Source: Rhodoluna sp. (lineage in GTDB: Bacteria > Actinomycetota > Actinomycetes > Actinomycetales > Microbacteriaceae). From it: a stretch of 64,000 nucleotides of DNA. Location: contig JAHEDR010000002.1 of NCBI GenBank assembly GCA_024641095.1, positions 186,001-250,000 of the forward strand, in the 5' to 3' direction. The notes under the pieces are model-generated. The model was not told the DNA's origin, made no database searches, and saw only the letters and a list, made by a program, of their open reading frames with translations. Of this stretch, positions 1 through 64,000 are shown piece after piece. Numbering within the stretch: position 1 is the stretch's first letter; each line of letters starts with the position of its first letter. Position numbers and translations under genes: made by a program.

Positions 1-1833
1 CTGCAGGGCGAATTTGACCCGATGACTCAGATGCCTGCCGGCGGAGCAAATGAAAAATTTGCTGACTTCTCAAACGTTGAAGTTAACGGCGGAAAGTTTG
101 TGCCGCCAGCAAGTATTTCTGATGACAAGACCACAGCGGTTATTACCGTGCCAATGGACAAGACAGAACTCACCGAAGAAATTACTTCTCGAGTTGAGTC
201 ACTTCGTGAAATTGCAAAAGAAGGCGCTCCTGCCGGACTGGATGTTTACGTAACCGGACCTGAAGGTTTTCAGGCTGACCTAGCTGGCGTATTTGCTGGC
301 GCAGACTTCACACTGTTGCTATCAACAGTTGTAGTCGTTGCGGTCCTACTTCTAATTACCTACCGCTCACCAACTCTTTGGTTGGTTCCGCTGCTTGTTG
401 TTGGAACCGCCGACGGTATGTCTGGTCAGCTTGCACGCCAGGTAGCAAACGCATTCGGAATTTATCCGGATGCATCGGTGACCGGAATTTTGTCGGTGTT
501 GGTTTTTGGTGCGGGTACAAACTACGCGTTGCTAATTATTGCCCGATACCGTGAAGAGCTGCTTTCTTACGAAGACCGTCACGTTGCAATGGCTAAGGCT
601 GTGCGCGGAGCCGGGCCGGCAATTATCGCTTCTGGTTCAACAGTGACTCTTGCGCTTCTTACTTTGACCTTTGCAGATCTTGCCGGTAACCGTTCACTTG
701 GAATTGTTTGTGCAACCGGTGTTGTGATTGCAATGATTTCTGCACTTTGTGTTTTGCCAGCCGCATTGGTTGTATTTGGACGCGGTTTGTTCTGGCCGTT
801 CGTGCCAAAGTTTGGCGGAGTTAATAAGAGTGACAGCGGCCTGTGGGCAAAGCTTGGTCGCGGCGTTAGCAAGAAGCCGGTTGCGGTTTCAATTCTTGGT
901 GTGATTGTGCTTGGCGCATTGGCATCGGGTGTTGGTGGCATTCAGGTTGGCCTTGCATCTACCGATAGATTCCTAAAGACTCCTGAAGCCGTTGTTGGTC
1001 AGCAGGTTTTGGCCGAGGCGTTCCCAGCCGGAAGCACCAGCCCAACAATTGTGATTTCAAACAACGCACAGATGAACGATGTAAAGCACGCAGCAGAAGC
1101 AGTTGCTGGTGTGGCATCGGTAAACGTTGGCAAGACAGATGGCACCATCACCAAGCTAGAAGTTGTGCTTGACGGCGAGAGCCAGTCTGACGAGGCATAC
1201 GCATCTATCAAGGCACTGCGCACCGCGGTTCACGAAGTTGAAGGCGCCGACGCAATGGTTGGTGGCCTTGATGCTCAGGCGCTGGATGTAAAAGATGCCT
1301 ACGCACACGACCAGTTGATTGTGATTCCATTGATTCTGATTTTGGTGTTCGTGGTTCTAGTGCTGTTGCTACGCGCACTGGTTGCTCCGGTGTTGCTATT
1401 AGTAACCGTGGTTGCATCGTTCTTTGCATCTATGGGCGCAGGTTGGTGGATCTTCACCAACGTACTTGGCTTCCCGGCGCTTGACCTAAGCGTGTTCCTG
1501 TACAGCTTCTTGTTTCTGGTAGCTCTTGGTGTTGACTACAACATCTTCTTGGTTACCCGCGCGAAGGAAGAAGCCGAACACCTAGGCACCAAGCAAGGAA
1601 TGATCAAGGCGCTTAGCTCAACGGGTGGAGTTATTACCAGCGCAGGTATTTTGCTTGCCGCTGTGTTTGCCGTGCTTGGTGTGCTGCCTCTGGTTGCGCT
1701 TGCGCAAATTGGTGTGATCGTTTGTATTGGTGTGCTGCTTGACACCTTGCTAGTGCGTACCGTGATTGTGCCTGCGTTGGCATTTATGACCGGTAAGAAA
1801 TTCTGGCTACCAAGCAAAAAGTTCAAGGCTTAG
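1..1833 (+). CDS. MMPL/RND-family membrane transporter, C-terminal part (5' end outside window)
   Basis: The reading frame is open from base 1, so the gene starts upstream; 610 residues are visible. A periplasmic-type soluble stretch is followed by a block of hydrophobic helices (about residues 100-270), a second soluble domain, and a second helix block (about 440-600). The second block carries the family-type motif GVDYNIFLVTR, and the first has the equivalent GAGTNYALLIIARYR. This is the MMPL arrangement: inner-membrane, proton-driven exporters of lipids or hydrophobic compounds. The substrate cannot be read from sequence. A second full-length MMPL gene lies at 32935. The gene ends at a strong hairpin terminator shared with the convergent glucosidase gene. 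Confidence 0.88.
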   Translation: MQGEFDPMTQMPAGGANEKFADFSNVEVNGGKFVPPASISDDKTTAVITVPMDKTELTEEITSRVESLREIAKEGAPAGLDVYVTGPEGFQADLAGVFAGADFTLLLSTVVVVAVLLLITYRSPTLWLVPLLVVGTADGMSGQLARQVANAFGIYPDASVTGILSVLVFGAGTNYALLIIARYREELLSYEDRHVAMAKAVRGAGPAIIASGSTVTLALLTLTFADLAGNRSLGIVCATGVVIAMISALCVLPAALVVFGRGLFWPFVPKFGGVNKSDSGLWAKLGRGVSKKPVAVSILGVIVLGALASGVGGIQVGLASTDRFLKTPEAVVGQQVLAEAFPAGSTSPTIVISNNAQMNDVKHAAEAVAGVASVNVGKTDGTITKLEVVLDGESQSDEAYASIKALRTAVHEVEGADAMVGGLDAQALDVKDAYAHDQLIVIPLILILVFVVLVLLLRALVAPVLLLVTVVASFFASMGAGWWIFTNVLGFPALDLSVFLYSFLFLVALGVDYNIFLVTRAKEEAEHLGTKQGMIKALSSTGGVITSAGILLAAVFAVLGVLPLVALAQIGVIVCIGVLLDTLLVRTVIVPALAFMTGKKFWLPSKKFKA

Positions 1834-1840
1834 TAGAAGT

Positions 1841-1870
1841 AAAAAACCCTCCCAGCCGGGAGGGTTTTTT
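1841..1870. terminator. Bidirectional terminator between MMPL and GH13 genes
   Basis: A7-bp GC-rich stem (CCCTCCC / GGGAGGG) with a short loop is flanked by A6 on the left and T6 on the right, so it can terminate both convergent genes. Confidence 0.9.
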
Positions 1871-1871
1871 A

Positions 1872-3560
1872 TTAGAGCTTTAACCAAACGGTTTGATCGG
1901 CGACTAAGTTGTGCCCGCTTGTCATGCCGTGCAAGCTTGAGGTAATAACTTCACCGCGTGGCAGCGCAATTGGTTCGTGACCAAAGTTGTGCACCACAAG
2001 AATTTCACCGTTGCGGAATCCAAGTGAACTTTCGCCAATGAACTCAGGCGCCCAATCAAACGAGCCCTCGCCAAGTTTTAATTCTTTGCGAAGCGCAAGT
2101 GCCTGCTTATAAAGCTCCAGTGTTGAACCCTCAACACCTTCTTGCTGATCGCGTGAATACTCTGCGTAGATTTCTGGCTGTGGCAACCAAGATTTTCCGG
2201 TGGTGTTGAATCCGTTGGCTGCGCCAACGCCAGACTCCCATGGCAGCGGTACGCGGCAACCATCGCGACCCACGCGCTCACCATTGGTGCGAGCAAACGT
2301 TGGGTCCTGACGAAACTCCGGTGCAAGCGTGGTGTGCTCAGGAAGCCCAAGCTCTTCACCCTGATACAAATACATTGAGCCAGGCAGGGCAAGTGTGAAC
2401 AGAGTTGCTGCGCGAGCGCGACGCAGGCCAAGTTCGCGATCCGGTTGTGGGTCGTTTGGGCCAATTCCGTTTGATGCGGTTGGTCGGCCGGTCAAACCAC
2501 CCATGCGGGTTGCGTGGCGAATGATGTCGTGGTTTGAAAGCACCCAGGTTGAAGGCGCACCAACTCCATCAAAAGCGGTGAAAGATTCATTGATTGAGTT
2601 GAAGAGAATCTCTGGCTTCCACTCGGAATCTAGAAAGCGGAAGTTAAAAGTCTGATTGAACTCATCTGGGCGCACCCAAAGAGCCATGAATGAAAGTGGA
2701 AGCACATAGGCCTCGCCACACATTGCGCGATCCCCCGGGTAGCTATCAAGAATTGCGCGCCACCTTCTAAAGATTGGGTGCACTGATTCTTGGAACCACA
2801 TCGGCGGGGAAGCCTCGCCCTCGATGAAGCCTGCGCCTGCGCGCTCAAGGTCTGGGTGATCAGGCAAACCCTCGGCCTTGCCCATGGCGTGCGGCTGATC
2901 AAATCGGAAGCCATCTACTCCGCGGTCCAACCAGAACTTCAAAATATCTTCGAACGCTTCTTGAACCTTTGGGTTCTCCCAATTCAAGTCGGGCTGTGAT
3001 GAATCAAATAGGTGCACGTACCACTGGCCAGGGGTGCCATCGGTGTTGGTAGTTCTAGTCCAAGCAGGACCCCCAAACATTGAGACCCAGTTATTGGGTG
3101 GCAACTCACCGTTTGCACCCTTACCATCTTTGAAGTGATAGAAGGCACGCTCAGGTGAACCTGGTGCAGCACTCAACGCAGCCTGAAACCATGCGTGTTG
3201 ATCGCTCGTGTGATTTGGCACAAGGTCAACTAACACGCGAATTTTTAATTCGTGCGCACGTTTAACCATTTGGTCAAAGTCCTCAAGATTTCCAAACAGC
3301 GGATCAACTTCTTGGTAATCACTTACGTCGTAGCCGGCATCTTTTTGCGGTGAGCGCATATAAGGAGACAGCCAGATTGCATCAATGCCAAGTGATGCCA
3401 GCGAGTCAAGTCTTGATGTGATGCCCGGTAGATCACCCATGCCGTCACCGTTTGAATCGGCAAATGAGCGTGGGTAGATCTGGTAGATCACGGCCGAGCG
3501 CCACCACTGCGCGTTGTAATTAGCTAAGTGGCGTGCACCTTTACCAAGATCAATTGGCAT
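1872..3560 (-). CDS. GH13 alpha-glucosidase (paralogue 1)
   Basis: Glycoside hydrolase family 13 enzyme, 562 residues, expected to hydrolyse terminal alpha-linked glucose from maltose or isomaltose-type sugars in the cytoplasm (no signal peptide). All four GH13 regions are present: region I DLVPNH, region II GFRFDQPH with the nucleophile Asp, region III CGEA with the acid/base Glu, and region IV SNHD. The start chosen is the ATG two bases after the stop of the upstream gene; a TTG six codons earlier would overlap it, but the ATG gives an N-terminus matching the neighbour (both reach the WWR..VIYQIYPRSF block). Residues after the nucleophile (QP) differ from the VA of the two other paralogues, so substrate preference may differ. 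It is second in a two-gene operon. Confidence 0.9.
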   Translation of the reverse strand: MPIDLGKGARHLANYNAQWWRSAVIYQIYPRSFADSNGDGMGDLPGITSRLDSLASLGIDAIWLSPYMRSPQKDAGYDVSDYQEVDPLFGNLEDFDQMVKRAHELKIRVLVDLVPNHTSDQHAWFQAALSAAPGSPERAFYHFKDGKGANGELPPNNWVSMFGGPAWTRTTNTDGTPGQWYVHLFDSSQPDLNWENPKVQEAFEDILKFWLDRGVDGFRFDQPHAMGKAEGLPDHPDLERAGAGFIEGEASPPMWFQESVHPIFRRWRAILDSYPGDRAMCGEAYVLPLSFMALWVRPDEFNQTFNFRFLDSEWKPEILFNSINESFTAFDGVGAPSTWVLSNHDIIRHATRMGGLTGRPTASNGIGPNDPQPDRELGLRRARAATLFTLALPGSMYLYQGEELGLPEHTTLAPEFRQDPTFARTNGERVGRDGCRVPLPWESGVGAANGFNTTGKSWLPQPEIYAEYSRDQQEGVEGSTLELYKQALALRKELKLGEGSFDWAPEFIGESSLGFRNGEILVVHNFGHEPIALPRGEVITSSLHGMTSGHNLVADQTVWLKL

Positions 3561-3562
3561 GA

Positions 3563-5266
3563 TTAAAGCTTGATCCAAACAACCTGGTCGTGTTCTAGTT
3601 CGCGCTCAACGGTTAGATCGTGCTGAGTGGTAACCAAAATTTCACCGGCAGGAACCACAACTGTGTCTGGGCCAAAGTTAAACAAAACTAAAACATCGTT
3701 GTTGATATAGGCCAAGGTGTTTTTGTCTTGGTATTCATCGGCCCAGCGGAACGCACCTGCGCCCATGCCAAATGCACGACGTTCTTTTAGTAGACGCTTG
3801 TAAAGCTCAAGAGTTGAACCAACCACACCTTCTTGAAGATTGCGTGCAAATACGCGGTAGTTGTCTGGCTGCGGCAACCAAGAATTTCCGGTTGTGTTGA
3901 AACCGTTGGCTGCACCTACGCCCGCCTCCCAAGGCAGCGGAACGCGGCAACCATCTCTACCAATGCGCTTTCCGTTGGTGCGTGCATAGGTTGGATCTTG
4001 GCGGTACTTGCCCTCAAGCTGCCATGCCTCTGGCAGGCCAAGCTCTTCACCTTGGTAAAGGTAAGAAGAACCAGGCAGTCCAAGCATGAATGCTGTGGCC
4101 GCACGTGCACGGCGCAAACCAAGTGCCTCATCTGGCATTGGGTCTGTTGGGTGAATTCCATCGCCCGGGCGAGGAGTGTTCTCCGGTGCAATGCCCAATC
4201 GGGTTGCGTGACGAATTCCGTCGTGGTTTGAAAGTACCCAGGTGCTTGATGCGCCAACCTTTGCGTACTCAACGATTGAATCGGTGATGATTTTTTTCAA
4301 CGCAGCAGGCTCGTAAGCACTGTGCATGTAGTCAAAGTTGAATGACTGGTGGTACTCGTCTGGGCGCACCCACATTGCAAGACGAGGTAGCGGACTCATT
4401 GATGCCTCTGCACACATTGCGCGATCATCAAATTCATCAATCACTTTGCGGAACCTACGAATTGCATCGTGCACGCCTGGCTGACCCCAGTAAGGAACAG
4501 CAGTCTCTGCTTCTTGCATGGTGAGGTTTGAGATTGGGCGTTCGCGAAGATTTTCGTCGTAGATAGTTGCGTCTGGTAGGCCAGCGCGCTTAACCATTCC
4601 GTGAGCAACATCAACGCGGTAACCATCAACGCCCTTGCGCAACCAGAAACGCAGAATCTCGTCGAACTCATCGGCGATCTTTGGGTTCTCCCAATTTAGG
4701 TCTGGCTGTGATGAATCAAATAGGTGCAAGTACCACTGGCCCAAAGTGCCATCTGGTTCGGTAATGCGTGACCAAGCTGGGCCACCAAAAATTGACTGCC
4801 AGTTGTTCGGTGGTAGTTCTCCGTTTTCACCCTTGCCATCTTTGAAGTGGTAATAGTCACGTTCGGCAGAACCCTTGCCTGCAGCCAGTGCAGCTTGGAA
4901 CCATTCGTGCTGATCGCTCGTGTGGTTTGGCACGATGTCAACGATGATTCGAATGCCAAGTGATTTTGCCTTGGCAATCAATACGTCAAAGTCTTCATTG
5001 GTTCCGAATATCGGGTCAATCTGGCGGTAATCGCTGATGTCGTAGCCGGCATCTTTTTGCGGGCTCTTGAAGAACGGGCTGAACCAAATTGCGTCAATGC
5101 CAAGTGATGCCAATGAATCCAAACGCGAGGTGATTCCGTTTAGGTCACCAAGGCCGTCGCCATCGCCGTCGGCGAAAGAGCGAGGGTAGATCTGGTAAAT
5201 AACCGAGGTGCGCCACCATTCGGCATCTTTATTAAAGGTAGTTAGAAATTCATTTGTAGAAGGCAT
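3563..5266 (-). CDS. GH13 alpha-glucosidase (paralogue 2)
   Basis: 567-residue family 13 glucosidase, close in sequence to its downstream neighbour. Catalytic regions are complete: DIVPNH, GYRVDVAH (nucleophile Asp), CAEA (acid/base Glu) and SNHD. No signal peptide is visible, so it acts on sugars already taken up. First gene of the operon; its ATG sits exactly six bases after a TAGGCT box, which suggests a leaderless transcript. Divergent from a sugar-binding lipoprotein gene, which supports a role in alpha-glucoside use. Exact specificity (maltose, isomaltose, sucrose) cannot be told from sequence alone. Confidence 0.92.
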   Translation of the reverse strand: MPSTNEFLTTFNKDAEWWRTSVIYQIYPRSFADGDGDGLGDLNGITSRLDSLASLGIDAIWFSPFFKSPQKDAGYDISDYRQIDPIFGTNEDFDVLIAKAKSLGIRIIVDIVPNHTSDQHEWFQAALAAGKGSAERDYYHFKDGKGENGELPPNNWQSIFGGPAWSRITEPDGTLGQWYLHLFDSSQPDLNWENPKIADEFDEILRFWLRKGVDGYRVDVAHGMVKRAGLPDATIYDENLRERPISNLTMQEAETAVPYWGQPGVHDAIRRFRKVIDEFDDRAMCAEASMSPLPRLAMWVRPDEYHQSFNFDYMHSAYEPAALKKIITDSIVEYAKVGASSTWVLSNHDGIRHATRLGIAPENTPRPGDGIHPTDPMPDEALGLRRARAATAFMLGLPGSSYLYQGEELGLPEAWQLEGKYRQDPTYARTNGKRIGRDGCRVPLPWEAGVGAANGFNTTGNSWLPQPDNYRVFARNLQEGVVGSTLELYKRLLKERRAFGMGAGAFRWADEYQDKNTLAYINNDVLVLFNFGPDTVVVPAGEILVTTQHDLTVERELEHDQVVWIKL

Positions 5267-5278
5267 GAGTAAAGCCTA
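5267..5278 (-). promoter_or_regulatory. -10 box of the GH13 operon (leaderless)
   Basis: TAGGCT at 5273-5278 followed by six bases and then the ATG at 5266, so the predicted first transcribed base is the start codon. No clear -35. Confidence 0.6.
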
Positions 5279-5327
5279 GGTGAAATCAATGGGGGTCATA
5301 AGTAAAGAGGTGTGCTTGGATATTTGA

Positions 5328-6503
5328 ATGCTCACACTCAAGAAAAAACACTTTTCGCTTGCCGCCCTGACCCTAGCCAGCCTCTTGGCTCTAACCGGTT
5401 GTGCGGGTGACCCGGCACCAAAGGTTGATCAGCTAACCGTTTGGGTTGACGAGCTTGAGGCCAAGGCGCTTGAGGGTGCGGCCAAAGAATTTAAGACCGA
5501 TACCGGAATCACCGTGAACCTGGTTGTAAACCAGGACCCACGCGGAAACTTCTTGAGCAGCTCAACCACCCGCGAAGGCCCAGATGTTGTTGCCGGTGCG
5601 CACGACTGGATTGGCGATCTAGTTGCCAACAAAGTTATTGAGCCAATTGATATTGGTGGTCGTGCTGGTGAATTCCAGAGCAACGCGGTAGATGCCTTTA
5701 AGTACGACGGCAAAACTTATGGCATGCCAAGTAACGTGCAGAGCCTCGCGCTAATTTGCAATGCCAAGAAGGTGCCCAACCAGCCAAGCTGGGACGACGT
5801 AAAAAAGGTTGGCCTGGCGCTGAGTTTGAATGATGGCGGTGGCGACCCGTACCACCTCTACACGATTCAAACTTCTTTTGGTTCGCATGTATTTAAGAAA
5901 GATGGCAACGGCAACTTCAAGCCAGCATTGGATTTTGAAAACGGCGGCCTTGACTTTGCCAACTGGTTAGCCGGCGAGGGCTCAAAGATTCTTGATGCCA
6001 CCTCAACCTGGAACTCATCGGTGACTGCAATGCAATCGGGCACCAAGGGCTGCTGGATCACCGGGCCATGGGTTTCAGGTGTGCTTGATTTGAATACCGA
6101 CGAATACAACATCTATAAGGTGCCATCGGTTGGCGGCAAAGATTCAATTTCATTCTTGAGCGCGCGAGGCTTCTATGTTTCAGCTCACAGCAAGGACATT
6201 TTCTACGCAAGAAAGTTTGTGGTGGATTACATCGGCAAGGCAGAAACACAAAAAGAAATCTTTAATGTCTCTGGCCGAATTCCGGCAAACAAATCTGCAC
6301 TAGATGCGGCCAAGGATGATCGAGTCGTTCAGGGCTTCAGCAAGGCCAGCCAGAACGCAGAGCCGCTGCCTGCTATTCCTGCGATGGCATCGGTGTGGGC
6401 TTCATGGGGAGCCACCGAAATGGCAATTATTACCGGCAAGGCCAAGCCTCAAGAAGCCTGGACAAAGATGATTGCCGACATTGAGGCCGCAATAGCCAAC
6501 TAG
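5328..6503 (+). CDS. Sugar ABC transporter substrate-binding lipoprotein (maltose type)
   Basis: 391 residues with a lipoprotein signal peptide: positively charged start, hydrophobic core, lipobox LTGC with the anchoring Cys at residue 25. The body has the features of MalE-type binding proteins (TVWVDELE near the start, the EGPDVVAGAHDWIGDL segment, and a C-terminal half ending in the AWTKMIADIE helix). It would capture oligosaccharides outside the membrane and pass them to an ABC permease. No malF/malG-type permease or ATPase gene is next to it: tRNA genes follow directly. The neighbouring glucosidases suggest maltose or related alpha-glucosides as ligand. No good Shine-Dalgarno sequence sits at the usual distance from the ATG. 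Confidence 0.88.
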   Translation: MLTLKKKHFSLAALTLASLLALTGCAGDPAPKVDQLTVWVDELEAKALEGAAKEFKTDTGITVNLVVNQDPRGNFLSSSTTREGPDVVAGAHDWIGDLVANKVIEPIDIGGRAGEFQSNAVDAFKYDGKTYGMPSNVQSLALICNAKKVPNQPSWDDVKKVGLALSLNDGGGDPYHLYTIQTSFGSHVFKKDGNGNFKPALDFENGGLDFANWLAGEGSKILDATSTWNSSVTAMQSGTKGCWITGPWVSGVLDLNTDEYNIYKVPSVGGKDSISFLSARGFYVSAHSKDIFYARKFVVDYIGKAETQKEIFNVSGRIPANKSALDAAKDDRVVQGFSKASQNAEPLPAIPAMASVWASWGATEMAIITGKAKPQEAWTKMIADIEAAIAN

Positions 6504-6550
6504 CGCGGGCCCAAGTAAAGGTGATAAAGTCTTCTGGTGCCTGGCGCTAG
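6500..6550. repeat. 7-bp inverted repeat flanking the SBP/tRNA-Thr spacer
   Basis: CTAGCGC at 6500-6506 and GCGCTAG at 6544-6550 are perfect inverted copies 37 bases apart, overlapping the lipoprotein stop codon. Without a T run it is a weak terminator candidate. A TAAAGT hexamer preceded by TGA lies inside (6522-6527) and could be the -10 of the tRNA genes. Confidence 0.35.
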
Positions 6551-6565
6551 AAGCCTTTGCACAAC

Positions 6566-6637
<72 letters not shown>

Positions 6638-6677
6638 CGCAACAAAAACAACCAATTGCTGATCTTTGGCAATGCCC

Positions 6678-6751
6678 GGCTGGGTAGCTCAGGTGGTTAG
6701 AGCACACGACTCATAATCGTGGGGTCGCGGGTTCGAGTCCCGCCCTAGCTA
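6678..6751 (+). tRNA. tRNA-Met (CAT), elongator type
   Basis: Acceptor GGCTGGG/CCTAGCT (with two G-U pairs), anticodon stem CACGA/TCGTG with loop CTCATAA (anticodon CAT), T-arm GCGGG TTCGAGT CCCGC. The ACTCATAATxxTGGGGTC pattern matches elongator methionine tRNAs rather than initiator; a lysidine-type Ile tRNA is a less likely alternative. CCA is not encoded. Confidence 0.9.
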
Positions 6752-6762
6752 CTAGATTCTTT

Positions 6763-6797
6763 AGACCTCCTAGACTCAACGTTCTAGGGGGATTTTT
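6763..6797 (+). terminator. Hairpin plus T6 after tRNA-Met, overlapping the next gene's RBS
   Basis: CCTCCTAGA pairs with TCTAGGGGG (9 bp, one G-U) and is followed by ATTTTTT. The GGGGG of the 3' arm is also the only Shine-Dalgarno-like sequence for the ATG at 6799. Confidence 0.75.
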
Positions 6798-6798
6798 T

Positions 6799-7293
6799 AT
6801 GTCTTTATTTAGACGACCGATATTTTGGCTGGCAATGCTGGTCTGGGGTATTGGAAATGCGCTTGCGGTGGCATCCATTAAAGCAGTTTCAGAATTAGAT
6901 GCCAGAACCTGGCCCCAACTCAAACTGGACTCTGAATGGACCGGCGCGGTCTCTGAATCAAACCAAACTTCATTTCTAAGCATCTTTATTGGGGCTTACG
7001 TTTTCTTCGTATTTGCCGGAAACCTGTGGGGAAGAGTTTTTGAGTACCGCTTTGGTAAAAGTTTGTTCGCACGAGTGGCTCTGCTTGGTGGAATCTTGAG
7101 TTTGGGAAGTTTTGTGCTTTGGGGTGTTTCTTGGCGAATCACAATGTGGCTTGAAGACGAGGGCTACTACTTAGCCGAGCGAAACACTTTTGATCAAGTC
7201 ATTAACTTTGGTCCGTTTTTCACTTGGCTGCTGGGTGGCGTGACATTCGTAATTTTTTCAATTCTGGCCGCCAACAAATTAGGCAAACGCTAG
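6799..7293 (+). CDS. Hypothetical integral membrane protein
   Basis: 164 residues that I cannot assign to a family. Four hydrophobic segments are visible: about residues 8-28, 60-78, 92-112 and 132-155, with an acidic, likely extracytoplasmic loop after the first helix. The start codon directly follows the T run of the tRNA terminator, and the ribosome-binding GGGGGA lies in the hairpin's 3' arm. It stands alone: the next gene has its own leaderless-type promoter. No catalytic motif is visible. Confidence 0.7.
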   Translation: MSLFRRPIFWLAMLVWGIGNALAVASIKAVSELDARTWPQLKLDSEWTGAVSESNQTSFLSIFIGAYVFFVFAGNLWGRVFEYRFGKSLFARVALLGGILSLGSFVLWGVSWRITMWLEDEGYYLAERNTFDQVINFGPFFTWLLGGVTFVIFSILAANKLGKR

Positions 7294-7294
7294 A

Positions 7295-7306
7295 TACTCT
7301 TGAGTT
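7295..7306 (+). promoter_or_regulatory. -10 box of the MaoC-MaoC-murB operon (leaderless)
   Basis: TACTCT at 7295-7300, then six bases, then the GTG start. The surrounding AGATACTCTT recurs before the lipoprotein gene at 50194. Confidence 0.6.
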
Positions 7307-7750
7307 GTGGTAAATCCAAACGTTCAGGGCAAGAAGTATCCGGCAACAGATCCTTATCTGGTTGGCCGCGAGAAGATTCGCGAATTCGCCCACGCGGTTA
7401 AATCAACCAACGCAATGAACCTTGATGTGTTTGCTGCCCAGGCAGCCGGCTACACCGATGTGATTGCCCCACCAACCTTTGCGGTTGTGATTCAGGAACG
7501 CTCACTGGCTACAGTGCTTGCCGACCCAGAAGCTGACATTGATTTCTTACGCGTGGTTCACGGCGACCAGCGCTTTATTCACGCCCGCCCAATTGTGGCC
7601 GGCGACGAACTGGTGAGCGAACTTGAAGTTGCCAGCGTGAAGTCACTTGGTGCTCACTCAATGGTGACCTTTGAAACCAAGATTTACGACGTAGACAAAG
7701 AACTTGTTTGCACCGCAATTTCTACTTTGGTAGTTAGAGGTGATGAGTAA
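7307..7750 (+). CDS. MaoC-like dehydratase, FAS1-type N-terminal subunit (HadA-like)
   Basis: 147 residues, GTG start. It resembles the hotdog-fold subunit that in actinobacteria pairs with a second MaoC protein to dehydrate 3-hydroxyacyl thioesters (HadA/HadC with HadB in mycobacteria). The opening KKYPATDPYLVGREKIREFA and the segment DVIAPPTFAVV are typical of this subunit. The gene overlaps the following MaoC gene by one base, indicating translational coupling and a heterodimer. Order MaoC, MaoC, murB is a known actinobacterial arrangement. The native substrate in an organism without mycolic acids is uncertain; ordinary fatty-acid or other acyl thioester metabolism is possible. Confidence 0.85.
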   Translation: MVNPNVQGKKYPATDPYLVGREKIREFAHAVKSTNAMNLDVFAAQAAGYTDVIAPPTFAVVIQERSLATVLADPEADIDFLRVVHGDQRFIHARPIVAGDELVSELEVASVKSLGAHSMVTFETKIYDVDKELVCTAISTLVVRGDE

Positions 7751-8172
7751 TGACTCACATCAACATTGCAGCACTTGAAATTGGCCAGGAGATTGGCTCA
7801 ACAGAATTTCTACTTACCCGTGATTCTCTAGTTCGCTACGCCGGTGCATCGGGTGACTTTAATACCATTCACTACCGCGACGACATTGCAGCGCAGGTTG
7901 GTTTGCCAGGTGTACTTGCACACGGAATGCTAACCATGGGTGCGGCCGTGCAGGTTGCAGTTGATTGGGTTGGCAATGCTGGCGCAATCGTGGACTACCA
8001 GGTGCGATTCACAAAGCCGGTTGTTGTTCACCCGGTTGATGGCGCAGTGCTTGTGGTTACCGGCAAGGTTGGCGAGATTGATGCCGAGAACAAAGTTGTG
8101 CGCATTGATCTAGAAGCAGTTTTTGCAGACACCAAAGTTTTGGGTAAAGCACAGGCGCGAGTTCAGCTCTAA
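7750..8172 (+). CDS. MaoC-family hydratase/dehydratase (HadB-like)
   Basis: 140 residues with the R-hydratase signature: a catalytic Asp/His set in SGDFNTIHYRDD followed by LPGVLAHGMLTMG. This is the catalytic partner of the preceding protein, acting on (R)-3-hydroxyacyl thioesters in the cytoplasm. It overlaps both neighbours by single bases, so all three genes of the operon are translationally linked. Confidence 0.9.
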   Translation: MTHINIAALEIGQEIGSTEFLLTRDSLVRYAGASGDFNTIHYRDDIAAQVGLPGVLAHGMLTMGAAVQVAVDWVGNAGAIVDYQVRFTKPVVVHPVDGAVLVVTGKVGEIDAENKVVRIDLEAVFADTKVLGKAQARVQL

Positions 8173-9218
8173 TGACAACTGCTTTAAAAGATTTAACTTC
8201 TATTCGAGTTGGCGGTACGCCAGCAGAAATTTACGTTGCAAAAACTCGCGACGATTTAGTTGAACACACTCTTGATGTTTGGCGTAGCGGCGACGACTGG
8301 TTAATTCTTGGTGGCGGCTCCAACATGGTTGTTGCCGATGACGTGAGTGAACTTCGCGTAATCAAAGTTGAGAACCTTGGCATTGAGCCGGTGCGCAACA
8401 AAGATGAATCACGCGTTGTGGTTCGCGTGCAGGCTGGCGAAAACTGGGACGACTTTGTTGCCCACACTGTAAAGGCCGGTCTTGCTGGAATTGAAGCAAT
8501 GAGTGGCATTCCGGGCACCGTTGGTGCCGCACCGGTTCAGAACATTGGTGCCTATGGTCAGGAACTAAGCGACAGCATGGTGCGCCTTGAGTTTGTTGAT
8601 TACGAGACTCACGAGATTGCAATTCTTGAAGCCAAGGACTTGCAGTTTGGTTACCGCGACAGCGCAATCAAGCGCGGGCGCCCGGGCGTAATTACCTGGG
8701 TTGAATTTGAATTACAAAAACTTGATGGCCTAAGCCGCCCGCTTTACTCAACTCAAATTGCAGCAGATCTTGGTGTTGAAATGGGCGCGCAGGTGCCGCT
8801 AAATGAAGTGCGCCAAAGTGTTTTGAAATTGCGTTCACGCAAGGGCATGGTGCTGGATGCCAATGACCCAGACTCAGTGAGCTGCGGAAGTTTCTTTACC
8901 AACCCAATCGTGAGTGACAAAGTTGCTCGAGCACTGCCAGATGATGCACCAAAGTATGAGACCGAAGAAGACGAAGGTCTGACTGTAAAACTTTCTGCGG
9001 CTTGGTTAATTGAAAACGCAGGAATTGAAAAGGGTTTTCAGATTGCCGGTTCAAACGCAGCAATCTCAAGCAAGCACACGCTGGCGATTATTAATAAGGG
9101 TGGCGCAACCGCTCAAGAAGTTTTGCAGTTGGCCGAATACGTGCAGGTGCGTGTTTCAAATAAGTTTGGAATCAACTTGCAGCCGGAACCGAATTTCATC
9201 GGGTTCGCGGGTCACTAG
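8172..9218 (+). CDS. murB: UDP-N-acetylenolpyruvoylglucosamine reductase
   Basis: 348-residue FAD enzyme that reduces UDP-GlcNAc-enolpyruvate to UDP-MurNAc, the second committed step of peptidoglycan synthesis. The FAD-binding part contains LGGGSNMV and SGIPGTVGAAPVQNIGAYG; the catalytic serine lies in CGSFFTNP. Length is normal for a MurB lacking large insertions. The start overlaps the stop of the MaoC gene (TAATG). Not usually linked by function to the dehydratase pair, but commonly adjacent in actinobacteria. Confidence 0.95.
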   Translation: MTTALKDLTSIRVGGTPAEIYVAKTRDDLVEHTLDVWRSGDDWLILGGGSNMVVADDVSELRVIKVENLGIEPVRNKDESRVVVRVQAGENWDDFVAHTVKAGLAGIEAMSGIPGTVGAAPVQNIGAYGQELSDSMVRLEFVDYETHEIAILEAKDLQFGYRDSAIKRGRPGVITWVEFELQKLDGLSRPLYSTQIAADLGVEMGAQVPLNEVRQSVLKLRSRKGMVLDANDPDSVSCGSFFTNPIVSDKVARALPDDAPKYETEEDEGLTVKLSAAWLIENAGIEKGFQIAGSNAAISSKHTLAIINKGGATAQEVLQLAEYVQVRVSNKFGINLQPEPNFIGFAGH

Positions 9219-9227
9219 TAACGCGTA

Positions 9228-9249
9228 AAACTTTTTAGCTAAAAAGTTT
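9228..9249. terminator. 22-bp perfect palindrome between convergent murB and aminotransferase genes
   Basis: AAACTTTTTAG is followed immediately by its exact reverse complement. It covers the stop codon of the minus-strand gene. AT-rich, so a weak hairpin, but with T5 runs on both strands; a bidirectional terminator is the simplest reading. Confidence 0.5.
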
Positions 9250-10434
9250 CTGCAGGCGCTGAATACCCTCAAGCAACGGCGCATCGCCAAGTGCGTAAGA
9301 CAAACGAACGTATCCCGAAGGACCAAACGCTTCACCAGGCACAAGGGCTACTTCTGCGGCATCAAGAATGTAGTCGCAAAGTTCAAGCGAAGTGTTGATT
9401 TGCTTTCCGCCCCATTCGCGACCAAGCAAGCCGGTCACGTCTGAGTAAACGTAAAAAGCACCCTGGGGCATCGGAGCATTCCAACTAGGAATCTTGTTTA
9501 GCTCGGCAACGGCCAACTTGCGACGACGGTCAAATGAGTCGCGCATTGCAAGAACTTCATCTTGCGGTCCGGTTAGCGCTGCGAGCGCTGCCTTCTGCGA
9601 AATGTTTGACACGTTTGAAGTTAGGTGTGACTGCAGGTTGCCGGCAGCCTTCATGGCATCTAGCGGGCCGGCCATCCAGCCCAAACGCCAACCGGTCATG
9701 GCGTATGACTTGGCCACACCGTTTACCAAGATGGTTCGGTCAATCAGCTCAGGCACTGCCTCTGTGATTGAAACGGCCTTTACGCCGTCGTAAGTCAGGT
9801 TCTGGTAAATCTCATCGGTGATTACCCACATGCCGTTTTCATAGGCCCAACGACCAATTGCCTCAGTCTCTTCGCGGGTATAAACCGATCCGGTTGGGTT
9901 TGAAGGCGAAACGAATAGCAAAACCTTTGAGCGAGGGGTGCGGGCAGCCTCAAGCTGGGCCACGGTCACCTTGTAGTTCTGGTCGGCACCGGCGAATACC
10001 TGCACCGGAATACCGCCAGCCAGGGCAATTGCCTCTGGGTAGGTGGTCCAGAACGGGGTAGGCATCAAAACCTCGTCGCCCGGATCAACCAGGGTGGCGA
10101 ATGCCTGATAAACGGCCTGCTTGCCACCGTTGGTCACCACAACCTGAGCTGCGGTAACATTGGTACCTGAATCTGCCTTGGTCTTGGCGGCAATTGCCTC
10201 GCGAAGCTCTGGCAGACCAATGGCCGGGGTGTATCGGTGGTTTTTAGGGTCCCGAACCGCAATTGCGGCGGCCTCAACGATGTGGGCCGGGGTAGCAAAG
10301 TCTGGTTCGCCGGCTGCGTAGGAGATAACCGGGCGGCCAGCTGCCTGCAGGGCCTTGGCCTTGGCGTCTACCTTTAGAGTGGCTGACTCGGCAATTGCGC
10401 CAATGCGCTTTGAAATGCGTGGGAATTCGGGCAT
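9235..10434 (-). CDS. aspC: Class I PLP aminotransferase, probable aspartate aminotransferase
   Basis: 399-residue fold type I aminotransferase. The cofactor lysine lies in [11 protein letters not shown]; other family marks are SYAAGEPDF near the N-terminus, [16 protein letters not shown] and the substrate-carboxylate Arg in GYVRLSYA. It most likely interconverts aspartate/2-oxoglutarate with oxaloacetate/glutamate, though close relatives use other amino acids. A TAACCT box six bases before the ATG suggests a leaderless transcript. Monocistronic, convergent with murB. Confidence 0.9.
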
Positions 10435-10446
10435 GCCACAAGGTTA
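10435..10446 (-). promoter_or_regulatory. -10 box of aminotransferase gene (leaderless)
   Basis: TAACCT on the minus strand at 10441-10446, six bases before the ATG at 10434. Confidence 0.55.
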
Positions 10447-10462
10447 CCAACCAGATTCCCCT

Positions 10463-10491
10463 TTGCAATACTGGGGCCCAGCGGGTATCCT
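10463..10491 (+). promoter_or_regulatory. Candidate promoter for tRNA-Trp/secE/nusG
   Basis: TTGCAA (10463-10468), 17-base spacer, TATCCT (10486-10491). Transcription would start near 10498, leaving a leader of about 110 bases before tRNA-Trp. The leader contains an AU hairpin at 10546-10559 followed by T6. Confidence 0.45.
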
Positions 10492-10609
10492 TTAGGAAGT
10501 GAGTTTGACAACTCAGGAAGCCTAATCTGGCAAATTAATCAATTCTTAGATTTATCTAATTTTTTGACGCCCGGATGACTGCCGCTCGTGTTGTTGAATT
10601 TTCCCTCAA

Positions 10610-10682
10610 AGGGTGGTGGCTCAATTGGTAGAGCATCGGTCTCCAAAACCGAGGGTTGCAGGTTCGAGTCCTGTCCGCCCTG
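10610..10682 (+). tRNA. tRNA-Trp (CCA)
   Basis: Acceptor AGGGTGG/CCGCCCT, anticodon arm CGGTCTCCAAAACCG (anticodon CCA), T-arm GCAGG TTCGAGT CCTGT. CCA end is not encoded. Lies directly upstream of secE as in many actinobacteria. Confidence 0.96.
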
Positions 10683-10715
10683 CAAGTAGTAACAACAACG
10701 AAGAAGGAATGAGCC

Positions 10716-10985
10716 ATGGCTGAAGAGCTAGAGCAAGTCTCAGAGGACCTAGTCGAAAAGGCTAAGGCCGATAAGGCGCAGAGCCGTAACTTCATTGCAC
10801 GCATCATCTTGTTCTTCAAGCAGGTTGTTAGCGAGCTTAAGAAAGTTACCAAGCCAACTTGGGCAGAGCTTCGCAACTACACCGGAGTTGTTTTGGCATT
10901 CGTTGCAGTTGTAATGGCCATCATTTCTTTGTTCGACTGGCTTTTCTACCAGGGTGTTGTATTCGTCTTCACCCCAACTGCTTAA
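10716..10985 (+). CDS. secE: Preprotein translocase subunit SecE
   Basis: 89 residues. A charged N-terminus is followed by the conserved amphipathic segment VVSELKKVTKPTWAEL and one C-terminal transmembrane helix (about residues 58-85), the single-helix SecE form that clamps SecY in the general secretion channel. GAAGGA precedes the ATG. Placed between tRNA-Trp and nusG as usual. Confidence 0.95.
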   Translation: MAEELEQVSEDLVEKAKADKAQSRNFIARIILFFKQVVSELKKVTKPTWAELRNYTGVVLAFVAVVMAIISLFDWLFYQGVVFVFTPTA

Positions 10986-11023
10986 AACTCGCACGTAATT
11001 TTTAAAAAGTAAGGACACATCAA

Positions 11024-11866
11024 TTGAGTGAAACAGAACGCGACGAACTAGAGGCTCTAGCCGAAGTTCAAGACGTTGCTGCTGACGCAGTAATCGCTGA
11101 CGCGGATGCTGACCTTGCAGACCTAGCCCAAGACGCTGCGGCTGAACTTGAGCAGGATCTAGAAGTTGAAGAAGCTATCGCTGAGGCAAAAGAAGAAGCT
11201 GCAGAAGTTGACGCAGAAGTTAACGAAGGCGGCTCAGACGACCCTTACCGCGAGTTCAAGGCAGAGCTTCGTCGCCAGCCTGGCAAGTGGTACGTAATTC
11301 ACTCATACGCAGGTTACGAGAAGCGCGTTAAGCAGAACATCGAAAACCGCAAGCTTGCAATCGAAGGTGGAGACGACATCTTCCAGATTGAAGTTCCAAT
11401 GGAAGATTCAATCGAGATCAAGAACGGCCAGCGCAAGTTGGTTACCAAGGTTCGCATTCCTGGTTACGTTTTGATTCGCATGGAAATGAACGAAGAGTCA
11501 TGGTCACTTGTTCGTCACACTCCAGCGGTTACCGGTTTCGTTGGTAACTCACAGAACCCAACTCCACTGCGCGCAGACGAGGCATTCAACATGCTGAAGT
11601 CTCTATACGTACTTCCTGAAGAGGCTGCTGCAAAGGCTGCCGTAAAGGGCGGCGTTGCCGTAAAGGGCAAGGCAAAGTCTGTTCCAGTCAACATCGATTT
11701 CAAGGTTGGCGAGAGCATCATGATCAAGGACGGATCATTCGCTGGTCTTCCTGGAACCATTTCAGAAATCAAGCCAGAAAGCGGCAAGCTTACTGTTCTT
11801 GTTTCTCTGTTCGAGCGCGAGACTCCTGTGGAGCTTGGCTTCGAGCAGGTTGGCGCACTGAACTAA
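11024..11866 (+). CDS. nusG: Transcription termination/antitermination factor NusG
   Basis: 280 residues, TTG start preceded by AAGGA. Residues 1-80 form an acidic, Ala/Glu/Asp-rich extension typical of actinobacterial NusG. The NGN domain follows (starting [20 protein letters not shown]), and a KOW domain closes the protein ([19 protein letters not shown]). NusG binds RNA polymerase and couples it to Rho or ribosomes. It is upstream of the L11/L1 genes in the expected order. Confidence 0.95.
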
Positions 11867-11909
11867 ATAGTTTTTAAAAAGTTTCCAAACAAACAAAAGG
11901 AAAAATCAA

Positions 11910-12341
11910 ATGGCACCGAGCAAAAAGATCACCGGAATGATCAAGCTGCAGATCCAGGCGGGCGCTGCTAACCCAGCTCCACCGATTGGTCCTGCACTAG
12001 GTCAGCACGGTGTGAACATTATGGAGTTCTGCACCGCGTACAACAACGCAACTGCAGACCAGAAGGGCAACGTAATCCCAGTAGAAATTACTGTTTACGA
12101 AGACCGTTCATTCACATTCGTTCTAAAGACTCCACCAGCAGCTGAGCTAATCAAGAAGGCAGCTGGCGTAGCAAAGGGTTCAGCAACTCCTCACACCGTG
12201 AAGGTTGCAACCTTGTCAAAGGACGCGCTTTACAAGATTGCCGAGCAGAAGATGGCAGACCTAAACGCTAACGATGTTGATGCAGCTGCAAAGATCATCG
12301 CTGGTACTGCGCGCTCAATGGGAATCACCACCGAGGCTTAA
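11910..12341 (+). CDS. rplK: 50S ribosomal protein L11
   Basis: 143 residues. Conserved N-terminal block [20 protein letters not shown] and the NIMEFC segment are present, with the RNA-binding C-terminal domain ending in ARSMGI. L11 binds the GTPase-associated region of 23S rRNA. AAGGA lies upstream of the ATG. Followed after 82 bases by rplA, with an L1-binding hairpin in between. Confidence 0.97.
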
Positions 12342-12356
12342 TAAACCTCATCCACT

Positions 12357-12397
12357 AAGTCGTGGGAGTACCGTGCGCGGTACGTTGACCACAACTG
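12357..12397 (+). promoter_or_regulatory. Probable L1-binding mRNA operator between rplK and rplA
   Basis: A stem of AGT.GTGG with CCAC.ACT encloses GGGAG on one side and TTGACC on the other, capped by GTACCG TGCG CGGTAC. The GTGGGAG...TGACCAC internal-loop pattern is the known recognition motif of ribosomal protein L1 in rRNA and in autoregulated mRNAs, so L1 probably represses its own translation here. Confidence 0.65.
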
Positions 12398-12423
12398 TGA
12401 CCAATTAGAAAAGGAATAACAGC

Positions 12424-13125
12424 ATGGCAAAGCGCTCAAAGGCTTACATAGCAGCCGCCAAACTTATCGAAGAAGGCAAGCTATACACTCCAGCTGAAGC
12501 AGTAGCGATCATTCGCGAGACTGGTTCAAAGAAGTTCGACTCAACCATCGAGGCTGCATTCAAGCTCGGTGTTGACCCTCGCAAGGCAGATCAGATGATC
12601 CGTGGAACTGTTTCACTTCCACACGGAACTGGTAAGACTGCTCGCGTTATCGTTTTCGCAACCGGTGCTGCAGCAGATGCAGCTAAGGCTGCTGGCGCTG
12701 ACGAAGTTGGCGGAGACGAACTTATCGAAAAGGTAGCTGCAGGTTGGACAGACTTCGACTCAGCAGTATCAACCCCAGAACTAATGGGTAAGGTTGGTCG
12801 TCTTGGTAAGGTTCTAGGTCCTCGTAACCTAATGCCAAACCCAAAGACCGGAACCGTAACTCCAGACGTTGCGAAGGCTGTAAACGACATCAAGGGTGGA
12901 CGTATTGAGTTCCGCATTGACAAGCAGTCAAACCTTCACTTCATCATTGGTAAGGCATCTTTCACCAAGGAGCAGCTGGGTGACAACCTTGCTACTGCAA
13001 TGGATGAGATCCTTCGTTTGAAGCCATCGTCTTCAAAGGGTCGTTACCTAATCAAGGGTGCACTTTCAACCACATTCGGTCCTGGTATCTTGCTAGACAC
13101 CAACGTGACCAAGGTTGAGTTCTAA
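12424..13125 (+). CDS. rplA: 50S ribosomal protein L1
   Basis: 233 residues, full length. Contains the conserved [20 protein letters not shown] segment and the L1 signature around [20 protein letters not shown]. Binds 23S rRNA at the stalk near the E site and acts as translational repressor of its operon. Start follows AAAAGGA. The operon is closed by the hairpin at 13143-13187. Confidence 0.97.
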
Positions 13126-13142
13126 ACCTTCGAAATAAATTT

Positions 13143-13187
13143 CCGATGAGGGGATCAAGTCGAAAGACTTGGTCCCTTTGTCATCGG
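13143..13187 (+). terminator. Terminator of the rplK-rplA operon
   Basis: An 11-bp stem (GGGATCAAGTC / GACTTGGTCCC, one G-U) with a GAAA loop is followed by TTTG. An outer perfect 7-bp stem CCGATGA/TCATCGG encloses it. Confidence 0.75.
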
Positions 13188-13205
13188 TGTAAATCTCACT
13201 AGGCT
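13178..13205 (+). promoter_or_regulatory. Promoter of the PLP decarboxylase gene
   Basis: TTGTCA (13178-13183), 16-base spacer, TAGGCT (13200-13205). Start near 13212 would leave a short leader containing the AAAGGCGGG ribosome-binding site. It overlaps the 3' arm of the preceding terminator. Confidence 0.6.
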
Positions 13206-13234
13206 AAAAGCCGAATAAACCGAAAGGCGGGATA

Positions 13235-14692
13235 TTGCCTCAGCACGCATTTGGCGCAGCCACACTACTTGATACGAAAGACCCAATGGGTTTGCGCACA
13301 AGCGCACCCCTGCTAGACGCATGGATAAGAGACATGGAAACCGACAGGTCACCATTTCAGATTCCTGGACACAAGGGCCGCACCGACCTAACCGGTGCCA
13401 TCGTTGATGGCGACATTCCGGTACTACCTGGAAACCATCCCCACAGAATTTCTCCCTCGCTCATTCTTGAAGCTGAGGCACTTGCCGCCAAACTTTGGGG
13501 CGCAGAGCTTTGCCGTTTTGGAGTAAACGGATCATCGGGTTCAAATCACGCAGCCGTGATGGCCGTTGCCTCACCCGGCGACAAGGTGATTGTTTCTCGC
13601 ACACTTCACAAATCAGTTTTGGTTGGCTTGGTTTATGCCGGCGTGATTCCAGTTTGGATTCGCCCAGAAATTAACCCGGCAACCGGACTGCCTGAATACC
13701 TACCTTCAACTCGCTTGGCTGAGACCATTGCGGCTAACCCCGATGCAAAAGCGGTTTTGATTGGTGAGCCTTCTTATGTTGGCACCATGTCAAACATTCC
13801 GCGCCTTTCAAAGGTTTGTCACGATGCCGGAATTCCGCTGGTAGTTGATGCGGCTTGGGCGGCGCACTACGGGTTCCACTCGGAGCTACCAAACCACCCA
13901 ATCGCCGAAGGTGCAGACATTGTGGTTACCTCGGCGCACAAGACCTTGCCTTCCTACTCGCAGGCATCTTTTGTTTTGGTACGCGATGAATACGTTGACC
14001 TTGCACGTTTCAACAAGATGTTTGATTCAACTCAAACAACTTCTATGTCTGGCCGCATCTTGGCATCGATTGATGCCGCGCGTGCCTTGCTAGAGCGTCA
14101 CGGTGAAGAACTGATTGGTCCGGTTATTGAGGCCACCGAGCGCGGTCGTGCTGCGCTGGTTGCCGCGGGCATTGACGTGATTGATGGCGAATACATTGAC
14201 CCGTTGAAGCTTGTGATTTTGCTTTCCAGCTGCGGTGCAGATGGCACCAAGGTTGAGGCAGACTTGCTTGCGGCAAACATTGACGTTGAGATGGCAAACC
14301 GCGACCTGATTATTCCAATGATCACCTTTGCCGATACACCGGACCGCATCATCGATCTTGTGAAGAAGATCATTGCCTCAGTTGAAGCACACAAGGCAGA
14401 GCCTCGTCCGATTGAAATCTTGCCTGCGTTCTCGATTGAGCCAGAAGTTGTGGTTACTCCGCGCGAGGCATTCTTTAGTGACTACGAAGTGGTTGATTCA
14501 AAGGATGCAGTCGGCCGAGTATCTGCCGAAATGATTTGCCCTTACCCACCAGGTGTTCCGGTGCTTTCACCGGGGGAGCGAATTACCGAGGCAGCACTGA
14601 GTGCGTTATTTAAAGCGCGTGACATGGGCGTGCGAATTGCTTTTGTTGCCGACCCAACTTTGAAGACTCTAAAAGTTCTTCCTAAAGAGTAG
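13235..14692 (+). CDS. Orn/Lys/Arg-type PLP decarboxylase
   Basis: 485 residues, aminotransferase-like fold with the C-terminal Orn/Lys/Arg decarboxylase domain. The PLP lysine is in TSAHKTLPSYSQ; the FQIPGHKG block near residue 45 and the C-terminal CPYPPGVPVLSPGE are family signatures. It should decarboxylate a basic amino acid to a polyamine precursor (cadaverine, putrescine or agmatine); which one is not clear from sequence. The TTG start is supported by AAAGGCGGG five bases upstream; an ATG 17 codons later is the alternative. Its 3' end overlaps the convergent kinase gene by 11 bases. Confidence 0.88.
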   Translation: MPQHAFGAATLLDTKDPMGLRTSAPLLDAWIRDMETDRSPFQIPGHKGRTDLTGAIVDGDIPVLPGNHPHRISPSLILEAEALAAKLWGAELCRFGVNGSSGSNHAAVMAVASPGDKVIVSRTLHKSVLVGLVYAGVIPVWIRPEINPATGLPEYLPSTRLAETIAANPDAKAVLIGEPSYVGTMSNIPRLSKVCHDAGIPLVVDAAWAAHYGFHSELPNHPIAEGADIVVTSAHKTLPSYSQASFVLVRDEYVDLARFNKMFDSTQTTSMSGRILASIDAARALLERHGEELIGPVIEATERGRAALVAAGIDVIDGEYIDPLKLVILLSSCGADGTKVEADLLAANIDVEMANRDLIIPMITFADTPDRIIDLVKKIIASVEAHKAEPRPIEILPAFSIEPEVVVTPREAFFSDYEVVDSKDAVGRVSAEMICPYPPGVPVLSPGERITEAALSALFKARDMGVRIAFVADPTLKTLKVLPKE

Positions 14693-15671
14693 CCAGCACC
14701 GCTTCTAGATCTGCCTTGGTTGGTGGCTCAGCCCCTGCTCGTTCGCAAGTGATTGATGCCGCGATTCCCGCTGTCCAAACAAACTCGCGCAGAACTTCTT
14801 CGCTGAGGTTTTGTAGACGATCAAACGGGTCAGTGCCAAGTGCATCAACATCAGATAGCTGACCCAATAGGTTTGCGCAGAAAGTATCGCCGGCACCAAC
14901 TGTGTCGACCACATTGATCTTGCGCGATGGCACATCTAGGCGCACCTTGCTGCCGTCGGCAGCCAAACGATAAACAGATACCCCGTCGCCACCGCGAGTA
15001 ATAAATACGTGACGACCACTGTCGCCGATCCACTTCCAAACAACCTTGTCTACGTCTTCACCCTCGGCCATGTCGTAGAGCCAGTGGATGTCTTCGTCGG
15101 AGGCCTTAATGATGTGAGAAATATCGTTGATGCGTTCAACGCGTAGGCGCTCGTGGTTACGCTCAAAACCAAGTGCCGGGCGCATGTTGATGTCGTGGCT
15201 TATAGTCACAGACTTTTGCTTAAAGTGTTCGCGAGCCCAGTCTTCGATCACAAGGTTTCCAGGACCCATTGCCATGGTTAGGCACCCAAATTGAATTGCG
15301 GTTGCGTGCATGTTTTCAAGATCTGCATCGGTGGGTAGTTCTTGAGGAGTCCAACCCCAGTCAGCGGTGCCGTTTACATAAAAGGAGTAAGAGGGTACGC
15401 CACTTGAGTTCATTGAAACCACGGCAAGAGTCGTTTGCTCCTTGGCGTCAATTGCGTAGTCAAGGCCAACGTGGTTTGCCTCAAGTTTTTCGCGAATGAG
15501 TTTGCCAAAGCCGTCACTTGAAAGACGAGCAAGAAACTGCTGCTTGGTGCCGCGGCGGGCCAGCGCAATAGACACGTTGGCATTGGCGCCACCAACTATG
15601 GCATTGAAGGAACCGGTTTGGTATCGGTTTTCAATTAGGTCAATAAGGGCTTCGCCAATTACAAGGATCAT
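14682..15671 (-). CDS. PfkB-family carbohydrate kinase (fructokinase-like)
   Basis: 329-residue ribokinase-fold sugar kinase. The ATP/anion-hole motif VDTVGAGDTFCANLLG carries the catalytic Asp, and the N-terminal GGANANVSIALAR is the other family signature. Fructose is the most likely substrate by similarity to fructokinases, consistent with sugar-degrading enzymes elsewhere in the window, but other hexoses or nucleosides cannot be excluded. The ATG has TAAACT six bases upstream, back to back with the promoter of the next, divergent gene. Confidence 0.85.
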   Translation of the reverse strand: MILVIGEALIDLIENRYQTGSFNAIVGGANANVSIALARRGTKQQFLARLSSDGFGKLIREKLEANHVGLDYAIDAKEQTTLAVVSMNSSGVPSYSFYVNGTADWGWTPQELPTDADLENMHATAIQFGCLTMAMGPGNLVIEDWAREHFKQKSVTISHDINMRPALGFERNHERLRVERINDISHIIKASDEDIHWLYDMAEGEDVDKVVWKWIGDSGRHVFITRGGDGVSVYRLAADGSKVRLDVPSRKINVVDTVGAGDTFCANLLGQLSDVDALGTDPFDRLQNLSEEVLREFVWTAGIAASITCERAGAEPPTKADLEAVLATL

Positions 15672-15701
15672 GGCAAAAGTTTAGAGGGATAGGCTGGAAC
15701 T
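15672..15701. promoter_or_regulatory. 30-bp divergent leaderless promoter pair
   Basis: TAAACT on the minus strand (15678-15683) is six bases from the kinase ATG; TAGGCT on the plus strand (15690-15695) is six bases from the ATG at 15702. The two -10 boxes are only six bases apart, so polymerase binding at the two promoters should be mutually exclusive. Confidence 0.6.
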
Positions 15702-16754
15702 ATGAACAGAATTTCTTTAGCCAAAAAGGCAGTTGCATTACCTCTGTTAGGTCTACTTGTTGCTTGGCTGGCATTTATGGGCGCGGCTCTAGCTAACCTA
15801 TACGTACCTCAGCCCATTTATAACGCTGCTGGCGTAGCTACTTTTCCTGAAGAGCTTGTCCGGGTGGCTCCCTATTTGTTCCTACTGGGCATTGCTTCTG
15901 TCTCTGTTGCGTCTCTTTTAGGCAAAAAACTTGCACAAAGGTCTAGGCAGGAACTTGGTGACGGTCACAAGCTGAGCCGTGCCGCGTTGAGATTTACCAA
16001 CCTTGGAGTCGTAGTTGGTTTGGCGGCTGGCGCAATCTTTGCAATCGGAAATTTTCTAGGTGCGTTCAACACTTATTCGGGTCGCGACGAGAACGCTCTG
16101 CTCCGACTCCTTAACGTTTATGTACCTATTCTTTTGGCAACAGGCTTAGTGGTTTATGTTCTACTTGCCGCATTCGTCTTTAATCACGATGTAGAAAAGA
16201 ACTCCGATGGCACAAAGGCAAAGATGAGCGAAGCTCAGAAGGCTTTGGGGCTTGGCTACGCAATTCCAATTTTGGCGACAGCGGTTGCAATCATTTTTGG
16301 ACTTGGCGTCTATGACGTCACCCGAACAAACCTTCAGGTTTGGATCTGGGTATTCATTATCGCGATAGTGGCAAGCGGAGTTGTGTTTGGAACCCGATTT
16401 GCCAACAAGGCCCGCGCCGCTAAGCCGGAACCTGCTAAACCGCGAACCGCTCTTACTGCCGGCGCTTCAAACTTGAACTTTGTTTTATCTATTATTTTTG
16501 GTGCAACGGTAACTATTATGGCTTTTGTTTTTGGCTCCGAATCTATCGGAAAGTTGCAAACTTGGAGCACTCCGCCAATTGATTGCAAAGGAATTCAATG
16601 CAACTCGGTTTCAAGTGTCACTGCACCAAGTTGGCGCTGGTTGATTGAAGATCTAGCTCCGGCCAAGGTTTTGTTACTTCTGGCTATTGTTGGAATCTAC
16701 ATCACCATAACCGAGCGCAACAAAGAAGCCGCATCGCCAGTAAAGGCTAGATAG
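15702..16754 (+). CDS. Hypothetical multi-pass membrane protein
   Basis: 350 residues, not assigned to a family. About seven hydrophobic segments: roughly residues 10-34, 61-80, 103-127, 143-163, 183-205, 212-230, 257-278, with a last helix near 318-338. A loop near residue 290-300 holds two cysteines (IDCKGIQCNS), which could form a disulfide outside the membrane. Leaderless-type start. The next gene begins on the base after its stop codon, so the two are probably co-transcribed, but no functional link is evident. Confidence 0.75.
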   Translation: MNRISLAKKAVALPLLGLLVAWLAFMGAALANLYVPQPIYNAAGVATFPEELVRVAPYLFLLGIASVSVASLLGKKLAQRSRQELGDGHKLSRAALRFTNLGVVVGLAAGAIFAIGNFLGAFNTYSGRDENALLRLLNVYVPILLATGLVVYVLLAAFVFNHDVEKNSDGTKAKMSEAQKALGLGYAIPILATAVAIIFGLGVYDVTRTNLQVWIWVFIIAIVASGVVFGTRFANKARAAKPEPAKPRTALTAGASNLNFVLSIIFGATVTIMAFVFGSESIGKLQTWSTPPIDCKGIQCNSVSSVTAPSWRWLIEDLAPAKVLLLLAIVGIYITITERNKEAASPVKAR

Positions 16755-17399
16755 TTGAAGTTTTTTGCATCGGGTTTGCTTTTTGACAACGATGGCGTTT
16801 TAGTTGACTCACACGAGGCAGCGCGACAGGGGTGGCAGCAGTGGGCAAAAGAGTACGCACCGGATTTCTTTTGGGACACCCCAGAAAACGCTGGCGTTCG
16901 TGCCGAAGATAAAGTTCGCGCGTTAGTTGAAGCCGACCTTTTTGAAGCTGCCAATAACCGCATCAATGAACTTGAACAAGCCACCGCGCATTTAACCCAG
17001 GCATTGCCTGGAGCTGTTGAATTGCTTACCTCTTTAAAAGCCGGCGTCTGGACAGTTTGCACATCTGCAAATTCCAACCTGGGTAAGGCTCGCTTGGCTG
17101 CTGCTGGGTTGCCGATACCCGCAAAATTGGTGACCGGTGACGATGTGAAAAAAGGTAAACCGTTCCCTGACCCTTATTTACTGGGTGCCGAGCGCTTAGG
17201 TTTTGATCCAGCGGATTGCGTTGTTTTTGAAGATGCCATCGCTGGGGTAGAGGCGGGCATTGAAGCTGGGGTTGGCCTTGTGATTGGTGTGAGCGCTAAG
17301 GCTCTGGAGTCAGCGGCAGACATTGTGGTCAAGGACTTAACAGGTATTACATTTGACGGAGAGACCTTGTTAATTCCCGACAAGGCGCGACTGCGTTAG
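16755..17399 (+). CDS. HAD-superfamily sugar phosphatase
   Basis: 214 residues with all HAD motifs: I FDNDGVLVDS (nucleophile and acid/base Asp), II TSAN, III the Lys of KKGKPFPDPYLLGAERLG, IV FEDAIAGVEAG. The alpha-helical cap between motifs I and II and the GKPxPD pattern match the beta-phosphoglucomutase/2-deoxyglucose-6-phosphatase branch, which dephosphorylates small sugar phosphates. TTG start, directly abutting the previous stop codon, implying translational coupling. Confidence 0.87.
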   Translation: MKFFASGLLFDNDGVLVDSHEAARQGWQQWAKEYAPDFFWDTPENAGVRAEDKVRALVEADLFEAANNRINELEQATAHLTQALPGAVELLTSLKAGVWTVCTSANSNLGKARLAAAGLPIPAKLVTGDDVKKGKPFPDPYLLGAERLGFDPADCVVFEDAIAGVEAGIEAGVGLVIGVSAKALESAADIVVKDLTGITFDGETLLIPDKARLR

Positions 17400-17415
17400 T
17401 AGAAAGATAAAGACC

Positions 17416-17664
17416 ATGGCTGAAGTTACTTTTTACGGTGCCGACTGGTGCAGCGATTGCCGCCGCTCAAAGTCACTGCTAAACACCCTAGGTGTTGAGT
17501 ACGACATGAAAGACGTTGAGCAGAGTGCAGAGCTAGCTGCAGAGGCAGAGTCAATTGCCGGACGTAAGAACATTCCGGTGGTTCAGTTTAAAGACGGCGA
17601 GTTCATGGTTGAACCAAGCGATGCAGATTTGCGCGCTGCACTTTCAAAGCGCGGTCTAATTTAA
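17416..17664 (+). CDS. Glutaredoxin/mycoredoxin-like redox protein
   Basis: 82-residue thioredoxin-fold protein with redox motif CSDC in ADWCSDCRRSK, followed by the cis-Pro region NIPVVQF. Size and fold match actinobacterial glutaredoxin-like proteins such as mycoredoxins, which use mycothiol, although the CSDC motif differs from CGYC of classical mycoredoxin-1. It reduces mixed disulfides in the cytoplasm. AAAGA precedes the ATG. Confidence 0.87.
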   Translation: MAEVTFYGADWCSDCRRSKSLLNTLGVEYDMKDVEQSAELAAEAESIAGRKNIPVVQFKDGEFMVEPSDADLRAALSKRGLI

Positions 17665-17665
17665 A

Positions 17666-18316
17666 ATGTTTCGCCGTCACGTAGTAGTAGTAGAAGATGA
17701 TGCCCTTCTACGAGATCTAATTGCCAAAACTCTAGAGTCCAATGATTTTGATGTAACTACGGCCGCAAATGCAGCCGACGCTGCCCGAGCATTTAAGGCT
17801 CACGATCCGGATGCCGTAGTTTTAGATGTTGAGCTTGGTCCTGGTCCAAATGGTTTTGATTTTGCTGAATCTCTGCACAAAACAGCACCTGATGTTGGCA
17901 TTGTATTTCTAACCAATCTCCCAGATTCCAGATTTGCTGGTCGGGATACCAAAGACCTGCCAAGCAATGTGTCTTATCTGCGTAAGTCACAGCTTGTTGA
18001 CTCAAATGAGTTAATACACGCACTAGAGGCGGTGCTGCACGATTCAGTGGAGCTAGGTCAGCGCCACGACCTTGACGCGAATAGACCACTTGCCAGTCTT
18101 TCTAAAAAGCAGATCTCAGTTCTGCAATTACTGGCAATGGGATACACAAATTCGCAGATTGCGGATAAACGCGGCACTACTGTTCGCGCGGTTGAGGGAA
18201 TTGTTAGTCGAATTTTTCAGGCACTTGATATTGACGTGCAGGCAGAGGGAAATGCGCGAGTAGAGGCAGCATCGACATATTTGCGAGCCTCGGGTAAATC
18301 ACTTTCAGACGCATAA
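17666..18316 (+). CDS. Two-component response regulator, receiver plus LuxR/NarL-type HTH
   Basis: 216 residues. Receiver domain with acidic pocket Asp11/Asp12, phospho-acceptor Asp54 (VVLDVELG), Thr83 and the conserved Lys of YLRKSQ. A helix-turn-helix follows (about residues 145-205: SKKQISVLQLLAMGYTNSQI then VRAVEGIVSRIFQAL). It therefore binds DNA when phosphorylated. The ATG lies one base after the glutaredoxin stop and its own stop overlaps the ATG of the histidine kinase, so regulator and sensor are one coupled pair. Target genes are unknown. Confidence 0.9.
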   Translation: MFRRHVVVVEDDALLRDLIAKTLESNDFDVTTAANAADAARAFKAHDPDAVVLDVELGPGPNGFDFAESLHKTAPDVGIVFLTNLPDSRFAGRDTKDLPSNVSYLRKSQLVDSNELIHALEAVLHDSVELGQRHDLDANRPLASLSKKQISVLQLLAMGYTNSQIADKRGTTVRAVEGIVSRIFQALDIDVQAEGNARVEAASTYLRASGKSLSDA

Positions 18317-20058
18317 TGTCCGAGAAATTCACAACTCCAAAAACAAGTTTGCGCGAGGCGATTAATAACGCCGCCGGGCCGGTGGCCCTAAGTAACCGAG
18401 TGCTGCTTCAATTTGGTGCGGTTTCTTTCATACTTTTTTTGGCTTCTAGCCCAACTCGAATTCGCGGAAGTTTCATCGAGTGGGTTGTGGTTGCCTCAGT
18501 TGGCTACATTGCAACGCTTGTAGTGCTACTGGCATTTAGAGCCACACTTTTACCGGAGACTGCGGGCCGAGAGCCCAAGCGTTTATTGACTTCAATCGCT
18601 TACTTTCTTGCCGGTGCGGCTAGAGGTGCATCAATCTTTATTTCTGGTTCGTGGCTTGGCATTATGCCCGATGCCGAACTCTGGTACCGATTGCTGGGCG
18701 GACCGCTTTTTGTTTACGGCGCCATTTCAATGTTGGCTATTTTTAATTCGTCTAGATTACGACATGAAAATACGCTTGCCGAACTAGAAGCTGAGAAGGC
18801 AGAGCTAGATGAGTTGCGAGGAGGAATTCGTGAGCGCATTCGTTTGCAGCGAGCTGATTTGCTTAAACGAGTGCAAACAGTGTTGGCTCCTGCGGTAGAG
18901 CAAGTTAATAGCGAGCTTCAGAATTCACCTAGTTCTATCTCTATGAAGTTGCGCGATGTGGTGGATACAGTTGTGCGACCTCTCAGCCATGACATCGGCA
19001 AGGGCTCAAAAGTAGATACAGAGGTGGAAACAATTTCACGTCGTGCATCGGTGGTCTACTCAAAGAGCAAGTTTCCATCAAGACTCTCGGCCGGAGCAAT
19101 GATTGTTCCTGAATTAGCAATATTTGCAACAGCTTCAATTGCGATCGTTTCTAATTGGATTTCATTTCCACAGGCACCGCAGCTGGCGAGTTTTATTAGT
19201 TTGATTGTCATTTACGCCACGTACAAAGTAATTCAAAAATTGCTGGATAGAGTATGGGTGCCATTTCTAGTTGCGCTTTTAGTCTCGTTGGGGGCAGCAG
19301 TAGCAACTGGGTTCACCACCAGAATTGCTTTGCAGGTGGCGGGGTTCAAATTCCATGATGCAGTTTTTTACCAGTTCATTCTTTCGCAGGTACTAATTAC
19401 TCTTGTTGTTTTTTACATGCAGTTCCTTCGTACGCAACGTCGAGATGCCGAAAGCGAAATGACACAGGTGGTATCAGACCTTGCAATTCTTAACTCACAG
19501 CTTCGCCAAGAGGTTTGGCTCAACCGAAGACGTATTGCATCTATCCTGCATGGATCAGTGCAGGCAGCACTTTATGCATCAGCAATTCGCTTGGCTAAAA
19601 TTGATTCGCCATCTCAGGATGAGATTGACTCGGTGCAGAGTGACATTGAAGCGGCCATTGGCAAACTGGAATCAGCGGATGGTGCCGAAACATTTGCCGA
19701 AGTTTTGAATCAGATTCGCGAAGTTTGGGAAGGTGCAGTTGAGGTTCAGTTGCCTCAGATCACACCAGATATTGCGGCCCAGATTGAGGGTAACCCGGTG
19801 GCCTCTGCCTGTGCTGCCGAGGTGGTACGCGAGGCAGTGAGCAATGCTGTGAAGCACGGCAAGGCAGAGCACATTGTGATTTCCGTTGAGATGACCGGCC
19901 CACATTTGCTTGGAATCACTGTGTCAAACGATGGCCAGCCACTGCCAGCGGCAATTGAAGCCGGTTATGGCTCAAGCATCCTGGATGAGGTTGCCTTCAC
20001 TTGGCAGCTAGAAAACCGCGGTGGATTCACCGTGCTTGGGGCCGCAATCGCTATTTAG
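18316..20058 (+). CDS. Membrane sensor histidine kinase with two 4-helix membrane blocks
   Basis: 580 residues, partner of the preceding regulator (start overlaps its stop). First membrane block about residues 25-145; a charged coiled-coil region 150-185 and a soluble linker; second membrane block about 250-375; another coiled segment; then a HisKA_3-like dimerisation helix with RRRIASILHGSVQ, His412 being the probable phosphorylation site; finally an HATPase domain with N-box REAVSNAVKHG and the glycine region GYGSSILDE. Typical family members have Asp or Glu after the His; here it is Gly413. No extracellular sensor domain of useful size is visible, so the membrane blocks themselves may sense the signal. 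Confidence 0.85.
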   Translation: MSEKFTTPKTSLREAINNAAGPVALSNRVLLQFGAVSFILFLASSPTRIRGSFIEWVVVASVGYIATLVVLLAFRATLLPETAGREPKRLLTSIAYFLAGAARGASIFISGSWLGIMPDAELWYRLLGGPLFVYGAISMLAIFNSSRLRHENTLAELEAEKAELDELRGGIRERIRLQRADLLKRVQTVLAPAVEQVNSELQNSPSSISMKLRDVVDTVVRPLSHDIGKGSKVDTEVETISRRASVVYSKSKFPSRLSAGAMIVPELAIFATASIAIVSNWISFPQAPQLASFISLIVIYATYKVIQKLLDRVWVPFLVALLVSLGAAVATGFTTRIALQVAGFKFHDAVFYQFILSQVLITLVVFYMQFLRTQRRDAESEMTQVVSDLAILNSQLRQEVWLNRRRIASILHGSVQAALYASAIRLAKIDSPSQDEIDSVQSDIEAAIGKLESADGAETFAEVLNQIREVWEGAVEVQLPQITPDIAAQIEGNPVASACAAEVVREAVSNAVKHGKAEHIVISVEMTGPHLLGITVSNDGQPLPAAIEAGYGSSILDEVAFTWQLENRGGFTVLGAAIAI

Positions 20059-20112
20059 CGCTGGTTGGGTATCGGTGTGAAATTGGGTCTAGCCAAATCA
20101 GGCCTGCCAAGT

Positions 20113-20339
20113 TAGGCTTTAAGCGTTACAGAAATGTGACAGTAGTCGTTTGCAGTACATCACTTGTTTCAAGTGGCCACAGAAGTGCCACCCCTGAAGG
20201 TGTACCAGTCTTTTCCTCTAAATAAGATCTGCCGTTATGCAGAGTTTTTCTTGTGTGTGGGTTTAGCAGCTGTTCGACTAGCCCACCGGTTCACAGCGGC
20301 TACTCCCCGCAGAACCACACAATTGAATGAGGAAAAATT
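20113..20339 (+). promoter_or_regulatory. Long 5' leader of the DEAD-box helicase gene
   Basis: A TAGGCT box (20113-20118) could start a transcript near 20125, giving a leader of about 215 bases. The leader contains the perfect inverted repeat CACTTG TTT CAAGTG (20161-20175), followed by overlapping GTGGCCAC and GTGCCAC elements. Long structured leaders are known for cold-shock DEAD-box helicase mRNAs; function here is inferred. Confidence 0.4.
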
Positions 20340-22736
20340 ATGCCAACTTTTGGCAAATCAAACGCGCGCCCGGGCAAGGGTGCTTCAGCTTCACGTAACG
20401 GCAAGGTTCCAACCGGCCGCGGACGTGCAGCATCAACATCAAACTTCAAACCACGCGAAGATGGTCGCGGCGGTCGCTCAGAGTTTCGTGCGGCTGGTGC
20501 AGATGCACCTCGCAAGCCACGTGCAAAGGGTGCGTTCTTCGAAGAGCGAGCTCCAAAGACTTATGGTGACTCAGGTCGCCCGGCTTATGGCAACCGCGAT
20601 GACCGCGCGCCTCGCGAAGACCGTGGCGGTCGTTCAGAGCGTCCATCATATGGTGACCGCGATTCACGCCCTTCATACGGCAACCGCGATGACCGCGGAG
20701 CACGCGGCGGAGACCGTCCGGCTTATGGCCGCCCAGGGTCTGCTGCCGGTGGCCGCAACAGCCGCGAGATGAATGGTGGCCGCGAAGACCGCGGTCGCGA
20801 TTGGACTCCACGTGGCAACGAGGGTACCGGTGCAGCAGCCCGCAAGCCTCGCTACAACTCAGATGACCGCGCAGCTCGCGATGGTCGTCCGGCATACAAC
20901 TCAGATCGTCCGTCTTATGGCAACCGTGACAACGCGGGTCGCTCAGAGCGTCCGTCTTACGGTGACCGTGACTCACGTCCGTCATTCGGTCGTGGTCGAG
21001 ATGACCGCGCACCTCGTCGTGACGATGAGCGTCAGCCTCGTACTTTTGGTAACCGCGAAGATCGACCAGCGCGTGGTGGTTTTGGTGGTGGCTTCGGCGA
21101 CCGCAACCGCGCAGAGCGTCCTTCATACGGCAAGTCAGATTCATCACGTTTTGAAGACCGCACCGCAAAGCGCGGTTGGTCAGAAGATCGTGGTCGCGAG
21201 GAGCGCAACCCAAACCGTCCAGACCGTGCAGCACGCGATGATTCACGCGAATCAACTTTCCGCGGCGCACGCGACTCAAACCCAAACAAGAAGGCTTTCT
21301 TCGAAGACAAGGTTCTTGAGCGTCTAGATGCAGTTGAGGCTTCAGAGGCAATCACCTCAAACACTTTTGATGAGATGAACCTACACCCTCGCATCATCGC
21401 TGCTCTAACTGGCATGGGTGCAGAGACTCCGTTCCCAATTCAGGCAAGCACAATTCCTGCAGCTATTTCTGGTCGCGACGTTCTTGGTCGCGGTAAGACT
21501 GGTTCAGGTAAGACCATTGCGTTTACCGTGCCTCTTGTAATGAAGTTGGTTGCAGCTGGTTCAGTACCTCGCAAGCCAGGTAAGCCACGTGCGCTTATTC
21601 TTGCTCCAACTCGTGAGCTTGCAGACCAGATTGACCGCACTGTAAACGGTATTGCCCGCGCAGTTGGTTTCTACACAACTTGTATCTACGGTGGTGTTCC
21701 TCAGCGCAAGCAAGAGAACGCAATGAGCCGCGGTGTTGACATTGTTGTTGCGACTCCGGGTCGTCTAGAAGACCTGATGTCACAGCGCATCATTGATCTT
21801 TCAGAAGTTGAGACTCTTGTTGTTGACGAAGCTGACCACATGTGTGACCTTGGCTTCATCGAAGGCGTGCGTCGCATCATGCGTGCAGCCGGCGACAGCC
21901 AGAAGCTTTTGTTCTCTGCAACTCTTGACCGCGAAGTTGACGCACTGGTTAAGGAATTCCTTCCTGACCCTTACGTTTACGAAGTGCCAAACGAAGAGAA
22001 CGACACTGCAAACATCATTCACCGTGTAATGACTGTTGACCCAGAAGACCGTTCACAGGTTCTTCTTCGTCTAGTTCAGGGCCACGGAAAATCAATCATC
22101 TTTACTCGTACCAAGATGACCGCCGAGCGTCTAAGCGAGAGCTTGACTGCAGCCGGTGTTCCTGCGGCACGTCTTCACGGTGACCTAAACCAGAACCAGC
22201 GAAACCGTAACCTTGAGCGTTTCACCAAGGGCGGCTGCCGCGTGCTAGTTGCAACTGACGTTGCTGCTCGCGGTATTCACGTTGATGACGTGGCTTTCGT
22301 TATTCAGGTTGACCCACCTGAGGAATACAAGACCTACCTACACCGATCAGGTCGTACCGGTCGTGCGAACGCAGAGGGAACAGTTATTACTCTGATTCCT
22401 CGCAGCCGTCGCCGTCGTATGGAAGACCTACTTCGTCGCGCAGAGCGTGACGGAATCTTCTCTGAGGTTCGCCCAGCTAGCGAATTGCTAGTTGAGCTTG
22501 CTGGTCCAATTGCACCAATTCCTGCCCCTGAGTCTTTGGACTTCGGCGACAGCCGCGGTGGTTCATCTCGTGAAGGTGGCCGTGGCGGTTCAGGCCGTTC
22601 GGGGAATCGTCGCGACAGCGGGGATTCAGGTAATCGTGGCGGAGGCCGCGGAAACTACGGTGGCTCTGGCAAGGGTCGCTGGGCAGACAAGCCAAAGGGT
22701 GAGGGTCGTCCTCGCGCCAAGAAGTACTCGAACTAA
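20340..22736 (+). CDS. DEAD-box RNA helicase with long disordered Arg/Gly/Tyr-rich N-terminus
   Basis: 798 residues. The helicase core starts only near residue 340 (Q-motif region NTFDEMNLHP...FPIQ) and has all motifs: I GKTGSGKT, Ia PTRELADQ, II DEAD, III SAT, V TDVAARGI, VI HRSGRTGR. The first 330 residues are low complexity: repeats such as RPSYGDRDSRPS and YGNRDDR, rich in Arg, Gly, Asp, Ser and Tyr. The C-terminus has a shorter Gly/Arg/Ser tail. Such tails bind RNA and can drive condensate formation; most bacterial relatives carry the tail only at the C-terminus. Likely roles are ribosome assembly and mRNA unwinding in the cold. GAGGAA precedes the ATG. Confidence 0.93.
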   Translation: MPTFGKSNARPGKGASASRNGKVPTGRGRAASTSNFKPREDGRGGRSEFRAAGADAPRKPRAKGAFFEERAPKTYGDSGRPAYGNRDDRAPREDRGGRSERPSYGDRDSRPSYGNRDDRGARGGDRPAYGRPGSAAGGRNSREMNGGREDRGRDWTPRGNEGTGAAARKPRYNSDDRAARDGRPAYNSDRPSYGNRDNAGRSERPSYGDRDSRPSFGRGRDDRAPRRDDERQPRTFGNREDRPARGGFGGGFGDRNRAERPSYGKSDSSRFEDRTAKRGWSEDRGREERNPNRPDRAARDDSRESTFRGARDSNPNKKAFFEDKVLERLDAVEASEAITSNTFDEMNLHPRIIAALTGMGAETPFPIQASTIPAAISGRDVLGRGKTGSGKTIAFTVPLVMKLVAAGSVPRKPGKPRALILAPTRELADQIDRTVNGIARAVGFYTTCIYGGVPQRKQENAMSRGVDIVVATPGRLEDLMSQRIIDLSEVETLVVDEADHMCDLGFIEGVRRIMRAAGDSQKLLFSATLDREVDALVKEFLPDPYVYEVPNEENDTANIIHRVMTVDPEDRSQVLLRLVQGHGKSIIFTRTKMTAERLSESLTAAGVPAARLHGDLNQNQRNRNLERFTKGGCRVLVATDVAARGIHVDDVAFVIQVDPPEEYKTYLHRSGRTGRANAEGTVITLIPRSRRRRMEDLLRRAERDGIFSEVRPASELLVELAGPIAPIPAPESLDFGDSRGGSSREGGRGGSGRSGNRRDSGDSGNRGGGRGNYGGSGKGRWADKPKGEGRPRAKKYSN
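20625..20990 (+). repeat. Imperfect intragenic repeats coding RSERPSYGDRDSRPS
   Basis: About 50 bases near 20630-20680 recur at 20940-20990 with mostly third-position changes, encoding the same GRSERPSYGDRDSRPS peptide. Purifying selection on the peptide rather than recent duplication is suggested. Confidence 0.7.
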
Positions 22737-22749
22737 ATAGTTTGGAGGG

Positions 22750-22777
22750 CCCCACCGGTTAGTTCCGGTGGGGTTTT
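22750..22777 (+). terminator. Terminator of the helicase gene
   Basis: Perfect 9-bp stem CCCCACCGG / CCGGTGGGG, loop TTAGTT, then TTTT. Confidence 0.9.
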
Positions 22778-22791
22778 CACTATATCGGGGG

Positions 22792-22821
22792 TTGCATCCC
22801 AGCCCCGGCCTGGTTTAGACT
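22792..22821 (+). promoter_or_regulatory. Promoter of the rplJ-rplL operon
   Basis: TTGCAT (22792-22797), 18-base spacer, TAGACT (22816-22821). Start near 22828 yields a leader of about 185 bases. Confidence 0.6.
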
Positions 22822-22827
22822 GGGGGA

Positions 22828-23013
22828 AGCCAAAGACCGTCGGTTTTGCCTCAGATTTCTGAAGCAACGAAGGATACGAAAGTGTCAACCCACGCAGGTG
22901 TATTTAGAAGTCACTTTCATCAGTGTTGTCACTGATTTTCGTACTGCTCTATGCGTCTGCATGGAGCATTTTTTATTTCCCGGGGCTACCGACACAAACA
23001 ATCAAGGAGCGCC
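22828..23013 (+). promoter_or_regulatory. L10-type leader with transcription attenuator
   Basis: Three stems can be drawn. GAAAGTG (22878-22884) pairs with CACTTTC (22912-22918). TCAGTG TTGT CACTGA is at 22920-22935. A 10-bp stem TGCTCTATGC / GCATGGAGCA with loop GTCT (22945-22968) is followed by TTTTTTATTT, an intrinsic terminator ahead of rplJ. This matches the known principle that L10 with L7/L12 controls its own leader. The ligand-bound fold is inferred. Confidence 0.75.
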
Positions 23014-23523
23014 ATGGCGAACAAGGTCGAGAAGGTAGCTGAGCTAACTGGTCTATTCCAGAACTCAAACGCCGTCTTTCTAACCGAGTACCGCGGTCTC
23101 ACCGTTGCACAGCTCAAGGAGCTTCGTCGCAACATCAGTGCAGACGCAACCTACGCCGTAGCAAAGAACACTCTTATTGAGATCGCTGCAAAGAACGCTG
23201 GAGTAACCGCATTTGACGGCCAGTTGTTCGGACCAACCGCTCTCGCTTTCGCACACGGTGACGCTGTCAACGTGGCAAAAGCTTTGCGTGACTTTGCCAA
23301 GGCAAATCCTCTACTAGTTGTAAAGAGCGGTGTCTTCGATGGCGTTGCTGTTACTGCTGCAGAGGTGCAAAAGCTTGCAGATCTTGAGTCTCGTGAAGTT
23401 CTACTGTCAAAGGCAGCTGGACTATTCAAGGCGCCACTGTCTCGAGCAGCTGCTGTTACTCAGGCTCCGCTATCACAGGCAGTACGCGTCATCGACGCAC
23501 TACGCGCCAAGCTAGCCGCCTAA
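23014..23523 (+). CDS. rplJ: 50S ribosomal protein L10
   Basis: 169 residues, starting MANKVEKVAEL after a strong AAGGAG. An in-frame upstream ATG at 22951 lies inside the attenuator hairpin and is not the start. The conserved TEYRGLTVAQLKELR and YAVAKNTLI blocks are present. L10 anchors the L7/L12 stalk to 23S rRNA and probably binds its own leader RNA. Followed by rplL after 42 bases. Confidence 0.97.
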   Translation: MANKVEKVAELTGLFQNSNAVFLTEYRGLTVAQLKELRRNISADATYAVAKNTLIEIAAKNAGVTAFDGQLFGPTALAFAHGDAVNVAKALRDFAKANPLLVVKSGVFDGVAVTAAEVQKLADLESREVLLSKAAGLFKAPLSRAAAVTQAPLSQAVRVIDALRAKLAA

Positions 23524-23565
23524 ACCACAAGCTTTATCAACACTTAAAAAACAAGGAGAAACATC

Positions 23566-23946
23566 ATGGCAAAGTTGACAACTGAGCAGCTAATCGATGC
23601 ATTCAAGGAACTATCACTAATCGAGCTTTCAGAGTTCGTTAAGACTTTCGAAGAAGTATTCGAAGTTACTGCTGCTGCACCTGTTGCAGTTGCTGCAGCA
23701 CCTGCTGCTGGCGGCGCTGCTGCTGCTGAAGAGAAGGACTCATTCGATGTAGTTCTTGAATCAGCTGGTGACCAGAAGATCGCAGTTATCAAGGAAGTAC
23801 GCGCATTGACCAACCTAGGTCTAGGCGAAGCAAAGGCTCTAGTTGACGGTGCACCTGCAACCGTTCTAGAGGGCGCAAACAAGGACGCTGCTGAGAAGGC
23901 AAAGGCTGCTCTAGAGGGCGCTGGCGCAAAGGTTACCCTTAAGTAA
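23566..23946 (+). CDS. rplL: 50S ribosomal protein L7/L12
   Basis: 126 residues with N-terminal dimerisation helix, an Ala-rich hinge (about 40-58) and the C-terminal factor-binding domain [21 protein letters not shown] and [13 protein letters not shown]. Stalk protein that recruits elongation factors. AAGGAG before the ATG. The operon ends here at a UUCG-looped terminator; rpoB does not follow, unlike in many bacteria. Confidence 0.97.
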
Positions 23947-23964
23947 TCTGCTTTTCTAAGCTAC

Positions 23965-24004
23965 AAAAAACTCCCTCGGGCTTCGGCTCGGGGGAGTTTT
24001 TCTT
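23965..24004 (+). terminator. Terminator of rplJ-rplL
   Basis: A 12-bp stem from 23970 to 23997 closed by a UUCG tetraloop and followed by T5, preceded by an A run. Confidence 0.92.
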
Positions 24005-24032
24005 CACAATATCGCTATATATTTGCAATTAG

Positions 24033-24056
24033 TTCTACGAACTGTAGAATAGAGCC
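24033..24056 (+). promoter_or_regulatory. Leaderless promoter with overlapping palindrome, copper locus
   Basis: TAGAAT (24045-24050) lies six bases before the ATG at 24057. It is embedded in the inverted repeat TTCTAC GAACT GTAGAA (24033-24049), a plausible repressor operator blocking the -10. Confidence 0.55.
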
Positions 24057-24554
24057 ATGATTAAGAAAGCACTTGTGGCGCTAAGCGCCTTGACCCTTAT
24101 TTCAACCACCTTGACCGGCTGCACCAGTGGCTCGGTTGATGGGCACGACGAATTACATTTCAGCGATGGCTGGGTTCGCGTATCTGAGTACAGTGACCAC
24201 GTAGACGGCATGACCGGTGCGTTTGCAACTATCGAAAACCACACTGACCACGACGTGACTCTAGTCGGTGGTTCTGCAGAGATTGCAAGCATGGTTGAGG
24301 TTCACGAAGTAATCATGATGGATGGCGAAATGAAGATGCAGGCCAAAGAAGGTGGCATCTTGATTAAGGCAGGCGAAAGCGTGACCCTAGAGCCAGGCGG
24401 CTTGCACGTAATGCTCATGGGCCTCAAAGAAGCAATCCTTGAAGGTGACGAAGTGACCCTTACTTTGGACTTTGATGGCTACGACGACCAGACCTTCACT
24501 TGGCCAGCCAAGGCATCTCTATCTGGAGACGAGAAGTACGAACCAAAGAAGTAA
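24057..24554 (+). CDS. PCuAC-family periplasmic copper chaperone (lipoprotein)
   Basis: 165 residues. Lipoprotein signal peptide with LTGC and anchoring Cys22, then a cupredoxin-like PCuAC domain. Copper ligands follow the family pattern: His83, Met94, then His117-x-Met119 (HVM). Such proteins carry Cu(I) outside the membrane to cytochrome oxidase or to secreted copper enzymes. The next gene encodes a Tat-exported DyP peroxidase; in Streptomyces lividans a PCuAC protein (ECuC) and a DyP peroxidase (DtpA) are encoded together in a copper-trafficking locus, which supports a shared role. Confidence 0.9.
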   Translation: MIKKALVALSALTLISTTLTGCTSGSVDGHDELHFSDGWVRVSEYSDHVDGMTGAFATIENHTDHDVTLVGGSAEIASMVEVHEVIMMDGEMKMQAKEGGILIKAGESVTLEPGGLHVMLMGLKEAILEGDEVTLTLDFDGYDDQTFTWPAKASLSGDEKYEPKK

Positions 24555-24564
24555 AATTGCTTCA

Positions 24565-25773
24565 ATGACAAACTTCACACGACGAGGGTTTCTAGCCGGT
24601 GCATCCGCATCGGTTGGGGCCCTCGTTGGTGCTTCAGCGGGTGCTTTGGTGGCAGGTCAACAAGTTGCTAGTGCTGCCGAAGTTGCCGCCCAAACCGCAG
24701 TACTAAAACGGAGTGAGAAATTCCATGGAATCCATCAAAACGGCATTGAGTTGGAACTTCAAACTTTCACCAACTTTGTATCTCTAGATATTCACACAGA
24801 TACCGATCGAAGCGCCATGAAGCGCTGGATGAAAATTCTGACCGATGACATCGCGCGACTAGCCTCAGGTCAAGCCATCCTTGCCGATGCACAGCCACAG
24901 TTGGCTCTTGGTCCTGCGCGACTAACCGTAACAGTTGGCTTTGGTCCAAGCCTTTTTAAGAAGCTAGGGCTGGAATCTCAACAACCGGGTTCCCTAAGCG
25001 AGCTGCCTGCATTCAAGGTTGATGCACTACGTGAAGAGTTCAGCGGCGGTGATGTATTGCTGCACGTATCGGCTGATGACCCTATAGTGCTCTCGCACGC
25101 AGTGCGAAGTCTTATTTCAGACAGCATGGCATTTGCCTCGGTGCGCTGGACCCAGCATGGTTTCTCAAATGCTCAGGGTGTTGTGCCAAGCGGTGTTCGC
25201 CAGCGCAACCTCATGGGACAGTTGGACGGTACAGACAACCCACAATTCGGCACCGATGATTTTGCCAACTTAGTTTGGATAGAAGATGGTCCTGAGTGGA
25301 TTCGTGGCGGAACTATTTTGGTGCTTCGTCGAATTGCAATGAAGCTAAACACCTGGGACAAGCTTGGCCGAACCGATAAAGAGCAGGTGATTGGACGTCA
25401 CCTTGATTCGGGTGCACCACTTGGCTCCAAGCACGAAACCGATCCACTAGATCTAAATGCCGTTGACGAACGCGGCCTTAAAGTTATTCCAAATTTCTCT
25501 CACGTTCGCCGCGCCTCACCTACGAATCCAAAAGAACGCTTTTTTAGAAGACCTTTCAACTATGAGGTTGGCACCGCAACCGACGGCACCCCAGATGTTG
25601 GTTTGCTATGGACCGCCTATCAGAAAAATCCTGCTGAGCAATATATACCGGTGCAAAAACGTCTGGATGAGTTTGATTTATTGTCAAAGTGGACTACCCC
25701 AATTGGGTCATCGGTTTGGGGCATCGCGCACGGTGTAAAGAAAGGTAACGTGCTAGCCGACGACCTATTCTAG
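24565..25773 (+). CDS. Tat-exported dye-decolorizing (DyP) heme peroxidase
   Basis: 402 residues from the ATG that gives a twin-arginine signal peptide (TRRGFLAG, then a long Ala/Gly hydrophobic stretch to about residue 38). The peroxidase body contains the distal-side GxxDG motif in GQLDGTDNP (about residue 218) and the probable heme-ligand His in NFSHVRRASP. This is the EfeB-like branch, reacting with hydrogen peroxide and possibly with heme or copper-linked partners. The 10-base gap to the copper chaperone gene suggests one operon, although TAAAAT seven bases before the ATG could also allow separate transcription. Confidence 0.92.
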   Translation: MTNFTRRGFLAGASASVGALVGASAGALVAGQQVASAAEVAAQTAVLKRSEKFHGIHQNGIELELQTFTNFVSLDIHTDTDRSAMKRWMKILTDDIARLASGQAILADAQPQLALGPARLTVTVGFGPSLFKKLGLESQQPGSLSELPAFKVDALREEFSGGDVLLHVSADDPIVLSHAVRSLISDSMAFASVRWTQHGFSNAQGVVPSGVRQRNLMGQLDGTDNPQFGTDDFANLVWIEDGPEWIRGGTILVLRRIAMKLNTWDKLGRTDKEQVIGRHLDSGAPLGSKHETDPLDLNAVDERGLKVIPNFSHVRRASPTNPKERFFRRPFNYEVGTATDGTPDVGLLWTAYQKNPAEQYIPVQKRLDEFDLLSKWTTPIGSSVWGIAHGVKKGNVLADDLF

Positions 25774-25777
25774 GTTT

Positions 25778-26383
25778 ATGGCAAACACCAAACCTGCTCG
25801 CGTGCTGATTTTGCACGGTTGGACTAACCGCCGCCCTGAAGGTGGCTGGCACCGAATTCTTGCTTCCGAGCTTCGTAAGAGTGGCCACCAGGTTTTGTAT
25901 CCGCAGTTTCCTAGCACCGATAACCCAACACTCGAAGACTGGCAAGAACTGCTCTTGAGTGAGCTTGAATTGCTCGAAGAGGCTGGCGACGGCGAGACCA
26001 TTGTCGTTGCCCACAGCCTTGGTTGCATAAATTTCATTCACGCCGCAGTAGAATGCAAAATTACCAAGCCGGTAGATCGTCTGCTTTTTGTGGCCCCAGC
26101 CGACCCGGCTCTGCTTGGAGAGATAAAGGGGCTAAACGTAAACCTTGCTAAGGAATCAACCAAGACGGCTCTTCACGCGGCAACCAAAAGCCTAACAATC
26201 GTTGGAAGTGATGAAGATCAATGGTCGCCAAATGGGATTCAAGAAACCTTTGGTGAACCCCTTGGTGTGAGCGCAATTGTGGTCGAAGGTGCCCAGCACT
26301 TTAGCAAGGGCGATGGCTGGGGGCACTGGCAGGGCGTAATTGACTGGGTGCTCGATGAAAATGCGGATATCACCATTCGCTAG
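25778..26383 (+). CDS. RBBP9/YdeN-family serine hydrolase
   Basis: 201-residue alpha/beta hydrolase. The nucleophile Ser is in AHSLGC, the opening LILHGWTNRRPEGGWHRIL resembles the small RBBP9/YdeN group, and the catalytic His is in EGAQHFSKGDGWG near the C-terminus. Natural substrate unknown. It begins four bases after the DyP stop codon, so it may be the third gene of that operon. Confidence 0.85.
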   Translation: MANTKPARVLILHGWTNRRPEGGWHRILASELRKSGHQVLYPQFPSTDNPTLEDWQELLLSELELLEEAGDGETIVVAHSLGCINFIHAAVECKITKPVDRLLFVAPADPALLGEIKGLNVNLAKESTKTALHAATKSLTIVGSDEDQWSPNGIQETFGEPLGVSAIVVEGAQHFSKGDGWGHWQGVIDWVLDENADITIR

Positions 26384-26384
26384 G

Positions 26385-26390
26385 TAGGCT
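26385..26390 (+). promoter_or_regulatory. -10 box upstream of the saccharopine-dehydrogenase-like gene
   Basis: TAGGCT at 26385-26390 would give a 48-base leader. The leader ends in TAATT TAGG AATTA just ahead of the ATG, whose AGGA is the Shine-Dalgarno. Confidence 0.4.
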
Positions 26391-26444
26391 ATTGAGGTGC
26401 TCCCGATTTGCCCCAGGGACAAACTTCTAATTTAGGAATTAACG

Positions 26445-27731
26445 ATGCGTATCTTGCTCGTTGGCGCTGGTGGTGTTGGTGATGCAATTGCCAAAATCGC
26501 AGCTACCCGTAACTTTTATGAACTAATCGTGGTCTCTGACTACGACCTAACTCGCGCAGAACGCACGGTGCAATGGATTGAGAGCCGCCACGGCCGCGAT
26601 GTTTCGGCAAAGTTTTTAGCCGCCAAGATTGATGCCTCAAGCGCCGCAAACATTACCGAAATGTGCCGAGTGCACAATATTGATTTTGTAGTTAACGCCG
26701 TTGAGCCAAAATTCTTGCCAACTGTTTTCTCTGGAGCATTCACAGCTGGTGTTAACTATCTAGACATGGCTATGAGTCTTTCCGAGCCTCACGAAAGCGA
26801 CCCATTCCATTTGCCAGGAATAAAACTTGGAGACGCACAGTACGCACTACACGAACAGTGGGAACGTGCCGGAAAACTTGCCTTGGTTGGAATGGGTGTT
26901 GAACCTGGTCTTTCAAACGTGTTTGCTCGCTATGCACAGGATTACCTGTTTAGTGAGATTGATGAGCTAAGCACCAAAGACGGCGGAAACCTTGCAGTGT
27001 TTGACGAAAACGGCAACGAGATTTTTGCACCGTCATTCTCCATCTGGACAACCATTGAAGAGTGCTTGAACCCTCCTTTGATTTACGAACGCTCAAAGGG
27101 CTGGTACACAACCGCTCCGTTTAGCGAGCCAGAGATTTTTGAATTCCCCGCGGGCATTGGTGCCGTTGAGTGTGTGAACGTTGAGCACGAAGAAGTAACC
27201 ATGCTTCCTCGTACCATTCGTGCAAACCGCGTCACATTCAAGTACGGGCTTGGTTCGGAATTTATATCGGTGTTGAAGACACTTCACACGCTAGGGCTTG
27301 ATGCAAGCAAGCCAACTCGCGTGCGTTCTGCGCAGGGTCCGGTAGATGTATCGCCACGCGACATGGTGGCAGCGGTACTGCCAGACCCGGCAACAATTGG
27401 TCCGCGCATGACGGGCAAGACCTGTGCCGGTGTATTGGTTACTGGTAAAGACAATGACGGTAAAGACCGTGCAACCTACCTTTACAACGTTGCCGATAAC
27501 GCAGAGACCATGGCTGCGATTGAGGCGCAGTGTGTGGTTGCGCAGACTGCCTTCAACCCGCTGATTGCACTTGAACTTATTGCAACCGGAGTTTGGCGTG
27601 GAGCTGGCGTGGTTGGCCCAGAAGTTTTTGATGCCAAGCCGTTCTTGGATCTAATGAGTTCGTCGGTTGGCTACAACATTAAGTGGGAAGCTCAAGAGCG
27701 CTTGCCGGCAAGCCCGCTGCGCCACCCTTAG
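26445..27731 (+). CDS. Saccharopine dehydrogenase-like oxidoreductase
   Basis: 428 residues. N-terminal Rossmann fold with the nucleotide motif VGAGGVGDA, then the family-type segment NAVEPKFLPTVFSGAFTAGV and a C-terminal domain beginning near GMGVEPGLSNVFARYAQDY. Members reduce or cleave saccharopine-like imino adducts; a subgroup makes carboxy(nor)spermidine. The actual substrate here cannot be decided. A basic amino acid decarboxylase gene is present in the window (13235), which makes polyamine metabolism one possible context, but the two are 12 kb apart. Confidence 0.82.
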   Translation: MRILLVGAGGVGDAIAKIAATRNFYELIVVSDYDLTRAERTVQWIESRHGRDVSAKFLAAKIDASSAANITEMCRVHNIDFVVNAVEPKFLPTVFSGAFTAGVNYLDMAMSLSEPHESDPFHLPGIKLGDAQYALHEQWERAGKLALVGMGVEPGLSNVFARYAQDYLFSEIDELSTKDGGNLAVFDENGNEIFAPSFSIWTTIEECLNPPLIYERSKGWYTTAPFSEPEIFEFPAGIGAVECVNVEHEEVTMLPRTIRANRVTFKYGLGSEFISVLKTLHTLGLDASKPTRVRSAQGPVDVSPRDMVAAVLPDPATIGPRMTGKTCAGVLVTGKDNDGKDRATYLYNVADNAETMAAIEAQCVVAQTAFNPLIALELIATGVWRGAGVVGPEVFDAKPFLDLMSSSVGYNIKWEAQERLPASPLRHP

Positions 27732-28666
27732 TTTGCTTTGGTAGCAAAGTTTCGTGCTTCACGAGCATGATTCTCAATTCCAAGACCCCAGTAACAGGCG
27801 GCAACGATAATTGCGCCACCCAGCCAGCCAATTGCATTCATTAGCTCGCCGCCCATAACCACGGCAATCACAACCGCCCAAATAGGCTCGGTGCCTTGCA
27901 GCAGGGCAACTCTTGAGGCGCTGGTCTTGCGAATGGCCCACAGCATCACGATGAAGCCGTAGACGGTGCTGAACAGCACCAGGGTTCCCATAAGAATCCA
28001 CTCGCGCGCACCATAGGTGACTGCCGCGTTTACGGTGCCGATTGGGTCAAGCACAAAAAAGAACAGGCCGGCAAAAACCAGCTGCATGATCGTGACGTTT
28101 GTGGTGTCAACCGGACGGCCCTTGGTGAACTTGCCGTGCGTAAAGAAGCCCTGCGAAACCGTGTGCACCGCGCGTAGAATCGCGGCAACAATCATGAGGG
28201 CATCACCAAGGTTTGGCTGAGTAAAACCATTTCCGCTAATCAAGATGCCAACACCGATAATTGCGCCGACTGCCGAAACGTAAAACATGCGCGGCATCCA
28301 AAACTTGGAAACCAAGCCTTCGATGATTGGCGTAAACAAAATGGAAAGCGAAATGATTAGCCCGGAGTTGGTGGCCGAAGTTAAATACACACCAGTGGTT
28401 TCAACGGTCATTACCGTGGCAAGGGTTGCGGCGATTCCGAGCGAAGCAAGAACTTCAATCTTGGTGAACTTAACCGGCTTGAAAGCGCGGATTGCAAAAA
28501 TGATTGCTCCGGCAATTGTAAAGCGAAGCGCCATCATGCCCCAAAGGCTGGCAAAGTGAGTTAGCTCGCGCGAGGCTAGGTAGCTGCCGCCCCACACCAT
28601 GGCCGCTCCAAGAATTGCAACGTCAACCGAGTTGAGGCCGCGTTTTGAAGGAGATGCTGGTGACAC
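27728..28666 (-). CDS. EamA/DMT-family metabolite transporter (paralogue A)
   Basis: 312 residues with ten predicted hydrophobic helices arranged as two EamA repeats (second repeat begins near residue 160). The family exports or imports small metabolites across the inner membrane; substrate unknown. GTG start overlaps the stop of the upstream paralogue by one base, so translation is probably coupled. The 3' end overlaps the convergent gene by four bases. Confidence 0.88.
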   Translation of the reverse strand: MSPASPSKRGLNSVDVAILGAAMVWGGSYLASRELTHFASLWGMMALRFTIAGAIIFAIRAFKPVKFTKIEVLASLGIAATLATVMTVETTGVYLTSATNSGLIISLSILFTPIIEGLVSKFWMPRMFYVSAVGAIIGVGILISGNGFTQPNLGDALMIVAAILRAVHTVSQGFFTHGKFTKGRPVDTTNVTIMQLVFAGLFFFVLDPIGTVNAAVTYGAREWILMGTLVLFSTVYGFIVMLWAIRKTSASRVALLQGTEPIWAVVIAVVMGGELMNAIGWLGGAIIVAACYWGLGIENHAREARNFATKAN

Positions 28667-29565
28667 TATTTTTTACGACCTAATTTAATTCGGCCCTGTG
28701 CTACTGCAGCACCAAGCAAAACAATTACCGCACCAACCGGCTCGTGCCAACTGATTGTTTCACCAAGCAGAATCACTCCAAGACCAACACCAATAATTGG
28801 TGAAAGGTAAGTGACCGCAGAGGCAATTGCGCTGCCAACGGTTGCAAGTAGTTGGTAATACAAAACGTAGGCCAGCCCAGTACCAAGAACACCAAGTGCC
28901 ATCATTCCCCAGAATGCCGATGAGGTTAGCGGACCAATGGTTAGTGTGCCCATTGCGTAGAGAGGCAGCAAAGTAATTGCGCTGGTGGTTACCTGACCAA
29001 ATACCGCGGCCTCTGGTTGAAGCTTTAGCGGCTCAATGAAACGACGCACAAATGGGCTACCAATTCCGTAGCAGGTGACCGCAAGAATTAGCGCTCCAAT
29101 TGCCAAGGGATCGTTATCGCCAAAACCATTCCAAATTCCAAGCACGATGAAAACGCCAACCAGACCAACGGTCAAGCCAACAACAACTTCAGGCTTTGGC
29201 TTCTCTGCACGGAACGCAATCATGATTGCAATCACGGTGAATATGGGTGTTGAAGAATTGATGATTGCCGCAAGCGCGCTTGAAACGTGCTGCTGTGCAA
29301 AGCCAAACAAGATTGCGGGGATTGCGCTCATGAAGAGGCCGGCAATCCAAATTAGAACCCAGGTCTTAAGCCCGCGCGGAAACTTGATGCGCATCACCAC
29401 CAGCACAACCAGAAGGGTCACGGCGCCAATTGCGGTGCGCCAGAAGGCAATGCCAACCGGCGGCAGGGTTTGAAGCCCTAGTGAGACGAAATAAAAAGAC
29501 GACCCCCAGATCAACCCAATAAATAGGTATTTGTAGATCCAGGAGGTCGTCTTTGTTTGGCTCAT
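28666..29565 (-). CDS. EamA/DMT-family metabolite transporter (paralogue B)
   Basis: 299 residues, ten hydrophobic helices in two EamA repeats (LIGLIWGSSFYFVSLGLQTL at the first helix, PIIGVGLGVILLGE in the last part). Same family as its downstream neighbour but clearly diverged; the tandem could form a pair. TAGGCT six bases upstream of the ATG indicates a leaderless start. Confidence 0.88.
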   Translation of the reverse strand: MSQTKTTSWIYKYLFIGLIWGSSFYFVSLGLQTLPPVGIAFWRTAIGAVTLLVVLVVMRIKFPRGLKTWVLIWIAGLFMSAIPAILFGFAQQHVSSALAAIINSSTPIFTVIAIMIAFRAEKPKPEVVVGLTVGLVGVFIVLGIWNGFGDNDPLAIGALILAVTCYGIGSPFVRRFIEPLKLQPEAAVFGQVTTSAITLLPLYAMGTLTIGPLTSSAFWGMMALGVLGTGLAYVLYYQLLATVGSAIASAVTYLSPIIGVGLGVILLGETISWHEPVGAVIVLLGAAVAQGRIKLGRKK

Positions 29566-29577
29566 TATTCGAGCCTA
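29566..29577 (-). promoter_or_regulatory. -10 box of the EamA pair (leaderless)
   Basis: TAGGCT on the minus strand at 29572-29577, six bases before the ATG at 29565. Confidence 0.6.
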
Positions 29578-29586
29578 CAACGCCTT

Positions 29587-31032
29587 TTAGTGGGTGCTTG
29601 GAGCCTGTTCAACCTCTGAACGGTCACCAGACCAAAGTGTGTGGAAGGTGCCTTCTAGGTCTACGCGCTTGTAGGTGTGAGCACCAAAGAAGTCACGCTG
29701 ACCCTGAACTAGGGCGGCTGACAAACGAGGTGAACGTAGGCCGTCGTAGTAAGAAAGTGAAGATGCAAATGCAGGAACTGGAATACCGGCAAGCGAAGCG
29801 TTAGCTACAACCTGGCGCCATGAAGTTACTGCGTTTGCAACTGCCTTCTTGAAGAATGGGTCAAAAATAAGTGACTCAAGGTTTGCGTTCTTGTCGTAAG
29901 CGTCGGCAATGCGGTTTAGGAACTGTGCACGAATGATGCAACCACCGCGCCAGATCTTTGAAACTGCACCTAGGTTGATGTTCCAACCGTATTCCTTAGC
30001 GCCCGCGCGAATAGCGTCGAAGCCCTGTGAGTAAGCAACAAGCTTTGAAGCGTAAAGCGCACGACGCACGTCTTCAACGAATGCAGCCTTGTCGGAAATT
30101 GACCAAGTAGTTGCATCTGCAGGTAGACCATCAACAGCTGCGCGCTGTGATGCCTGTGATGAAAGTGAACGAGCGAATACCGCTTCTGCAATTCCAGAAA
30201 CTGGAGTGCCAAGGTTCAGTGCAGTCTGAACGGTCCAAACACCGGTTCCCTTAGATCCTGCCTGGTCAAGAATTACATCAACCAGTGGCTTGCCAGTCTT
30301 GGCATCAACCTGCTTCAAAACTTCTGCGGTGATTTCAATAAGGAATGACTCAAGGTCGCCCTTGTTCCACTCATCAAAAATTCCAGCGATCTCAGCTGGT
30401 GAGTAACCACCGGCCTGACGCAAGATGTCGTAAGCCTCGGCAATCAACTGCATGTCTGCATACTCAATACCGTTGTGAATCATCTTCACAAAGTGACCTG
30501 CGCCATCGGTGCCTACGTGAGTTACACATGGCTCGCCCTCGGCAACGGCTGCGATTGAAGCAAGAATTGGGCCAAGAGTTTTGTAAGCCTCAGCTGAACC
30601 ACCAGGCATGATTGATGGACCCTTTAGCGCGCCCTCTTCACCGCCTGAAATACCTGCACCAACAAAATTGATGCCATTTGCTGAAACTTCTTTTTCACGA
30701 CGAATGGTGTCGGTGAACAATGCGTTTCCGCCATCAACGATGATGTCGCCTGGCTCGAAGCGCTCGGTCAGCTGCGAGATAACGGCATCGGTGCCCTTAC
30801 CCGCCTGAACCATGATGATTGCGGTACGTGGCTTAGCCAGTGAAGCAACAAAGTCGTCGATGCTCTCAGACGCAATGAAGCCAGCCTCTGGGTGCTCGTT
30901 GATAAGTAGCTCAGTGCGCTCGTATGAGCGGTTGTAAACGGCAACGGTGTTGCCCTCGCGGCTAGCTAGGTTGCGGGCCAAGTTTGAACCCATTACTGCA
31001 AGTCCTACAACGCCGATATTTGCCTTAGTCAT
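29587..31032 (-). CDS. gnd: 6-phosphogluconate dehydrogenase (decarboxylating)
   Basis: 481 residues, the long dimeric form. N-terminal Rossmann motif GLAVMGSNLARNLA, then the substrate-binding signature GISGGEEGA and the catalytic region with HFVKMIHNGIEYADMQ (Lys acid/base). Oxidises 6-phosphogluconate to ribulose 5-phosphate with NADP, giving NADPH and pentoses. AGGA precedes the ATG. Transcribed in the same direction as the glucosidase gene upstream; both share the 13-base element CAACAATATCGCA in front. Confidence 0.95.
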   Translation of the reverse strand: MTKANIGVVGLAVMGSNLARNLASREGNTVAVYNRSYERTELLINEHPEAGFIASESIDDFVASLAKPRTAIIMVQAGKGTDAVISQLTERFEPGDIIVDGGNALFTDTIRREKEVSANGINFVGAGISGGEEGALKGPSIMPGGSAEAYKTLGPILASIAAVAEGEPCVTHVGTDGAGHFVKMIHNGIEYADMQLIAEAYDILRQAGGYSPAEIAGIFDEWNKGDLESFLIEITAEVLKQVDAKTGKPLVDVILDQAGSKGTGVWTVQTALNLGTPVSGIAEAVFARSLSSQASQRAAVDGLPADATTWSISDKAAFVEDVRRALYASKLVAYSQGFDAIRAGAKEYGWNINLGAVSKIWRGGCIIRAQFLNRIADAYDKNANLESLIFDPFFKKAVANAVTSWRQVVANASLAGIPVPAFASSLSYYDGLRSPRLSAALVQGQRDFFGAHTYKRVDLEGTFHTLWSGDRSEVEQAPSTH

Positions 31033-31095
31033 GATTCATTCCTATAGATAGGTGAAGGGGAATTTGGCCGAGGCTTCGTTGCGCGGACCTAGGGT

Positions 31096-31108
31096 CAACA
31101 ATATCGCA
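31096..31108 (-). promoter_or_regulatory. 13-base element upstream of gnd
   Basis: Minus strand TGCGATATTGTTG. It contains TATTGT, a possible -10, and recurs exactly at 32845-32857 before the third glucosidase gene. Confidence 0.45.
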
Positions 31109-31111
31109 AAT

Positions 31112-32815
31112 TTAGCTGACCAGTATGACCACATCGCTGCCAGAATCTGCAGACTCAGTAACCTTCAACCAAACGGTGGCGTTTGCCGGCAGTTTGCCGT
31201 CAACCAGTGGGGCAGAAGAGGCCAAAACCTTGCCAGCAGGCAGTTTGACCGGCTTGCTACCAAAGTTGGTTAGGTTGTGCCAGCCACCAGGGCGGCTGAA
31301 GTGCAGCACCTTTGGCGCAAACCAGTGTTTGATCCAGGTGTATTCCTCAGGTGCCAGTAGCTCCTTGCGAAGCGCAATCAACTGGCGGTATAGCTCAAGT
31401 GTTGAGCCCTTGACGCCATCTTGAGATTCCACCGATGAATTGCCATACCAAGCAGGCTGAGGCAAGTGCGAACCATTGCTACCAAACCCAAACGATGAAC
31501 CGGTCTTAGTCCAAGGCAGTGGCACACGGCAACCGTCGCGGCTCAAACCAAAGTCTGGGTTTCTAAAGAACTGAGGGTCCTGCATATCTTTTGCAGGAAC
31601 ATCAAGAACTTCTTGCAAGCCAAGCTCTTCACCCTGGTAAAGATATGTTGAACCAGGAAGAGCAAGAAGCAACATTGTCATCGCTCGCGCACGAGCAACA
31701 CCAAGTTCCTCGTTCAGTTTTGGATCAAAGCGGTTGTCTTTGTACCAAGCACCAAAGTCACTCACCTTTGGAAGTGAGAAACGTGTTGCGTGACGAATGA
31801 TGTCGTGATTTGAAAGAACCCAGGTTGTGCTGCTGCCAGATTTTTTAGCAGCGGTTAGGTTGTAGTCGGCAATTTCGCGAACCTTCTTTGGGTTCCAGCC
31901 GGCACCCAACATATCAAAGTTAAAACTCTGACCAAGACCCTTGGTGCTTGCATATGCCGGGCGGCGGTTTGCGTGCACCCAAGCTTCGGCAACTGCCATG
32001 CGCGGTGGGTCGTATTCGTTAAACACTTCGCGCCATGACGCGTAAATCTCGTGGACTTCGTCGCGGTCAAATAGGTCGTCGGTGCCATCGTCTTTCATGA
32101 CCTTCACGTCAAATGACTGACGCGCAGGTAGGTGACCGTTCTTTAGGTCCTTCACTAATGCGTGGGCAACGTCAACGCGGTAACCGTCAACGCCGCGGTC
32201 GCTCCAGAAACGAAGGGTCTTCAAAAAGTCATCGCGAACTTCGTGGTTGTCCCAGTTCCAGTCCGGCTGCTCTTTTGCAAACAGGTGCATGTACCACTGA
32301 CCAGGAGTGCCATCTGGCTCAGTAATGCGGGTCCAGGCGGTTGGGCCAAAGTGGCTTGCCAACTCCGATGGGCGAATCTCACCGTTTTCGCCTAGACCAT
32401 CTCTAAAGATGTATCGGTTGCGCTCTGGAGAACCAGGTGCAGCCTTGAGTGCAGCCTGGAACCATTCGTGCTGATCGCCAGAGTGGTTTGGCACGAGGTC
32501 GGCAATTAGGCGAATGCCATTTTTGTGAAGCTCTTCAACCAGCTGATCAAATTCGGCCAGGGTTCCAATGCGCGGATCAATGTTTCGGTAGTCGTCAACG
32601 TCGTAACCGCCGTCGGCAAGTGCAGAAGGGTAGAACGGGCTCATCCAAACTGCGTCAATGCCTAAGCTCTTTAGGTAAGGAACACGGCTGATGATTCCCT
32701 TTAGGTCACCAATGCCATCGCCATTGCCGTCTGCAAAGCTGCGAGGGTAAATCTGGTAGATAACTGCCTGACGCCACCAGTTTTTGTCACCTTTTAGGAA
32801 TGTGTATTCAGCCAT
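31112..32815 (-). CDS. GH13 alpha-glucosidase (paralogue 3)
   Basis: 567 residues from the ATG of MAEYTFLKGD; reading further upstream would run into the divergent promoter region and is unlikely. Catalytic regions complete: DLVPNH, GYRVDVAH (nucleophile), AEAW (acid/base Glu) and SNHD. No signal peptide. More diverged from the two adjacent paralogues at 1872-5266 than these are from each other, so it may handle a different linkage. AGAAAG serves as a modest ribosome-binding site. Confidence 0.92.
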   Translation of the reverse strand: MAEYTFLKGDKNWWRQAVIYQIYPRSFADGNGDGIGDLKGIISRVPYLKSLGIDAVWMSPFYPSALADGGYDVDDYRNIDPRIGTLAEFDQLVEELHKNGIRLIADLVPNHSGDQHEWFQAALKAAPGSPERNRYIFRDGLGENGEIRPSELASHFGPTAWTRITEPDGTPGQWYMHLFAKEQPDWNWDNHEVRDDFLKTLRFWSDRGVDGYRVDVAHALVKDLKNGHLPARQSFDVKVMKDDGTDDLFDRDEVHEIYASWREVFNEYDPPRMAVAEAWVHANRRPAYASTKGLGQSFNFDMLGAGWNPKKVREIADYNLTAAKKSGSSTTWVLSNHDIIRHATRFSLPKVSDFGAWYKDNRFDPKLNEELGVARARAMTMLLLALPGSTYLYQGEELGLQEVLDVPAKDMQDPQFFRNPDFGLSRDGCRVPLPWTKTGSSFGFGSNGSHLPQPAWYGNSSVESQDGVKGSTLELYRQLIALRKELLAPEEYTWIKHWFAPKVLHFSRPGGWHNLTNFGSKPVKLPAGKVLASSAPLVDGKLPANATVWLKVTESADSGSDVVILVS

Positions 32816-32844
32816 CAGATTCTTTCTTGCCGCCGGGGATAAGC

Positions 32845-32857
32845 CAACAATATCGCA
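32845..32857 (-). promoter_or_regulatory. 13-base element upstream of GH13 paralogue 3
   Basis: Exact second copy of TGCGATATTGTTG on the minus strand, 30 bases before the ATG. A possible -10 (TATTGT) would start transcription near 32842. Confidence 0.45.
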
Positions 32858-32934
32858 GGTTTTGGGAAGATTTGCCACCCCGATAGGGTTGGAGACTGAG
32901 ACGGGAATCCCCGCAATTAAGGAAGTAAAACTCA

Positions 32935-35535
32935 ATGGCAGCACTGCTCTACCGTCTTGGCAATTTTTCTGCGCGCAAAGCATGGTTTGTGCTCCTTGCC
33001 TGGGTGCTTGTTTTGGGAGCTGCCGGCACTGCCGCGCTGACCCTTGGTGGAACCCTCTCATCGAGCATGAGTATTGACGGCGTTCGGTCTCAGGTGGTTG
33101 TAGACCAACTAAAGAAAAACTTTGAAGTAGCAAGCCGCGGTTCTGGCCAAGTTATTTTTCAGAAGGCAGACGGCACTAAATTCACCAGTGCAGATAAGGC
33201 CGCAATTGGCGCAGCGCTCGCCGAAGTTGAATTGCTGCCGGGAATTGCCCAGACCCTTAACCCTTTTGAAATTTCCGACGAGATTCAGGCCAGCCGAGAC
33301 AAGGTTGCCGACGGCTGGGAGAAGCTTTCAACCGGTGAGAAAGAACTTGCCGACGGAAAACTTGAAATTGCTGCCAACAAAACCAAGCTTGCCGATGGCC
33401 TGGAAAAACTTGTTGCCGCAGAAGCAAAGCTAAAGAATCAGTCAGCAGAACTTGAAGCGGGCATTGCTCAGGCAAAAGCCGCTGGCGCACCCCAGGCTCA
33501 GATTGATGCAATGGTTGCCGGCCGCGCACAAATTGCCGGCGGTTTTGCAGAAATCAAAAAGCAGCGCGCAATTATTGTGGCGGGTCAAGAAAAATTGGCT
33601 GCAGCCGAGTTGAAGCTAGTTAGTGGCGCCGAGGATTTGGTTAGCGGAAAAACCGAACTTGGTTACGCAGATCAACTGATGTCTGCAAGCAAAAACTTCA
33701 GCACTGTTTCGGCTGATGAAACCGTTGCGTTGGCAACCATTCAGTTTGATGTTCCTGGAATGGACGTTGAAGAAACTACCCGCGATGCCGCAGTTGAAAA
33801 ACTTAAGGAATCAAACCTGCCTGGCATCAACATTGAATTTTCAAATGACCTAACCAGATCTGTTTCAGAAATTCTTGGCGTGGGTGAAATCGTTGGTCTT
33901 GGCATTGCCGCCCTTGTGCTGTTCGTAATGCTTGGCACTTTGATTGGTGCTGGTCTACCTGTGATTCTTGCCGTGGTTGGTGTTGGTATTTCTGCAGCAA
34001 CAACTCTTGCACTTTCATCGGTGATCAGCATGGACTCAACCACTCCGGTGCTTGGCGTGATGCTTGGTCTTGCCGTGGGTATTGACTACGCGCTATTTAT
34101 TTTGAACCGCCACCGTCGCCAACTAAAGGCAGGCGTTGAGCTACGAGAATCAATTGGTTTGGCTACCGGTACCTCGGGTAATGCCGTGCTGTTTGCCGGC
34201 ATCACAGTGATCATTGCGCTTGCTGCGTTGAACCTAACCGGTATTGGCTTCATTGGCCTAATGGGTTCAATGGGCTCCCTTGCCATTGCGGTATCGGTTG
34301 CTATTGCAATCACCGCTACACCGGCTGCGCTTTCACTGGTTGGTAACCGCATTCTTTCTAAGAAGGAGCGCGCTGCTCTTGCCGAGAAGAAGCCTGCTAC
34401 CAAGAAGAAGGCTGCGGCTGTTGCCGACAAGGTTGTGCTGGCTAATCGCCACCCATGGCTAACCGTTCTGGCAACCATAATTTTGTTATTGATTGCGGCA
34501 ATGCCGTTTAGCAGCATGCGTCTTGGTTTGCCTGACGGCTCTGCGGAATCGGTTGATTCATCTCCTTACCGCGCGTACGTGATTACCACCGATGCCTTTG
34601 GGCCAGGCTTCAACAGCCAGATTCCAACCGTGCTAACCATGCCGGCTCCGGTTGCCGAAAATGACCTAACTAAGTTGCAGGCAGAAGTTGCAACAAAGCT
34701 CTTTGCGCTAGACAACGTTTCTGCGGTTGTGCCGGCTGCGGTTTCTGATGACAACAAGATTTTGTTGTTCCAGGTGGTTTCAAGCGTTGAGCCTTCGAGT
34801 GTTGAAACCGAGAAGCTCGTGCATGACTTGCGCGCACTGGATGCAACCTTCAAGTCTGATTACAACGCAGAGCTTGGTGTGACTGGTCTTACCGCAACCA
34901 ACATTGACATTTCAAAGAAGATCGCCGATGTTCTGCCGCTTTACCTTGGCACAGTGATTCTGCTTTCAATGTTGCTGTTGGTATTGGTGTTCCGCTCAAT
35001 TCTTATTCCGTTGATTGCTGCCGGTGGTTTCTTGCTTACCGTTTTTGCCACCCTTGGTTCTGTAGTTGCCGTTTACCAGTGGGGCTGGTTGGGCGAGCTC
35101 TTTGGAGTTCACAACCCAGGCCCAATTCTTAGCTTCTTGCCAATCTTCCTAATTGGAATTTTGTTTGGCTTGGCAATGGACTACCAGCTTTTCTTGGTTT
35201 CTGGAATGCGCGAGGCTCACACCCACGGTAAAGAGACCAATGCGGCAATCAACTACGGCATGAAGCTAAGCCGTGCGGTGGTTATTGCTGCCGCCTTGAT
35301 CATGGTTACCGTTTTTGGTGGCTTTGCTTTCTCACACCTATCTATGATTCGCCCGGTTGGATTTGGATTGGCCGTTGGCGTGATGATTGACGCGTTCCTG
35401 GTTCGCCTACTTTTGGTGCCAGCTGCAATGACAATTTTTGGCAAGGCAACCTGGTGGATTCCAAAGTGGCTGGACCGCATTTTGCCTGACGTTGATGTTG
35501 AGGGAGCAGCGCTAGAGCGCGAGCACCTGCACTAA
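32935..35535 (+). CDS. MMPL-family transporter, full length
   Basis: 866 residues, two RND halves. First helix about 10-35, then a long extracytoplasmic coiled-coil region (about 110-240, heptad-like ADGxxK/LAxxEAKL pattern), helices 310-480, second soluble domain 530-665, helices 670-840. Motifs GIDYALFILNRHRR and GLAMDYQLFLVSGMREAH carry the proton-relay Asp residues. Such proteins export lipids or hydrophobic molecules to the cell envelope. AAGGAA precedes the ATG. The coiled coil would extend the protein away from the membrane. Confidence 0.92.
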   Translation: MAALLYRLGNFSARKAWFVLLAWVLVLGAAGTAALTLGGTLSSSMSIDGVRSQVVVDQLKKNFEVASRGSGQVIFQKADGTKFTSADKAAIGAALAEVELLPGIAQTLNPFEISDEIQASRDKVADGWEKLSTGEKELADGKLEIAANKTKLADGLEKLVAAEAKLKNQSAELEAGIAQAKAAGAPQAQIDAMVAGRAQIAGGFAEIKKQRAIIVAGQEKLAAAELKLVSGAEDLVSGKTELGYADQLMSASKNFSTVSADETVALATIQFDVPGMDVEETTRDAAVEKLKESNLPGINIEFSNDLTRSVSEILGVGEIVGLGIAALVLFVMLGTLIGAGLPVILAVVGVGISAATTLALSSVISMDSTTPVLGVMLGLAVGIDYALFILNRHRRQLKAGVELRESIGLATGTSGNAVLFAGITVIIALAALNLTGIGFIGLMGSMGSLAIAVSVAIAITATPAALSLVGNRILSKKERAALAEKKPATKKKAAAVADKVVLANRHPWLTVLATIILLLIAAMPFSSMRLGLPDGSAESVDSSPYRAYVITTDAFGPGFNSQIPTVLTMPAPVAENDLTKLQAEVATKLFALDNVSAVVPAAVSDDNKILLFQVVSSVEPSSVETEKLVHDLRALDATFKSDYNAELGVTGLTATNIDISKKIADVLPLYLGTVILLSMLLLVLVFRSILIPLIAAGGFLLTVFATLGSVVAVYQWGWLGELFGVHNPGPILSFLPIFLIGILFGLAMDYQLFLVSGMREAHTHGKETNAAINYGMKLSRAVVIAAALIMVTVFGGFAFSHLSMIRPVGFGLAVGVMIDAFLVRLLLVPAAMTIFGKATWWIPKWLDRILPDVDVEGAALEREHLH

Positions 35536-35557
35536 ATGAGCCAGCCCCTTACGGGGT

Positions 35558-35569
35558 TAGGCTTGGTTC
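35558..35569 (+). promoter_or_regulatory. -10 box of Gfo/Idh/MocA gene (leaderless)
   Basis: TAGGCT at 35558-35563 then six bases to the ATG at 35570. It overlaps the 3' arm of a small CCCC TTAC GGGG hairpin (35539-35563) that lacks a T run. Confidence 0.6.
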
Positions 35570-36547
35570 ATGACTAAATTGAACTGGGCCATGGTTGGCA
35601 CCGGCCTTATGGCTGAGCTGATTCTTAACGACTTTGGCCTTGCCGACGGCACAAACCTCTATGCGCTTGTTTCCCGCGACCCGGCCAAGGCCGAGGCTCG
35701 TCTAAAGGAGTTCAACATTGAGGCCAAGGGCCTTACCTTTGAGCAGGCCCTAGCCGACGAGGCAATTGATGTCATTTACGTAGCCACTCCTCACTCAGAG
35801 CACTTTGCTCAGGCCAAGGCGGCCCTAGAGGCTGGCAAGCACGTGCTGGTCGAGAAGGCATTCACAATGGATGCCGCTGAGGCAATTGCGCTTGATGAAC
35901 TTGCTAAGAGTAAGAACCTGTTCTTGATGGAAGCAATGTGGACCAAGTTCCTACCGCTACACAATGCACTAAAGGCAATGATTGAAAACGGTGAGATTGG
36001 AACCCTAGTTTCAATTGAGGCCAACTTTGGCATGAACGTACCTTTTGATAATTCACACCGATTGTTCAACCACGAGCTAGGTGGCGGTACAACCTTGGAT
36101 CAGGGTGTTTACACCACAACATTCAACCGATGGATGTCTGGATCACCAATTGCCAAGCAGGTTACTTTTGGAAACCGTTTTGCCAATGGCGCAGATTCAC
36201 ATGCAGACACAACTTTCGTTTTTGAAAATGGTGTGATTGGTCACGGAATTTCATCGCTGAATTCTCGTTATGGGTTTGGCGGCCGCGTGATTGGTTCAGA
36301 CAAGACCGTTGAACTCAAGGGTCAGTTCTGGAACTCACGCGAGCTTGAGATTTTGACTTACGTGTATCAGGGTGAACCAACTCGTGAGTTGGTTTCATTT
36401 GAAACTAAAGGTGCCGGTTACGCGCACATGATTCAGGCAGTAAGCGCGGCAATTTTTGCTGGCAAGACCGAATGTGCCGAGCACCCGGTTTCTTGGACCA
36501 TCGAGAACATGAAGGTTCTTGATGAAATTCGCGCAAACATTAAGTAA
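35570..36547 (+). CDS. Gfo/Idh/MocA-family NAD(P)-dependent oxidoreductase
   Basis: 325 residues. N-terminal Rossmann fold (MVGTGLMAELIL), the segment VATPHSEHFAQAKAALEAGKHVLVEKAF with the family EK(P/A) dipeptide, and EAMWTKFLP beginning the C-terminal domain. Members oxidise or reduce sugars, sugar acids or inositols. The EAMW pattern is close to dihydrodiol dehydrogenase/xylose dehydrogenase-type members. Substrate uncertain. Leaderless-type start. Confidence 0.87.
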   Translation: MTKLNWAMVGTGLMAELILNDFGLADGTNLYALVSRDPAKAEARLKEFNIEAKGLTFEQALADEAIDVIYVATPHSEHFAQAKAALEAGKHVLVEKAFTMDAAEAIALDELAKSKNLFLMEAMWTKFLPLHNALKAMIENGEIGTLVSIEANFGMNVPFDNSHRLFNHELGGGTTLDQGVYTTTFNRWMSGSPIAKQVTFGNRFANGADSHADTTFVFENGVIGHGISSLNSRYGFGGRVIGSDKTVELKGQFWNSRELEILTYVYQGEPTRELVSFETKGAGYAHMIQAVSAAIFAGKTECAEHPVSWTIENMKVLDEIRANIK

Positions 36548-36564
36548 TTGATTTCGGGGGAATC

Positions 36565-37050
36565 ATGGCCAAAAATATTTTTACTTCACCACGCAGTCTT
36601 TATAAATCTTTCGCGCTGAGTGAGGGTGTTACCTGGACGCTGCTGCTTGGTGGTTTGGCTTATCGCGCTTTGTTTGGGGCGCCACAAATTGTGTTGACCA
36701 TTATCGGTGGAATTCACGGTGCAGTATTTCTTGGCTACGGAGTATCGGCCGCGCTGGTTGGCGTAAATAACCGTTGGGGTTTTGGCCGAACAGTGTTGGC
36801 AATTTCGCTGGCGATCATTCCGTTTGCAACAGCGCCGTTTGAAATGTCTGCAGAGCGCAAGGGCCGCCTAGTTGGGCAGTGGCGCAGAACTAAATCGGAA
36901 GATAGCCGCGACAACAACTGGTTTGATTCGCTCTACCGCTGGTTCATCAACCGCCCGCTGTTGTTGGCGCTTGTGCTGCTAACCGTAATCGTTGCCATCT
37001 TCTCGGCCTTGCTATTTATTGGCCCTCCGGGCGGTTGGCCGCAGGACTAA
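36565..37050 (+). CDS. DUF3817-like integral membrane protein
   Basis: 161 residues. The opening SLYKSFALSEGVTWTLLLGGLAYR fits the DUF3817 pattern (a short helix then EGV/EGxS followed by a transmembrane segment). Four hydrophobic segments: about 17-35, 43-65, 70-92 and 132-155. A charged cytoplasmic loop lies between the third and fourth. Function unknown. GGGGGA before the ATG. The next gene starts on the base after its stop. Confidence 0.72.
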   Translation: MAKNIFTSPRSLYKSFALSEGVTWTLLLGGLAYRALFGAPQIVLTIIGGIHGAVFLGYGVSAALVGVNNRWGFGRTVLAISLAIIPFATAPFEMSAERKGRLVGQWRRTKSEDSRDNNWFDSLYRWFINRPLLLALVLLTVIVAIFSALLFIGPPGGWPQD

Positions 37051-40000
37051 ATGCAAATCACCTATCCGGCCGATCTGCCGGTTAGCCAACGCCGGCAAGA
37101 GATTCTGGATGCCATCCGCGATAACCAGGTTGTGGTTATTGCCGGTGCTACGGGCTCTGGTAAGACCACGCAGATTCCCAAGATGTGCCTTGAGCTTGGC
37201 CGCACCAGCATTGCCCACACCCAACCTCGCCGCATTGCAGCGCGTGCGGTTGCCGAGCGCATTGCCGAGGAGCTAAAAGTTGAGCTTGGTGGCTTAGTTG
37301 GTTTTCAGGTGCGCTTCACCGATACCTCCAGTGCCGACACCAAGGTTAAAGTAATGACCGATGGAATCTTGCTAAATGCAATGCAGCGTCACCGCAACCT
37401 TGAGCCCTACGACACAATCATCATTGATGAGGCTCACGAGCGCAGTTTGAACATTGACTTCTTGCTTGGTTACTTAAAGCAGTTGCTACCAAAGCGCCCT
37501 GACCTAAAAGTGATTGTCACCTCGGCAACGATTGACCCAGAATCCTTTAGCAAGCACTTTAACGATGCACCAATCATTGAAGTTTCTGGCCGTACGTTTC
37601 CGATTGAAGTTCGCTACCGCCCAACCGCTCGTGAAGCCGGCGACGACACTGACCCAGATGAAGAGACCACCGCTAGCGATTACCTAGATGGAATCGTTAA
37701 TGCACTTAATGAACTAAAGAGCGAGCCCGATGGCGACACGCTCGTTTTCTTATCTGGTGAATCAGAAATTCGTGATGCGCAAGAAGCAATTGAGGGCCGA
37801 GTGACAAGTGGCGCACTTGGCAAAGGGGTTGAGGTGCTTCCGCTTTACGGTCGCCTAAGTGCGGCCGAGCAGCACAGAGTTTTTGAAACCAGCAAACTAG
37901 TTGGACTAAAGCGCAGAGTAATTTTGGCAACCAACGTTGCCGAGACCTCGCTAACGATTCCAAACATCAAGTACGTGATTGATGCCGGTACCGCGCGCAT
38001 CTCCCGCTACAGCCCAAGAGCAAAAGTTCAGCGGCTACCGATTGAGGCAATCTCTAAGGCCAGTGCAAACCAACGTGCTGGTCGTGCGGGTAGAACCAGC
38101 CCGGGTGTAGTGATTCGTTTGTATTCGGAAGACGATTTTGAGTCGCGACCGGACTTTACTGACCCAGAAATTTTGCGCACCAACTTGGCATCGGTAATTT
38201 TGCAGGCTGCCCAACTTGGGCTGGGCGACATATCGGCGTTCCCGTTCTTACAGGCGCCCGACGCTCGTGGTGTGAAGGATGGCCTTGGGTTGCTTGGTGA
38301 GCTGGGTGCCGTGAAGGACCCTAAGGGCAAGACCGTTGAGCTCACCAAGGTTGGCCGCAGTTTGGCCCGCCTGCCAATTGAGCCGCGCTTTGGGCGCATG
38401 CTGCTGGAGTCCAAAGAGGCTGGCCTAGTGCGAGAGGTAATGATCATCGTTGCCGGCCTTACCATTCAAGACCCGCGTGAGCGCCCCTTGGCCAAGCGCC
38501 CACAGGCAGATCAATCTCATGCCCGCTTTGCCGACCCAACCAGTGACTTTTTGAGCCTGCTGAATCTCTGGAACTACATAGAGGAGCAGCAAAAGAAACT
38601 TTCTTCGTCTGCGTTTAGAAGGCTTTGCAAGAGCGAGTACCTAAACTACCTGCGCGTGCGCGAGTGGCAAGACCTAATTAAGCAGCTCAAGTCAATTGCC
38701 AAGCCGCTTGATATCGTGGCCGGAAATCCAAAGATTGACCCGGACGGTATTCACAAGTGTTTGCTTGCCGGTTTGCTTAGCCAGATTGGTTTGAAACAAC
38801 TCAGTGATAAAAAAGCTGCTGACCTCATAAAAAAGAGCACCGATAAACCTGCAAAGGGCTCAAACGAATACCTAGGTTCAAACGGCAAGAAGTTTGTGAT
38901 CTTCCCGGGTTCAACCTTGGCTAAGAAACCACCGGTGGCAATCATGAGTGCCGAGTTGGTAGAAACCAGCAGGCTCTTTGCGCGCATGAACGCGGCGATT
39001 AATCCGGAGTGGGCCGAGTCTCTGGCCGGCGATATGGTGAAGCGCAGTTTTAGCGAACCGCACTGGGAAAAATCGCAGGGAGCCGTTGTTGCGTATGAGC
39101 GAGTAATGCTTTTTGGTGTGCCAATTGTGGTTTCTCGCAGAATGCAATACGCACGCATTGATGCCTCAATGTGCCGCGACTTATTTATACGGCACGCACT
39201 GGTGCATGGCGAGTGGGATTCCAAGCAACAGTTTGATCGCGCAAACCAGCAGCTGCTAAAACAACTTGAGGCCCTTGCCGACCGCGCACGTAAACCGCAG
39301 TTTGCCCCAGACGACGAAGACGTGTTCCGTTTCTACAACGCACGCATTCCAGAAGATGTTTTGTCTACCCGCACCTTTGAGGGTTGGTGGCGCAAGGCTA
39401 AGAACGAAACCCCTGACCTGCTCACCATGACCCGCGACGATCTTTTGCCGCCAGAGATTAAGCCACCTAGCGAGCAAGACAATCCAAAATTCTGGCAGCT
39501 TGGCGACCAGCAACTTAAGCTTCGCTACCGCTACGAAACAGGTGCTCCAGATGATGGCGTGACCGTTGATATTCCGGTGAGTTTGTTTGCAGAGGTGCAA
39601 GCCGATGAATTTGATTGGCTAGTGCCGGGCATGCGGGTAGAACTGATTGCCGAGTTGATTCGCGGGTTACCTAAGAACATTCGCCGAAATGTGGTGCCGG
39701 CTGCAGACTGGGCCAATAAGGCCTTGGCAACCCTGCCTGAACACCCAACCGAGAACCTGATTGCCACTTTGGCCAAGACCCTCAGGGCGCTCAGCGGAAC
39801 ACACATGACCGCTGAGGACTTTAATTTTGCGGCCCTGCCGACCGCTTTGCGCATGACCTACAGGGTGGTTGACGAAAAGGGTAAGACCCTTGGCCTTGGC
39901 CTAGATCTGCCGGCGCTGCAGCATAAACTGGGGCCGGTTGCAGTTGGCGAGGCGCCTAAAAGGGCAGTGGTCAATGTGGCCAAAATTAAGAACGAACTGG

Positions 40001-40653
40001 CCAAGCAGATTCGCGAGCAAATTGCATCGCCGGCCGATTACGTTGCCGAGCATCTAAGCAAAGACGAAAAACTATCAATCGTTGCCATTGGTTATCAGAA
40101 CACTTCGGCATTTGTTGACGATGTAATTTTGGCACTGATAAATCGGCAACTAGATTCGCTGGGCGATGAAGTCACCGCGGCTACCAACACCGATGACCTG
40201 CGTGCAGCAGTCACCGAGCAAAGCATTGAAAAATGTTTTGACCTAGCCAAGTTGGTTGTGCAGATTGTACAGACCTCGCGCGAGGCAAGCAGGACGATTT
40301 CTGAAATTCAAGATATGTCACTTTTGTTTGTGCTGGCTAACGAGAAGAAGCACATTGCCGAACTAATGACCAGCAAGATTATTAGCAGCACCGGGCTAGA
40401 CAGAATTACAAGAATCCCGGTTTACTTGCAGGCCAGCAGAATGCGCATTGAAAAACTTCTGGAGAATCCTGAACGCGACCGCATTGCCGAACTTGAACTT
40501 AACGAAGCGCTTGCAATTGTGGAGAATGCTCCAGCAGAAAAACGTGGCAGCGTTAAATGGTTAATTGAGGAATTGCGTGTGAGCCTATTTGCACAGGTGC
40601 TTGGCGCTGCCGAGACGGTATCGGTGCAAAGGATTAAAAAAGCGCTTACTTAA
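37051..40653 (+). CDS. hrpA: ATP-dependent RNA helicase HrpA
   Basis: 1200 residues, DEAH/RHA family. Walker A GATGSGKTTQ near residue 33, DEAH near 128, motif III SAT, motif VI QRAGRAGR; then helicase-associated and OB-fold domains and the long DUF3418 C-terminal region typical of HrpA (about residues 600-1195). HrpA unwinds structured RNA and has been linked to mRNA processing and to rescue of stalled ribosomes in other bacteria. The ATG immediately follows the DUF3817 stop codon. Confidence 0.93.
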   Translation: MQITYPADLPVSQRRQEILDAIRDNQVVVIAGATGSGKTTQIPKMCLELGRTSIAHTQPRRIAARAVAERIAEELKVELGGLVGFQVRFTDTSSADTKVKVMTDGILLNAMQRHRNLEPYDTIIIDEAHERSLNIDFLLGYLKQLLPKRPDLKVIVTSATIDPESFSKHFNDAPIIEVSGRTFPIEVRYRPTAREAGDDTDPDEETTASDYLDGIVNALNELKSEPDGDTLVFLSGESEIRDAQEAIEGRVTSGALGKGVEVLPLYGRLSAAEQHRVFETSKLVGLKRRVILATNVAETSLTIPNIKYVIDAGTARISRYSPRAKVQRLPIEAISKASANQRAGRAGRTSPGVVIRLYSEDDFESRPDFTDPEILRTNLASVILQAAQLGLGDISAFPFLQAPDARGVKDGLGLLGELGAVKDPKGKTVELTKVGRSLARLPIEPRFGRMLLESKEAGLVREVMIIVAGLTIQDPRERPLAKRPQADQSHARFADPTSDFLSLLNLWNYIEEQQKKLSSSAFRRLCKSEYLNYLRVREWQDLIKQLKSIAKPLDIVAGNPKIDPDGIHKCLLAGLLSQIGLKQLSDKKAADLIKKSTDKPAKGSNEYLGSNGKKFVIFPGSTLAKKPPVAIMSAELVETSRLFARMNAAINPEWAESLAGDMVKRSFSEPHWEKSQGAVVAYERVMLFGVPIVVSRRMQYARIDASMCRDLFIRHALVHGEWDSKQQFDRANQQLLKQLEALADRARKPQFAPDDEDVFRFYNARIPEDVLSTRTFEGWWRKAKNETPDLLTMTRDDLLPPEIKPPSEQDNPKFWQLGDQQLKLRYRYETGAPDDGVTVDIPVSLFAEVQADEFDWLVPGMRVELIAELIRGLPKNIRRNVVPAADWANKALATLPEHPTENLIATLAKTLRALSGTHMTAEDFNFAALPTALRMTYRVVDEKGKTLGLGLDLPALQHKLGPVAVGEAPKRAVVNVAKIKNELAKQIREQIASPADYVAEHLSKDEKLSIVAIGYQNTSAFVDDVILALINRQLDSLGDEVTAATNTDDLRAAVTEQSIEKCFDLAKLVVQIVQTSREASRTISEIQDMSLLFVLANEKKHIAELMTSKIISSTGLDRITRIPVYLQASRMRIEKLLENPERDRIAELELNEALAIVENAPAEKRGSVKWLIEELRVSLFAQVLGAAETVSVQRIKKALT

Positions 40654-41062
40654 CTGCTTTTTTAATCAAGGCGATGACTTTCTTCTCGACGTCTGCATTC
40701 CAAGCAATCAGGGCAAATGAGGTTGGCCACATTGCGTCTTTGTCTAGATTTGCGGCGTCTTGGAAGCCAAGGGTTGAATAACGGGCCTTGAATTTACCGG
40801 AATCCTGGAAGAACAAAATTGTCTTGCCCTCGTCGTTGCAGTAAGCCTGCATTCCGTACCAGGTCTTTGCCTGCAGCTCAGGTGCGTGCTTTTTAACTAG
40901 GTCGTGAACCTTCTTGCCCAAAGCTTTATCGGCCGGGGCCATCTTGTTGATCTTCTCAACTACCTCGGCTTCAAGTTGTGCCGGGCTCATCTTTTTGCGG
41001 GCCTTGGCGCGCTCGGCCATGGTCTCTTTCATTGCCTGCTTTTCAGCATCGCTCATTGCCAT
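40646..41062 (-). CDS. DUF1801-family protein (YdhG-like)
   Basis: 138 residues from the ATG preceded by AGAGGA; upstream codons are not needed. The C-terminal two thirds match the DUF1801 fold (KTWYGMQAYCNDEGKTILFFQ and LGFQDAANLDKDAMWPTSFAL). The N-terminal 45 residues are a charged helix (AERAKARKKMSPAQ). Some relatives are described as iron-chaperone-like; no function is established. The 3' end overlaps hrpA by eight bases. A second DUF1801 gene lies at 42046. Confidence 0.8.
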   Translation of the reverse strand: MAMSDAEKQAMKETMAERAKARKKMSPAQLEAEVVEKINKMAPADKALGKKVHDLVKKHAPELQAKTWYGMQAYCNDEGKTILFFQDSGKFKARYSTLGFQDAANLDKDAMWPTSFALIAWNADVEKKVIALIKKAVK

Positions 41063-41095
41063 TTTGCATCCTCTCTTCGGCCCCCGATAATAGCG

Positions 41096-41107
41096 TAATC
41101 TCAAAAC
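41096..41107 (+). promoter_or_regulatory. -10 box of the HNH-like gene (leaderless)
   Basis: TAATCT at 41096-41101, six bases before the ATG at 41108. Confidence 0.55.
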
Positions 41108-41551
41108 ATGAGTGATTTAAATGAAGTTGGCGACCGCGACAACTGGATTTGCTGGTTGTGCGATACCCCGGTTGACCCGGATGCATCAGTCAACTCAGAT
41201 CTAGGACCAAGCACCGATAGCTTCGCTGCCGCAAAGGCCAAGAAGGGCACCGAGACCATTGAGCGCCTGGCCCACCGCCAGTGCAACACCATGCGCGGCA
41301 AGATTGCCCCAGTTGTGCCTTGGTCTAAAGACATCTTTGTGGTTGACCCATCACCAATTTTTGAATCTGTTGAAAGACTCAAGGCCAAGGGTGGCCGCGA
41401 GATTGTTGCCCGCTGTCCAGATGAGCGCGATGCCCAACAGGCATCGGATTGGTTGCTTGACCGTTTGACTCGTTTGGCCCCTGGTGTGAAATTCAGCACA
41501 GAGCTAAAGCCTGGCGGTGGGCAAGTAATGCTCGCGCTTAAAATTAACTAA
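41108..41551 (+). CDS. Small protein with HNH-like zinc-binding pattern
   Basis: 147 residues. The N-terminal half has DNWICWLCDTPVDPD (CxxC) followed about 55 residues later by ERLAHRQCNTMRG. CxxC plus a Leu-Ala-His-x-x-Cys-Asn-x-x-Arg-Gly stretch is the frame of HNH endonuclease zinc sites, although the first catalytic His of the usual DHxxP motif is not obvious. The C-terminal 70 residues look like a separate small domain. It may be a degenerate HNH protein or a zinc-ribbon protein. Function not assigned. Confidence 0.6.
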   Translation: MSDLNEVGDRDNWICWLCDTPVDPDASVNSDLGPSTDSFAAAKAKKGTETIERLAHRQCNTMRGKIAPVVPWSKDIFVVDPSPIFESVERLKAKGGREIVARCPDERDAQQASDWLLDRLTRLAPGVKFSTELKPGGGQVMLALKIN

Positions 41552-41565
41552 CACAAGGACCCTTC

Positions 41566-42036
41566 ATGGCAAAGATAAATAAGGACAAAGTCACGGCTGT
41601 AAGTGACAAGGACTTCGTGGTGTTTCTTATTGGAATGCGCGTGAACAATTTATTTGCCATTCACCGCTGGCTACCGGTTTTCTTGGCCATGGGCAGAATG
41701 CTGCCTGAGCTCTACAAAAACCCGGAACTTGGCTTCAAATCGTATGAAATGGCTTTTGGTCGCACGATGATTTTGGTGCAGTACTGGGAAAGCACCGATA
41801 AATTGATCGCCTACGCAAAGGCCAAAGATGCCGAGCATCTTCCTGCCTGGAAAGCATTCAACAAAATGGTTATGAAGACAAGCGCAGTGGGCATTTGGCA
41901 TGAGACATACGTGATTGACAAAAATAAAACGGAGAATATCTACAACAACATGCCTCCGTTTGGGTTCGGCAAAGTTGGCAACATCCAGCCTGCGCAGGGT
42001 AAACGGAACTCAGCATCTCAACGCCTAGGTGAGTAA
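41566..42036 (+). CDS. DUF4188-like protein
   Basis: 156 residues resembling the DUF4188 group (FVVFLIGMRVNNLFAIHRWLPVFLAMGRMLPEL, then LVQYWESTDKLIAYAKAKDAEHLPAW, and HETYVID). The family has a dimeric alpha-beta barrel-like fold and is sometimes annotated as monooxygenase-like; activity unknown. AAGGA precedes the ATG, 14 bases after the HNH-like gene, so probably co-transcribed with it. Confidence 0.75.
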   Translation: MAKINKDKVTAVSDKDFVVFLIGMRVNNLFAIHRWLPVFLAMGRMLPELYKNPELGFKSYEMAFGRTMILVQYWESTDKLIAYAKAKDAEHLPAWKAFNKMVMKTSAVGIWHETYVIDKNKTENIYNNMPPFGFGKVGNIQPAQGKRNSASQRLGE

Positions 42037-42045
42037 AGTTTGGTT
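42034..42045 (+). promoter_or_regulatory. -10 box of DUF1801 gene (leaderless)
   Basis: TAAAGT at 42034-42039, overlapping the stop codon of the previous gene, six bases before the ATG at 42046. Confidence 0.5.
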
Positions 42046-42444
42046 ATGAAAATCGGACAAGACATTCTTGATTACGAGAGCGAACTAGGCGAAGAGTTTG
42101 CCGAGATTGGTTCTGCGCTGAGCAAGCTCTTTGCCAAGGTACTGCCAGAGGCCGAGGGAAAAGTTTGGCACGGTCACCCGGTTTGGTTTCTTGATGGCAA
42201 CCCGATTGTTGGTTACAGCCTTAAGAAATCGGGCATCGAGGTTTTGTTCTGGAGCGGGCAGTCGTTCAAGTTGGCTGGGCTCACGCCGCTTGGCAAGTTC
42301 AAGGCGGCCAAGTTAGAAGTACCAACCCTTAAAGGCTTAGATAAAAAGCAACTATCCGAATGGCTTGCAGAGGCAATCAAGATTCAGTGGGATTACGCGA
42401 ACCTTCCAAAGAAGCGCGCGCTGGTAAAGCTAACTAAGTTTTAG
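42046..42444 (+). CDS. DUF1801-family protein
   Basis: 132 residues beginning MKIGQDILDYESEL. The KVWHGHPVWFLDGNPIVGYSLKKSGIEVLFWSG block is the DUF1801 core, with conserved Trp/His and Pro. Differs clearly from the DUF1801 protein at 40646 (no charged N-terminal helix). Function unknown. Start taken at the ATG because a -10-like box lies six bases upstream; a TTG two codons earlier is the alternative. Confidence 0.78.
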   Translation: MKIGQDILDYESELGEEFAEIGSALSKLFAKVLPEAEGKVWHGHPVWFLDGNPIVGYSLKKSGIEVLFWSGQSFKLAGLTPLGKFKAAKLEVPTLKGLDKKQLSEWLAEAIKIQWDYANLPKKRALVKLTKF

Positions 42445-42446
42445 AG

Positions 42447-42845
42447 CTACAGAACGTGCTCTGGGTTCATCCAAAACAGATCCCAGAGGTGTCCGTCTAA
42501 GTCTTCGAATCCCCAGCTAAACATGAAGCCGTGGTCTTCCGGCTCGTTAATCTTTCTGGCGCCCATGGCGATAGCCTTCTCCGAAAGTTGGCGCACTTCA
42601 TCTGGTGACTCGCAGGCAAAGGCAAGTATTGCCTCCGTGCTGGTTGACGGTGCGATTGGCTTGTCGATAAATCCCTGAAACTTTGAGTGCTCGAGCAACA
42701 TCACATAAACGGTGTCGTTGATGATCATGCAGGTGCTGGTTTCATCGGTGAATTGAGCATTGAAAGTAAAACCCAGTTCAGTGAAGAAATCCACTGAGCG
42801 CTTTAAGTTTTCAACTGGAAGGTTTACGAAAATCGAAGAAATCAT
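42447..42845 (-). CDS. VOC-family (glyoxalase/bleomycin-resistance fold) protein
   Basis: 132 residues with two beta-alpha-beta-beta-beta units (FVNLPVENLKRSVDFFTELGF in the first, DLDGHLWDLFWMNP at the end of the second). Metal ligands would be drawn from the conserved terminal Glu/His positions; the second unit lacks an obvious one at the usual E of ExxDP. Enzyme or binding function unknown. TACACT six bases before the ATG. Divergent, 33 bases apart, from the YdeI-like gene. Confidence 0.82.
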   Translation of the reverse strand: MISSIFVNLPVENLKRSVDFFTELGFTFNAQFTDETSTCMIINDTVYVMLLEHSKFQGFIDKPIAPSTSTEAILAFACESPDEVRQLSEKAIAMGARKINEPEDHGFMFSWGFEDLDGHLWDLFWMNPEHVL

Positions 42846-42884
42846 GGCATCAGTGTATGCCAGACGTATTATTCACATATGCCA
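42845..42884. promoter_or_regulatory. Divergent leaderless promoters with three TGGCAT half-sites
   Basis: Minus-strand TACACT (42852-42857) and plus-strand TATTAT (42867-42872) each lie six bases from their start codon. The perfect repeat TGGCAT CAGTGT ATGCCA spans 42845-42862, and a third ATGCCA starts the plus-strand gene (42879-42884). Confidence 0.5.
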
Positions 42885-43310
42885 GTAACTTATAAGACCC
42901 GCGTGATTGGGGAGGGCAACCATGCGTCTCTTCTAATACCCGATGAGGTTTTGGCTGAGCTAGGTGCCAATCGTAGAGCGCCTCTCAAAATTACGATCAA
43001 TGGTTATACGTATCGAAGTACTGCAACCGGGGTTGGTGGCGAATGCAGGTTGGTCTTTCCTCAGCGAGATCGCGAACATGTCGGTGCTTCGGCCGGTGAT
43101 TTGCTCACAGTCACCCTTGAACTCGAGGTTGGGCATCGAGAGGTGGATGTTCCAGCGGATTTAAGTAGTGCGCTGGTGAAGGCCGGACTCCAAGAAGTTT
43201 TCGAAGCCCTTTCCTACTCAAAAAGAAAAGAATTCTCCAGGCAGGTTGCTGAAGCCAAAACAGACGTCACGAAAGTTAAGCGCATTCAGAAAATTATTGG
43301 TGCACTATAA
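42879..43310 (+). CDS. YdeI/OmdA-type protein with DUF1905 domain
   Basis: 143 residues. An N-terminal small beta-barrel (DUF1905, about 1-85, containing IPDEVLAELGANRRAPLKITING and RDREHVGASAGD) is joined to a C-terminal helical YdeI-type segment (ALSYSKRKEFSRQVAEAKT...KRIQKII). This two-part layout is known in actinobacteria; YdeI is linked in Salmonella to resistance to antimicrobial peptides, but function here is unproven. No Shine-Dalgarno is present, matching a leaderless start. Confidence 0.82.
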   Translation: MPVTYKTRVIGEGNHASLLIPDEVLAELGANRRAPLKITINGYTYRSTATGVGGECRLVFPQRDREHVGASAGDLLTVTLELEVGHREVDVPADLSSALVKAGLQEVFEALSYSKRKEFSRQVAEAKTDVTKVKRIQKIIGAL

Positions 43311-43313
43311 CTT

Positions 43314-43682
43314 TTACGGACGGGTGACTGCGAACCAGCGACCTTCGTTGTCTGAAAAGGCAAAAGATTCAACGCCAGCTTGACTTCCCACCTCAGTGGC
43401 CTCAATTCCAGCTAGAACAAGCTTTTGACGCGTTGCGGCCAGGTCCTCAGAGCTGAAGGCAATTGAAGGAGTCGCGAGGTCAAGCCCGTGTGGGTTGTTA
43501 GCCATCAGCGCAAGCGGTACAAGTTCAAATGCAAAGTCTTGGTTGGCAAAACCTACTTTTACAACTTCAAGTTCACCTGCAGGCTGCCGGCTCTTCTCAA
43601 CCATGCCAACTTGATTTGTCCAAAAGTCGAAACAGGCAGCTGGGTCGTTCACATATAGCACTACATAACCAAGTTTCATCAT
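43314..43682 (-). CDS. VOC-family protein
   Basis: 122 residues, two VOC units (KLGYVVLYVNDPAACFDFW at the start, SFAFSDNEGRWFAVTRP at the end). Related to uncharacterised glyoxalase-like proteins. AAAGGA precedes the first of two tandem ATG codons. A TAGCCT box some 30 bases upstream may be its -10. Metal ligands are incompletely preserved, so a non-enzymatic binding role is possible. Confidence 0.82.
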   Translation of the reverse strand: MMKLGYVVLYVNDPAACFDFWTNQVGMVEKSRQPAGELEVVKVGFANQDFAFELVPLALMANNPHGLDLATPSIAFSSEDLAATRQKLVLAGIEATEVGSQAGVESFAFSDNEGRWFAVTRP

Positions 43683-43816
43683 TTCCTTTCAAATTGATAA
43701 TTAGGCTACTCAATTCACCGGAAGTAGTGCGAGGTTTAGCTAAAATTAACACGAAGCCTGTTTATGTTAATAATTTTTAGCTTCACTAAATCCGTATCTA
43801 AGAAAGTGAAGAAAAC

Positions 43817-44017
43817 ATGAATGAGGAAAAGAAACAAAAGCAATACCAAGAAATGGCGGACTGGGTTGAAACCCGTGACGCATGGACCAGAAAGCGCTTT
43901 GACTACCAAGAACGTTGGCACGGTTGGAGATCGCCGGTTGGACTTTCAATTGGCTTCGTCCTTACCTCAGCGGGACTCCTGTTATTGAGCTGGGCCTGGA
44001 TTAATTTCCTAGGTTAG
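43817..44017 (+). CDS. Small single-pass membrane protein
   Basis: 66 residues. The first 42 are strongly charged and aromatic (several Trp, Lys, Glu), with one transmembrane segment at about 43-63. GAAG precedes the ATG and a very stable terminator follows, which supports a real, separately expressed gene. Net topology would place the long charged part in the cytoplasm. No family recognised. Confidence 0.62.
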   Translation: MNEEKKQKQYQEMADWVETRDAWTRKRFDYQERWHGWRSPVGLSIGFVLTSAGLLLLSWAWINFLG

Positions 44018-44024
44018 GAATTAG

Positions 44025-44060
44025 AAAAGACCCCTGATGAGAATCGGGGGTCTTTTTATT
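44025..44060 (+). terminator. Terminator of the 66-residue membrane protein gene
   Basis: A 14-bp stem AAAAGACCCCTGAT / ATCGGGGGTCTTTT (one T-G pair) with a GAGA loop and a trailing T run. Symmetric enough to work in both directions. Confidence 0.92.
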
Positions 44061-44132
44061 TGGCGGAGAATAGGTGGAACGCACTAACCCCGCACAGACC
44101 AGCACTGGTGTGGAAGTGTGTTTGGCGATTCG

Positions 44133-44158
44133 CTTTCTACGCCATCTTTCTACGCCAA
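44133..44158. repeat. Tandem 13-base direct repeat
   Basis: CTTTCTACGCCAT is followed directly by CTTTCTACGCCAA. It lies in the 115-base gap between the terminator and the DUF2306-like gene; TGGCG just before can pair with either CGCCA. Confidence 0.5.
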
Positions 44159-44175
44159 GTCACCTATCGTTGCAT

Positions 44176-44841
44176 TTACTTTAGGAACAATCTGACTTTT
44201 TGGGTTGCCTTGACTTTCCTTGTCCAGATGATAATCAGAGGTGTGATTATGACGGTTGGGGCTAGCCAAACAACCACCTTGAAAGGGCTGTTCGGGTCGA
44301 GCCTTGGAACAACTTGTTGAACCAGCACTGCCGTGACTGTTGCGATTGTTCCGCCAAGCATGTGGGAGAGGTGATTGGCGATCCTAGTTCCGAAGTCTTC
44401 GGTCTTTCCCCATCCTCGCAAATCCTGAACTGAGAACTGAAGCCCAATAGAACCAAACGCTACGAGAACCCAACCCATAGGTGTTCCTGTAGATACTTGA
44501 ATAAATCCGCTAACAACCATTGCTATACCTACAAAAAGCATCGCCCACTCGACGTAGGGCTTGCGATTCATGATGTATCTGGATTTGCGTCCGAAACGCC
44601 AGCCCGCGTAAGCCATGTATGAAGAAAATAGGGCAACAAAGAACAACATCAGATTCGGCCGAAGAATCGAGACTGGTATAGCTGTCGCTGCAACAGTCAT
44701 CATGGACCAAAAGTAGGTCTTGCCCGCAAGGTTATGTTTCTTGGCGCCTTTGCGAAATGAAATGGCGAAGACTGCCGCAAGTAGGGCAAGTGAGCCTGCG
44801 GCCACGTGAAGAATCAGAAGAAATCTGGTCAGCGTTTCCAT
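44176..44841 (-). CDS. DUF2306-like integral membrane protein
   Basis: 221 residues, about six to seven transmembrane helices. The N-terminal pattern (HVAAGSLALLAA, then KGAKKHNLAGKTYFWSM) is typical of DUF2306-type membrane proteins, in which conserved His residues in or near helices may bind heme or metal. A further His sits in NHLSHMLGG. Function unknown. TAATCT six bases before the ATG. Confidence 0.75.
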   Translation of the reverse strand: METLTRFLLILHVAAGSLALLAAVFAISFRKGAKKHNLAGKTYFWSMMTVAATAIPVSILRPNLMLFFVALFSSYMAYAGWRFGRKSRYIMNRKPYVEWAMLFVGIAMVVSGFIQVSTGTPMGWVLVAFGSIGLQFSVQDLRGWGKTEDFGTRIANHLSHMLGGTIATVTAVLVQQVVPRLDPNSPFKVVVWLAPTVIITPLIIIWTRKVKATQKVRLFLK

Positions 44842-44853
44842 GGCTTTAGATTA
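44842..44853 (-). promoter_or_regulatory. -10 box of the DUF2306-like gene (leaderless)
   Basis: TAATCT on the minus strand at 44848-44853, six bases before the ATG at 44841. Confidence 0.55.
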
Positions 44854-44881
44854 GGACGTTTGACCTAGTTGGCCAATAACA

Positions 44882-44916
44882 AAGCCCCAACCAGTTTCAC
44901 TGCACCTGGCGGGGCT
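44882..44916 (-). terminator. Hairpin downstream of tRNA-Ser
   Basis: AAGCCCC and GGGGCTT pair around an inner CCAG/CTGG stem; on the minus strand it is followed by TTTGTTATT. It ends the SRP RNA/tRNA-Ser transcript. Confidence 0.65.
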
Positions 44917-44980
44917 TCGGCCACCGTGCCGCTGAAATTCCGATAACTTCGAAATTTCAACGAGTCACGCTTGGGCCTCG

Positions 44981-45065
44981 CGGAGAATATGGGATTCGAA
45001 CCCATGAGGGCTTGCACCCAACCAACTTTCCAAGCTGGCGCCATAGGCCACTAGGCGAATTCTCC
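44981..45065 (-). tRNA. tRNA-Ser (GGA)
   Basis: 85-base type II tRNA read on the minus strand: acceptor GGAGAAT/ATTCTCC, anticodon stem CCAGC/GTTGG with loop TTGGAAA (anticodon GGA), a long variable arm (GTGCAAGCCC region), and T-arm with GGTTCGAATCC. CCA is not encoded. Confidence 0.94.
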
Positions 45066-45094
45066 TTATCGGCGGCCATGATGCTTGCCGATAA
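45066..45094 (-). other. Spacer hairpin between SRP RNA and tRNA-Ser
   Basis: TTATCGGC (45066-45073) and GCCGATAA (45087-45094) form a perfect 8-bp stem with a 13-base loop in the spacer between the two RNA genes; a likely processing site of a joint transcript. Confidence 0.5.
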
Positions 45095-45185
45095 AAGACC
45101 CCCCGCACACCCATCAGAGCCCAGTTACCCTTGCTATCTTTCGATCCTGGGGGAGTTAGCCGAGGTGACGCCGCACGGGGAGTCC
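45093..45185 (-). ncRNA. ffs: Signal recognition particle RNA (4.5S-type)
   Basis: Minus-strand RNA of about 93 bases. It holds the conserved domain IV: CCAGGATCGAAAGATAGCAAGGGTAA in two parts, a stem capped by a GAAA tetraloop next to the AGCA/AGGG internal loop that binds Ffh. The 5' end GGACTCCCCG pairs with the 3' end CGGGGGGTCT, after which comes TTTT. The location next to tRNA-Ser and dnaX is usual for actinobacteria. The SRP RNA guides membrane-protein ribosomes to the translocon. Confidence 0.88.
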
Positions 45186-45191
45186 ATGGCA

Positions 45192-45219
45192 AGTTTACCC
45201 GCCTTCCGCTGGGTGTGAA
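45192..45219 (-). promoter_or_regulatory. SRP RNA promoter
   Basis: Minus strand TTCACA (45214-45219), 16-base spacer, TAAACT (45192-45197), six bases before the predicted first base at 45185. Confidence 0.7.
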
Positions 45220-45246
45220 CCGGCCTAAATCGTCTCACCGAAACCG

Positions 45247-45258
45247 TAGGCTATAGGG
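45247..45258 (+). promoter_or_regulatory. -10 box of dnaX (leaderless)
   Basis: TAGGCT at 45247-45252, six bases before the GTG start at 45259. Confidence 0.6.
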
Positions 45259-47100
45259 GTGTCTACCGCTCTGTATCGTCGTTATCGCCCTGAAACCTTC
45301 ACCGAACTAATCGGCCAGGCTCAGGTGACCGCGCCACTTATGACGGCCCTGCGCACAGACCGGGTAAACCATGCCTACCTTTTCTCTGGCCCTCGCGGTT
45401 GCGGTAAAACTACCTCGGCCCGCATCTTGGCCCGCTGCCTAAACTGCGCCGAAGGACCAACCGATACCCCTTGCGGCAAGTGCCCAAGTTGCGTTGAGCT
45501 ATCGCGCGACGGTTCTGGCTCACTAGACGTTGTTGAAATTGACGCTGCCTCGCACAACGGTGTTGACGATGCCCGCGATCTTCGCGAACGCGCAATCTTT
45601 GCTCCGGCTCGCGACCGCTACAAGATCTTCATCCTCGACGAGGCCCACATGGTTACTCCTCAGGGTTTCAACGCTCTACTAAAGATTGTTGAAGAGCCAC
45701 CAGCCCACGTGAAGTTTATTTTTGCAACAACAGAACCAGATAAAGTGATCGGCACAATTCGTTCACGCACTCACCACTACCCATTCCGTTTGGTGCCACC
45801 GGCACAAATGCTTGAGTACCTAGAGCAACTTTGCGTCAGTGAAAAAGTTGATGTTGCACCAGGTGTGCTTTCACTTGTGGTTCGCTCTGGTGGCGGCTCT
45901 GTTCGTGATTCACTTTCACTTCTTGATCAACTGATTGCCGGCAGCGAAGGTGGCAAGGTTGAATACGATCGCGCTGCAGCATTGCTTGGCTTTACTCATG
46001 CCGCGCTACTTGATGAAGTTGTTGATGCATTTAGCACCAAGAACTCGGCACAAGTTTTTGCCAGCGTAGACAAAGTGATTCAAACCGGTCAGGACCCGCG
46101 CCGTTTTGTAGAAGACCTGCTTGAGCACCTTCGCGATTTGATTGTGATTCTTTCTGTTGGCGAAGAAGCTAAGAATGTGCTTCGCGGAATTCCGGCCGAA
46201 GAGCTAGAGAAGATGAAGACTCAAGCACTGAGCTTTGGTCTTGCCGAACTTACTCACGCTGCAGAAACCGTGAACACCGCACTAACCGAGATGTCTGGAG
46301 CAACCTCACCAAAGCTTCACCTTGAGTTGATGTGCGCCAAGGTGCTTGTGCCATCTAGCGATCAGACCGAGGTTGGGTCGCTTGCTCGCATTGAGCGCCT
46401 AGAACGCCGCATTGGTATGGCTGGCAGCTCAATAAATGAGGTGCCTGCTCCGGCTCCGGCAGCAAGACAGGCAACTTCGCAAGTAGCCGCTCCTGCAGCA
46501 CCAGAAGCACCTAAGGCTGCGCCGGTAGCCGAAAAGGTTTCCGAAGTTTCAGCACCTGCCGGAATTGGCGGCATCACACTGACCCAGTTCAAAGATTCAT
46601 GGCCAAACATTCTGAGCATCGTAAATAAGAAGTCAAAGGCTGCCTGGATGGTTGCGTTTGCTTTGACCGTGGTTGATTTCACCGGCGATGTTTTGACTTT
46701 AAAGTTCTTAAGCCAAAAGGATCTTGATTCATTCAAGAACGCCGGAGATGCATCAGAAGTTTTGCGCACAGCAATTATGGATGTGCTTGGTGTGCAGGTT
46801 AAGTTCAAGGCCAACATTGATGCCAAAGAAGAAGTTACAGCCGCACCGGCTGCTGCACCCGTAGTTGAAAAACCTGCAGCATCAAAACCAAAGGTTGAAA
46901 AAGTTGAGACAACTCCAATTGCAGTGGTCGAAGACGCACCGGAGGCTTCTGAAGAAGTTGCTGCCGAGCCAGCAGCAGAGGCACCGGCTGAATCTAAATC
47001 TCGCAACTCAAAGATGGTTGACGAAGATGCCCGCTACGGAGAATCATTGCTTCGCGAAATGCTTGGAGCCGAACCAATGACCGATAAGAACGGTAAGTAA
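45259..47100 (+). CDS. dnaX: DNA polymerase III subunit gamma/tau
   Basis: 613 residues, GTG start. AAA+ clamp-loader ATPase: Walker A GPRGCGKT (44-51), zinc-binding cysteines at about 63, 72, 75 and 78, DEAHM Walker B, sensor motifs in the lid. After about residue 370 comes an Ala/Pro/Glu-rich linker, a folded domain (about 435-530) and another low-complexity tail. It loads the sliding clamp at the fork. Its stop overlaps the recR ATG by one base, the classic dnaX-recR pair, here without an intervening ebfC/ybaB gene. Confidence 0.95.
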
Positions 47101-47696
47101 TGTACGAAGGCGTTGTTCAAGAACTGATCGACGAGCTTGGTCGCTTGCCTGGTGTGGGCCCAAAGTCTGCTCAGCGAATTGCGTTTTATCTTTTACAAAC
47201 CGACGACGACCAGGCGCAGAAGCTTGCCCAGGTTTTGATGGAAGTTAAAGAGCGCGTGCGCTTCTGTGAAGTTTGCGGAAACGTGACCGAAGAGACTCAG
47301 TGCAACATTTGCCGCGATGCAAGACGCAACCGCACAGCCATTTGCGTGGTTGAAGAATCTAAAGATGTTCAGGCAATTGAACGCACCCGTGAATTCCGTG
47401 GTTTGTATCACGTGCTGGGTGGCGCAATCAGCCCAATCGAGGGCATTGGCCCAGACCAGCTTCGCATCAAAGAGCTGATGGCAAGACTTGGCAACACAGA
47501 GATCCAAGAGGTCATCATTGCCACCGACCCAAACCTTGAGGGAGAGGCCACGGCCACTTACCTAACCCGCATGCTTAACCCTCTGGGTATCAAGATCTCA
47601 AGGCTTGCCTCTGGCCTGCCGGTTGGTGGAGACCTTGAATACGCCGACGAAGTGACTCTCGGCAGGGCATTTGAGGGCAGGCGCACAGTCAACTAA
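47100..47696 (+). CDS. recR: Recombination protein RecR
   Basis: 198 residues, full length: helix-hairpin-helix [17 protein letters not shown], zinc finger with CEVCGN...CNICRD, Toprim domain starting at [16 protein letters not shown], and the Walker-like C-terminal [19 protein letters not shown]. Works with RecF/RecO to load RecA at gaps. Translation is coupled to dnaX through TAATG. Confidence 0.96.
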
Positions 47697-47754
47697 ACTA
47701 GGGACTTCACGCGGTATTTCCCGCAAAATCCCCCTGATTCAAGGAGATACGGTC

Positions 47755-49035
47755 TTGGCTCTGATTGTGCAAAAGTTTGGCGGTTCGTCTGTAGGAGATG
47801 CCGACAAGATTAAGCACGTTGCCAAGCGCGTAATTGAAACCCAAAAGGCGGGCAACCAGGTTGTGGTTGTTGTTTCAGCAATGGGTGACACCACCGACGA
47901 ACTTCTTGACCTGGCAAACTCTGTTGCCGATGACCCTTACAAGTCACCGCGCGAGCTAGACATGCTGCTTACCTCTGGTGAGCGCATCTCAATGTCGCTC
48001 TTGGCAATTGCAATTAACGCACTTGGTGCCATGTCACAATCTTTCACCGGATCACAGGCCGGAATCGTAACCGACAGCGTTCACGGTAACGCTCGTATCG
48101 CCGAGGTAACCCCAGAGCGCATTCGTGAATCGGTTGATGCGGGAAACATTGCTATCGTTGCCGGCTTCCAGGGCTTCAACCGCGAGACCAAAGACATCAC
48201 CACACTTGGTCGAGGTGGATCAGACACCACAGCAGTTGCACTTGCTGCTGGTCTAAAGGCAGACCTTTGCGAGATCTACTCAGACGTAGACGGTGTTTAC
48301 ACCTCAGACCCTCGCGTAATTAAGGGCGCCAAGAAGCTAGACGCAATTGATGTTGAATCAATGCTTGAGCTGGCCGCAGCCGGTGCCAAGATTTTGCATA
48401 TTCGTGCGGTTGAGTTTGCACGTCGTCACAACGTGGACCTTCGCGTTCGTTCAACTTTTAGTACAGACCCGGGAACAATCGTTTATTCAGGAAAAGCAGG
48501 AGCAGGCATGGAAGAGTCAGTCGTATCGGGCGTTGCAATCGACAAGGGCCAGACCAAAGTTATGGTGATTGGTATTCCTGACGTTCCTGGCAAGGCAGCC
48601 GAGCTGTTCACGCTGGTAGCTGATGCCGGCGCCAACATTGACATGATTGTGCAGAACACCCCAACCGGTTCAGACGTTACCGACCGCGTGAGCGACATTG
48701 GTTTCACCTGCCCTAAGTCAGAGACCAAGAAGGTTGCCGCAGCTCTTGAGGCAGCAAAGGCAAGCATTGGTTTCCGCGTAGTTGAGATTGACGAAGAAAT
48801 CGGAAAGCTTTCAGTCGTTGGTGCCGGTATGCGCACACACTCTGGTGTTTCGGCAACCATGTTCCGTGCATTGGCTGAAGCGGGCATCAACATTGAGATG
48901 ATTTCAACTTCTGAAATTCGTATCTCGGTAATTACCAGCGACGACCAGGTAGATGCAGCGGCTCGCGCGGTACACACAGCTTTTGGACTAGACAGCGACA
49001 TTGAAGCTGTTGTTTACGCAGGAACAGGACGATAA
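47755..49035 (+). CDS. lysC: Aspartokinase (alpha subunit)
   Basis: 426 residues from the TTG preceded by AAGGAG; the open frame upstream is shorter of homology. Kinase domain signature [12 protein letters not shown] at the N-terminus, then two ACT domains after about residue 255. It phosphorylates aspartate as first step to lysine, threonine, methionine and diaminopimelate, and is feedback-controlled through the ACT domains. As in Corynebacterium, an internal start for the beta subunit is present at 48508. Followed two bases after the stop by asd. Confidence 0.96.
48508..49035 (+). CDS. lysC: Aspartokinase beta subunit (internal in-frame start)
   Basis: The internal ATG opens [15 protein letters not shown] and has AGGAGCAGG just upstream. 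It yields 175 residues containing only the two ACT regulatory domains. The same arrangement is established in Corynebacterium glutamicum and Bacillus subtilis, where alpha and beta subunits form an alpha2beta2 complex. Expression of the short form here is inferred. Confidence 0.7.
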
Positions 49036-49037
49036 AA

Positions 49038-50102
49038 ATGGCAAAGCCAAATCTAGCTCTAGTAGGTGCAACCGGTGCCGTGGGTACCGTAATGATCGGC
49101 ATCATCAACAGCCGACCAAACATCTGGGGCGAGATTCGCCTAATTGCATCGGCTCGTTCAGCAGGTAAGAAGATCACCGTTCACGGTGAAGAGCTAACCG
49201 TTGTTGCACTTGCACCTGAGGCATTTGATGGCATTGATATTGCAATGTTTGACGTGCCCGATGAAGTCTCAGAAGTTTGGGCTCCAATCGCTGCCGAGCG
49301 CGGTGCAGTTGCCATCGACAACTCTGGCGCATTCCGTATGGACGCAGATGTTCCTCTAGTTGTTCCTGAGGTAAACCCTGCGCAGGCAAAGAACCGCCCA
49401 CGCGGAATCATCTCAAACCCAAACTGCACCACCTTGACCATGATGGCTGCAATGGGTGCGCTGCACGACAAGTGGCAGCTTGAAGAACTTGTTGTTTCTA
49501 GCTACCAGGCGGTATCGGGTGCGGGCGCTGCCGGCATTGACGAGCTTGCTTCAGAGCTTGCGGTAGTTGGTAAAGATGCCTCTCTGGGTACCAACACCGA
49601 CGACGTTCGCGGCGCACTTGCTGCAGCAGGAAACGACCTAAGCGATTCACCTTGGCGCCACCCGATTGCGTTGAATGTGATTCCTTTTGCGGGTTCACTA
49701 AAGGCCGGCGGCCACAGCTCAGAAGAGATGAAGGTTCGTGACGAGTCTCGCAAGATTCTTGGCATCAGCGATCTAAAGGTTGCTGCTAGCTGTGTGCGCG
49801 TTCCGGTTCAGGTTTCACACTCACTTACCGTGCACGCCAAGTTTGCTAACCCGCTAACCCCAGATGAGGTTCGCGATGTACTGAGCAAGCAGCCAACCAT
49901 TCGAGTGGTAGACGAGCCAGAAAAGCACCTTTACCCAACCCCAGCAATGGTGGTTGGCCAAGACCCAACTTTTGTTGGCCGAATTCGTCAGTCGCTGGAC
50001 TTCCCAAACTCAATCGAGCTATTCGTGGTTGGTGACAACCTTCGCAAGGGTGCCGCTTTGAACACCTACGAAATTGCCGAGCTGGTTGCCAAGGAGTTTT
50101 AA
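49038..50102 (+). CDS. asd: Aspartate-semialdehyde dehydrogenase
   Basis: 354 residues. N-terminal NADP motif [10 protein letters not shown], the catalytic cysteine in [11 protein letters not shown], and the substrate/dimer region with HSLTVH. Reduces aspartyl phosphate to the semialdehyde, the second step after LysC. AGGA upstream; two bases after lysC, so one operon. A hairpin follows at 50137. Confidence 0.96.
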
Positions 50103-50136
50103 GCAACTGCTGTTCAAAACCATTTAACAAAAACGT

Positions 50137-50166
50137 AACCCACCGGACGCGAGTCTTGGTGGGTTT
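50137..50166 (+). terminator. Terminator after lysC-asd
   Basis: AACCCACC pairs with GGTGGGTT across a 13-base loop, followed by T3. Confidence 0.65.
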
Positions 50167-50181
50167 CGTGTTTCTGCAAGA

Positions 50182-50193
50182 TACTCTTTACTT
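50182..50193 (+). promoter_or_regulatory. -10 box of the lipoprotein gene (leaderless)
   Basis: TACTCT at 50182-50187, six bases before the ATG at 50194; the same AGATACTCTT string occurs before 7307. Confidence 0.6.
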
Positions 50194-50757
50194 ATGTCTA
50201 GACTTCTTGCTGCAACATTGAGCTTGGGTCTTGCTCTCACACTTGGGGCGTGTGCATCGGGTCCAGTTGACGGCAACACCAATGGCTCATCTCGACCAAC
50301 TCCAACACCGGATCAGGCTCTTGTTCCTGCCGCGCCTACCGACGCACTGGTTGATGTAGATGCCGCCCTTTACGACGATGGCTTTGGCTGGTTCAGCTTT
50401 AAGGTTGGCGATGGCCCAACCTGGTGCACCATTACTCCAGAAACAGATCGCGTGCTTTGCGAGCAAAACGAAGCCGCCGCTCAATACCTACCGGTTCCAC
50501 CGGCAGAGGGCTGCGAAGGTAGCTACGGTTACCAGGTTCAGCTTTGGGCTAATAAGCCAGAGGTTGGCGAGATTGCAGAATTCCCTTGCGCATCAGGTCA
50601 GTTCCAGGACCCATCGGTTGCCCAGATTCTGCCTAGCGGAAGCAAAATCACCGTTGGCTCAATCAGCTGCTTTGTTGAAAATGTAACCGCACGCTGCGAA
50701 AACCTAAACGGCCAGTGGATTGCACTTGGTCCTGCGGTTTGGTCATTAAACGGCTAA
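50194..50757 (+). CDS. Hypothetical exported lipoprotein
   Basis: 187 residues. Lipoprotein signal peptide with LGAC (anchoring Cys at residue 20), a Thr/Pro linker (about 30-50), then a folded domain with six cysteines, probably in disulfides (TWCTITPETDRVLCEQ, EGCEG, FPCASG, SCFVENVTARCENL). No family recognised; several actinobacteria have small cysteine-containing lipoproteins of this kind. The last 12 bases overlap the end of the convergent metallophosphoesterase gene. Confidence 0.8.
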   Translation: MSRLLAATLSLGLALTLGACASGPVDGNTNGSSRPTPTPDQALVPAAPTDALVDVDAALYDDGFGWFSFKVGDGPTWCTITPETDRVLCEQNEAAAQYLPVPPAEGCEGSYGYQVQLWANKPEVGEIAEFPCASGQFQDPSVAQILPSGSKITVGSISCFVENVTARCENLNGQWIALGPAVWSLNG

Positions 50758-51633
50758 CAGAGTTATTAGCCTGACCTCTGGTTGGCAAAAGAATCTAACT
50801 GGCGCATAAATTGAGTGCCCAAGCCCGGCAACAACATTCAAAATCACATTGCGCCCGGCAAACTGCCAAGCACTAATTCCCTTTGCGTACTTGGCTGGCA
50901 AATCACAGTTAGTGGTTAGCGCACCAACCACCGGTAAACAAACCTGACCACCGTGAGTGTGACCGGCAAAAATCATTGAGGCACCGGCGGTTCCCATTGC
51001 TTCAAGCACTCGCAAATATGGTGCGTGACTTACGCCAAGAATTAAATCGCAACCGGCCAACGCATTTGCTTGATTTGGAATTGAAGTTAGATTATCTAGC
51101 TCGTCGTGTGCATCGTCAACTCCAATGAAGCCAAGCTTCACACCGTTGATTGTGATTTGGCCCTCGCGATTGTTTAGATTCAGCCAACCTGCAGATCTAA
51201 AGCCGCCAACCAGGCGAGCGGTATCAAGCACCGGGCCTTCGCTGCGCTCTGATGGCTTGGCCAAATAGCCAAGCGGGTTGCGCAATACCGGTGCGTAGTA
51301 ATCGTTTGATCCGTTTACAAATACACCCGGGGTTTGCAGTAGCGGAGCAAGAGCGGTTAGTACTGGTCCAATTGCATCTTTGTGACCTAGGTTGTCGCCG
51401 GTATTAATTACAAGATCTGGTTTTAATGAACCAAGTGAGGCTACGAACTTGGCTTTGCGTTTTTGCCAAGGCGCCAGGTGAATATCACCAATGTGTAAAA
51501 CGGTAATTGGCTTTGAGTTTGCCGGCAGAACTTTTACATTCTCGCGACGGACTACAAAAAGGAATCGTTCAATGCCAATGCCCCAAACGGCGCAGGCAAC
51601 GGCAATTGCAAGAAGCGCATAAAGCCATTGCAT
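50746..51633 (-). CDS. Membrane-anchored metallophosphoesterase
   Basis: 295 residues. An N-terminal transmembrane helix (about 3-25) precedes a calcineurin-like phosphoesterase domain with the metal-binding motifs HIGDIH, NTGDN, NGSNDY and, at the end, GHTHGGQ. Similar to YkuE-type enzymes proposed to act on lipids or nucleotides near the membrane. Located 18 bases downstream of the PBP gene on the same strand, an order seen in many actinobacteria. Substrate unknown. Confidence 0.88.
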   Translation of the reverse strand: MQWLYALLAIAVACAVWGIGIERFLFVVRRENVKVLPANSKPITVLHIGDIHLAPWQKRKAKFVASLGSLKPDLVINTGDNLGHKDAIGPVLTALAPLLQTPGVFVNGSNDYYAPVLRNPLGYLAKPSERSEGPVLDTARLVGGFRSAGWLNLNNREGQITINGVKLGFIGVDDAHDELDNLTSIPNQANALAGCDLILGVSHAPYLRVLEAMGTAGASMIFAGHTHGGQVCLPVVGALTTNCDLPAKYAKGISAWQFAGRNVILNVVAGLGHSIYAPVRFFCQPEVRLITLLAV

Positions 51634-51651
51634 GATTGCCGTGATTTCTAA

Positions 51652-54165
51652 TTAGGGGCCGGTGCTAATGATTAGCAGAATGGCTCCGGCCTGATCTGCT
51701 GGTGAGCCAGCAGCTGGGTCAGTACCAACAACCTTGCCCTTGGCAATGGTTGGGTGCTTCACAAAGAACTGAGACTGTGAGGCCTGAGGCTCGCTAACTG
51801 CGGCAAAACCTGCAGCCAGCAAAGTTGCCTTGGCGTTAATCACAGACATGCCTGCAACATCAGGAACGGTTTCGGCACCGCCGGCACTCACGTAGATCTT
51901 GATCTGTGAGCCGCGTGCACGAGTGTCACCAGCTGCTGGCTTTGTGTAAGCAACGCTGCCGGCAGGGAACGAAGAAGTCACAGGGGTTGCAATGATCTTG
52001 GCGTTTAGGTCAGACGCCTTTATCAATTCCGCCGCCGCAGCTGGGTCTGTGCCGGCTACTACTGGAACCGCAATCATTGTGGTGCCAAGCATGTCGTCGG
52101 GTGGTGGGTTAAAGCCGCTGCCAGGGTACTTCTTGTTTGCAGCCTTCATGATTGTGCGCCAAATGTCGTGACGCACTGTGTTGGCTGCCTTGTTGTTCAA
52201 ACGCAAACCACCAAGTGACTTGGTACCAACAACGTTTCCAACCCAGGTTGCAGTTGCAACCTGGGTAGAGAAACCGGTCATCCAGGTGTGCACACCAGAG
52301 TCAGTGGTTCCGGTCTTACCCGCAAGCGGTGTGCCGTCGCCAGTTGCCGAGGCACCACCGGTACCGCCAGAAATAACTCGCTGCATTGCATAGGTCATAC
52401 CGGCTGCAACCTCTGGGCTAACCGCTACTGAACAGTCGCTGGTTGGCGCGCGAAGCTCTGCCTTGGTGTTTCGAACAATCACCTTGTCAATCGCGATTGG
52501 AGTACAGAACACACCCTTGTTTGCAATACCGGCCATTGCAGCAGCCATGGTCAACGGTGCAATTTCATTTACGCCCAATACCGATGAAGGAATGTACTGA
52601 AGCTCGGTGCCATCGGCACGGTGCACACCAAAGCGCATTGCGGTGTCGCGAATGTCGCAGAGGTCAAGCTGTGCTGCCATAGAAACGTATGCGGTGTTAA
52701 CCGACATTGCAGTTGCCTGAACAATGTTTAGATCTTCTGGTTCCTTAACAATATTGTTAGGTTTCCAGGTGCCGCCAATGCCGCCGCATCGGGCTGAAAA
52801 TTCGCTGGCGTCCCACTCTTTTACGCGGCCATCAACGTGATCGCCGAGGCGCTTACCCGAAGACAACCACTGAGCCAAGGTAAATACCTTGTAGGTAGAT
52901 CCGGTCTGGAAACCAGATGAGCCACCATACTCTTTATCGGTTGCGTAGTTAACCGAGGTGTGACCAAGTTCTTCACTTTGGGTCTGGTCGTAAATTCTGT
53001 TCTCGGCAATTGCTAGTACGCGGCCGGTACCAACCTGCACCGATACGCTCGCAGAACCAATCTGGCTTGGGTCGTTGAACGGCGCCCACTTCATTGACGC
53101 CTTGTGTGCAGCTTCTTGAACGTCAATATCCATGGTGCTGTAAATCTCTAGGCCACCGCGGCGAAGAAGGTTCTCGCGGTCCTCAGGGGTTGGGCCAAAC
53201 TCTGAGTTGTTACGAATTGTCCAAACTACAAAGTCACAGAAGAACGCTGCGTTTTCTGTTCCCTCGCAACCCGATGGGGTGTGAGTGAGTTTGGTAATGA
53301 TTGGGGTGTTCTTGGCTTCGTCTGCCTGCTGACCGGTGATAAAACCAGCCTCATACATGTTGTTAATCACGTAGTCGCGGCGAGACTTGGCACGGCTAAG
53401 ATTTGCTTCTTCATCTGGCTTGTAGTCATTAGGTGACTTAAGCATTCCGGCAAGCAATGCTGCCTCTGGAATGTTTAGTTCAGATGCTTTTTTGCCAAAG
53501 TAGTAATTTGATGCAGCTTCAATACCGTTGATCTGGTTTCCGAAGAACGAAAGGTTTAGGTATCCGGCAAGAATCTCTTGCTTGGTGGCAACACCTTCAA
53601 GCGCAATTGCCAAACGAATTTCGCGAAGCTTGCGATCAATACCGCCAAGACCGCCCTGCGTAGCTGCGGCAATTGCTTCTTTGTCGCCGGCAAGGTTAGC
53701 CGCTTCAACCAAAGAGTTCTTTACGTACTGCATGGTGATGGTTGAACCACCAGGACCGTTACCAAGGGTTGCGGCGCTGGTAATGGTTGCACGAATTAGC
53801 GAAACCCAGTCCACACCGCCGTGCTCAAAGAAACGAGGGTCCTCGGTGGCAACTACGGCATTACGGATGTTCGGAGACATCTGGTCGTAATCAATCGAAA
53901 TACGGTTCTCGTGGTAAAACTTGGCCACTTCAACCGGCTTGCCATCTTGGGTGGCGTAAAGGGTTGATGACTGGGATGCGTTAATTGGCTTGATGTAATC
54001 AGGTAGATTCTCAAAGATTGTGATGCCGGCTGAGGCTGCAAAACCGCTAACTAGGGCGGTTGGGGCCAAAAGGGCTAGGGCTACAACGCCGGCTAGGGCA
54101 GAGAGACCAAAGAATTTAAGGAAGCCCTTGGCGAAACTTTCAGGCTTGCGCTGTGAACCAGACAT
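51652..54165 (-). CDS. Class A penicillin-binding protein (transglycosylase/transpeptidase) with PASTA domains
   Basis: 837 residues from the ATG opening MSGSQRKPESF; a TTG seven codons upstream would overlap the -10 box TAACCT (54173-54178) and is rejected. One transmembrane helix (about 20-45), GT51 domain with ATEDPRFFEHGGVDW, transpeptidase domain with active Ser in STYK, then SVN and KTG, and two C-terminal PASTA repeats (VPVVAG..., VPDVAGMS...). It polymerises and cross-links peptidoglycan; the PASTA repeats suggest muropeptide binding. Confidence 0.94.
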   Translation of the reverse strand: MSGSQRKPESFAKGFLKFFGLSALAGVVALALLAPTALVSGFAASAGITIFENLPDYIKPINASQSSTLYATQDGKPVEVAKFYHENRISIDYDQMSPNIRNAVVATEDPRFFEHGGVDWVSLIRATITSAATLGNGPGGSTITMQYVKNSLVEAANLAGDKEAIAAATQGGLGGIDRKLREIRLAIALEGVATKQEILAGYLNLSFFGNQINGIEAASNYYFGKKASELNIPEAALLAGMLKSPNDYKPDEEANLSRAKSRRDYVINNMYEAGFITGQQADEAKNTPIITKLTHTPSGCEGTENAAFFCDFVVWTIRNNSEFGPTPEDRENLLRRGGLEIYSTMDIDVQEAAHKASMKWAPFNDPSQIGSASVSVQVGTGRVLAIAENRIYDQTQSEELGHTSVNYATDKEYGGSSGFQTGSTYKVFTLAQWLSSGKRLGDHVDGRVKEWDASEFSARCGGIGGTWKPNNIVKEPEDLNIVQATAMSVNTAYVSMAAQLDLCDIRDTAMRFGVHRADGTELQYIPSSVLGVNEIAPLTMAAAMAGIANKGVFCTPIAIDKVIVRNTKAELRAPTSDCSVAVSPEVAAGMTYAMQRVISGGTGGASATGDGTPLAGKTGTTDSGVHTWMTGFSTQVATATWVGNVVGTKSLGGLRLNNKAANTVRHDIWRTIMKAANKKYPGSGFNPPPDDMLGTTMIAVPVVAGTDPAAAAELIKASDLNAKIIATPVTSSFPAGSVAYTKPAAGDTRARGSQIKIYVSAGGAETVPDVAGMSVINAKATLLAAGFAAVSEPQASQSQFFVKHPTIAKGKVVGTDPAAGSPADQAGAILLIISTGP

Positions 54166-54178
54166 AAACTCTAGGTTA
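54166..54178 (-). promoter_or_regulatory. -10 box of PBP gene (near-leaderless)
   Basis: TAACCT on the minus strand at 54173-54178, seven bases before the ATG at 54165. Confidence 0.5.
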
Positions 54179-54206
54179 CCTGACAACTTCTGAGAGGAAT
54201 CTGTAA

Positions 54207-54365
54207 ATGTTGAAGTGGGAGTACATCACAACCCCCTTGCTATTGCACCGCGAGACCGCCATTTTGAACAATTGGGGCTCAGAAGGCTGGGAACTGGTAC
54301 AAATCGTGGCTGGCCCAGAAGGTGGCATGGTGGCCTTCTTTAAGCGCCCAGTAGCCGCAAGCTAG
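54207..54365 (+). CDS. DUF4177-like miniprotein (52 residues)
   Basis: Starts at an ATG with GAGAGGA eight bases upstream. The pattern MLKWEYITTPLL followed by LNNWGSEGWELVQIV and a closing VAFFKRP is the DUF4177 layout (KWEY...LNxxGxxGWELV). No membrane segment. It sits between the divergent PBP gene and the RidA gene, 13 bases upstream of the latter, and is probably co-transcribed with it. Function unknown; small size makes it easy to miss in annotation. Confidence 0.8.
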   Translation: MLKWEYITTPLLLHRETAILNNWGSEGWELVQIVAGPEGGMVAFFKRPVAAS

Positions 54366-54378
54366 GAAAGGGCCCAAA

Positions 54379-54840
54379 ATGTCTAAAATCGAAGCTCGTT
54401 TGGCCGAATTGGGCTATCCGCTGCCTGCCGTGGCAAAACCTGTGGCCGCTTACGTGCCATCGGTGGTTACCGGCAATCTTTGCTTTACCTCGGGGCAGCT
54501 GCCTTTTGTTGATGGCGCATTGCCAAAGGCTGGCAAGGTTGGCCGCGATGTGAGCGCCGAGGATGCCAAAGATTTGGCTCGTTTGTGTGCCCTAAACGCG
54601 CTCGCCGCATTGAAGTTGGCCATCGGCGATCTAGACCGCGTGACCCGCATCGTGAAGGTGGTTGGTTTTGTGTCGGTCGTTCCAGAATTCACCGCAATTC
54701 CCGGCGTAATTAATGGCGCCAGCGAATTTTTGGGTGAGGTTTTTGGAGATGCCGGCATTCACGCTCGAAGCGCTGTTGGAGTTCCGGCTTTGCCGTTGGA
54801 TTCGGCTGTTGAAGTTGAGCTGATTGCCGAGTTTAAGTAA
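54379..54840 (+). CDS. RidA-family (YjgF/YER057c/UK114) protein
   Basis: 153 residues. Trimeric chorismate-mutase-like fold: YVPSVVTGNLCFTSGQLPF at the start, and SAVGVPALPLDSAVEVELIAEF at the end. Classical RidA has a conserved Arg that binds the imine substrate; here an Arg occurs in HARSAVGV. RidA hydrolyses reactive 2-aminoacrylate; members of the longer group found in actinobacteria may have other substrates. Ends at a strong bidirectional terminator. Confidence 0.9.
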   Translation: MSKIEARLAELGYPLPAVAKPVAAYVPSVVTGNLCFTSGQLPFVDGALPKAGKVGRDVSAEDAKDLARLCALNALAALKLAIGDLDRVTRIVKVVGFVSVVPEFTAIPGVINGASEFLGEVFGDAGIHARSAVGVPALPLDSAVEVELIAEFK

Positions 54841-54857
54841 CTCAAGATATTAAGGCG

Positions 54858-54890
54858 AAATCCCACCGCAGAGAGAGCGCGGTGGGATTT
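54858..54890. terminator. Bidirectional terminator between RidA-family gene and acs
   Basis: Perfect 12-bp stem AAATCCCACCGC / GCGGTGGGATTT with a 9-base loop; A and T runs on opposite sides serve both convergent genes. Confidence 0.9.
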
Positions 54891-54909
54891 CTACTTTAAG
54901 TGTATCGAA

Positions 54910-56856
54910 CTAGTCGGACGCGCCGCCAGCGATCTTGCCGCTGATGATGTCCATCACCGAGGTGTCGGCCAGGGTGGTTACGTCACCAACCGGACGGTCC
55001 TCTGCAACGTCGCGTAGCAATCGGCGCATAATTTTTCCGGAACGAGTCTTAGGAAGTTCGGCAACCACCATGATGGTGCGCGGTCTTGCGATTGGGCCAA
55101 TTTCCTTGCTCACGTGATCGCGCAGAATCTTGCTCACGTCTGCATCTGAACCAGCGGCCTTCAACTGGTCTTGACGCAGAATCACGAATGCAACAACTGC
55201 CTGACCGGTGGTCTCGTCTTTTGCACCAACTACAGCTGCTTCTGCAACGTAAGGGTGTGAAACAAGTGCCGATTCAATTTCTGCAGTTGATAGTCGGTGA
55301 CCAGAGACGTTCATCACGTCGTCAACGCGACCAAGCAACCAGAGGTCGCCCTCTTCGTCAAACTTTGCGCCGTCTCCTGCAAAATAAATTCCGTCAAACT
55401 TTGACCAGTAAGTTTCTTTGAAGCGCTCTGGGTCTCCCCAAATTCCGCGCAACATTGACGGCCATGGTTCGGTAATGGTTAGTAGGCCTGGCACTTCGCG
55501 ACCAAGCTCCTTGCCTTCGTCGTCAAGAATCTTGATTTCAATTCCAGGCACTGCAACCTGTGCTGAACCAGGCTTCAATGTAGTCACACCAGGTAGCGGT
55601 GAAATCATGATTGCGCCGGTCTCTGTCTGCCACCAGGTGTCAACGATTGGGGCGTGACCGCCACCAATAACGTTGCGGTACCACATCCATGCCTCTGGGT
55701 TAATTGGCTCACCAACAGAACCAAGCACGCGAATGCTTGATAGATCGTGCTTGTTTGGAAGCTCTTCACCCAACTTCATGAAGCTACGAATAGCAGTTGG
55801 TGCGGTGTAAAGAATTGAGACCTTGTACTTCTCAACGATGCTCCACCAGCGGCCCCAGTCTGGAGTCTCTGGAGTGCCTTCGTAAATAACCTGAGTTGCA
55901 CCGTTAGCCAGTGGGCCGTAGGCAACGTAGCTGTGACCGGTGATCCAACCAATGTCGGCGGTACACCAGTACACATCTTTTGACTCGTGCAAATCAAAAA
56001 TGTTTTTGTGAGTGTAAGCAGCCTGAGTTAGGTAGCCACCGGTTGAGTGCAAGATACCCTTTGGCTTTCCAGTGGTACCCGATGTGTAAAGAATGAATAG
56101 TGGGTGCTCTGCGTTAAAGCCCTTTGCTTCGTGCTCGTCGCTTGCTGCAGCAAGTTGTTCTGCCCAGTCAAGATCGCGACCGTCTTTCCAATCAACTTCT
56201 TGATTGGTGCGCTTTACCACCAAAACATTTTGCACCGATGGGCACTTGCCACCATCAAGCGCAAGATCAACTGCAGGCTTAAGTGCAGATGCTTTGCCTT
56301 TGCGGTAACCACCATCTGCGGTGATCACAAGTTTTGCCTGTGCGTCTTCAATGCGAGTGCTTAGTGAGTCGGCAGAGAAACCGCCAAACACAACTGAGTG
56401 CACTGCACCAATTCGCGCAACGGCCTGCATTGCAACAATCGCTTCAGGAATCATCGGCATATAAATTGCAACGCGATCGCCGGCTTTAACTCCAAGACCG
56501 GTGAGTACGTTTGCAGCGCGCTTAACTTCTGAAGTTAGCTGCGCGTAAGTGATGGTGCGAGTGTCACCAGGTTCGCCTTCAAAGTGAATCGCAACGCGAT
56601 CACCGTTGCCGGCTTCAACGTGACGGTCGAGGCAGTTATAAGAAATGTTTAGTTCACCATCGTGGAACCAACGAGCAAATGGTGCTTCGCTCCAGTCGAG
56701 TACCTGAGTGAATGGCTTGTGCCAGTGCAAGCGCTTGGCTTGCTTTGACCAGAAACCCAGGCGGTCCGCCTTAGCTTCTGCGTAAAGTTCTGGCTGCGCA
56801 ATTGCGTTCTTTGCAAAGTCCGCAGACGGCGCAAAGTGACGGTGTTCCTGAGACAT
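54910..56856 (-). CDS. acs: Acetyl-CoA synthetase (AMP-forming)
   Basis: 648 residues, ANL superfamily. Core motif [12 protein letters not shown], the substrate-pocket region with WWQTETGA, hinge Asp in [13 protein letters not shown], and the C-terminal acetylation-site Lys in [10 protein letters not shown]. Makes acetyl-CoA from acetate and ATP. GGAGGA precedes the ATG. Full length and monocistronic. Confidence 0.96.
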
Positions 56857-57008
56857 CGTTGTCCTCCATAGGGGTTTATAACCTTCTCGTATCCTGCCAC
56901 AAAAAAATCCCTTGAATCGGGAATGATATGTTCGGTTAAGCCCTTATTATTTATGTGTTAGCGCTTGTCGTTAACTTGCGATATCAGTTCCCCCAATTGG
57001 TATCGCCT

Positions 57009-57041
57009 GGCCCCAGACTCTTCCCCCAAGAGGCTGGGGCC
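57009..57041. other. Strong hairpin upstream of the tad-like cluster
   Basis: GGCCCCAG-A-CTCTT pairs with AAGAG-G-CTGGGGCC around a C5 loop, 13 bp with one A-G mismatch. No T run follows on either strand, so a terminator role is not supported; it may be a regulatory or boundary element. The rest of the gap 56857-57142 holds AT-rich sequence (TTATTATTTATG near 56945) and the DnaA box. Confidence 0.5.
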
Positions 57042-57083
57042 CCCTAATTTAAGCCCAAGTTGAGTGGTTTTGCAGCCCGCCAG

Positions 57084-57092
57084 TTATCCACA
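57084..57092 (+). promoter_or_regulatory. Perfect DnaA box
   Basis: TTATCCACA, the exact consensus DnaA-binding nonamer, 50 bases before the tadA-like ATG. It is the only perfect copy noticed in the window. Confidence 0.55.
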
Positions 57093-57142
57093 ATTTGGCT
57101 AAATATCGGTGTTTTAGGCCGTTTTTGGGCTTTGCTGGCCAA

Positions 57143-58066
57143 ATGAACCCGATAGATGTCCTTGGCCCCAAGCTTGGTGGGGTGCTGTCGCTGCCCGGGG
57201 TTACCGACCTGCTGGTGAATGGCTATAACCAGGTTTGGGTGCAACGGGCCGGTTTTGGCCAGGACGGCCCAAAACTCGAGCCCGTGGCCAGCCCATTTGA
57301 GTCGGAGGCCGAATTGGGCCAGTTGGCGCAGAGTTTGATTGCCCAGGGTGGGCGGCACCTAGACCAGGCCAATCCGTTTGCCGATGTGGCCCTAGGGGTA
57401 AATGCCACGGGCGGCACTCAGGCGGTGGGCGGGCTCAGGGTTCATGCCGCACTGGCCTCCGGGTGCAATCCAAATACGCACCTATCTATACGCGTACATA
57501 TGAATCGTCACTATGGGTTGGGTCAGCTGGCTGACTTTGGCATGTTTGAGGCCCAGCAGCAATTGCAACTTCAAGAAATTCTGCAGCGCAAAGAAAGTTT
57601 CTTAATCTCGGGGGCAACCGGAAGCGGTAAAACAACTTTGCTTCGCGCAATGTTGGCCGAGTGCATTGGCGAGCGAATTATTGCGCTTGAAGATGTTGCC
57701 GAGCTTGGCTTGCAATCGCCAAATTTTGTTTCGCTGCAAACGCGTCAGGCCAATATCGAGGGCCGCGGTGAAATTTCTCTGGAACGTTTGGTGCGCGAAT
57801 CTCTTCGAATGCGCCCAGATCGTTTGGCGGTTGGTGAGGTGCGAGGAATTGAGTTGCTGGTAATGCTGCAGGCTCTAAACACCGGTCACCGCGGAGCCGG
57901 CGCAACAATTCACGCAAATTCTTTGGCCGACGTTATGCCGCGCGTAAATGCAATTGCAAGAAATGCCGGAGTTGATTCGCAATCGGTGCGAGAGCAAATG
58001 CAATCTGCATTCAGTTGGATCATTCATGTTGATTCTCACAAGGTGGTTCAAATTGCCAAGCTCTAA
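57143..58066 (+). CDS. TadA/CpaF-like secretion ATPase
   Basis: About 307 residues from the ATG of MNPIDVLG; a TTG 16 codons earlier is possible, and neither has a clear ribosome-binding site. Type II/IV secretion ATPase: N-terminal domain with DLLVNGYNQVWVQR, Walker A SGATGSGKTTLLRA, Walker B region IIALEDVAEL, the His-box-like HRGAGATIHAN. It would power a minimal flp pilus-like system. It matches the actinobacterial cluster seen upstream of topA in mycobacteria (Rv3659c). Shorter at the N-terminus than typical CpaF. Confidence 0.85.
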   Translation: MNPIDVLGPKLGGVLSLPGVTDLLVNGYNQVWVQRAGFGQDGPKLEPVASPFESEAELGQLAQSLIAQGGRHLDQANPFADVALGVNATGGTQAVGGLRVHAALASGCNPNTHLSIRVHMNRHYGLGQLADFGMFEAQQQLQLQEILQRKESFLISGATGSGKTTLLRAMLAECIGERIIALEDVAELGLQSPNFVSLQTRQANIEGRGEISLERLVRESLRMRPDRLAVGEVRGIELLVMLQALNTGHRGAGATIHANSLADVMPRVNAIARNAGVDSQSVREQMQSAFSWIIHVDSHKVVQIAKL

Positions 58067-58910
58067 AACTGCCGCAAATTTCTCTGCCGCCAATCAAGTG
58101 GTGAGTTCTGCAAATTTGGTGCGGCAAATTACTGCGCTAATCGCCGCCGGAATTCCCGCTTTGCAAGCACGGCAAATGAGCGAGGTTCACATTAGTCAGC
58201 TGCCAAAAGAAAACGCTCCGCAATTTGAAATGATTTGGAATCTGGCTAACCGGTTGGGTGGCCCGGTGGTAATTGCGCTTTCAAGAATTGCCGATGTCTT
58301 TGATCGGCAACAAAGAAATATTTCTGAGGTGCAACTTGCATTTGCCGGGCCGCAATCAACTTCAAGATTGGTTACCGGTTTGCCGCCGGTTGCCTTGTTG
58401 CTTGCACAATTGGTGGGCATGAATCCGGCCGGGGCAATCATTCGCTCGCCGCTGGCACTGATATCGGTGTGCCTGGGCGCTGGCCTGTTGGTGCTTGGTC
58501 ACCTGTGGAGCAAGCGGTTGCTGGCCAAGGCACTGCCGCACACCCAAGACCCGGGCGCCTTTATTGACTGCGTGCTGATTGGGCTCCAGGCAGGCTTGCC
58601 GCTAGAGGTAGCCAGGAAACAGGCAACGGTGCAGTTGCAAGAGTCGCTGCAAACACAGCCAAGTGAGCAGTCTCAACTGGCGCTAGATGCAGCCGCCGAA
58701 CTTTCACGAAACTCCGGTGCTGCACTTAGTGAAATTTTGCTAGCCACCGCCGACCGGTTTAGAGACGAGCTTCGTTTTGAAACTTCCGAGCGCATTGCGC
58801 GCTTGAGTATCAGGTTGATGATTCCACTTGGGGTTGCCGTGCTGCCAGCTTTTATTTTGATTTCGATTGTGCCAATTGCAATTAGTTTGCTGTCAAATGG
58901 GCAGCTTTAG
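58053..58910 (+). CDS. TadB/TadC-like type II secretion F-domain membrane protein
   Basis: About 285 residues. The TTG start has AAGGTGG seven bases upstream and overlaps the ATPase gene by 14 bases; an ATG at 58026 is the alternative. One F-domain helical region (about 20-80), a pair of membrane helices (about 112-158), a second F-domain-like region (about 175-245) and C-terminal membrane helices (256-285). Where M. tuberculosis has two proteins (Rv3658c and Rv3657c), a single one is present here, carrying parts of both. It would be the membrane platform of the pilus-like system. Confidence 0.78.
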   Translation: MPSSKTAANFSAANQVVSSANLVRQITALIAAGIPALQARQMSEVHISQLPKENAPQFEMIWNLANRLGGPVVIALSRIADVFDRQQRNISEVQLAFAGPQSTSRLVTGLPPVALLLAQLVGMNPAGAIIRSPLALISVCLGAGLLVLGHLWSKRLLAKALPHTQDPGAFIDCVLIGLQAGLPLEVARKQATVQLQESLQTQPSEQSQLALDAAAELSRNSGAALSEILLATADRFRDELRFETSERIARLSIRLMIPLGVAVLPAFILISIVPIAISLLSNGQL

Positions 58911-58921
58911 AAAGGATGAAA

Positions 58922-59131
58922 ATGAATCACTTAATTCGCAAAATTGTTTCCGAAGAAACCGGAGCGGCAACCGCCGAGTATGCAATTGCCACAATGGCGG
59001 CAGTAGGGTTCGCCGGTTTGCTCGTGGTGATCATGCGCTCCGACGAAGTTCGAACAATTTTGTTTGACCTGGTTAAGAGCGCACTTACTTTTACTAACCC
59101 AAATGGTGATGCAGCGGCTCCGGCTCAGTAA
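58922..59131 (+). CDS. Flp-pilin-like small protein (DUF4244 type)
   Basis: 69 residues from the second of two near ATGs; the first overlaps the AAAGGA ribosome-binding site. The pattern EETGAATAEYAIATMAAVGFAGLL is that of Flp-type pilins: Gly before a hydrophobic helix, with Glu at +5-like position in AEYA. Similar to Rv3656c. Probably the pilus subunit. No prepilin peptidase gene is in the window. Confidence 0.82.
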   Translation: MNHLIRKIVSEETGAATAEYAIATMAAVGFAGLLVVIMRSDEVRTILFDLVKSALTFTNPNGDAAAPAQ

Positions 59132-59504
59132 ATTTGCTACTCATCATTCGCACCTGCAATTCTCGGAGTGCGGTTCAGTAACCGCAGAGTTGGCAATTGC
59201 CATGCCAGCGGTGTCGCTGGTGATTGCAATCACTCTTGGTGCATTCGCACTGCAGATTGAAAGAATGAAAATGGTGGATGTTGCGGCAACCGCGGCAAGA
59301 GCATTTGCCAGGGGAGAGCCAGAGCAAGATGTGCGCGCACTTATTACTGAACTCAACCCGGTTGGCGAGCAAAACGAGTTGGAATTTTTGGTGCAAGAAA
59401 ACTTTGCCTGCGTAAAGCTGAGCAAGGCGGTGCTGCTGCCTGGCCTAGGCGCTCAGATTTTTGACCTAAGCGAAACCCAGTGCGCAAGAAAGATGGGCCT
59501 GTGA
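59109..59504 (+). CDS. TadE-like minor pilin/pseudopilin
   Basis: About 131 residues, overlapping the pilin gene by 23 bases. After a short basic leader it has the TadE signature GSVTAELAIAMPAVSLVIAITLGAFAL (residues listed as two adjoining parts: GSVTAELAIAMPAV and SLVIAITLGAF). The rest is a small extracytoplasmic domain with two cysteines. Corresponds to Rv3655c. The exact start (59103 or 59109) is unsure. Confidence 0.75.
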   Translation: MQRLRLSKFATHHSHLQFSECGSVTAELAIAMPAVSLVIAITLGAFALQIERMKMVDVAATAARAFARGEPEQDVRALITELNPVGEQNELEFLVQENFACVKLSKAVLLPGLGAQIFDLSETQCARKMGL

Positions 59505-59845
59505 AATTTTTGAGTTCGCCAGAGCGGGGATCGGGCACAATTTTGGCTTTGGCCGCGGTTTCGATGGCAATTTGCCTATTTAGCCTCAGCCAAGTCGTGG
59601 CTTTTAATCTCATCGCGCAACGCCGATTGCAGGCCACGGTAGATGCCATGGCAATTGGCGCCACCGATGCGCTTCGAGGCCTAAATACTGGGTTTTCGTG
59701 CCCAACCGCCGGCCAAATCGGGCTAATTAACGGCGTGGGGCTTGACACGTGTCGTATTGTCGGATTCGAAGTGTTTATTTCGGCCCACTCCAAAGGGGTG
59801 GGTATAGTTCTAAGCGCGAACGCGCTGGCGGGCCCAAGTTACTGA
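59501..59845 (+). CDS. TadE-like protein of the helicase/secretion neighbourhood (Rv3654c type)
   Basis: 114 residues, GTG start overlapping the TGA of the previous gene. ERGSGTILALAAVSMAICLFSLSQVV is a TadE/TadG-type N-terminal helix (given here as ERGSGTILALAAV followed by SMAICLFSL), then a short domain with VDAMAIGATDAL and two cysteines. It closes the cluster. In mycobacteria the same gene type lies at this position before the topA region. Confidence 0.75.
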   Translation: MKFLSSPERGSGTILALAAVSMAICLFSLSQVVAFNLIAQRRLQATVDAMAIGATDALRGLNTGFSCPTAGQIGLINGVGLDTCRIVGFEVFISAHSKGVGIVLSANALAGPSY

Positions 59846-59884
59846 AAGGTGACTGGCAGGGCCCCTATAAAGAGGAGTAGCCCA

Positions 59885-62578
59885 TTGGCTGGTAGCCACA
59901 AGCTAGTAATCGTTGAGTCACCTGCAAAGGCCAAGACGATTTCAAAGTACCTAGGCAACGACTATGAGGTCTTGGCCTCGATTGGTCACATCCGCGACCT
60001 AGTTGACCCAAAGAACCTACCTGCCGAGAAGAAGACTGGCTCTCTTAAGAAGTTCTCAATTGACATCGAAAACGACTTTGAGCCTTACTACGCCATTTCG
60101 GCGGGTAAGAACAAGACGGTTACCGACCTAAAGAAGGCCCTATCGGGTGCAGACGAACTATTCCTGGCAACAGATGAGGACCGCGAGGGTGAGGCCATCG
60201 CTTGGCACCTGCTTCAGGTACTAAAGCCAAAGGTGCCGGTAAAGCGCATGGTGTTCCACGAGATCACCAAAGAGGCAATTCAGGCAGCGCTTGAGCACAC
60301 CCGCGAGGTAGACAACAACCTGGTGCAGGCTCAGGAAACCCGACGAGTGGTAGACCGCCTTTACGGTTACGAGATTTCACCTATTCTTTGGCGCAAAATC
60401 AACCGAGGCCTAAGCGCAGGTCGCGTGCAGTCACCGGCAATGCGTCTGGTGGTTGAGCGCGAGCGCGAACGCATGGCATTTGTGTCTGCCAGCTATCACG
60501 ACGTTGAAGCAACTTTTGATTCACAGGTAGCGGGTGAGCCACAGTTCGTTGCCAAGTTGCAGAGCATTGGTGGCAAGCGAATTGCCACTGGTCAAAACTT
60601 TGATGACAAGGGCAAGCTAACCGGCGATGTAATTTTGCTGGACCAAAAGCAGGCAGACGCGCTCGCCGAAGCAGCACGTTCGGCAAGTGCCAAGGTTGAG
60701 GTTGTCTCGGTTGAGTCAAAGCCAAGCACTCGCCGCCCGGCCGCACCGTTCACAACTTCAACATTGCAGCAAGAGGCTTCTCGCAAATTGCGCATGTCGG
60801 CAAAGCAAACAATGGACACCGCTCAAGGTCTTTACCAAGAGGGCCACATTACTTATATGCGTACCGACTCACCAACTCTTTCAACTCAGGCAATTAACGC
60901 GGCGCGTGCTCAGGCAAAAGAAATGTTTGGAGCCGACATGGTTCCAGACGCTCCAAGAATTTATCAGGGCAAGTCAAAAAATGCGCAAGAGGCCCACGAG
61001 GCTATTCGCCCAGCCGGTGAAACTTTTGCTCACCCATCTGAGTTGTCACGCGTTCTAAGCGGTCGCGCCTACGACCTTTACGACTTGATCTGGAAGCGCA
61101 CCGTTGCTTCGCAGATGATGGATGCCAAGGTTTCAACCACAACCGCAAAAATTCAGGTGAGCCCACTTGCTGACGGCGGCGTTGCAGAATTCACCGCATC
61201 GGGAACTGTAGTTACCTTCCGCGGTTTCATGGCAGCCTACGAAGAAAGCACCGACGAACCACGCGATGACGAAGCTGAAGAAAAAGAATCAAAGCTGCCT
61301 AACCTATCGGTTGGTCAAAAACTAAAGGCAGTTGAAGTTGTTGCCAAGGATCACCAGACTTCACCTCCGCCGCGCTACACCGAAGCCTCATTGGTTAAGG
61401 CGCTGGAAGAAGACGGCATTGGCCGCCCATCAACCTACGCGGCAATTCTTTCGACAATCATCAACAAGGGTTACGTCACTAAGCGTGGCCAGGCACTTGT
61501 GCCAGCTTGGATTGCGTTCACCATCACCAGGTTCCTAGAGGAAAACTTTGGCAACTTGGTTGACTACGCCTTCACCGCGCAGATGGAAGAAGACCTAGAC
61601 AAGATTGCCGCCGGCGAGCTTGACCGCAGCACCTGGTTGAAGAACTTTTACTTTGGCGACGACGGTAAGGTTGCCGGGCTTAAGCCAACAGTTGAAAACC
61701 TTGGCGACAGTGACCCTCGCGCAATTAACTCAATTGAGATTAAAGAGGGCGTGACCCTGCGCACCGGTAAGTACGGCCCATACATTGAGATCTTTGGCGA
61801 CCCAACCGCCGAGGGTCACGATGAAAACGGTCGTCGCATCGTGAACATTCCAGAGGGTCTAGCACCCGATGAACTGACTCCGGTTAAAGCTCAAGAACTT
61901 ATTGATGCACCAATCATCACCGACCGCGTAATGGGTGTTGACCCAGCAACCGGCTTTGACATTTTGTTTAAAGACGGCCGCTACGGTCCATACGTGATGC
62001 TTGACGACGAGCACGCGCCAAAGCCAAAGACCGCATCTTTGTTTAAGAGCATGAGTCCTGAGACTTTCACTCTTGAAGATGCAATCAAGCTACTTTCATT
62101 GCCACGTGTGATCGGCCAAGACCCAGAGTCTGGCATTGACATCACAGCGCAAAACGGAAAGTTTGGCCCTTACATGTTGAAGGGAAAGGAATCTCGTTCT
62201 TTGCAGACTGAGGATCAAATTTTCGAACTTGATCTAGCTGGCGCACTTGAGATTTTTGCTCAGCCTAAGTACGGCGGCCGCAGAACTGCAGCTACTCCTC
62301 TAAAGGAATTTGGCGAAGATCCGGCATCGGGTTTGGCAGTTGTTGCGAAGTCAGGTCAGTTTGGTTTGTACGTTACCGACGGCGCAGTGAACGCAACTGT
62401 GCCTAAGGACGAAAACCTTGAAGAGATGACTGCGGACACCGCATTTGAACTTTTGGCGATTCGTCGCGAGAAGTTGGGTCTAGAGCCAGGCGAGGCACCT
62501 GCCAAAGCGGGTAAGCCAAAGAAGAAGATTGCCAGCACAACCAAGGTTGTAAAAGCGGGAACCAGAAAGAAAAAGTAA
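59885..62578 (+). CDS. topA: DNA topoisomerase I
   Basis: 897 residues from TTG (AGSHKLVIVESPAKAKTISK) with AGAGGAG nine bases upstream; a GTG at 59849 is less likely. Toprim domain with the LATDEDREGEAIAW acidic motif; catalytic Tyr in YMRTDSPTLS; type IA core to about residue 590; then C-terminal repeats (GKYGPYIEI, GRYGPYVML, GKFGPYMLK, SGQFGLYV) that replace zinc fingers in actinobacteria and a basic Lys-rich tail. Relaxes negative supercoils. Stop overlaps tmk ATG. Confidence 0.96.
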   Translation: MAGSHKLVIVESPAKAKTISKYLGNDYEVLASIGHIRDLVDPKNLPAEKKTGSLKKFSIDIENDFEPYYAISAGKNKTVTDLKKALSGADELFLATDEDREGEAIAWHLLQVLKPKVPVKRMVFHEITKEAIQAALEHTREVDNNLVQAQETRRVVDRLYGYEISPILWRKINRGLSAGRVQSPAMRLVVERERERMAFVSASYHDVEATFDSQVAGEPQFVAKLQSIGGKRIATGQNFDDKGKLTGDVILLDQKQADALAEAARSASAKVEVVSVESKPSTRRPAAPFTTSTLQQEASRKLRMSAKQTMDTAQGLYQEGHITYMRTDSPTLSTQAINAARAQAKEMFGADMVPDAPRIYQGKSKNAQEAHEAIRPAGETFAHPSELSRVLSGRAYDLYDLIWKRTVASQMMDAKVSTTTAKIQVSPLADGGVAEFTASGTVVTFRGFMAAYEESTDEPRDDEAEEKESKLPNLSVGQKLKAVEVVAKDHQTSPPPRYTEASLVKALEEDGIGRPSTYAAILSTIINKGYVTKRGQALVPAWIAFTITRFLEENFGNLVDYAFTAQMEEDLDKIAAGELDRSTWLKNFYFGDDGKVAGLKPTVENLGDSDPRAINSIEIKEGVTLRTGKYGPYIEIFGDPTAEGHDENGRRIVNIPEGLAPDELTPVKAQELIDAPIITDRVMGVDPATGFDILFKDGRYGPYVMLDDEHAPKPKTASLFKSMSPETFTLEDAIKLLSLPRVIGQDPESGIDITAQNGKFGPYMLKGKESRSLQTEDQIFELDLAGALEIFAQPKYGGRRTAATPLKEFGEDPASGLAVVAKSGQFGLYVTDGAVNATVPKDENLEEMTADTAFELLAIRREKLGLEPGEAPAKAGKPKKKIASTTKVVKAGTRKKK

Positions 62579-63198
62579 TGTCTGGTTTGTTCATTTCGTT
62601 TGAGGGCATTGATGGGGTTGGCAAGTCAACTCAAATTGATCTGCTCGAAAAACACTTGAGCCAACTTGGTCGAAAAACTCTTCGCAGTTTTGAACCGGGT
62701 GGAACTGAGCTTGGTCAAGAAATTCGCAACATGCTTTTGCACCGTAAGGGTCAGTTGGGTGCGAGGGCCGAAGCGTTGTTATTTGCTGCCGATCGCGCAC
62801 ACCACAGTGACACCAAGGTAAAGCCAGCTCTGGCCGAGGGCATTGATGTGATTCTTGATCGCTACCTAGATTCATCGGTTGCATATCAGGGTGTGGGCCG
62901 CGATCTTGATGCCAAACAGATTCGCGATCTTTCGTTGTTTGCCGTGCAGGGCTTGCTGCCAAACCTCACCATCTTGCTTGACATGGATGCTGCTGCCGCA
63001 CTTGCCCGCCGTGACAAGACCGGTAACGAACCCGACCGCCTAGAGAGCGAGAAAGTTGAGTTCTTTGAGGCGGTTCGCCAGGGTTACCTGAAGCTGGCCG
63101 CAGCAGAGCCGGAACGATTCTTTGTTGTAGATGCCAGCCAGGGCATTGAGCAGATGGCCGAGTTGATTCGCGCCCGCGTTGACGAGCTGTTGAAGTGA
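62578..63198 (+). CDS. tmk: Thymidylate kinase
   Basis: 206 residues. P-loop FEGIDGVGKSTQ, the DR(Y/W/H) motif DRYLDSSVAYQG, and a LID region with AALARRDKTGNEPDRLE. Phosphorylates dTMP to dTDP. Coupled to topA by TAATG and to holB by GTGA overlap, an order common in actinobacteria. Confidence 0.96.
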   Translation: MSGLFISFEGIDGVGKSTQIDLLEKHLSQLGRKTLRSFEPGGTELGQEIRNMLLHRKGQLGARAEALLFAADRAHHSDTKVKPALAEGIDVILDRYLDSSVAYQGVGRDLDAKQIRDLSLFAVQGLLPNLTILLDMDAAAALARRDKTGNEPDRLESEKVEFFEAVRQGYLKLAAAEPERFFVVDASQGIEQMAELIRARVDELLK

Positions 63199-64000
63199 GC
63201 ACCGCGGTAGATCTAAAAAATGCGGCACCGGTTTGGGCTGAGTTGCTTGGCCAGCCCGAGGCTATTGGTCAACTAGAAATTGCAATTCGTGGCAAAGCCG
63301 ATGGCGTTTATCACGCTTGGCTAATCACTGGGCCGCCAGGGTCTGGCCGCTCGAACATGGCACACGCATTTGCCACCGCACTGCTTTGTGAAAAAAACGG
63401 TTGCGGCGAATGCAAGAGCTGCCTCATGGCAGCAGCTGGTAGCCACCCCGATATTTCTACCCTGGCAACAGAGCGCGTTCAGATTTCTATTGACGAAGTT
63501 CGCGAACTGGTAGCCAGCTCACAATTTGGTGGCTCGCTAGGCAAGTACCGCATCATGATCATTGAAGATGCCGATCGCATGCAAGAGCGTTCATCGAATG
63601 TTTTGTTGAAGGCACTTGAAGAGCCGCCTGCCGGAACAATCTGGTTGCTGTGTGCACCGTCTGAAGCAGATATGCTGCCAACCATTCGCTCGCGCGTTCG
63701 CCGCGTTGGATTAAAGGTGCCGGCAGTTGAAGAGGTTGCGCGAATTCTGATTGAGCGCGATGGCGTGGAAAGTAAGCTGGCCCACCAGGTTGCCGCCGAG
63801 GCACAGAGTCACATTGGTATGGCTAAACGTTTGGCCACAAGTTCAGAGGCAAGAAGCCGCCGCCGCGAAACTCTAATGGCTGCACTTGCAATTAATGGCG
63901 TGACCTCTGCAGTTAACACCGCGGAGCGTTGGTTAGACATTGCCAAGAAAGATGCCGAGGCACTAACCACCGAGCGCGATGACGAAGAAAAAACCGCGAT
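63195..64000 (+). CDS. holB: DNA polymerase III subunit delta' (3' end outside window)
   Basis: GTG start overlapping the tmk stop by four bases; 268 residues are visible and the frame is still open at the window end. AAA+ clamp-loader subunit: LLGQPEAIGQLEIAI, a P-loop GPPGSGRSN with Arg in place of the Lys (normal for non-hydrolysing delta'), zinc-type cysteines in LLCEKNGCGECKSC, IIEDADRMQ, and LLKALEEPP. Works with DnaX (gene at 45259) and delta to load the sliding clamp. Confidence 0.94.
   Translation, partial: MSTAVDLKNAAPVWAELLGQPEAIGQLEIAIRGKADGVYHAWLITGPPGSGRSNMAHAFATALLCEKNGCGECKSCLMAAAGSHPDISTLATERVQISIDEVRELVASSQFGGSLGKYRIMIIEDADRMQERSSNVLLKALEEPPAGTIWLLCAPSEADMLPTIRSRVRRVGLKVPAVEEVARILIERDGVESKLAHQVAAEAQSHIGMAKRLATSSEARSRRRETLMAALAINGVTSAVNTAERWLDIAKKDAEALTTERDDEEKTA

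What the first reader, a model, noticed from the sequence alone, without database searches (positions are those of the whole stretch)
5267..54178. Leaderless transcription looks like the default: TANNNT exactly six bases before 15 start codons
A TANNNT hexamer ends six bases before the start codon at 5266(-), 7307(+), 10434(-), 15671(-), 15702(+), 24057(+), 29565(-), 35570(+), 41108(+), 42046(+), 42845(-), 42879(+), 44841(-), 45259(+) and 50194(+), and seven bases before 54165(-). TAGGCT accounts for five. Most of these genes have no Shine-Dalgarno sequence, whereas internal operon genes and several others do. Leaderless mRNAs are established in actinobacteria; the regularity here lets starts be assigned and makes initiation without a leader a major mode in this genome.
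Basis: partly seen in the sequence, partly recalled or inferred. Interest (0 to 1): 0.7.

Follow-up and report, generated by a model that had tools for sequence, protein, structure and literature searches.

The report
Leaderless promoters, some shared both ways
In this small freshwater-type actinobacterium about a fifth of genes appear to start their message at the start codon itself, which is normal for its relatives, and a few neighbouring gene pairs appear to share one symmetrical switch that starts both genes in opposite directions.

Summary
All 15 TANNNT sites six bases before a start, and the one at seven, are as written. They are far above chance: 13 of 48 mechanically chosen starts in the window, and 69 of 434 genes in a 490-kb sample of the genome against 8.2 expected. 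The spacing is conserved: 75 of 80 dnaX relatives have it at six, 5 at seven. Leaderless transcription from sigma-A -10 elements is the best explanation. "Default" overstates it: about 19% of genes, 43% of divergently oriented ones, 8% of operon-inner ones. Relatives give 17.8-30.5%; Actinobacteria are published at around 20% (PMC3160421). As stated, the finding is ordinary.

The less ordinary part lies outside the window. In this genus, divergent pairs (menC/menB, dut/DUF3093, msrA/neighbour) have start codons exactly 17 or 22 bp apart around a symmetrical -10: the geometry expected if one bidirectional promoter has both transcription starts on the start codons. Among the 30 best-scoring orthologs each, 20, 21 and 21 keep it. 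Outside the genus 1 of 28 family loci does, for dut and for menB. No transcript data exist.

The parts
5273..5278 (-). -10 hexamer TAGGCT, six bases before ATG 5266(-), alpha-amylase family gene
   Evidence: Pfam
7295..7300 (+). -10 hexamer TACTCT, six bases before GTG 7307(+)
10441..10446 (-). -10 hexamer TAACCT, six bases before ATG 10434(-)
15678..15683 (-). -10 hexamer TAAACT, six bases before ATG 15671(-), PfkB family kinase; start codon 30 bp from that of 15702(+)
   Evidence: Pfam
15690..15695 (+). -10 hexamer TAGGCT, six bases before ATG 15702(+); back to back with the hexamer of 15671(-), not shared
24045..24050 (+). -10 hexamer TAGAAT, six bases before ATG 24057(+)
29572..29577 (-). 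-10 hexamer TAGGCT, six bases before ATG 29565(-)
   Evidence: the one relative with an aligned N-terminus has TANNNT at seven
35558..35563 (+). -10 hexamer TAGGCT, six bases before ATG 35570(+)
41096..41101 (+). -10 hexamer TAATCT, six bases before ATG 41108(+); TANNNT at six in 4 of 4 relatives with aligned N-terminus
42034..42039 (+). -10 hexamer TAAAGT, six bases before ATG 42046(+)
42852..42857 (-). -10 hexamer TACACT, six bases before ATG 42845(-), glyoxalase family gene; TANNNT at six in 2 of 3 relatives
42867..42872 (+). -10 hexamer TATTAT, six bases before ATG 42879(+), OmdA/DUF1905 gene
44848..44853 (-). -10 hexamer TAATCT, six bases before ATG 44841(-)
45247..45252 (+). -10 hexamer TAGGCT, six bases before GTG 45259(+), dnaX; spacing six in 75 and seven in 5 of 80 relatives
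50182..50187 (+). -10 hexamer TACTCT, six bases before ATG 50194(+); TANNNT at six in 10 of 10 relatives with aligned N-terminus
54173..54178 (-). -10 hexamer TAACCT, seven bases before ATG 54165(-), penicillin-binding protein; same hexamer at seven in 6 of 6 relatives with aligned N-terminus

Best explanation
TANNNT at -12..-7 is the -10 element of housekeeping (sigma-A) promoters whose transcription start is the first base of the start codon, so the mRNA has no leader and the ribosome starts at the 5'-terminal AUG or GUG without a Shine-Dalgarno sequence. This serves about a fifth of the genes, most often divergently oriented first genes; the others use leaders, often with a Shine-Dalgarno sequence. 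The level is similar across the family. In this small-genome genus a few divergent pairs have gone one step further: the two -10 elements overlap, sharing TA (start codons 22 bp apart) or forming TANNNTA (17 bp apart), so one symmetrical element would fire two leaderless genes in opposite directions, one polymerase at a time. Shown here: motif, spacing, conservation, absence of Shine-Dalgarno words, and the two ORF spacings. Inferred: transcription start positions, promoter activity, leaderless translation, and competition between the two directions.
For: 69 of 434 genes at six against a background of 8.2; no peak at internal starts. Divergently oriented genes 42.8%, operon-inner 8.0%. Shine-Dalgarno words at background level in leaderless-type genes (5-8%), 35-46% in the rest, in three genomes. 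At spacing six the starts are ATG 51, GTG 18, TTG 0; C. glutamicum leaderless mRNAs are about 79% AUG and 21% GUG (PMC3890552 passages). dnaX spacing: six in 75 and seven in 5 of 80 relatives, at most 3 of 80 at any other spacing from 0 to 29. Shared-TA geometry: 190 matches in 60 same-genus genomes against 38 for the reversed pattern (table, summed); TANNNTA geometry 108 against 51 (summed). In 1.283 Mb of genus DNA not picked for such matches, cases with ORFs of 60 aa or more on both sides occur only at the predicted spacers (3 at six; 1 at five) and at 0 of the other 12 spacers tested for each form. Ortholog tests, on the 30 best-scoring loci of each search: dut 21 of 30, msrA 21 of 30, menB 20 of 30 keep the exact geometry.
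Against: No RNA data. The motif-blind histogram of divergent spacing (131 pairs outside the picked stretches) has no clear peak at 17 or 22 bp (4 and 1 by longest-ORF starts, 2 and 0 by coding-score starts), so the shared class is rare. Both-leaderless divergent pairs, 15 of 60, are about what independent occurrence gives (13, my arithmetic). Of 30 fetched shared-TA loci 15 lack a 60-aa ORF on one side (one of them cut by a contig end), and of 30 TANNNTA rows 13 do, so part of the pattern counts is chance. L257 (msrA) and L373 (menB) are counted as exact although the partner frame is 10 and 28 codons. The phylum sample shows 0 of 29 for dut.
Confidence: 0.85

Rival explanations
1. The -10 elements are real, but the main mRNAs of many of these genes come from other, upstream promoters and carry a leader; the leaderless start is a minor or conditional one.
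For: Alternative leadered starts are reported for some leaderless genes: 47 genes in M. tuberculosis (PMC3898074 passages) and about half of leaderless units in Zymomonas (PMC7566282 passages).
Against: These genes lack Shine-Dalgarno words (5 of 95, background level), and several have only 22-60 bp to a divergent gene, which leaves little room for a leader.
Confidence: 0.1
2. The regularity comes from choosing start codons to fit the motif, or from base composition.
Against: Motif-blind starts give the same sharp peak; internal starts give none; dnaX relatives keep the spacing, 75 at six and 5 at seven of 80.
Confidence: 0.01
3. The symmetrical 17- and 22-bp intergenic sequences are operators of a regulator, or two separate promoters that happen to touch, not one shared bidirectional -10.
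For: The msrA palindrome AGCCTAGGCT stays in several loci that have no divergent start codon at 22 bp (L259, L266, L267, L270, L282).
Against: Different gene pairs use different sequences (AGATTACGCT, AGCCTAGGCT, TAGTCTA) with only the -10 positions in common; both predicted geometries occur and two-sided cases at other spacers were 0; by coordinates, some distant dut loci have the 17-bp form instead of the 22-bp form.
Confidence: 0.15

Closest known systems
Leaderless ('TA-led') genes of Actinobacteria (Zheng et al. 2011, PMC3160421; M. tuberculosis, PMC3898074; C. glutamicum, PMC3890552; passages read)
   Same: TANNNT about 12 bp before the start codon in around 20% of genes (26% of M. tuberculosis genes with a primary start, 33% of C. 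glutamicum mRNAs by RNA-seq), AUG/GUG starts; no conserved -35 in M. tuberculosis either.
   Different: Nothing in kind. Here the fifth base of the hexamer is mostly C (72% of 69 sites), and no start has been mapped.
Closely placed divergent promoters in M. tuberculosis (PMC3898074; lysG/lysE, PMC5648196; passages read)
   Same: PMC3898074 calls closely juxtaposed divergent promoters common there and shows a divergent pair (prpD and its regulator) whose mRNAs are both leaderless; PMC5648196 describes overlapping -10 and -35 motifs of lysG and lysE, and a second, leaderless lysE promoter.
   Different: The passages do not place both start codons at the two starts of one shared -10; lysG and lysE are 108 bp apart.
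Bidirectional promoters with a symmetrical -10 element (E. coli, PMC12825309; Salmonella, PMC10268837; passages read)
   Same: Divergent starts around one shared -10; most common start spacing 18 bp, with 10 and 23 bp also common; 18 and 23 equal ORF gaps of 17 and 22 bp if both starts are start codons (my geometry).
   Different: Here both transcription starts would coincide with start codons, so the spacing of two genes is set by promoter symmetry; the passages I read do not describe this. Inferred from sequence only.

Membership tests
Actinobacterial leaderless genes (TA-led) | TANNNT about 12 bp upstream of the start codon, above background | tested here: met
   69 of 434 genes at spacing six, background 8.2
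Actinobacterial leaderless genes (TA-led) | No Shine-Dalgarno sequence | tested here: met
   5 of 95 against 53 of 141 and 84 of 197 in other genes
Actinobacterial leaderless genes (TA-led) | Mainly first genes of transcription units | tested here: met
   42.8% of 116 divergently oriented genes, 8.0% of 156 operon-inner genes; but only 9.0% of 105 same-strand genes with a gap of 40 bp or more
Actinobacterial leaderless genes (TA-led) | Transcription start at the start codon, shown by 5'-end mapping | not testable with these tools
   No RNA data available
Bidirectional promoters (symmetrical -10) | One -10 readable on both strands at an 18- or 23-bp start spacing | tested here: met
   By sequence: menC/menB 20 of 30, dut/DUF3093 21 of 30, msrA 21 of 30 loci; the window's own divergent pairs do not meet it
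Bidirectional promoters (symmetrical -10) | Transcripts in both directions | not testable with these tools
   No RNA data available

The most novel reading that the evidence does not exclude
During genome reduction in this Rhodoluna-like genus, separate leaderless promoters of divergent neighbours merged into single symmetrical -10 elements whose two transcription starts are the two start codons. For such pairs the intergenic length is quantised at 17 or 22 bp, and one polymerase-binding site drives two proteins, such as MenC and MenB of menaquinone synthesis, in mutual exclusion.
Probability: 0.65. Interest if true: 0.6.

Novelty: new variant of a known kind. Interest (0 to 1): 0.42.

Why it matters
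The leaderless part is a new member of a known kind, useful mainly for assigning start codons in this little-annotated lineage. The shared promoters would be extremely short control regions for two protein genes, would show how reduced genomes save promoter DNA, and would give natural, conserved test cases for how RNA polymerase chooses a direction at a symmetrical promoter.

Tried and rejected
Selection bias of starts: rejected by motif-blind starts and internal-start controls. The window as unusually rich: 16 hits over 55 genes against 81 over 379, p = 0.23. An unusually high leaderless fraction for the family: rejected. A -35 element: no enriched position for TTGACA-like words in 69, 57 and 65 sites of three genomes. 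A motif-blind peak of divergent spacing: none clear in 131 pairs. Excess of pairs with both genes leaderless: none (15 of 60). Conservation of the shared dut geometry in the phylum: 0 of 29 loci, though start positions align poorly there. 16S rRNA for the anti-Shine-Dalgarno: not found in this assembly. Literature searches: leaderless with Rhodoluna (0 papers), with Microbacteriaceae (3 papers with one or two mentions each), with genome streamlining and Shine-Dalgarno (5 papers), and leaderless with bidirectional or divergent promoters (listings; passages of PMC5648196, PMC3898074, PMC7566282 and PMC10937400 read). Within these searches and passages I found no description of start codons placed at both starts of one symmetrical -10. 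The core paper on divergent transcription by symmetry was seen only through later papers that cite it.
Full report
Where it is. The window lies in a 1.204-Mb, 11-contig assembly (96.5% complete). Its DnaX is closest to freshwater Microbacteriaceae, with a 77% best segment to a Rhodoluna sp. assembly. Records very near the own genome may be left out of that listing, so 'Rhodoluna-like' is an inference; the genus used below is the unnamed genus g1 of the genome search.

Check of the observation. Every listed site is as written: 15 at spacing six, one at seven, five TAGGCT. With starts chosen mechanically (longest ORF), 13 of 48 have TANNNT at six and none at seven, and the other 28 spacings hold 12 in all. 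Using the coding-composition gene caller on the window plus 28 further stretches (490 kb), with any candidate start near the 5' end, 69 of 434 genes have it at six and 28 at seven, against 8.2 per spacing; the excess at six and seven together is 18.6% of genes. Internal starts show none. 27 of 461 called genes were dropped before this count (open end, low score, or too near an end). The caller did not call two of the listed genes, 42879(+) and 44841(-).

Context. The excess is 42.8% of 116 divergently oriented genes, 9.0% of 105 same-strand genes with a gap of 40 bp or more, 16.2% of 47 with a gap between 15 and 40 bp, and 8.0% of 156 with a gap of 15 bp or less. Shine-Dalgarno words sit at background in leaderless-type genes (5-8%) and at 35-46% in the others, in three genomes of the genus. 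The hexamer is mostly TA(G/A)NCT (TAGGCT 20 of 69, C at the fifth base 72%); C is nearly absent at -5, and A is common at -4. No -35 word is enriched, as reported for M. tuberculosis (PMC3898074 passages). A softer hexamer model trained on the other two genomes gives 6.0-18.3% for the own genome depending on the threshold.

Comparison. In the 80 named dnaX loci, binned by GC, the excess is 17.8-30.5%. Two unnamed same-genus genomes give 18.7% and 21.7%. Published Actinobacteria are around 20% (PMC3160421 passages). The genome is therefore ordinary, and 'default' is too strong. The exact spacing looks selected: upstream of dnaX it is six in 75 and seven in 5 of 80 relatives, with at most 3 of 80 at any other spacing from 0 to 29. 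For the penicillin-binding protein at 54165(-) the odd spacing of seven, with the same hexamer, is kept in 6 of 6 relatives with an aligned N-terminus; 41108 is kept in 4 of 4, 50194 in 10 of 10, 42845 in 2 of 3, and 29565 has TANNNT at seven in its one relative. The other listed genes had no relative with an aligned N-terminus in those loci.

Shared promoters. Among 60 divergent pairs of the own sample, 15 have the motif on both sides, 26 on one, 19 on none. Three of the tightest (L083, L105, L081) have overlapping hexamers. Geometry predicts two forms: hexamers sharing TA put the two starts 23 bp apart (22 bp between start codons), and TANNNTA puts them 18 bp apart (17 bp between). E. coli bidirectional promoters prefer 18 bp, with 10 and 23 also common (PMC12825309 passages), and at 18 bp positions -7 and -11 coincide (PMC10268837 passages). 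The first form has 190 matches in 60 same-genus genomes against 38 for the reversed pattern (56 of 60 genomes have one, sums). The second has 108 against 51 (48 of 60 genomes, sums). Of 30 loci or match rows examined each, 15 and 17 have ORFs of at least 60 aa on both sides starting exactly at the two codons (counted from its rows). In 1.283 Mb of genus DNA not picked for such matches, two-sided cases exist only at the predicted spacers, 3 and 1; the other 12 spacers for each form have none, although the shared-TA form has 14 matches without two-sided ORFs there. The three are all from the own genome; in G047 and G006 the stretches with known matches of this form had been left out, so none could appear from those.

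Orthologs. Searching by protein rather than by pattern, on the 30 best-scoring loci laid out per search, dut (divergent to DUF3093) keeps the 22-bp form in 21 of 30, and msrA keeps it in 21 of 30 (one of these with a partner frame of only 10 codons; the partner resembles the own aldo/keto reductase in some genomes, while in others an ORF without that resemblance starts there). menB (divergent to menC) keeps the 17-bp form in 20 of 30, one with a partner frame of 28 codons; menC is divergent in 22 of 30, and menB has the leaderless motif in 30 of 30. These genes were chosen because a pattern had found them in the own genome, and the loci are the closest relatives. In the family outside the genus, dut has the leaderless motif in 27 of 28 loci with DUF3093 divergent in 28, but the 22-bp form in only one (L285, genome G219, 1.5 Mb). 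menB has the motif in 26 of 28, menC is divergent in 19, and the 17-bp form occurs in only one (L402, the same G219). The phylum sample gave 0 of 29 for dut. The simplest reading is that each gene was leaderless in the family's ancestor and that the two promoters merged in small-genome lineages. Names of the gene products come from Pfam and NCBIfam hits.

Own genome tally. Seven pattern matches: five of the 22-bp form and two of the 17-bp form. Five have ORFs of 60 aa or more on both sides: EamA/glpX, dut/DUF3093, msrA/aldo-keto reductase, deoC/74-aa ORF and menC/menB. The one at C1:432002 has not (8 and 18 codons), nor has the one at C1:266731, which lies in L085 and was not among the two-sided cases. 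None lies in the window; the menC/menB pair is about 15 kb before its start. The window's own tight divergent pairs (15671/15702, 30 bp; 42845/42879, 33 bp) have back-to-back, unshared hexamers.

What is not shown. No transcript start, no promoter activity and no translation has been measured. The shared class is rare, about five pairs in this genome, and the motif-blind histogram of spacing shows no clear peak.

Noticed in passing
window 45091-45187(-), 44981-45065(-): The SRP RNA gene and a tRNA gene lie divergent to dnaX. A TGTC word upstream of the dnaX -10 (62 of 80 relatives) may be the reverse-strand -35 of the SRP RNA promoter (inference).
   Followed up: partly
window 45247-45252 and 68 further own-genome sites: The fifth base of the -10 hexamer is C in 72% of 69 sites; in the GC groups of relatives it ranges from 35 of 73 (highest GC) to 19 of 25 (lowest GC).
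   Followed up: partly
G000:C7:638199-638226 (L313:3199): deoC and a 74-aa ORF start 22 bp apart around a shared TA; similar deoC-like sites in L315, L316, L317 and, with another partner, L318.
   Followed up: partly
dut loci of G025, G026, G032, G035, G042, G044, G048: In these more distant same-genus genomes the sequence next to dut, by coordinates, matches the 17-bp instead of the 22-bp form.
   Followed up: partly
G003:C20:15285, G024:C12:33257, G024:C64:1129, G052:C4:40126: A recurrent near-identical 28-bp match with a 208-aa ORF on one side only (checked in L111 and L112); possibly an operator.
   Followed up: no
L070: This dnaX locus of Microbacteriaceae type comes from a record titled Acidobacteria bacterium, probably a mislabelled assembly.
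   Followed up: no
G000 whole assembly: No 16S rRNA gene was found, so the anti-Shine-Dalgarno tail could not be read.
   Followed up: no
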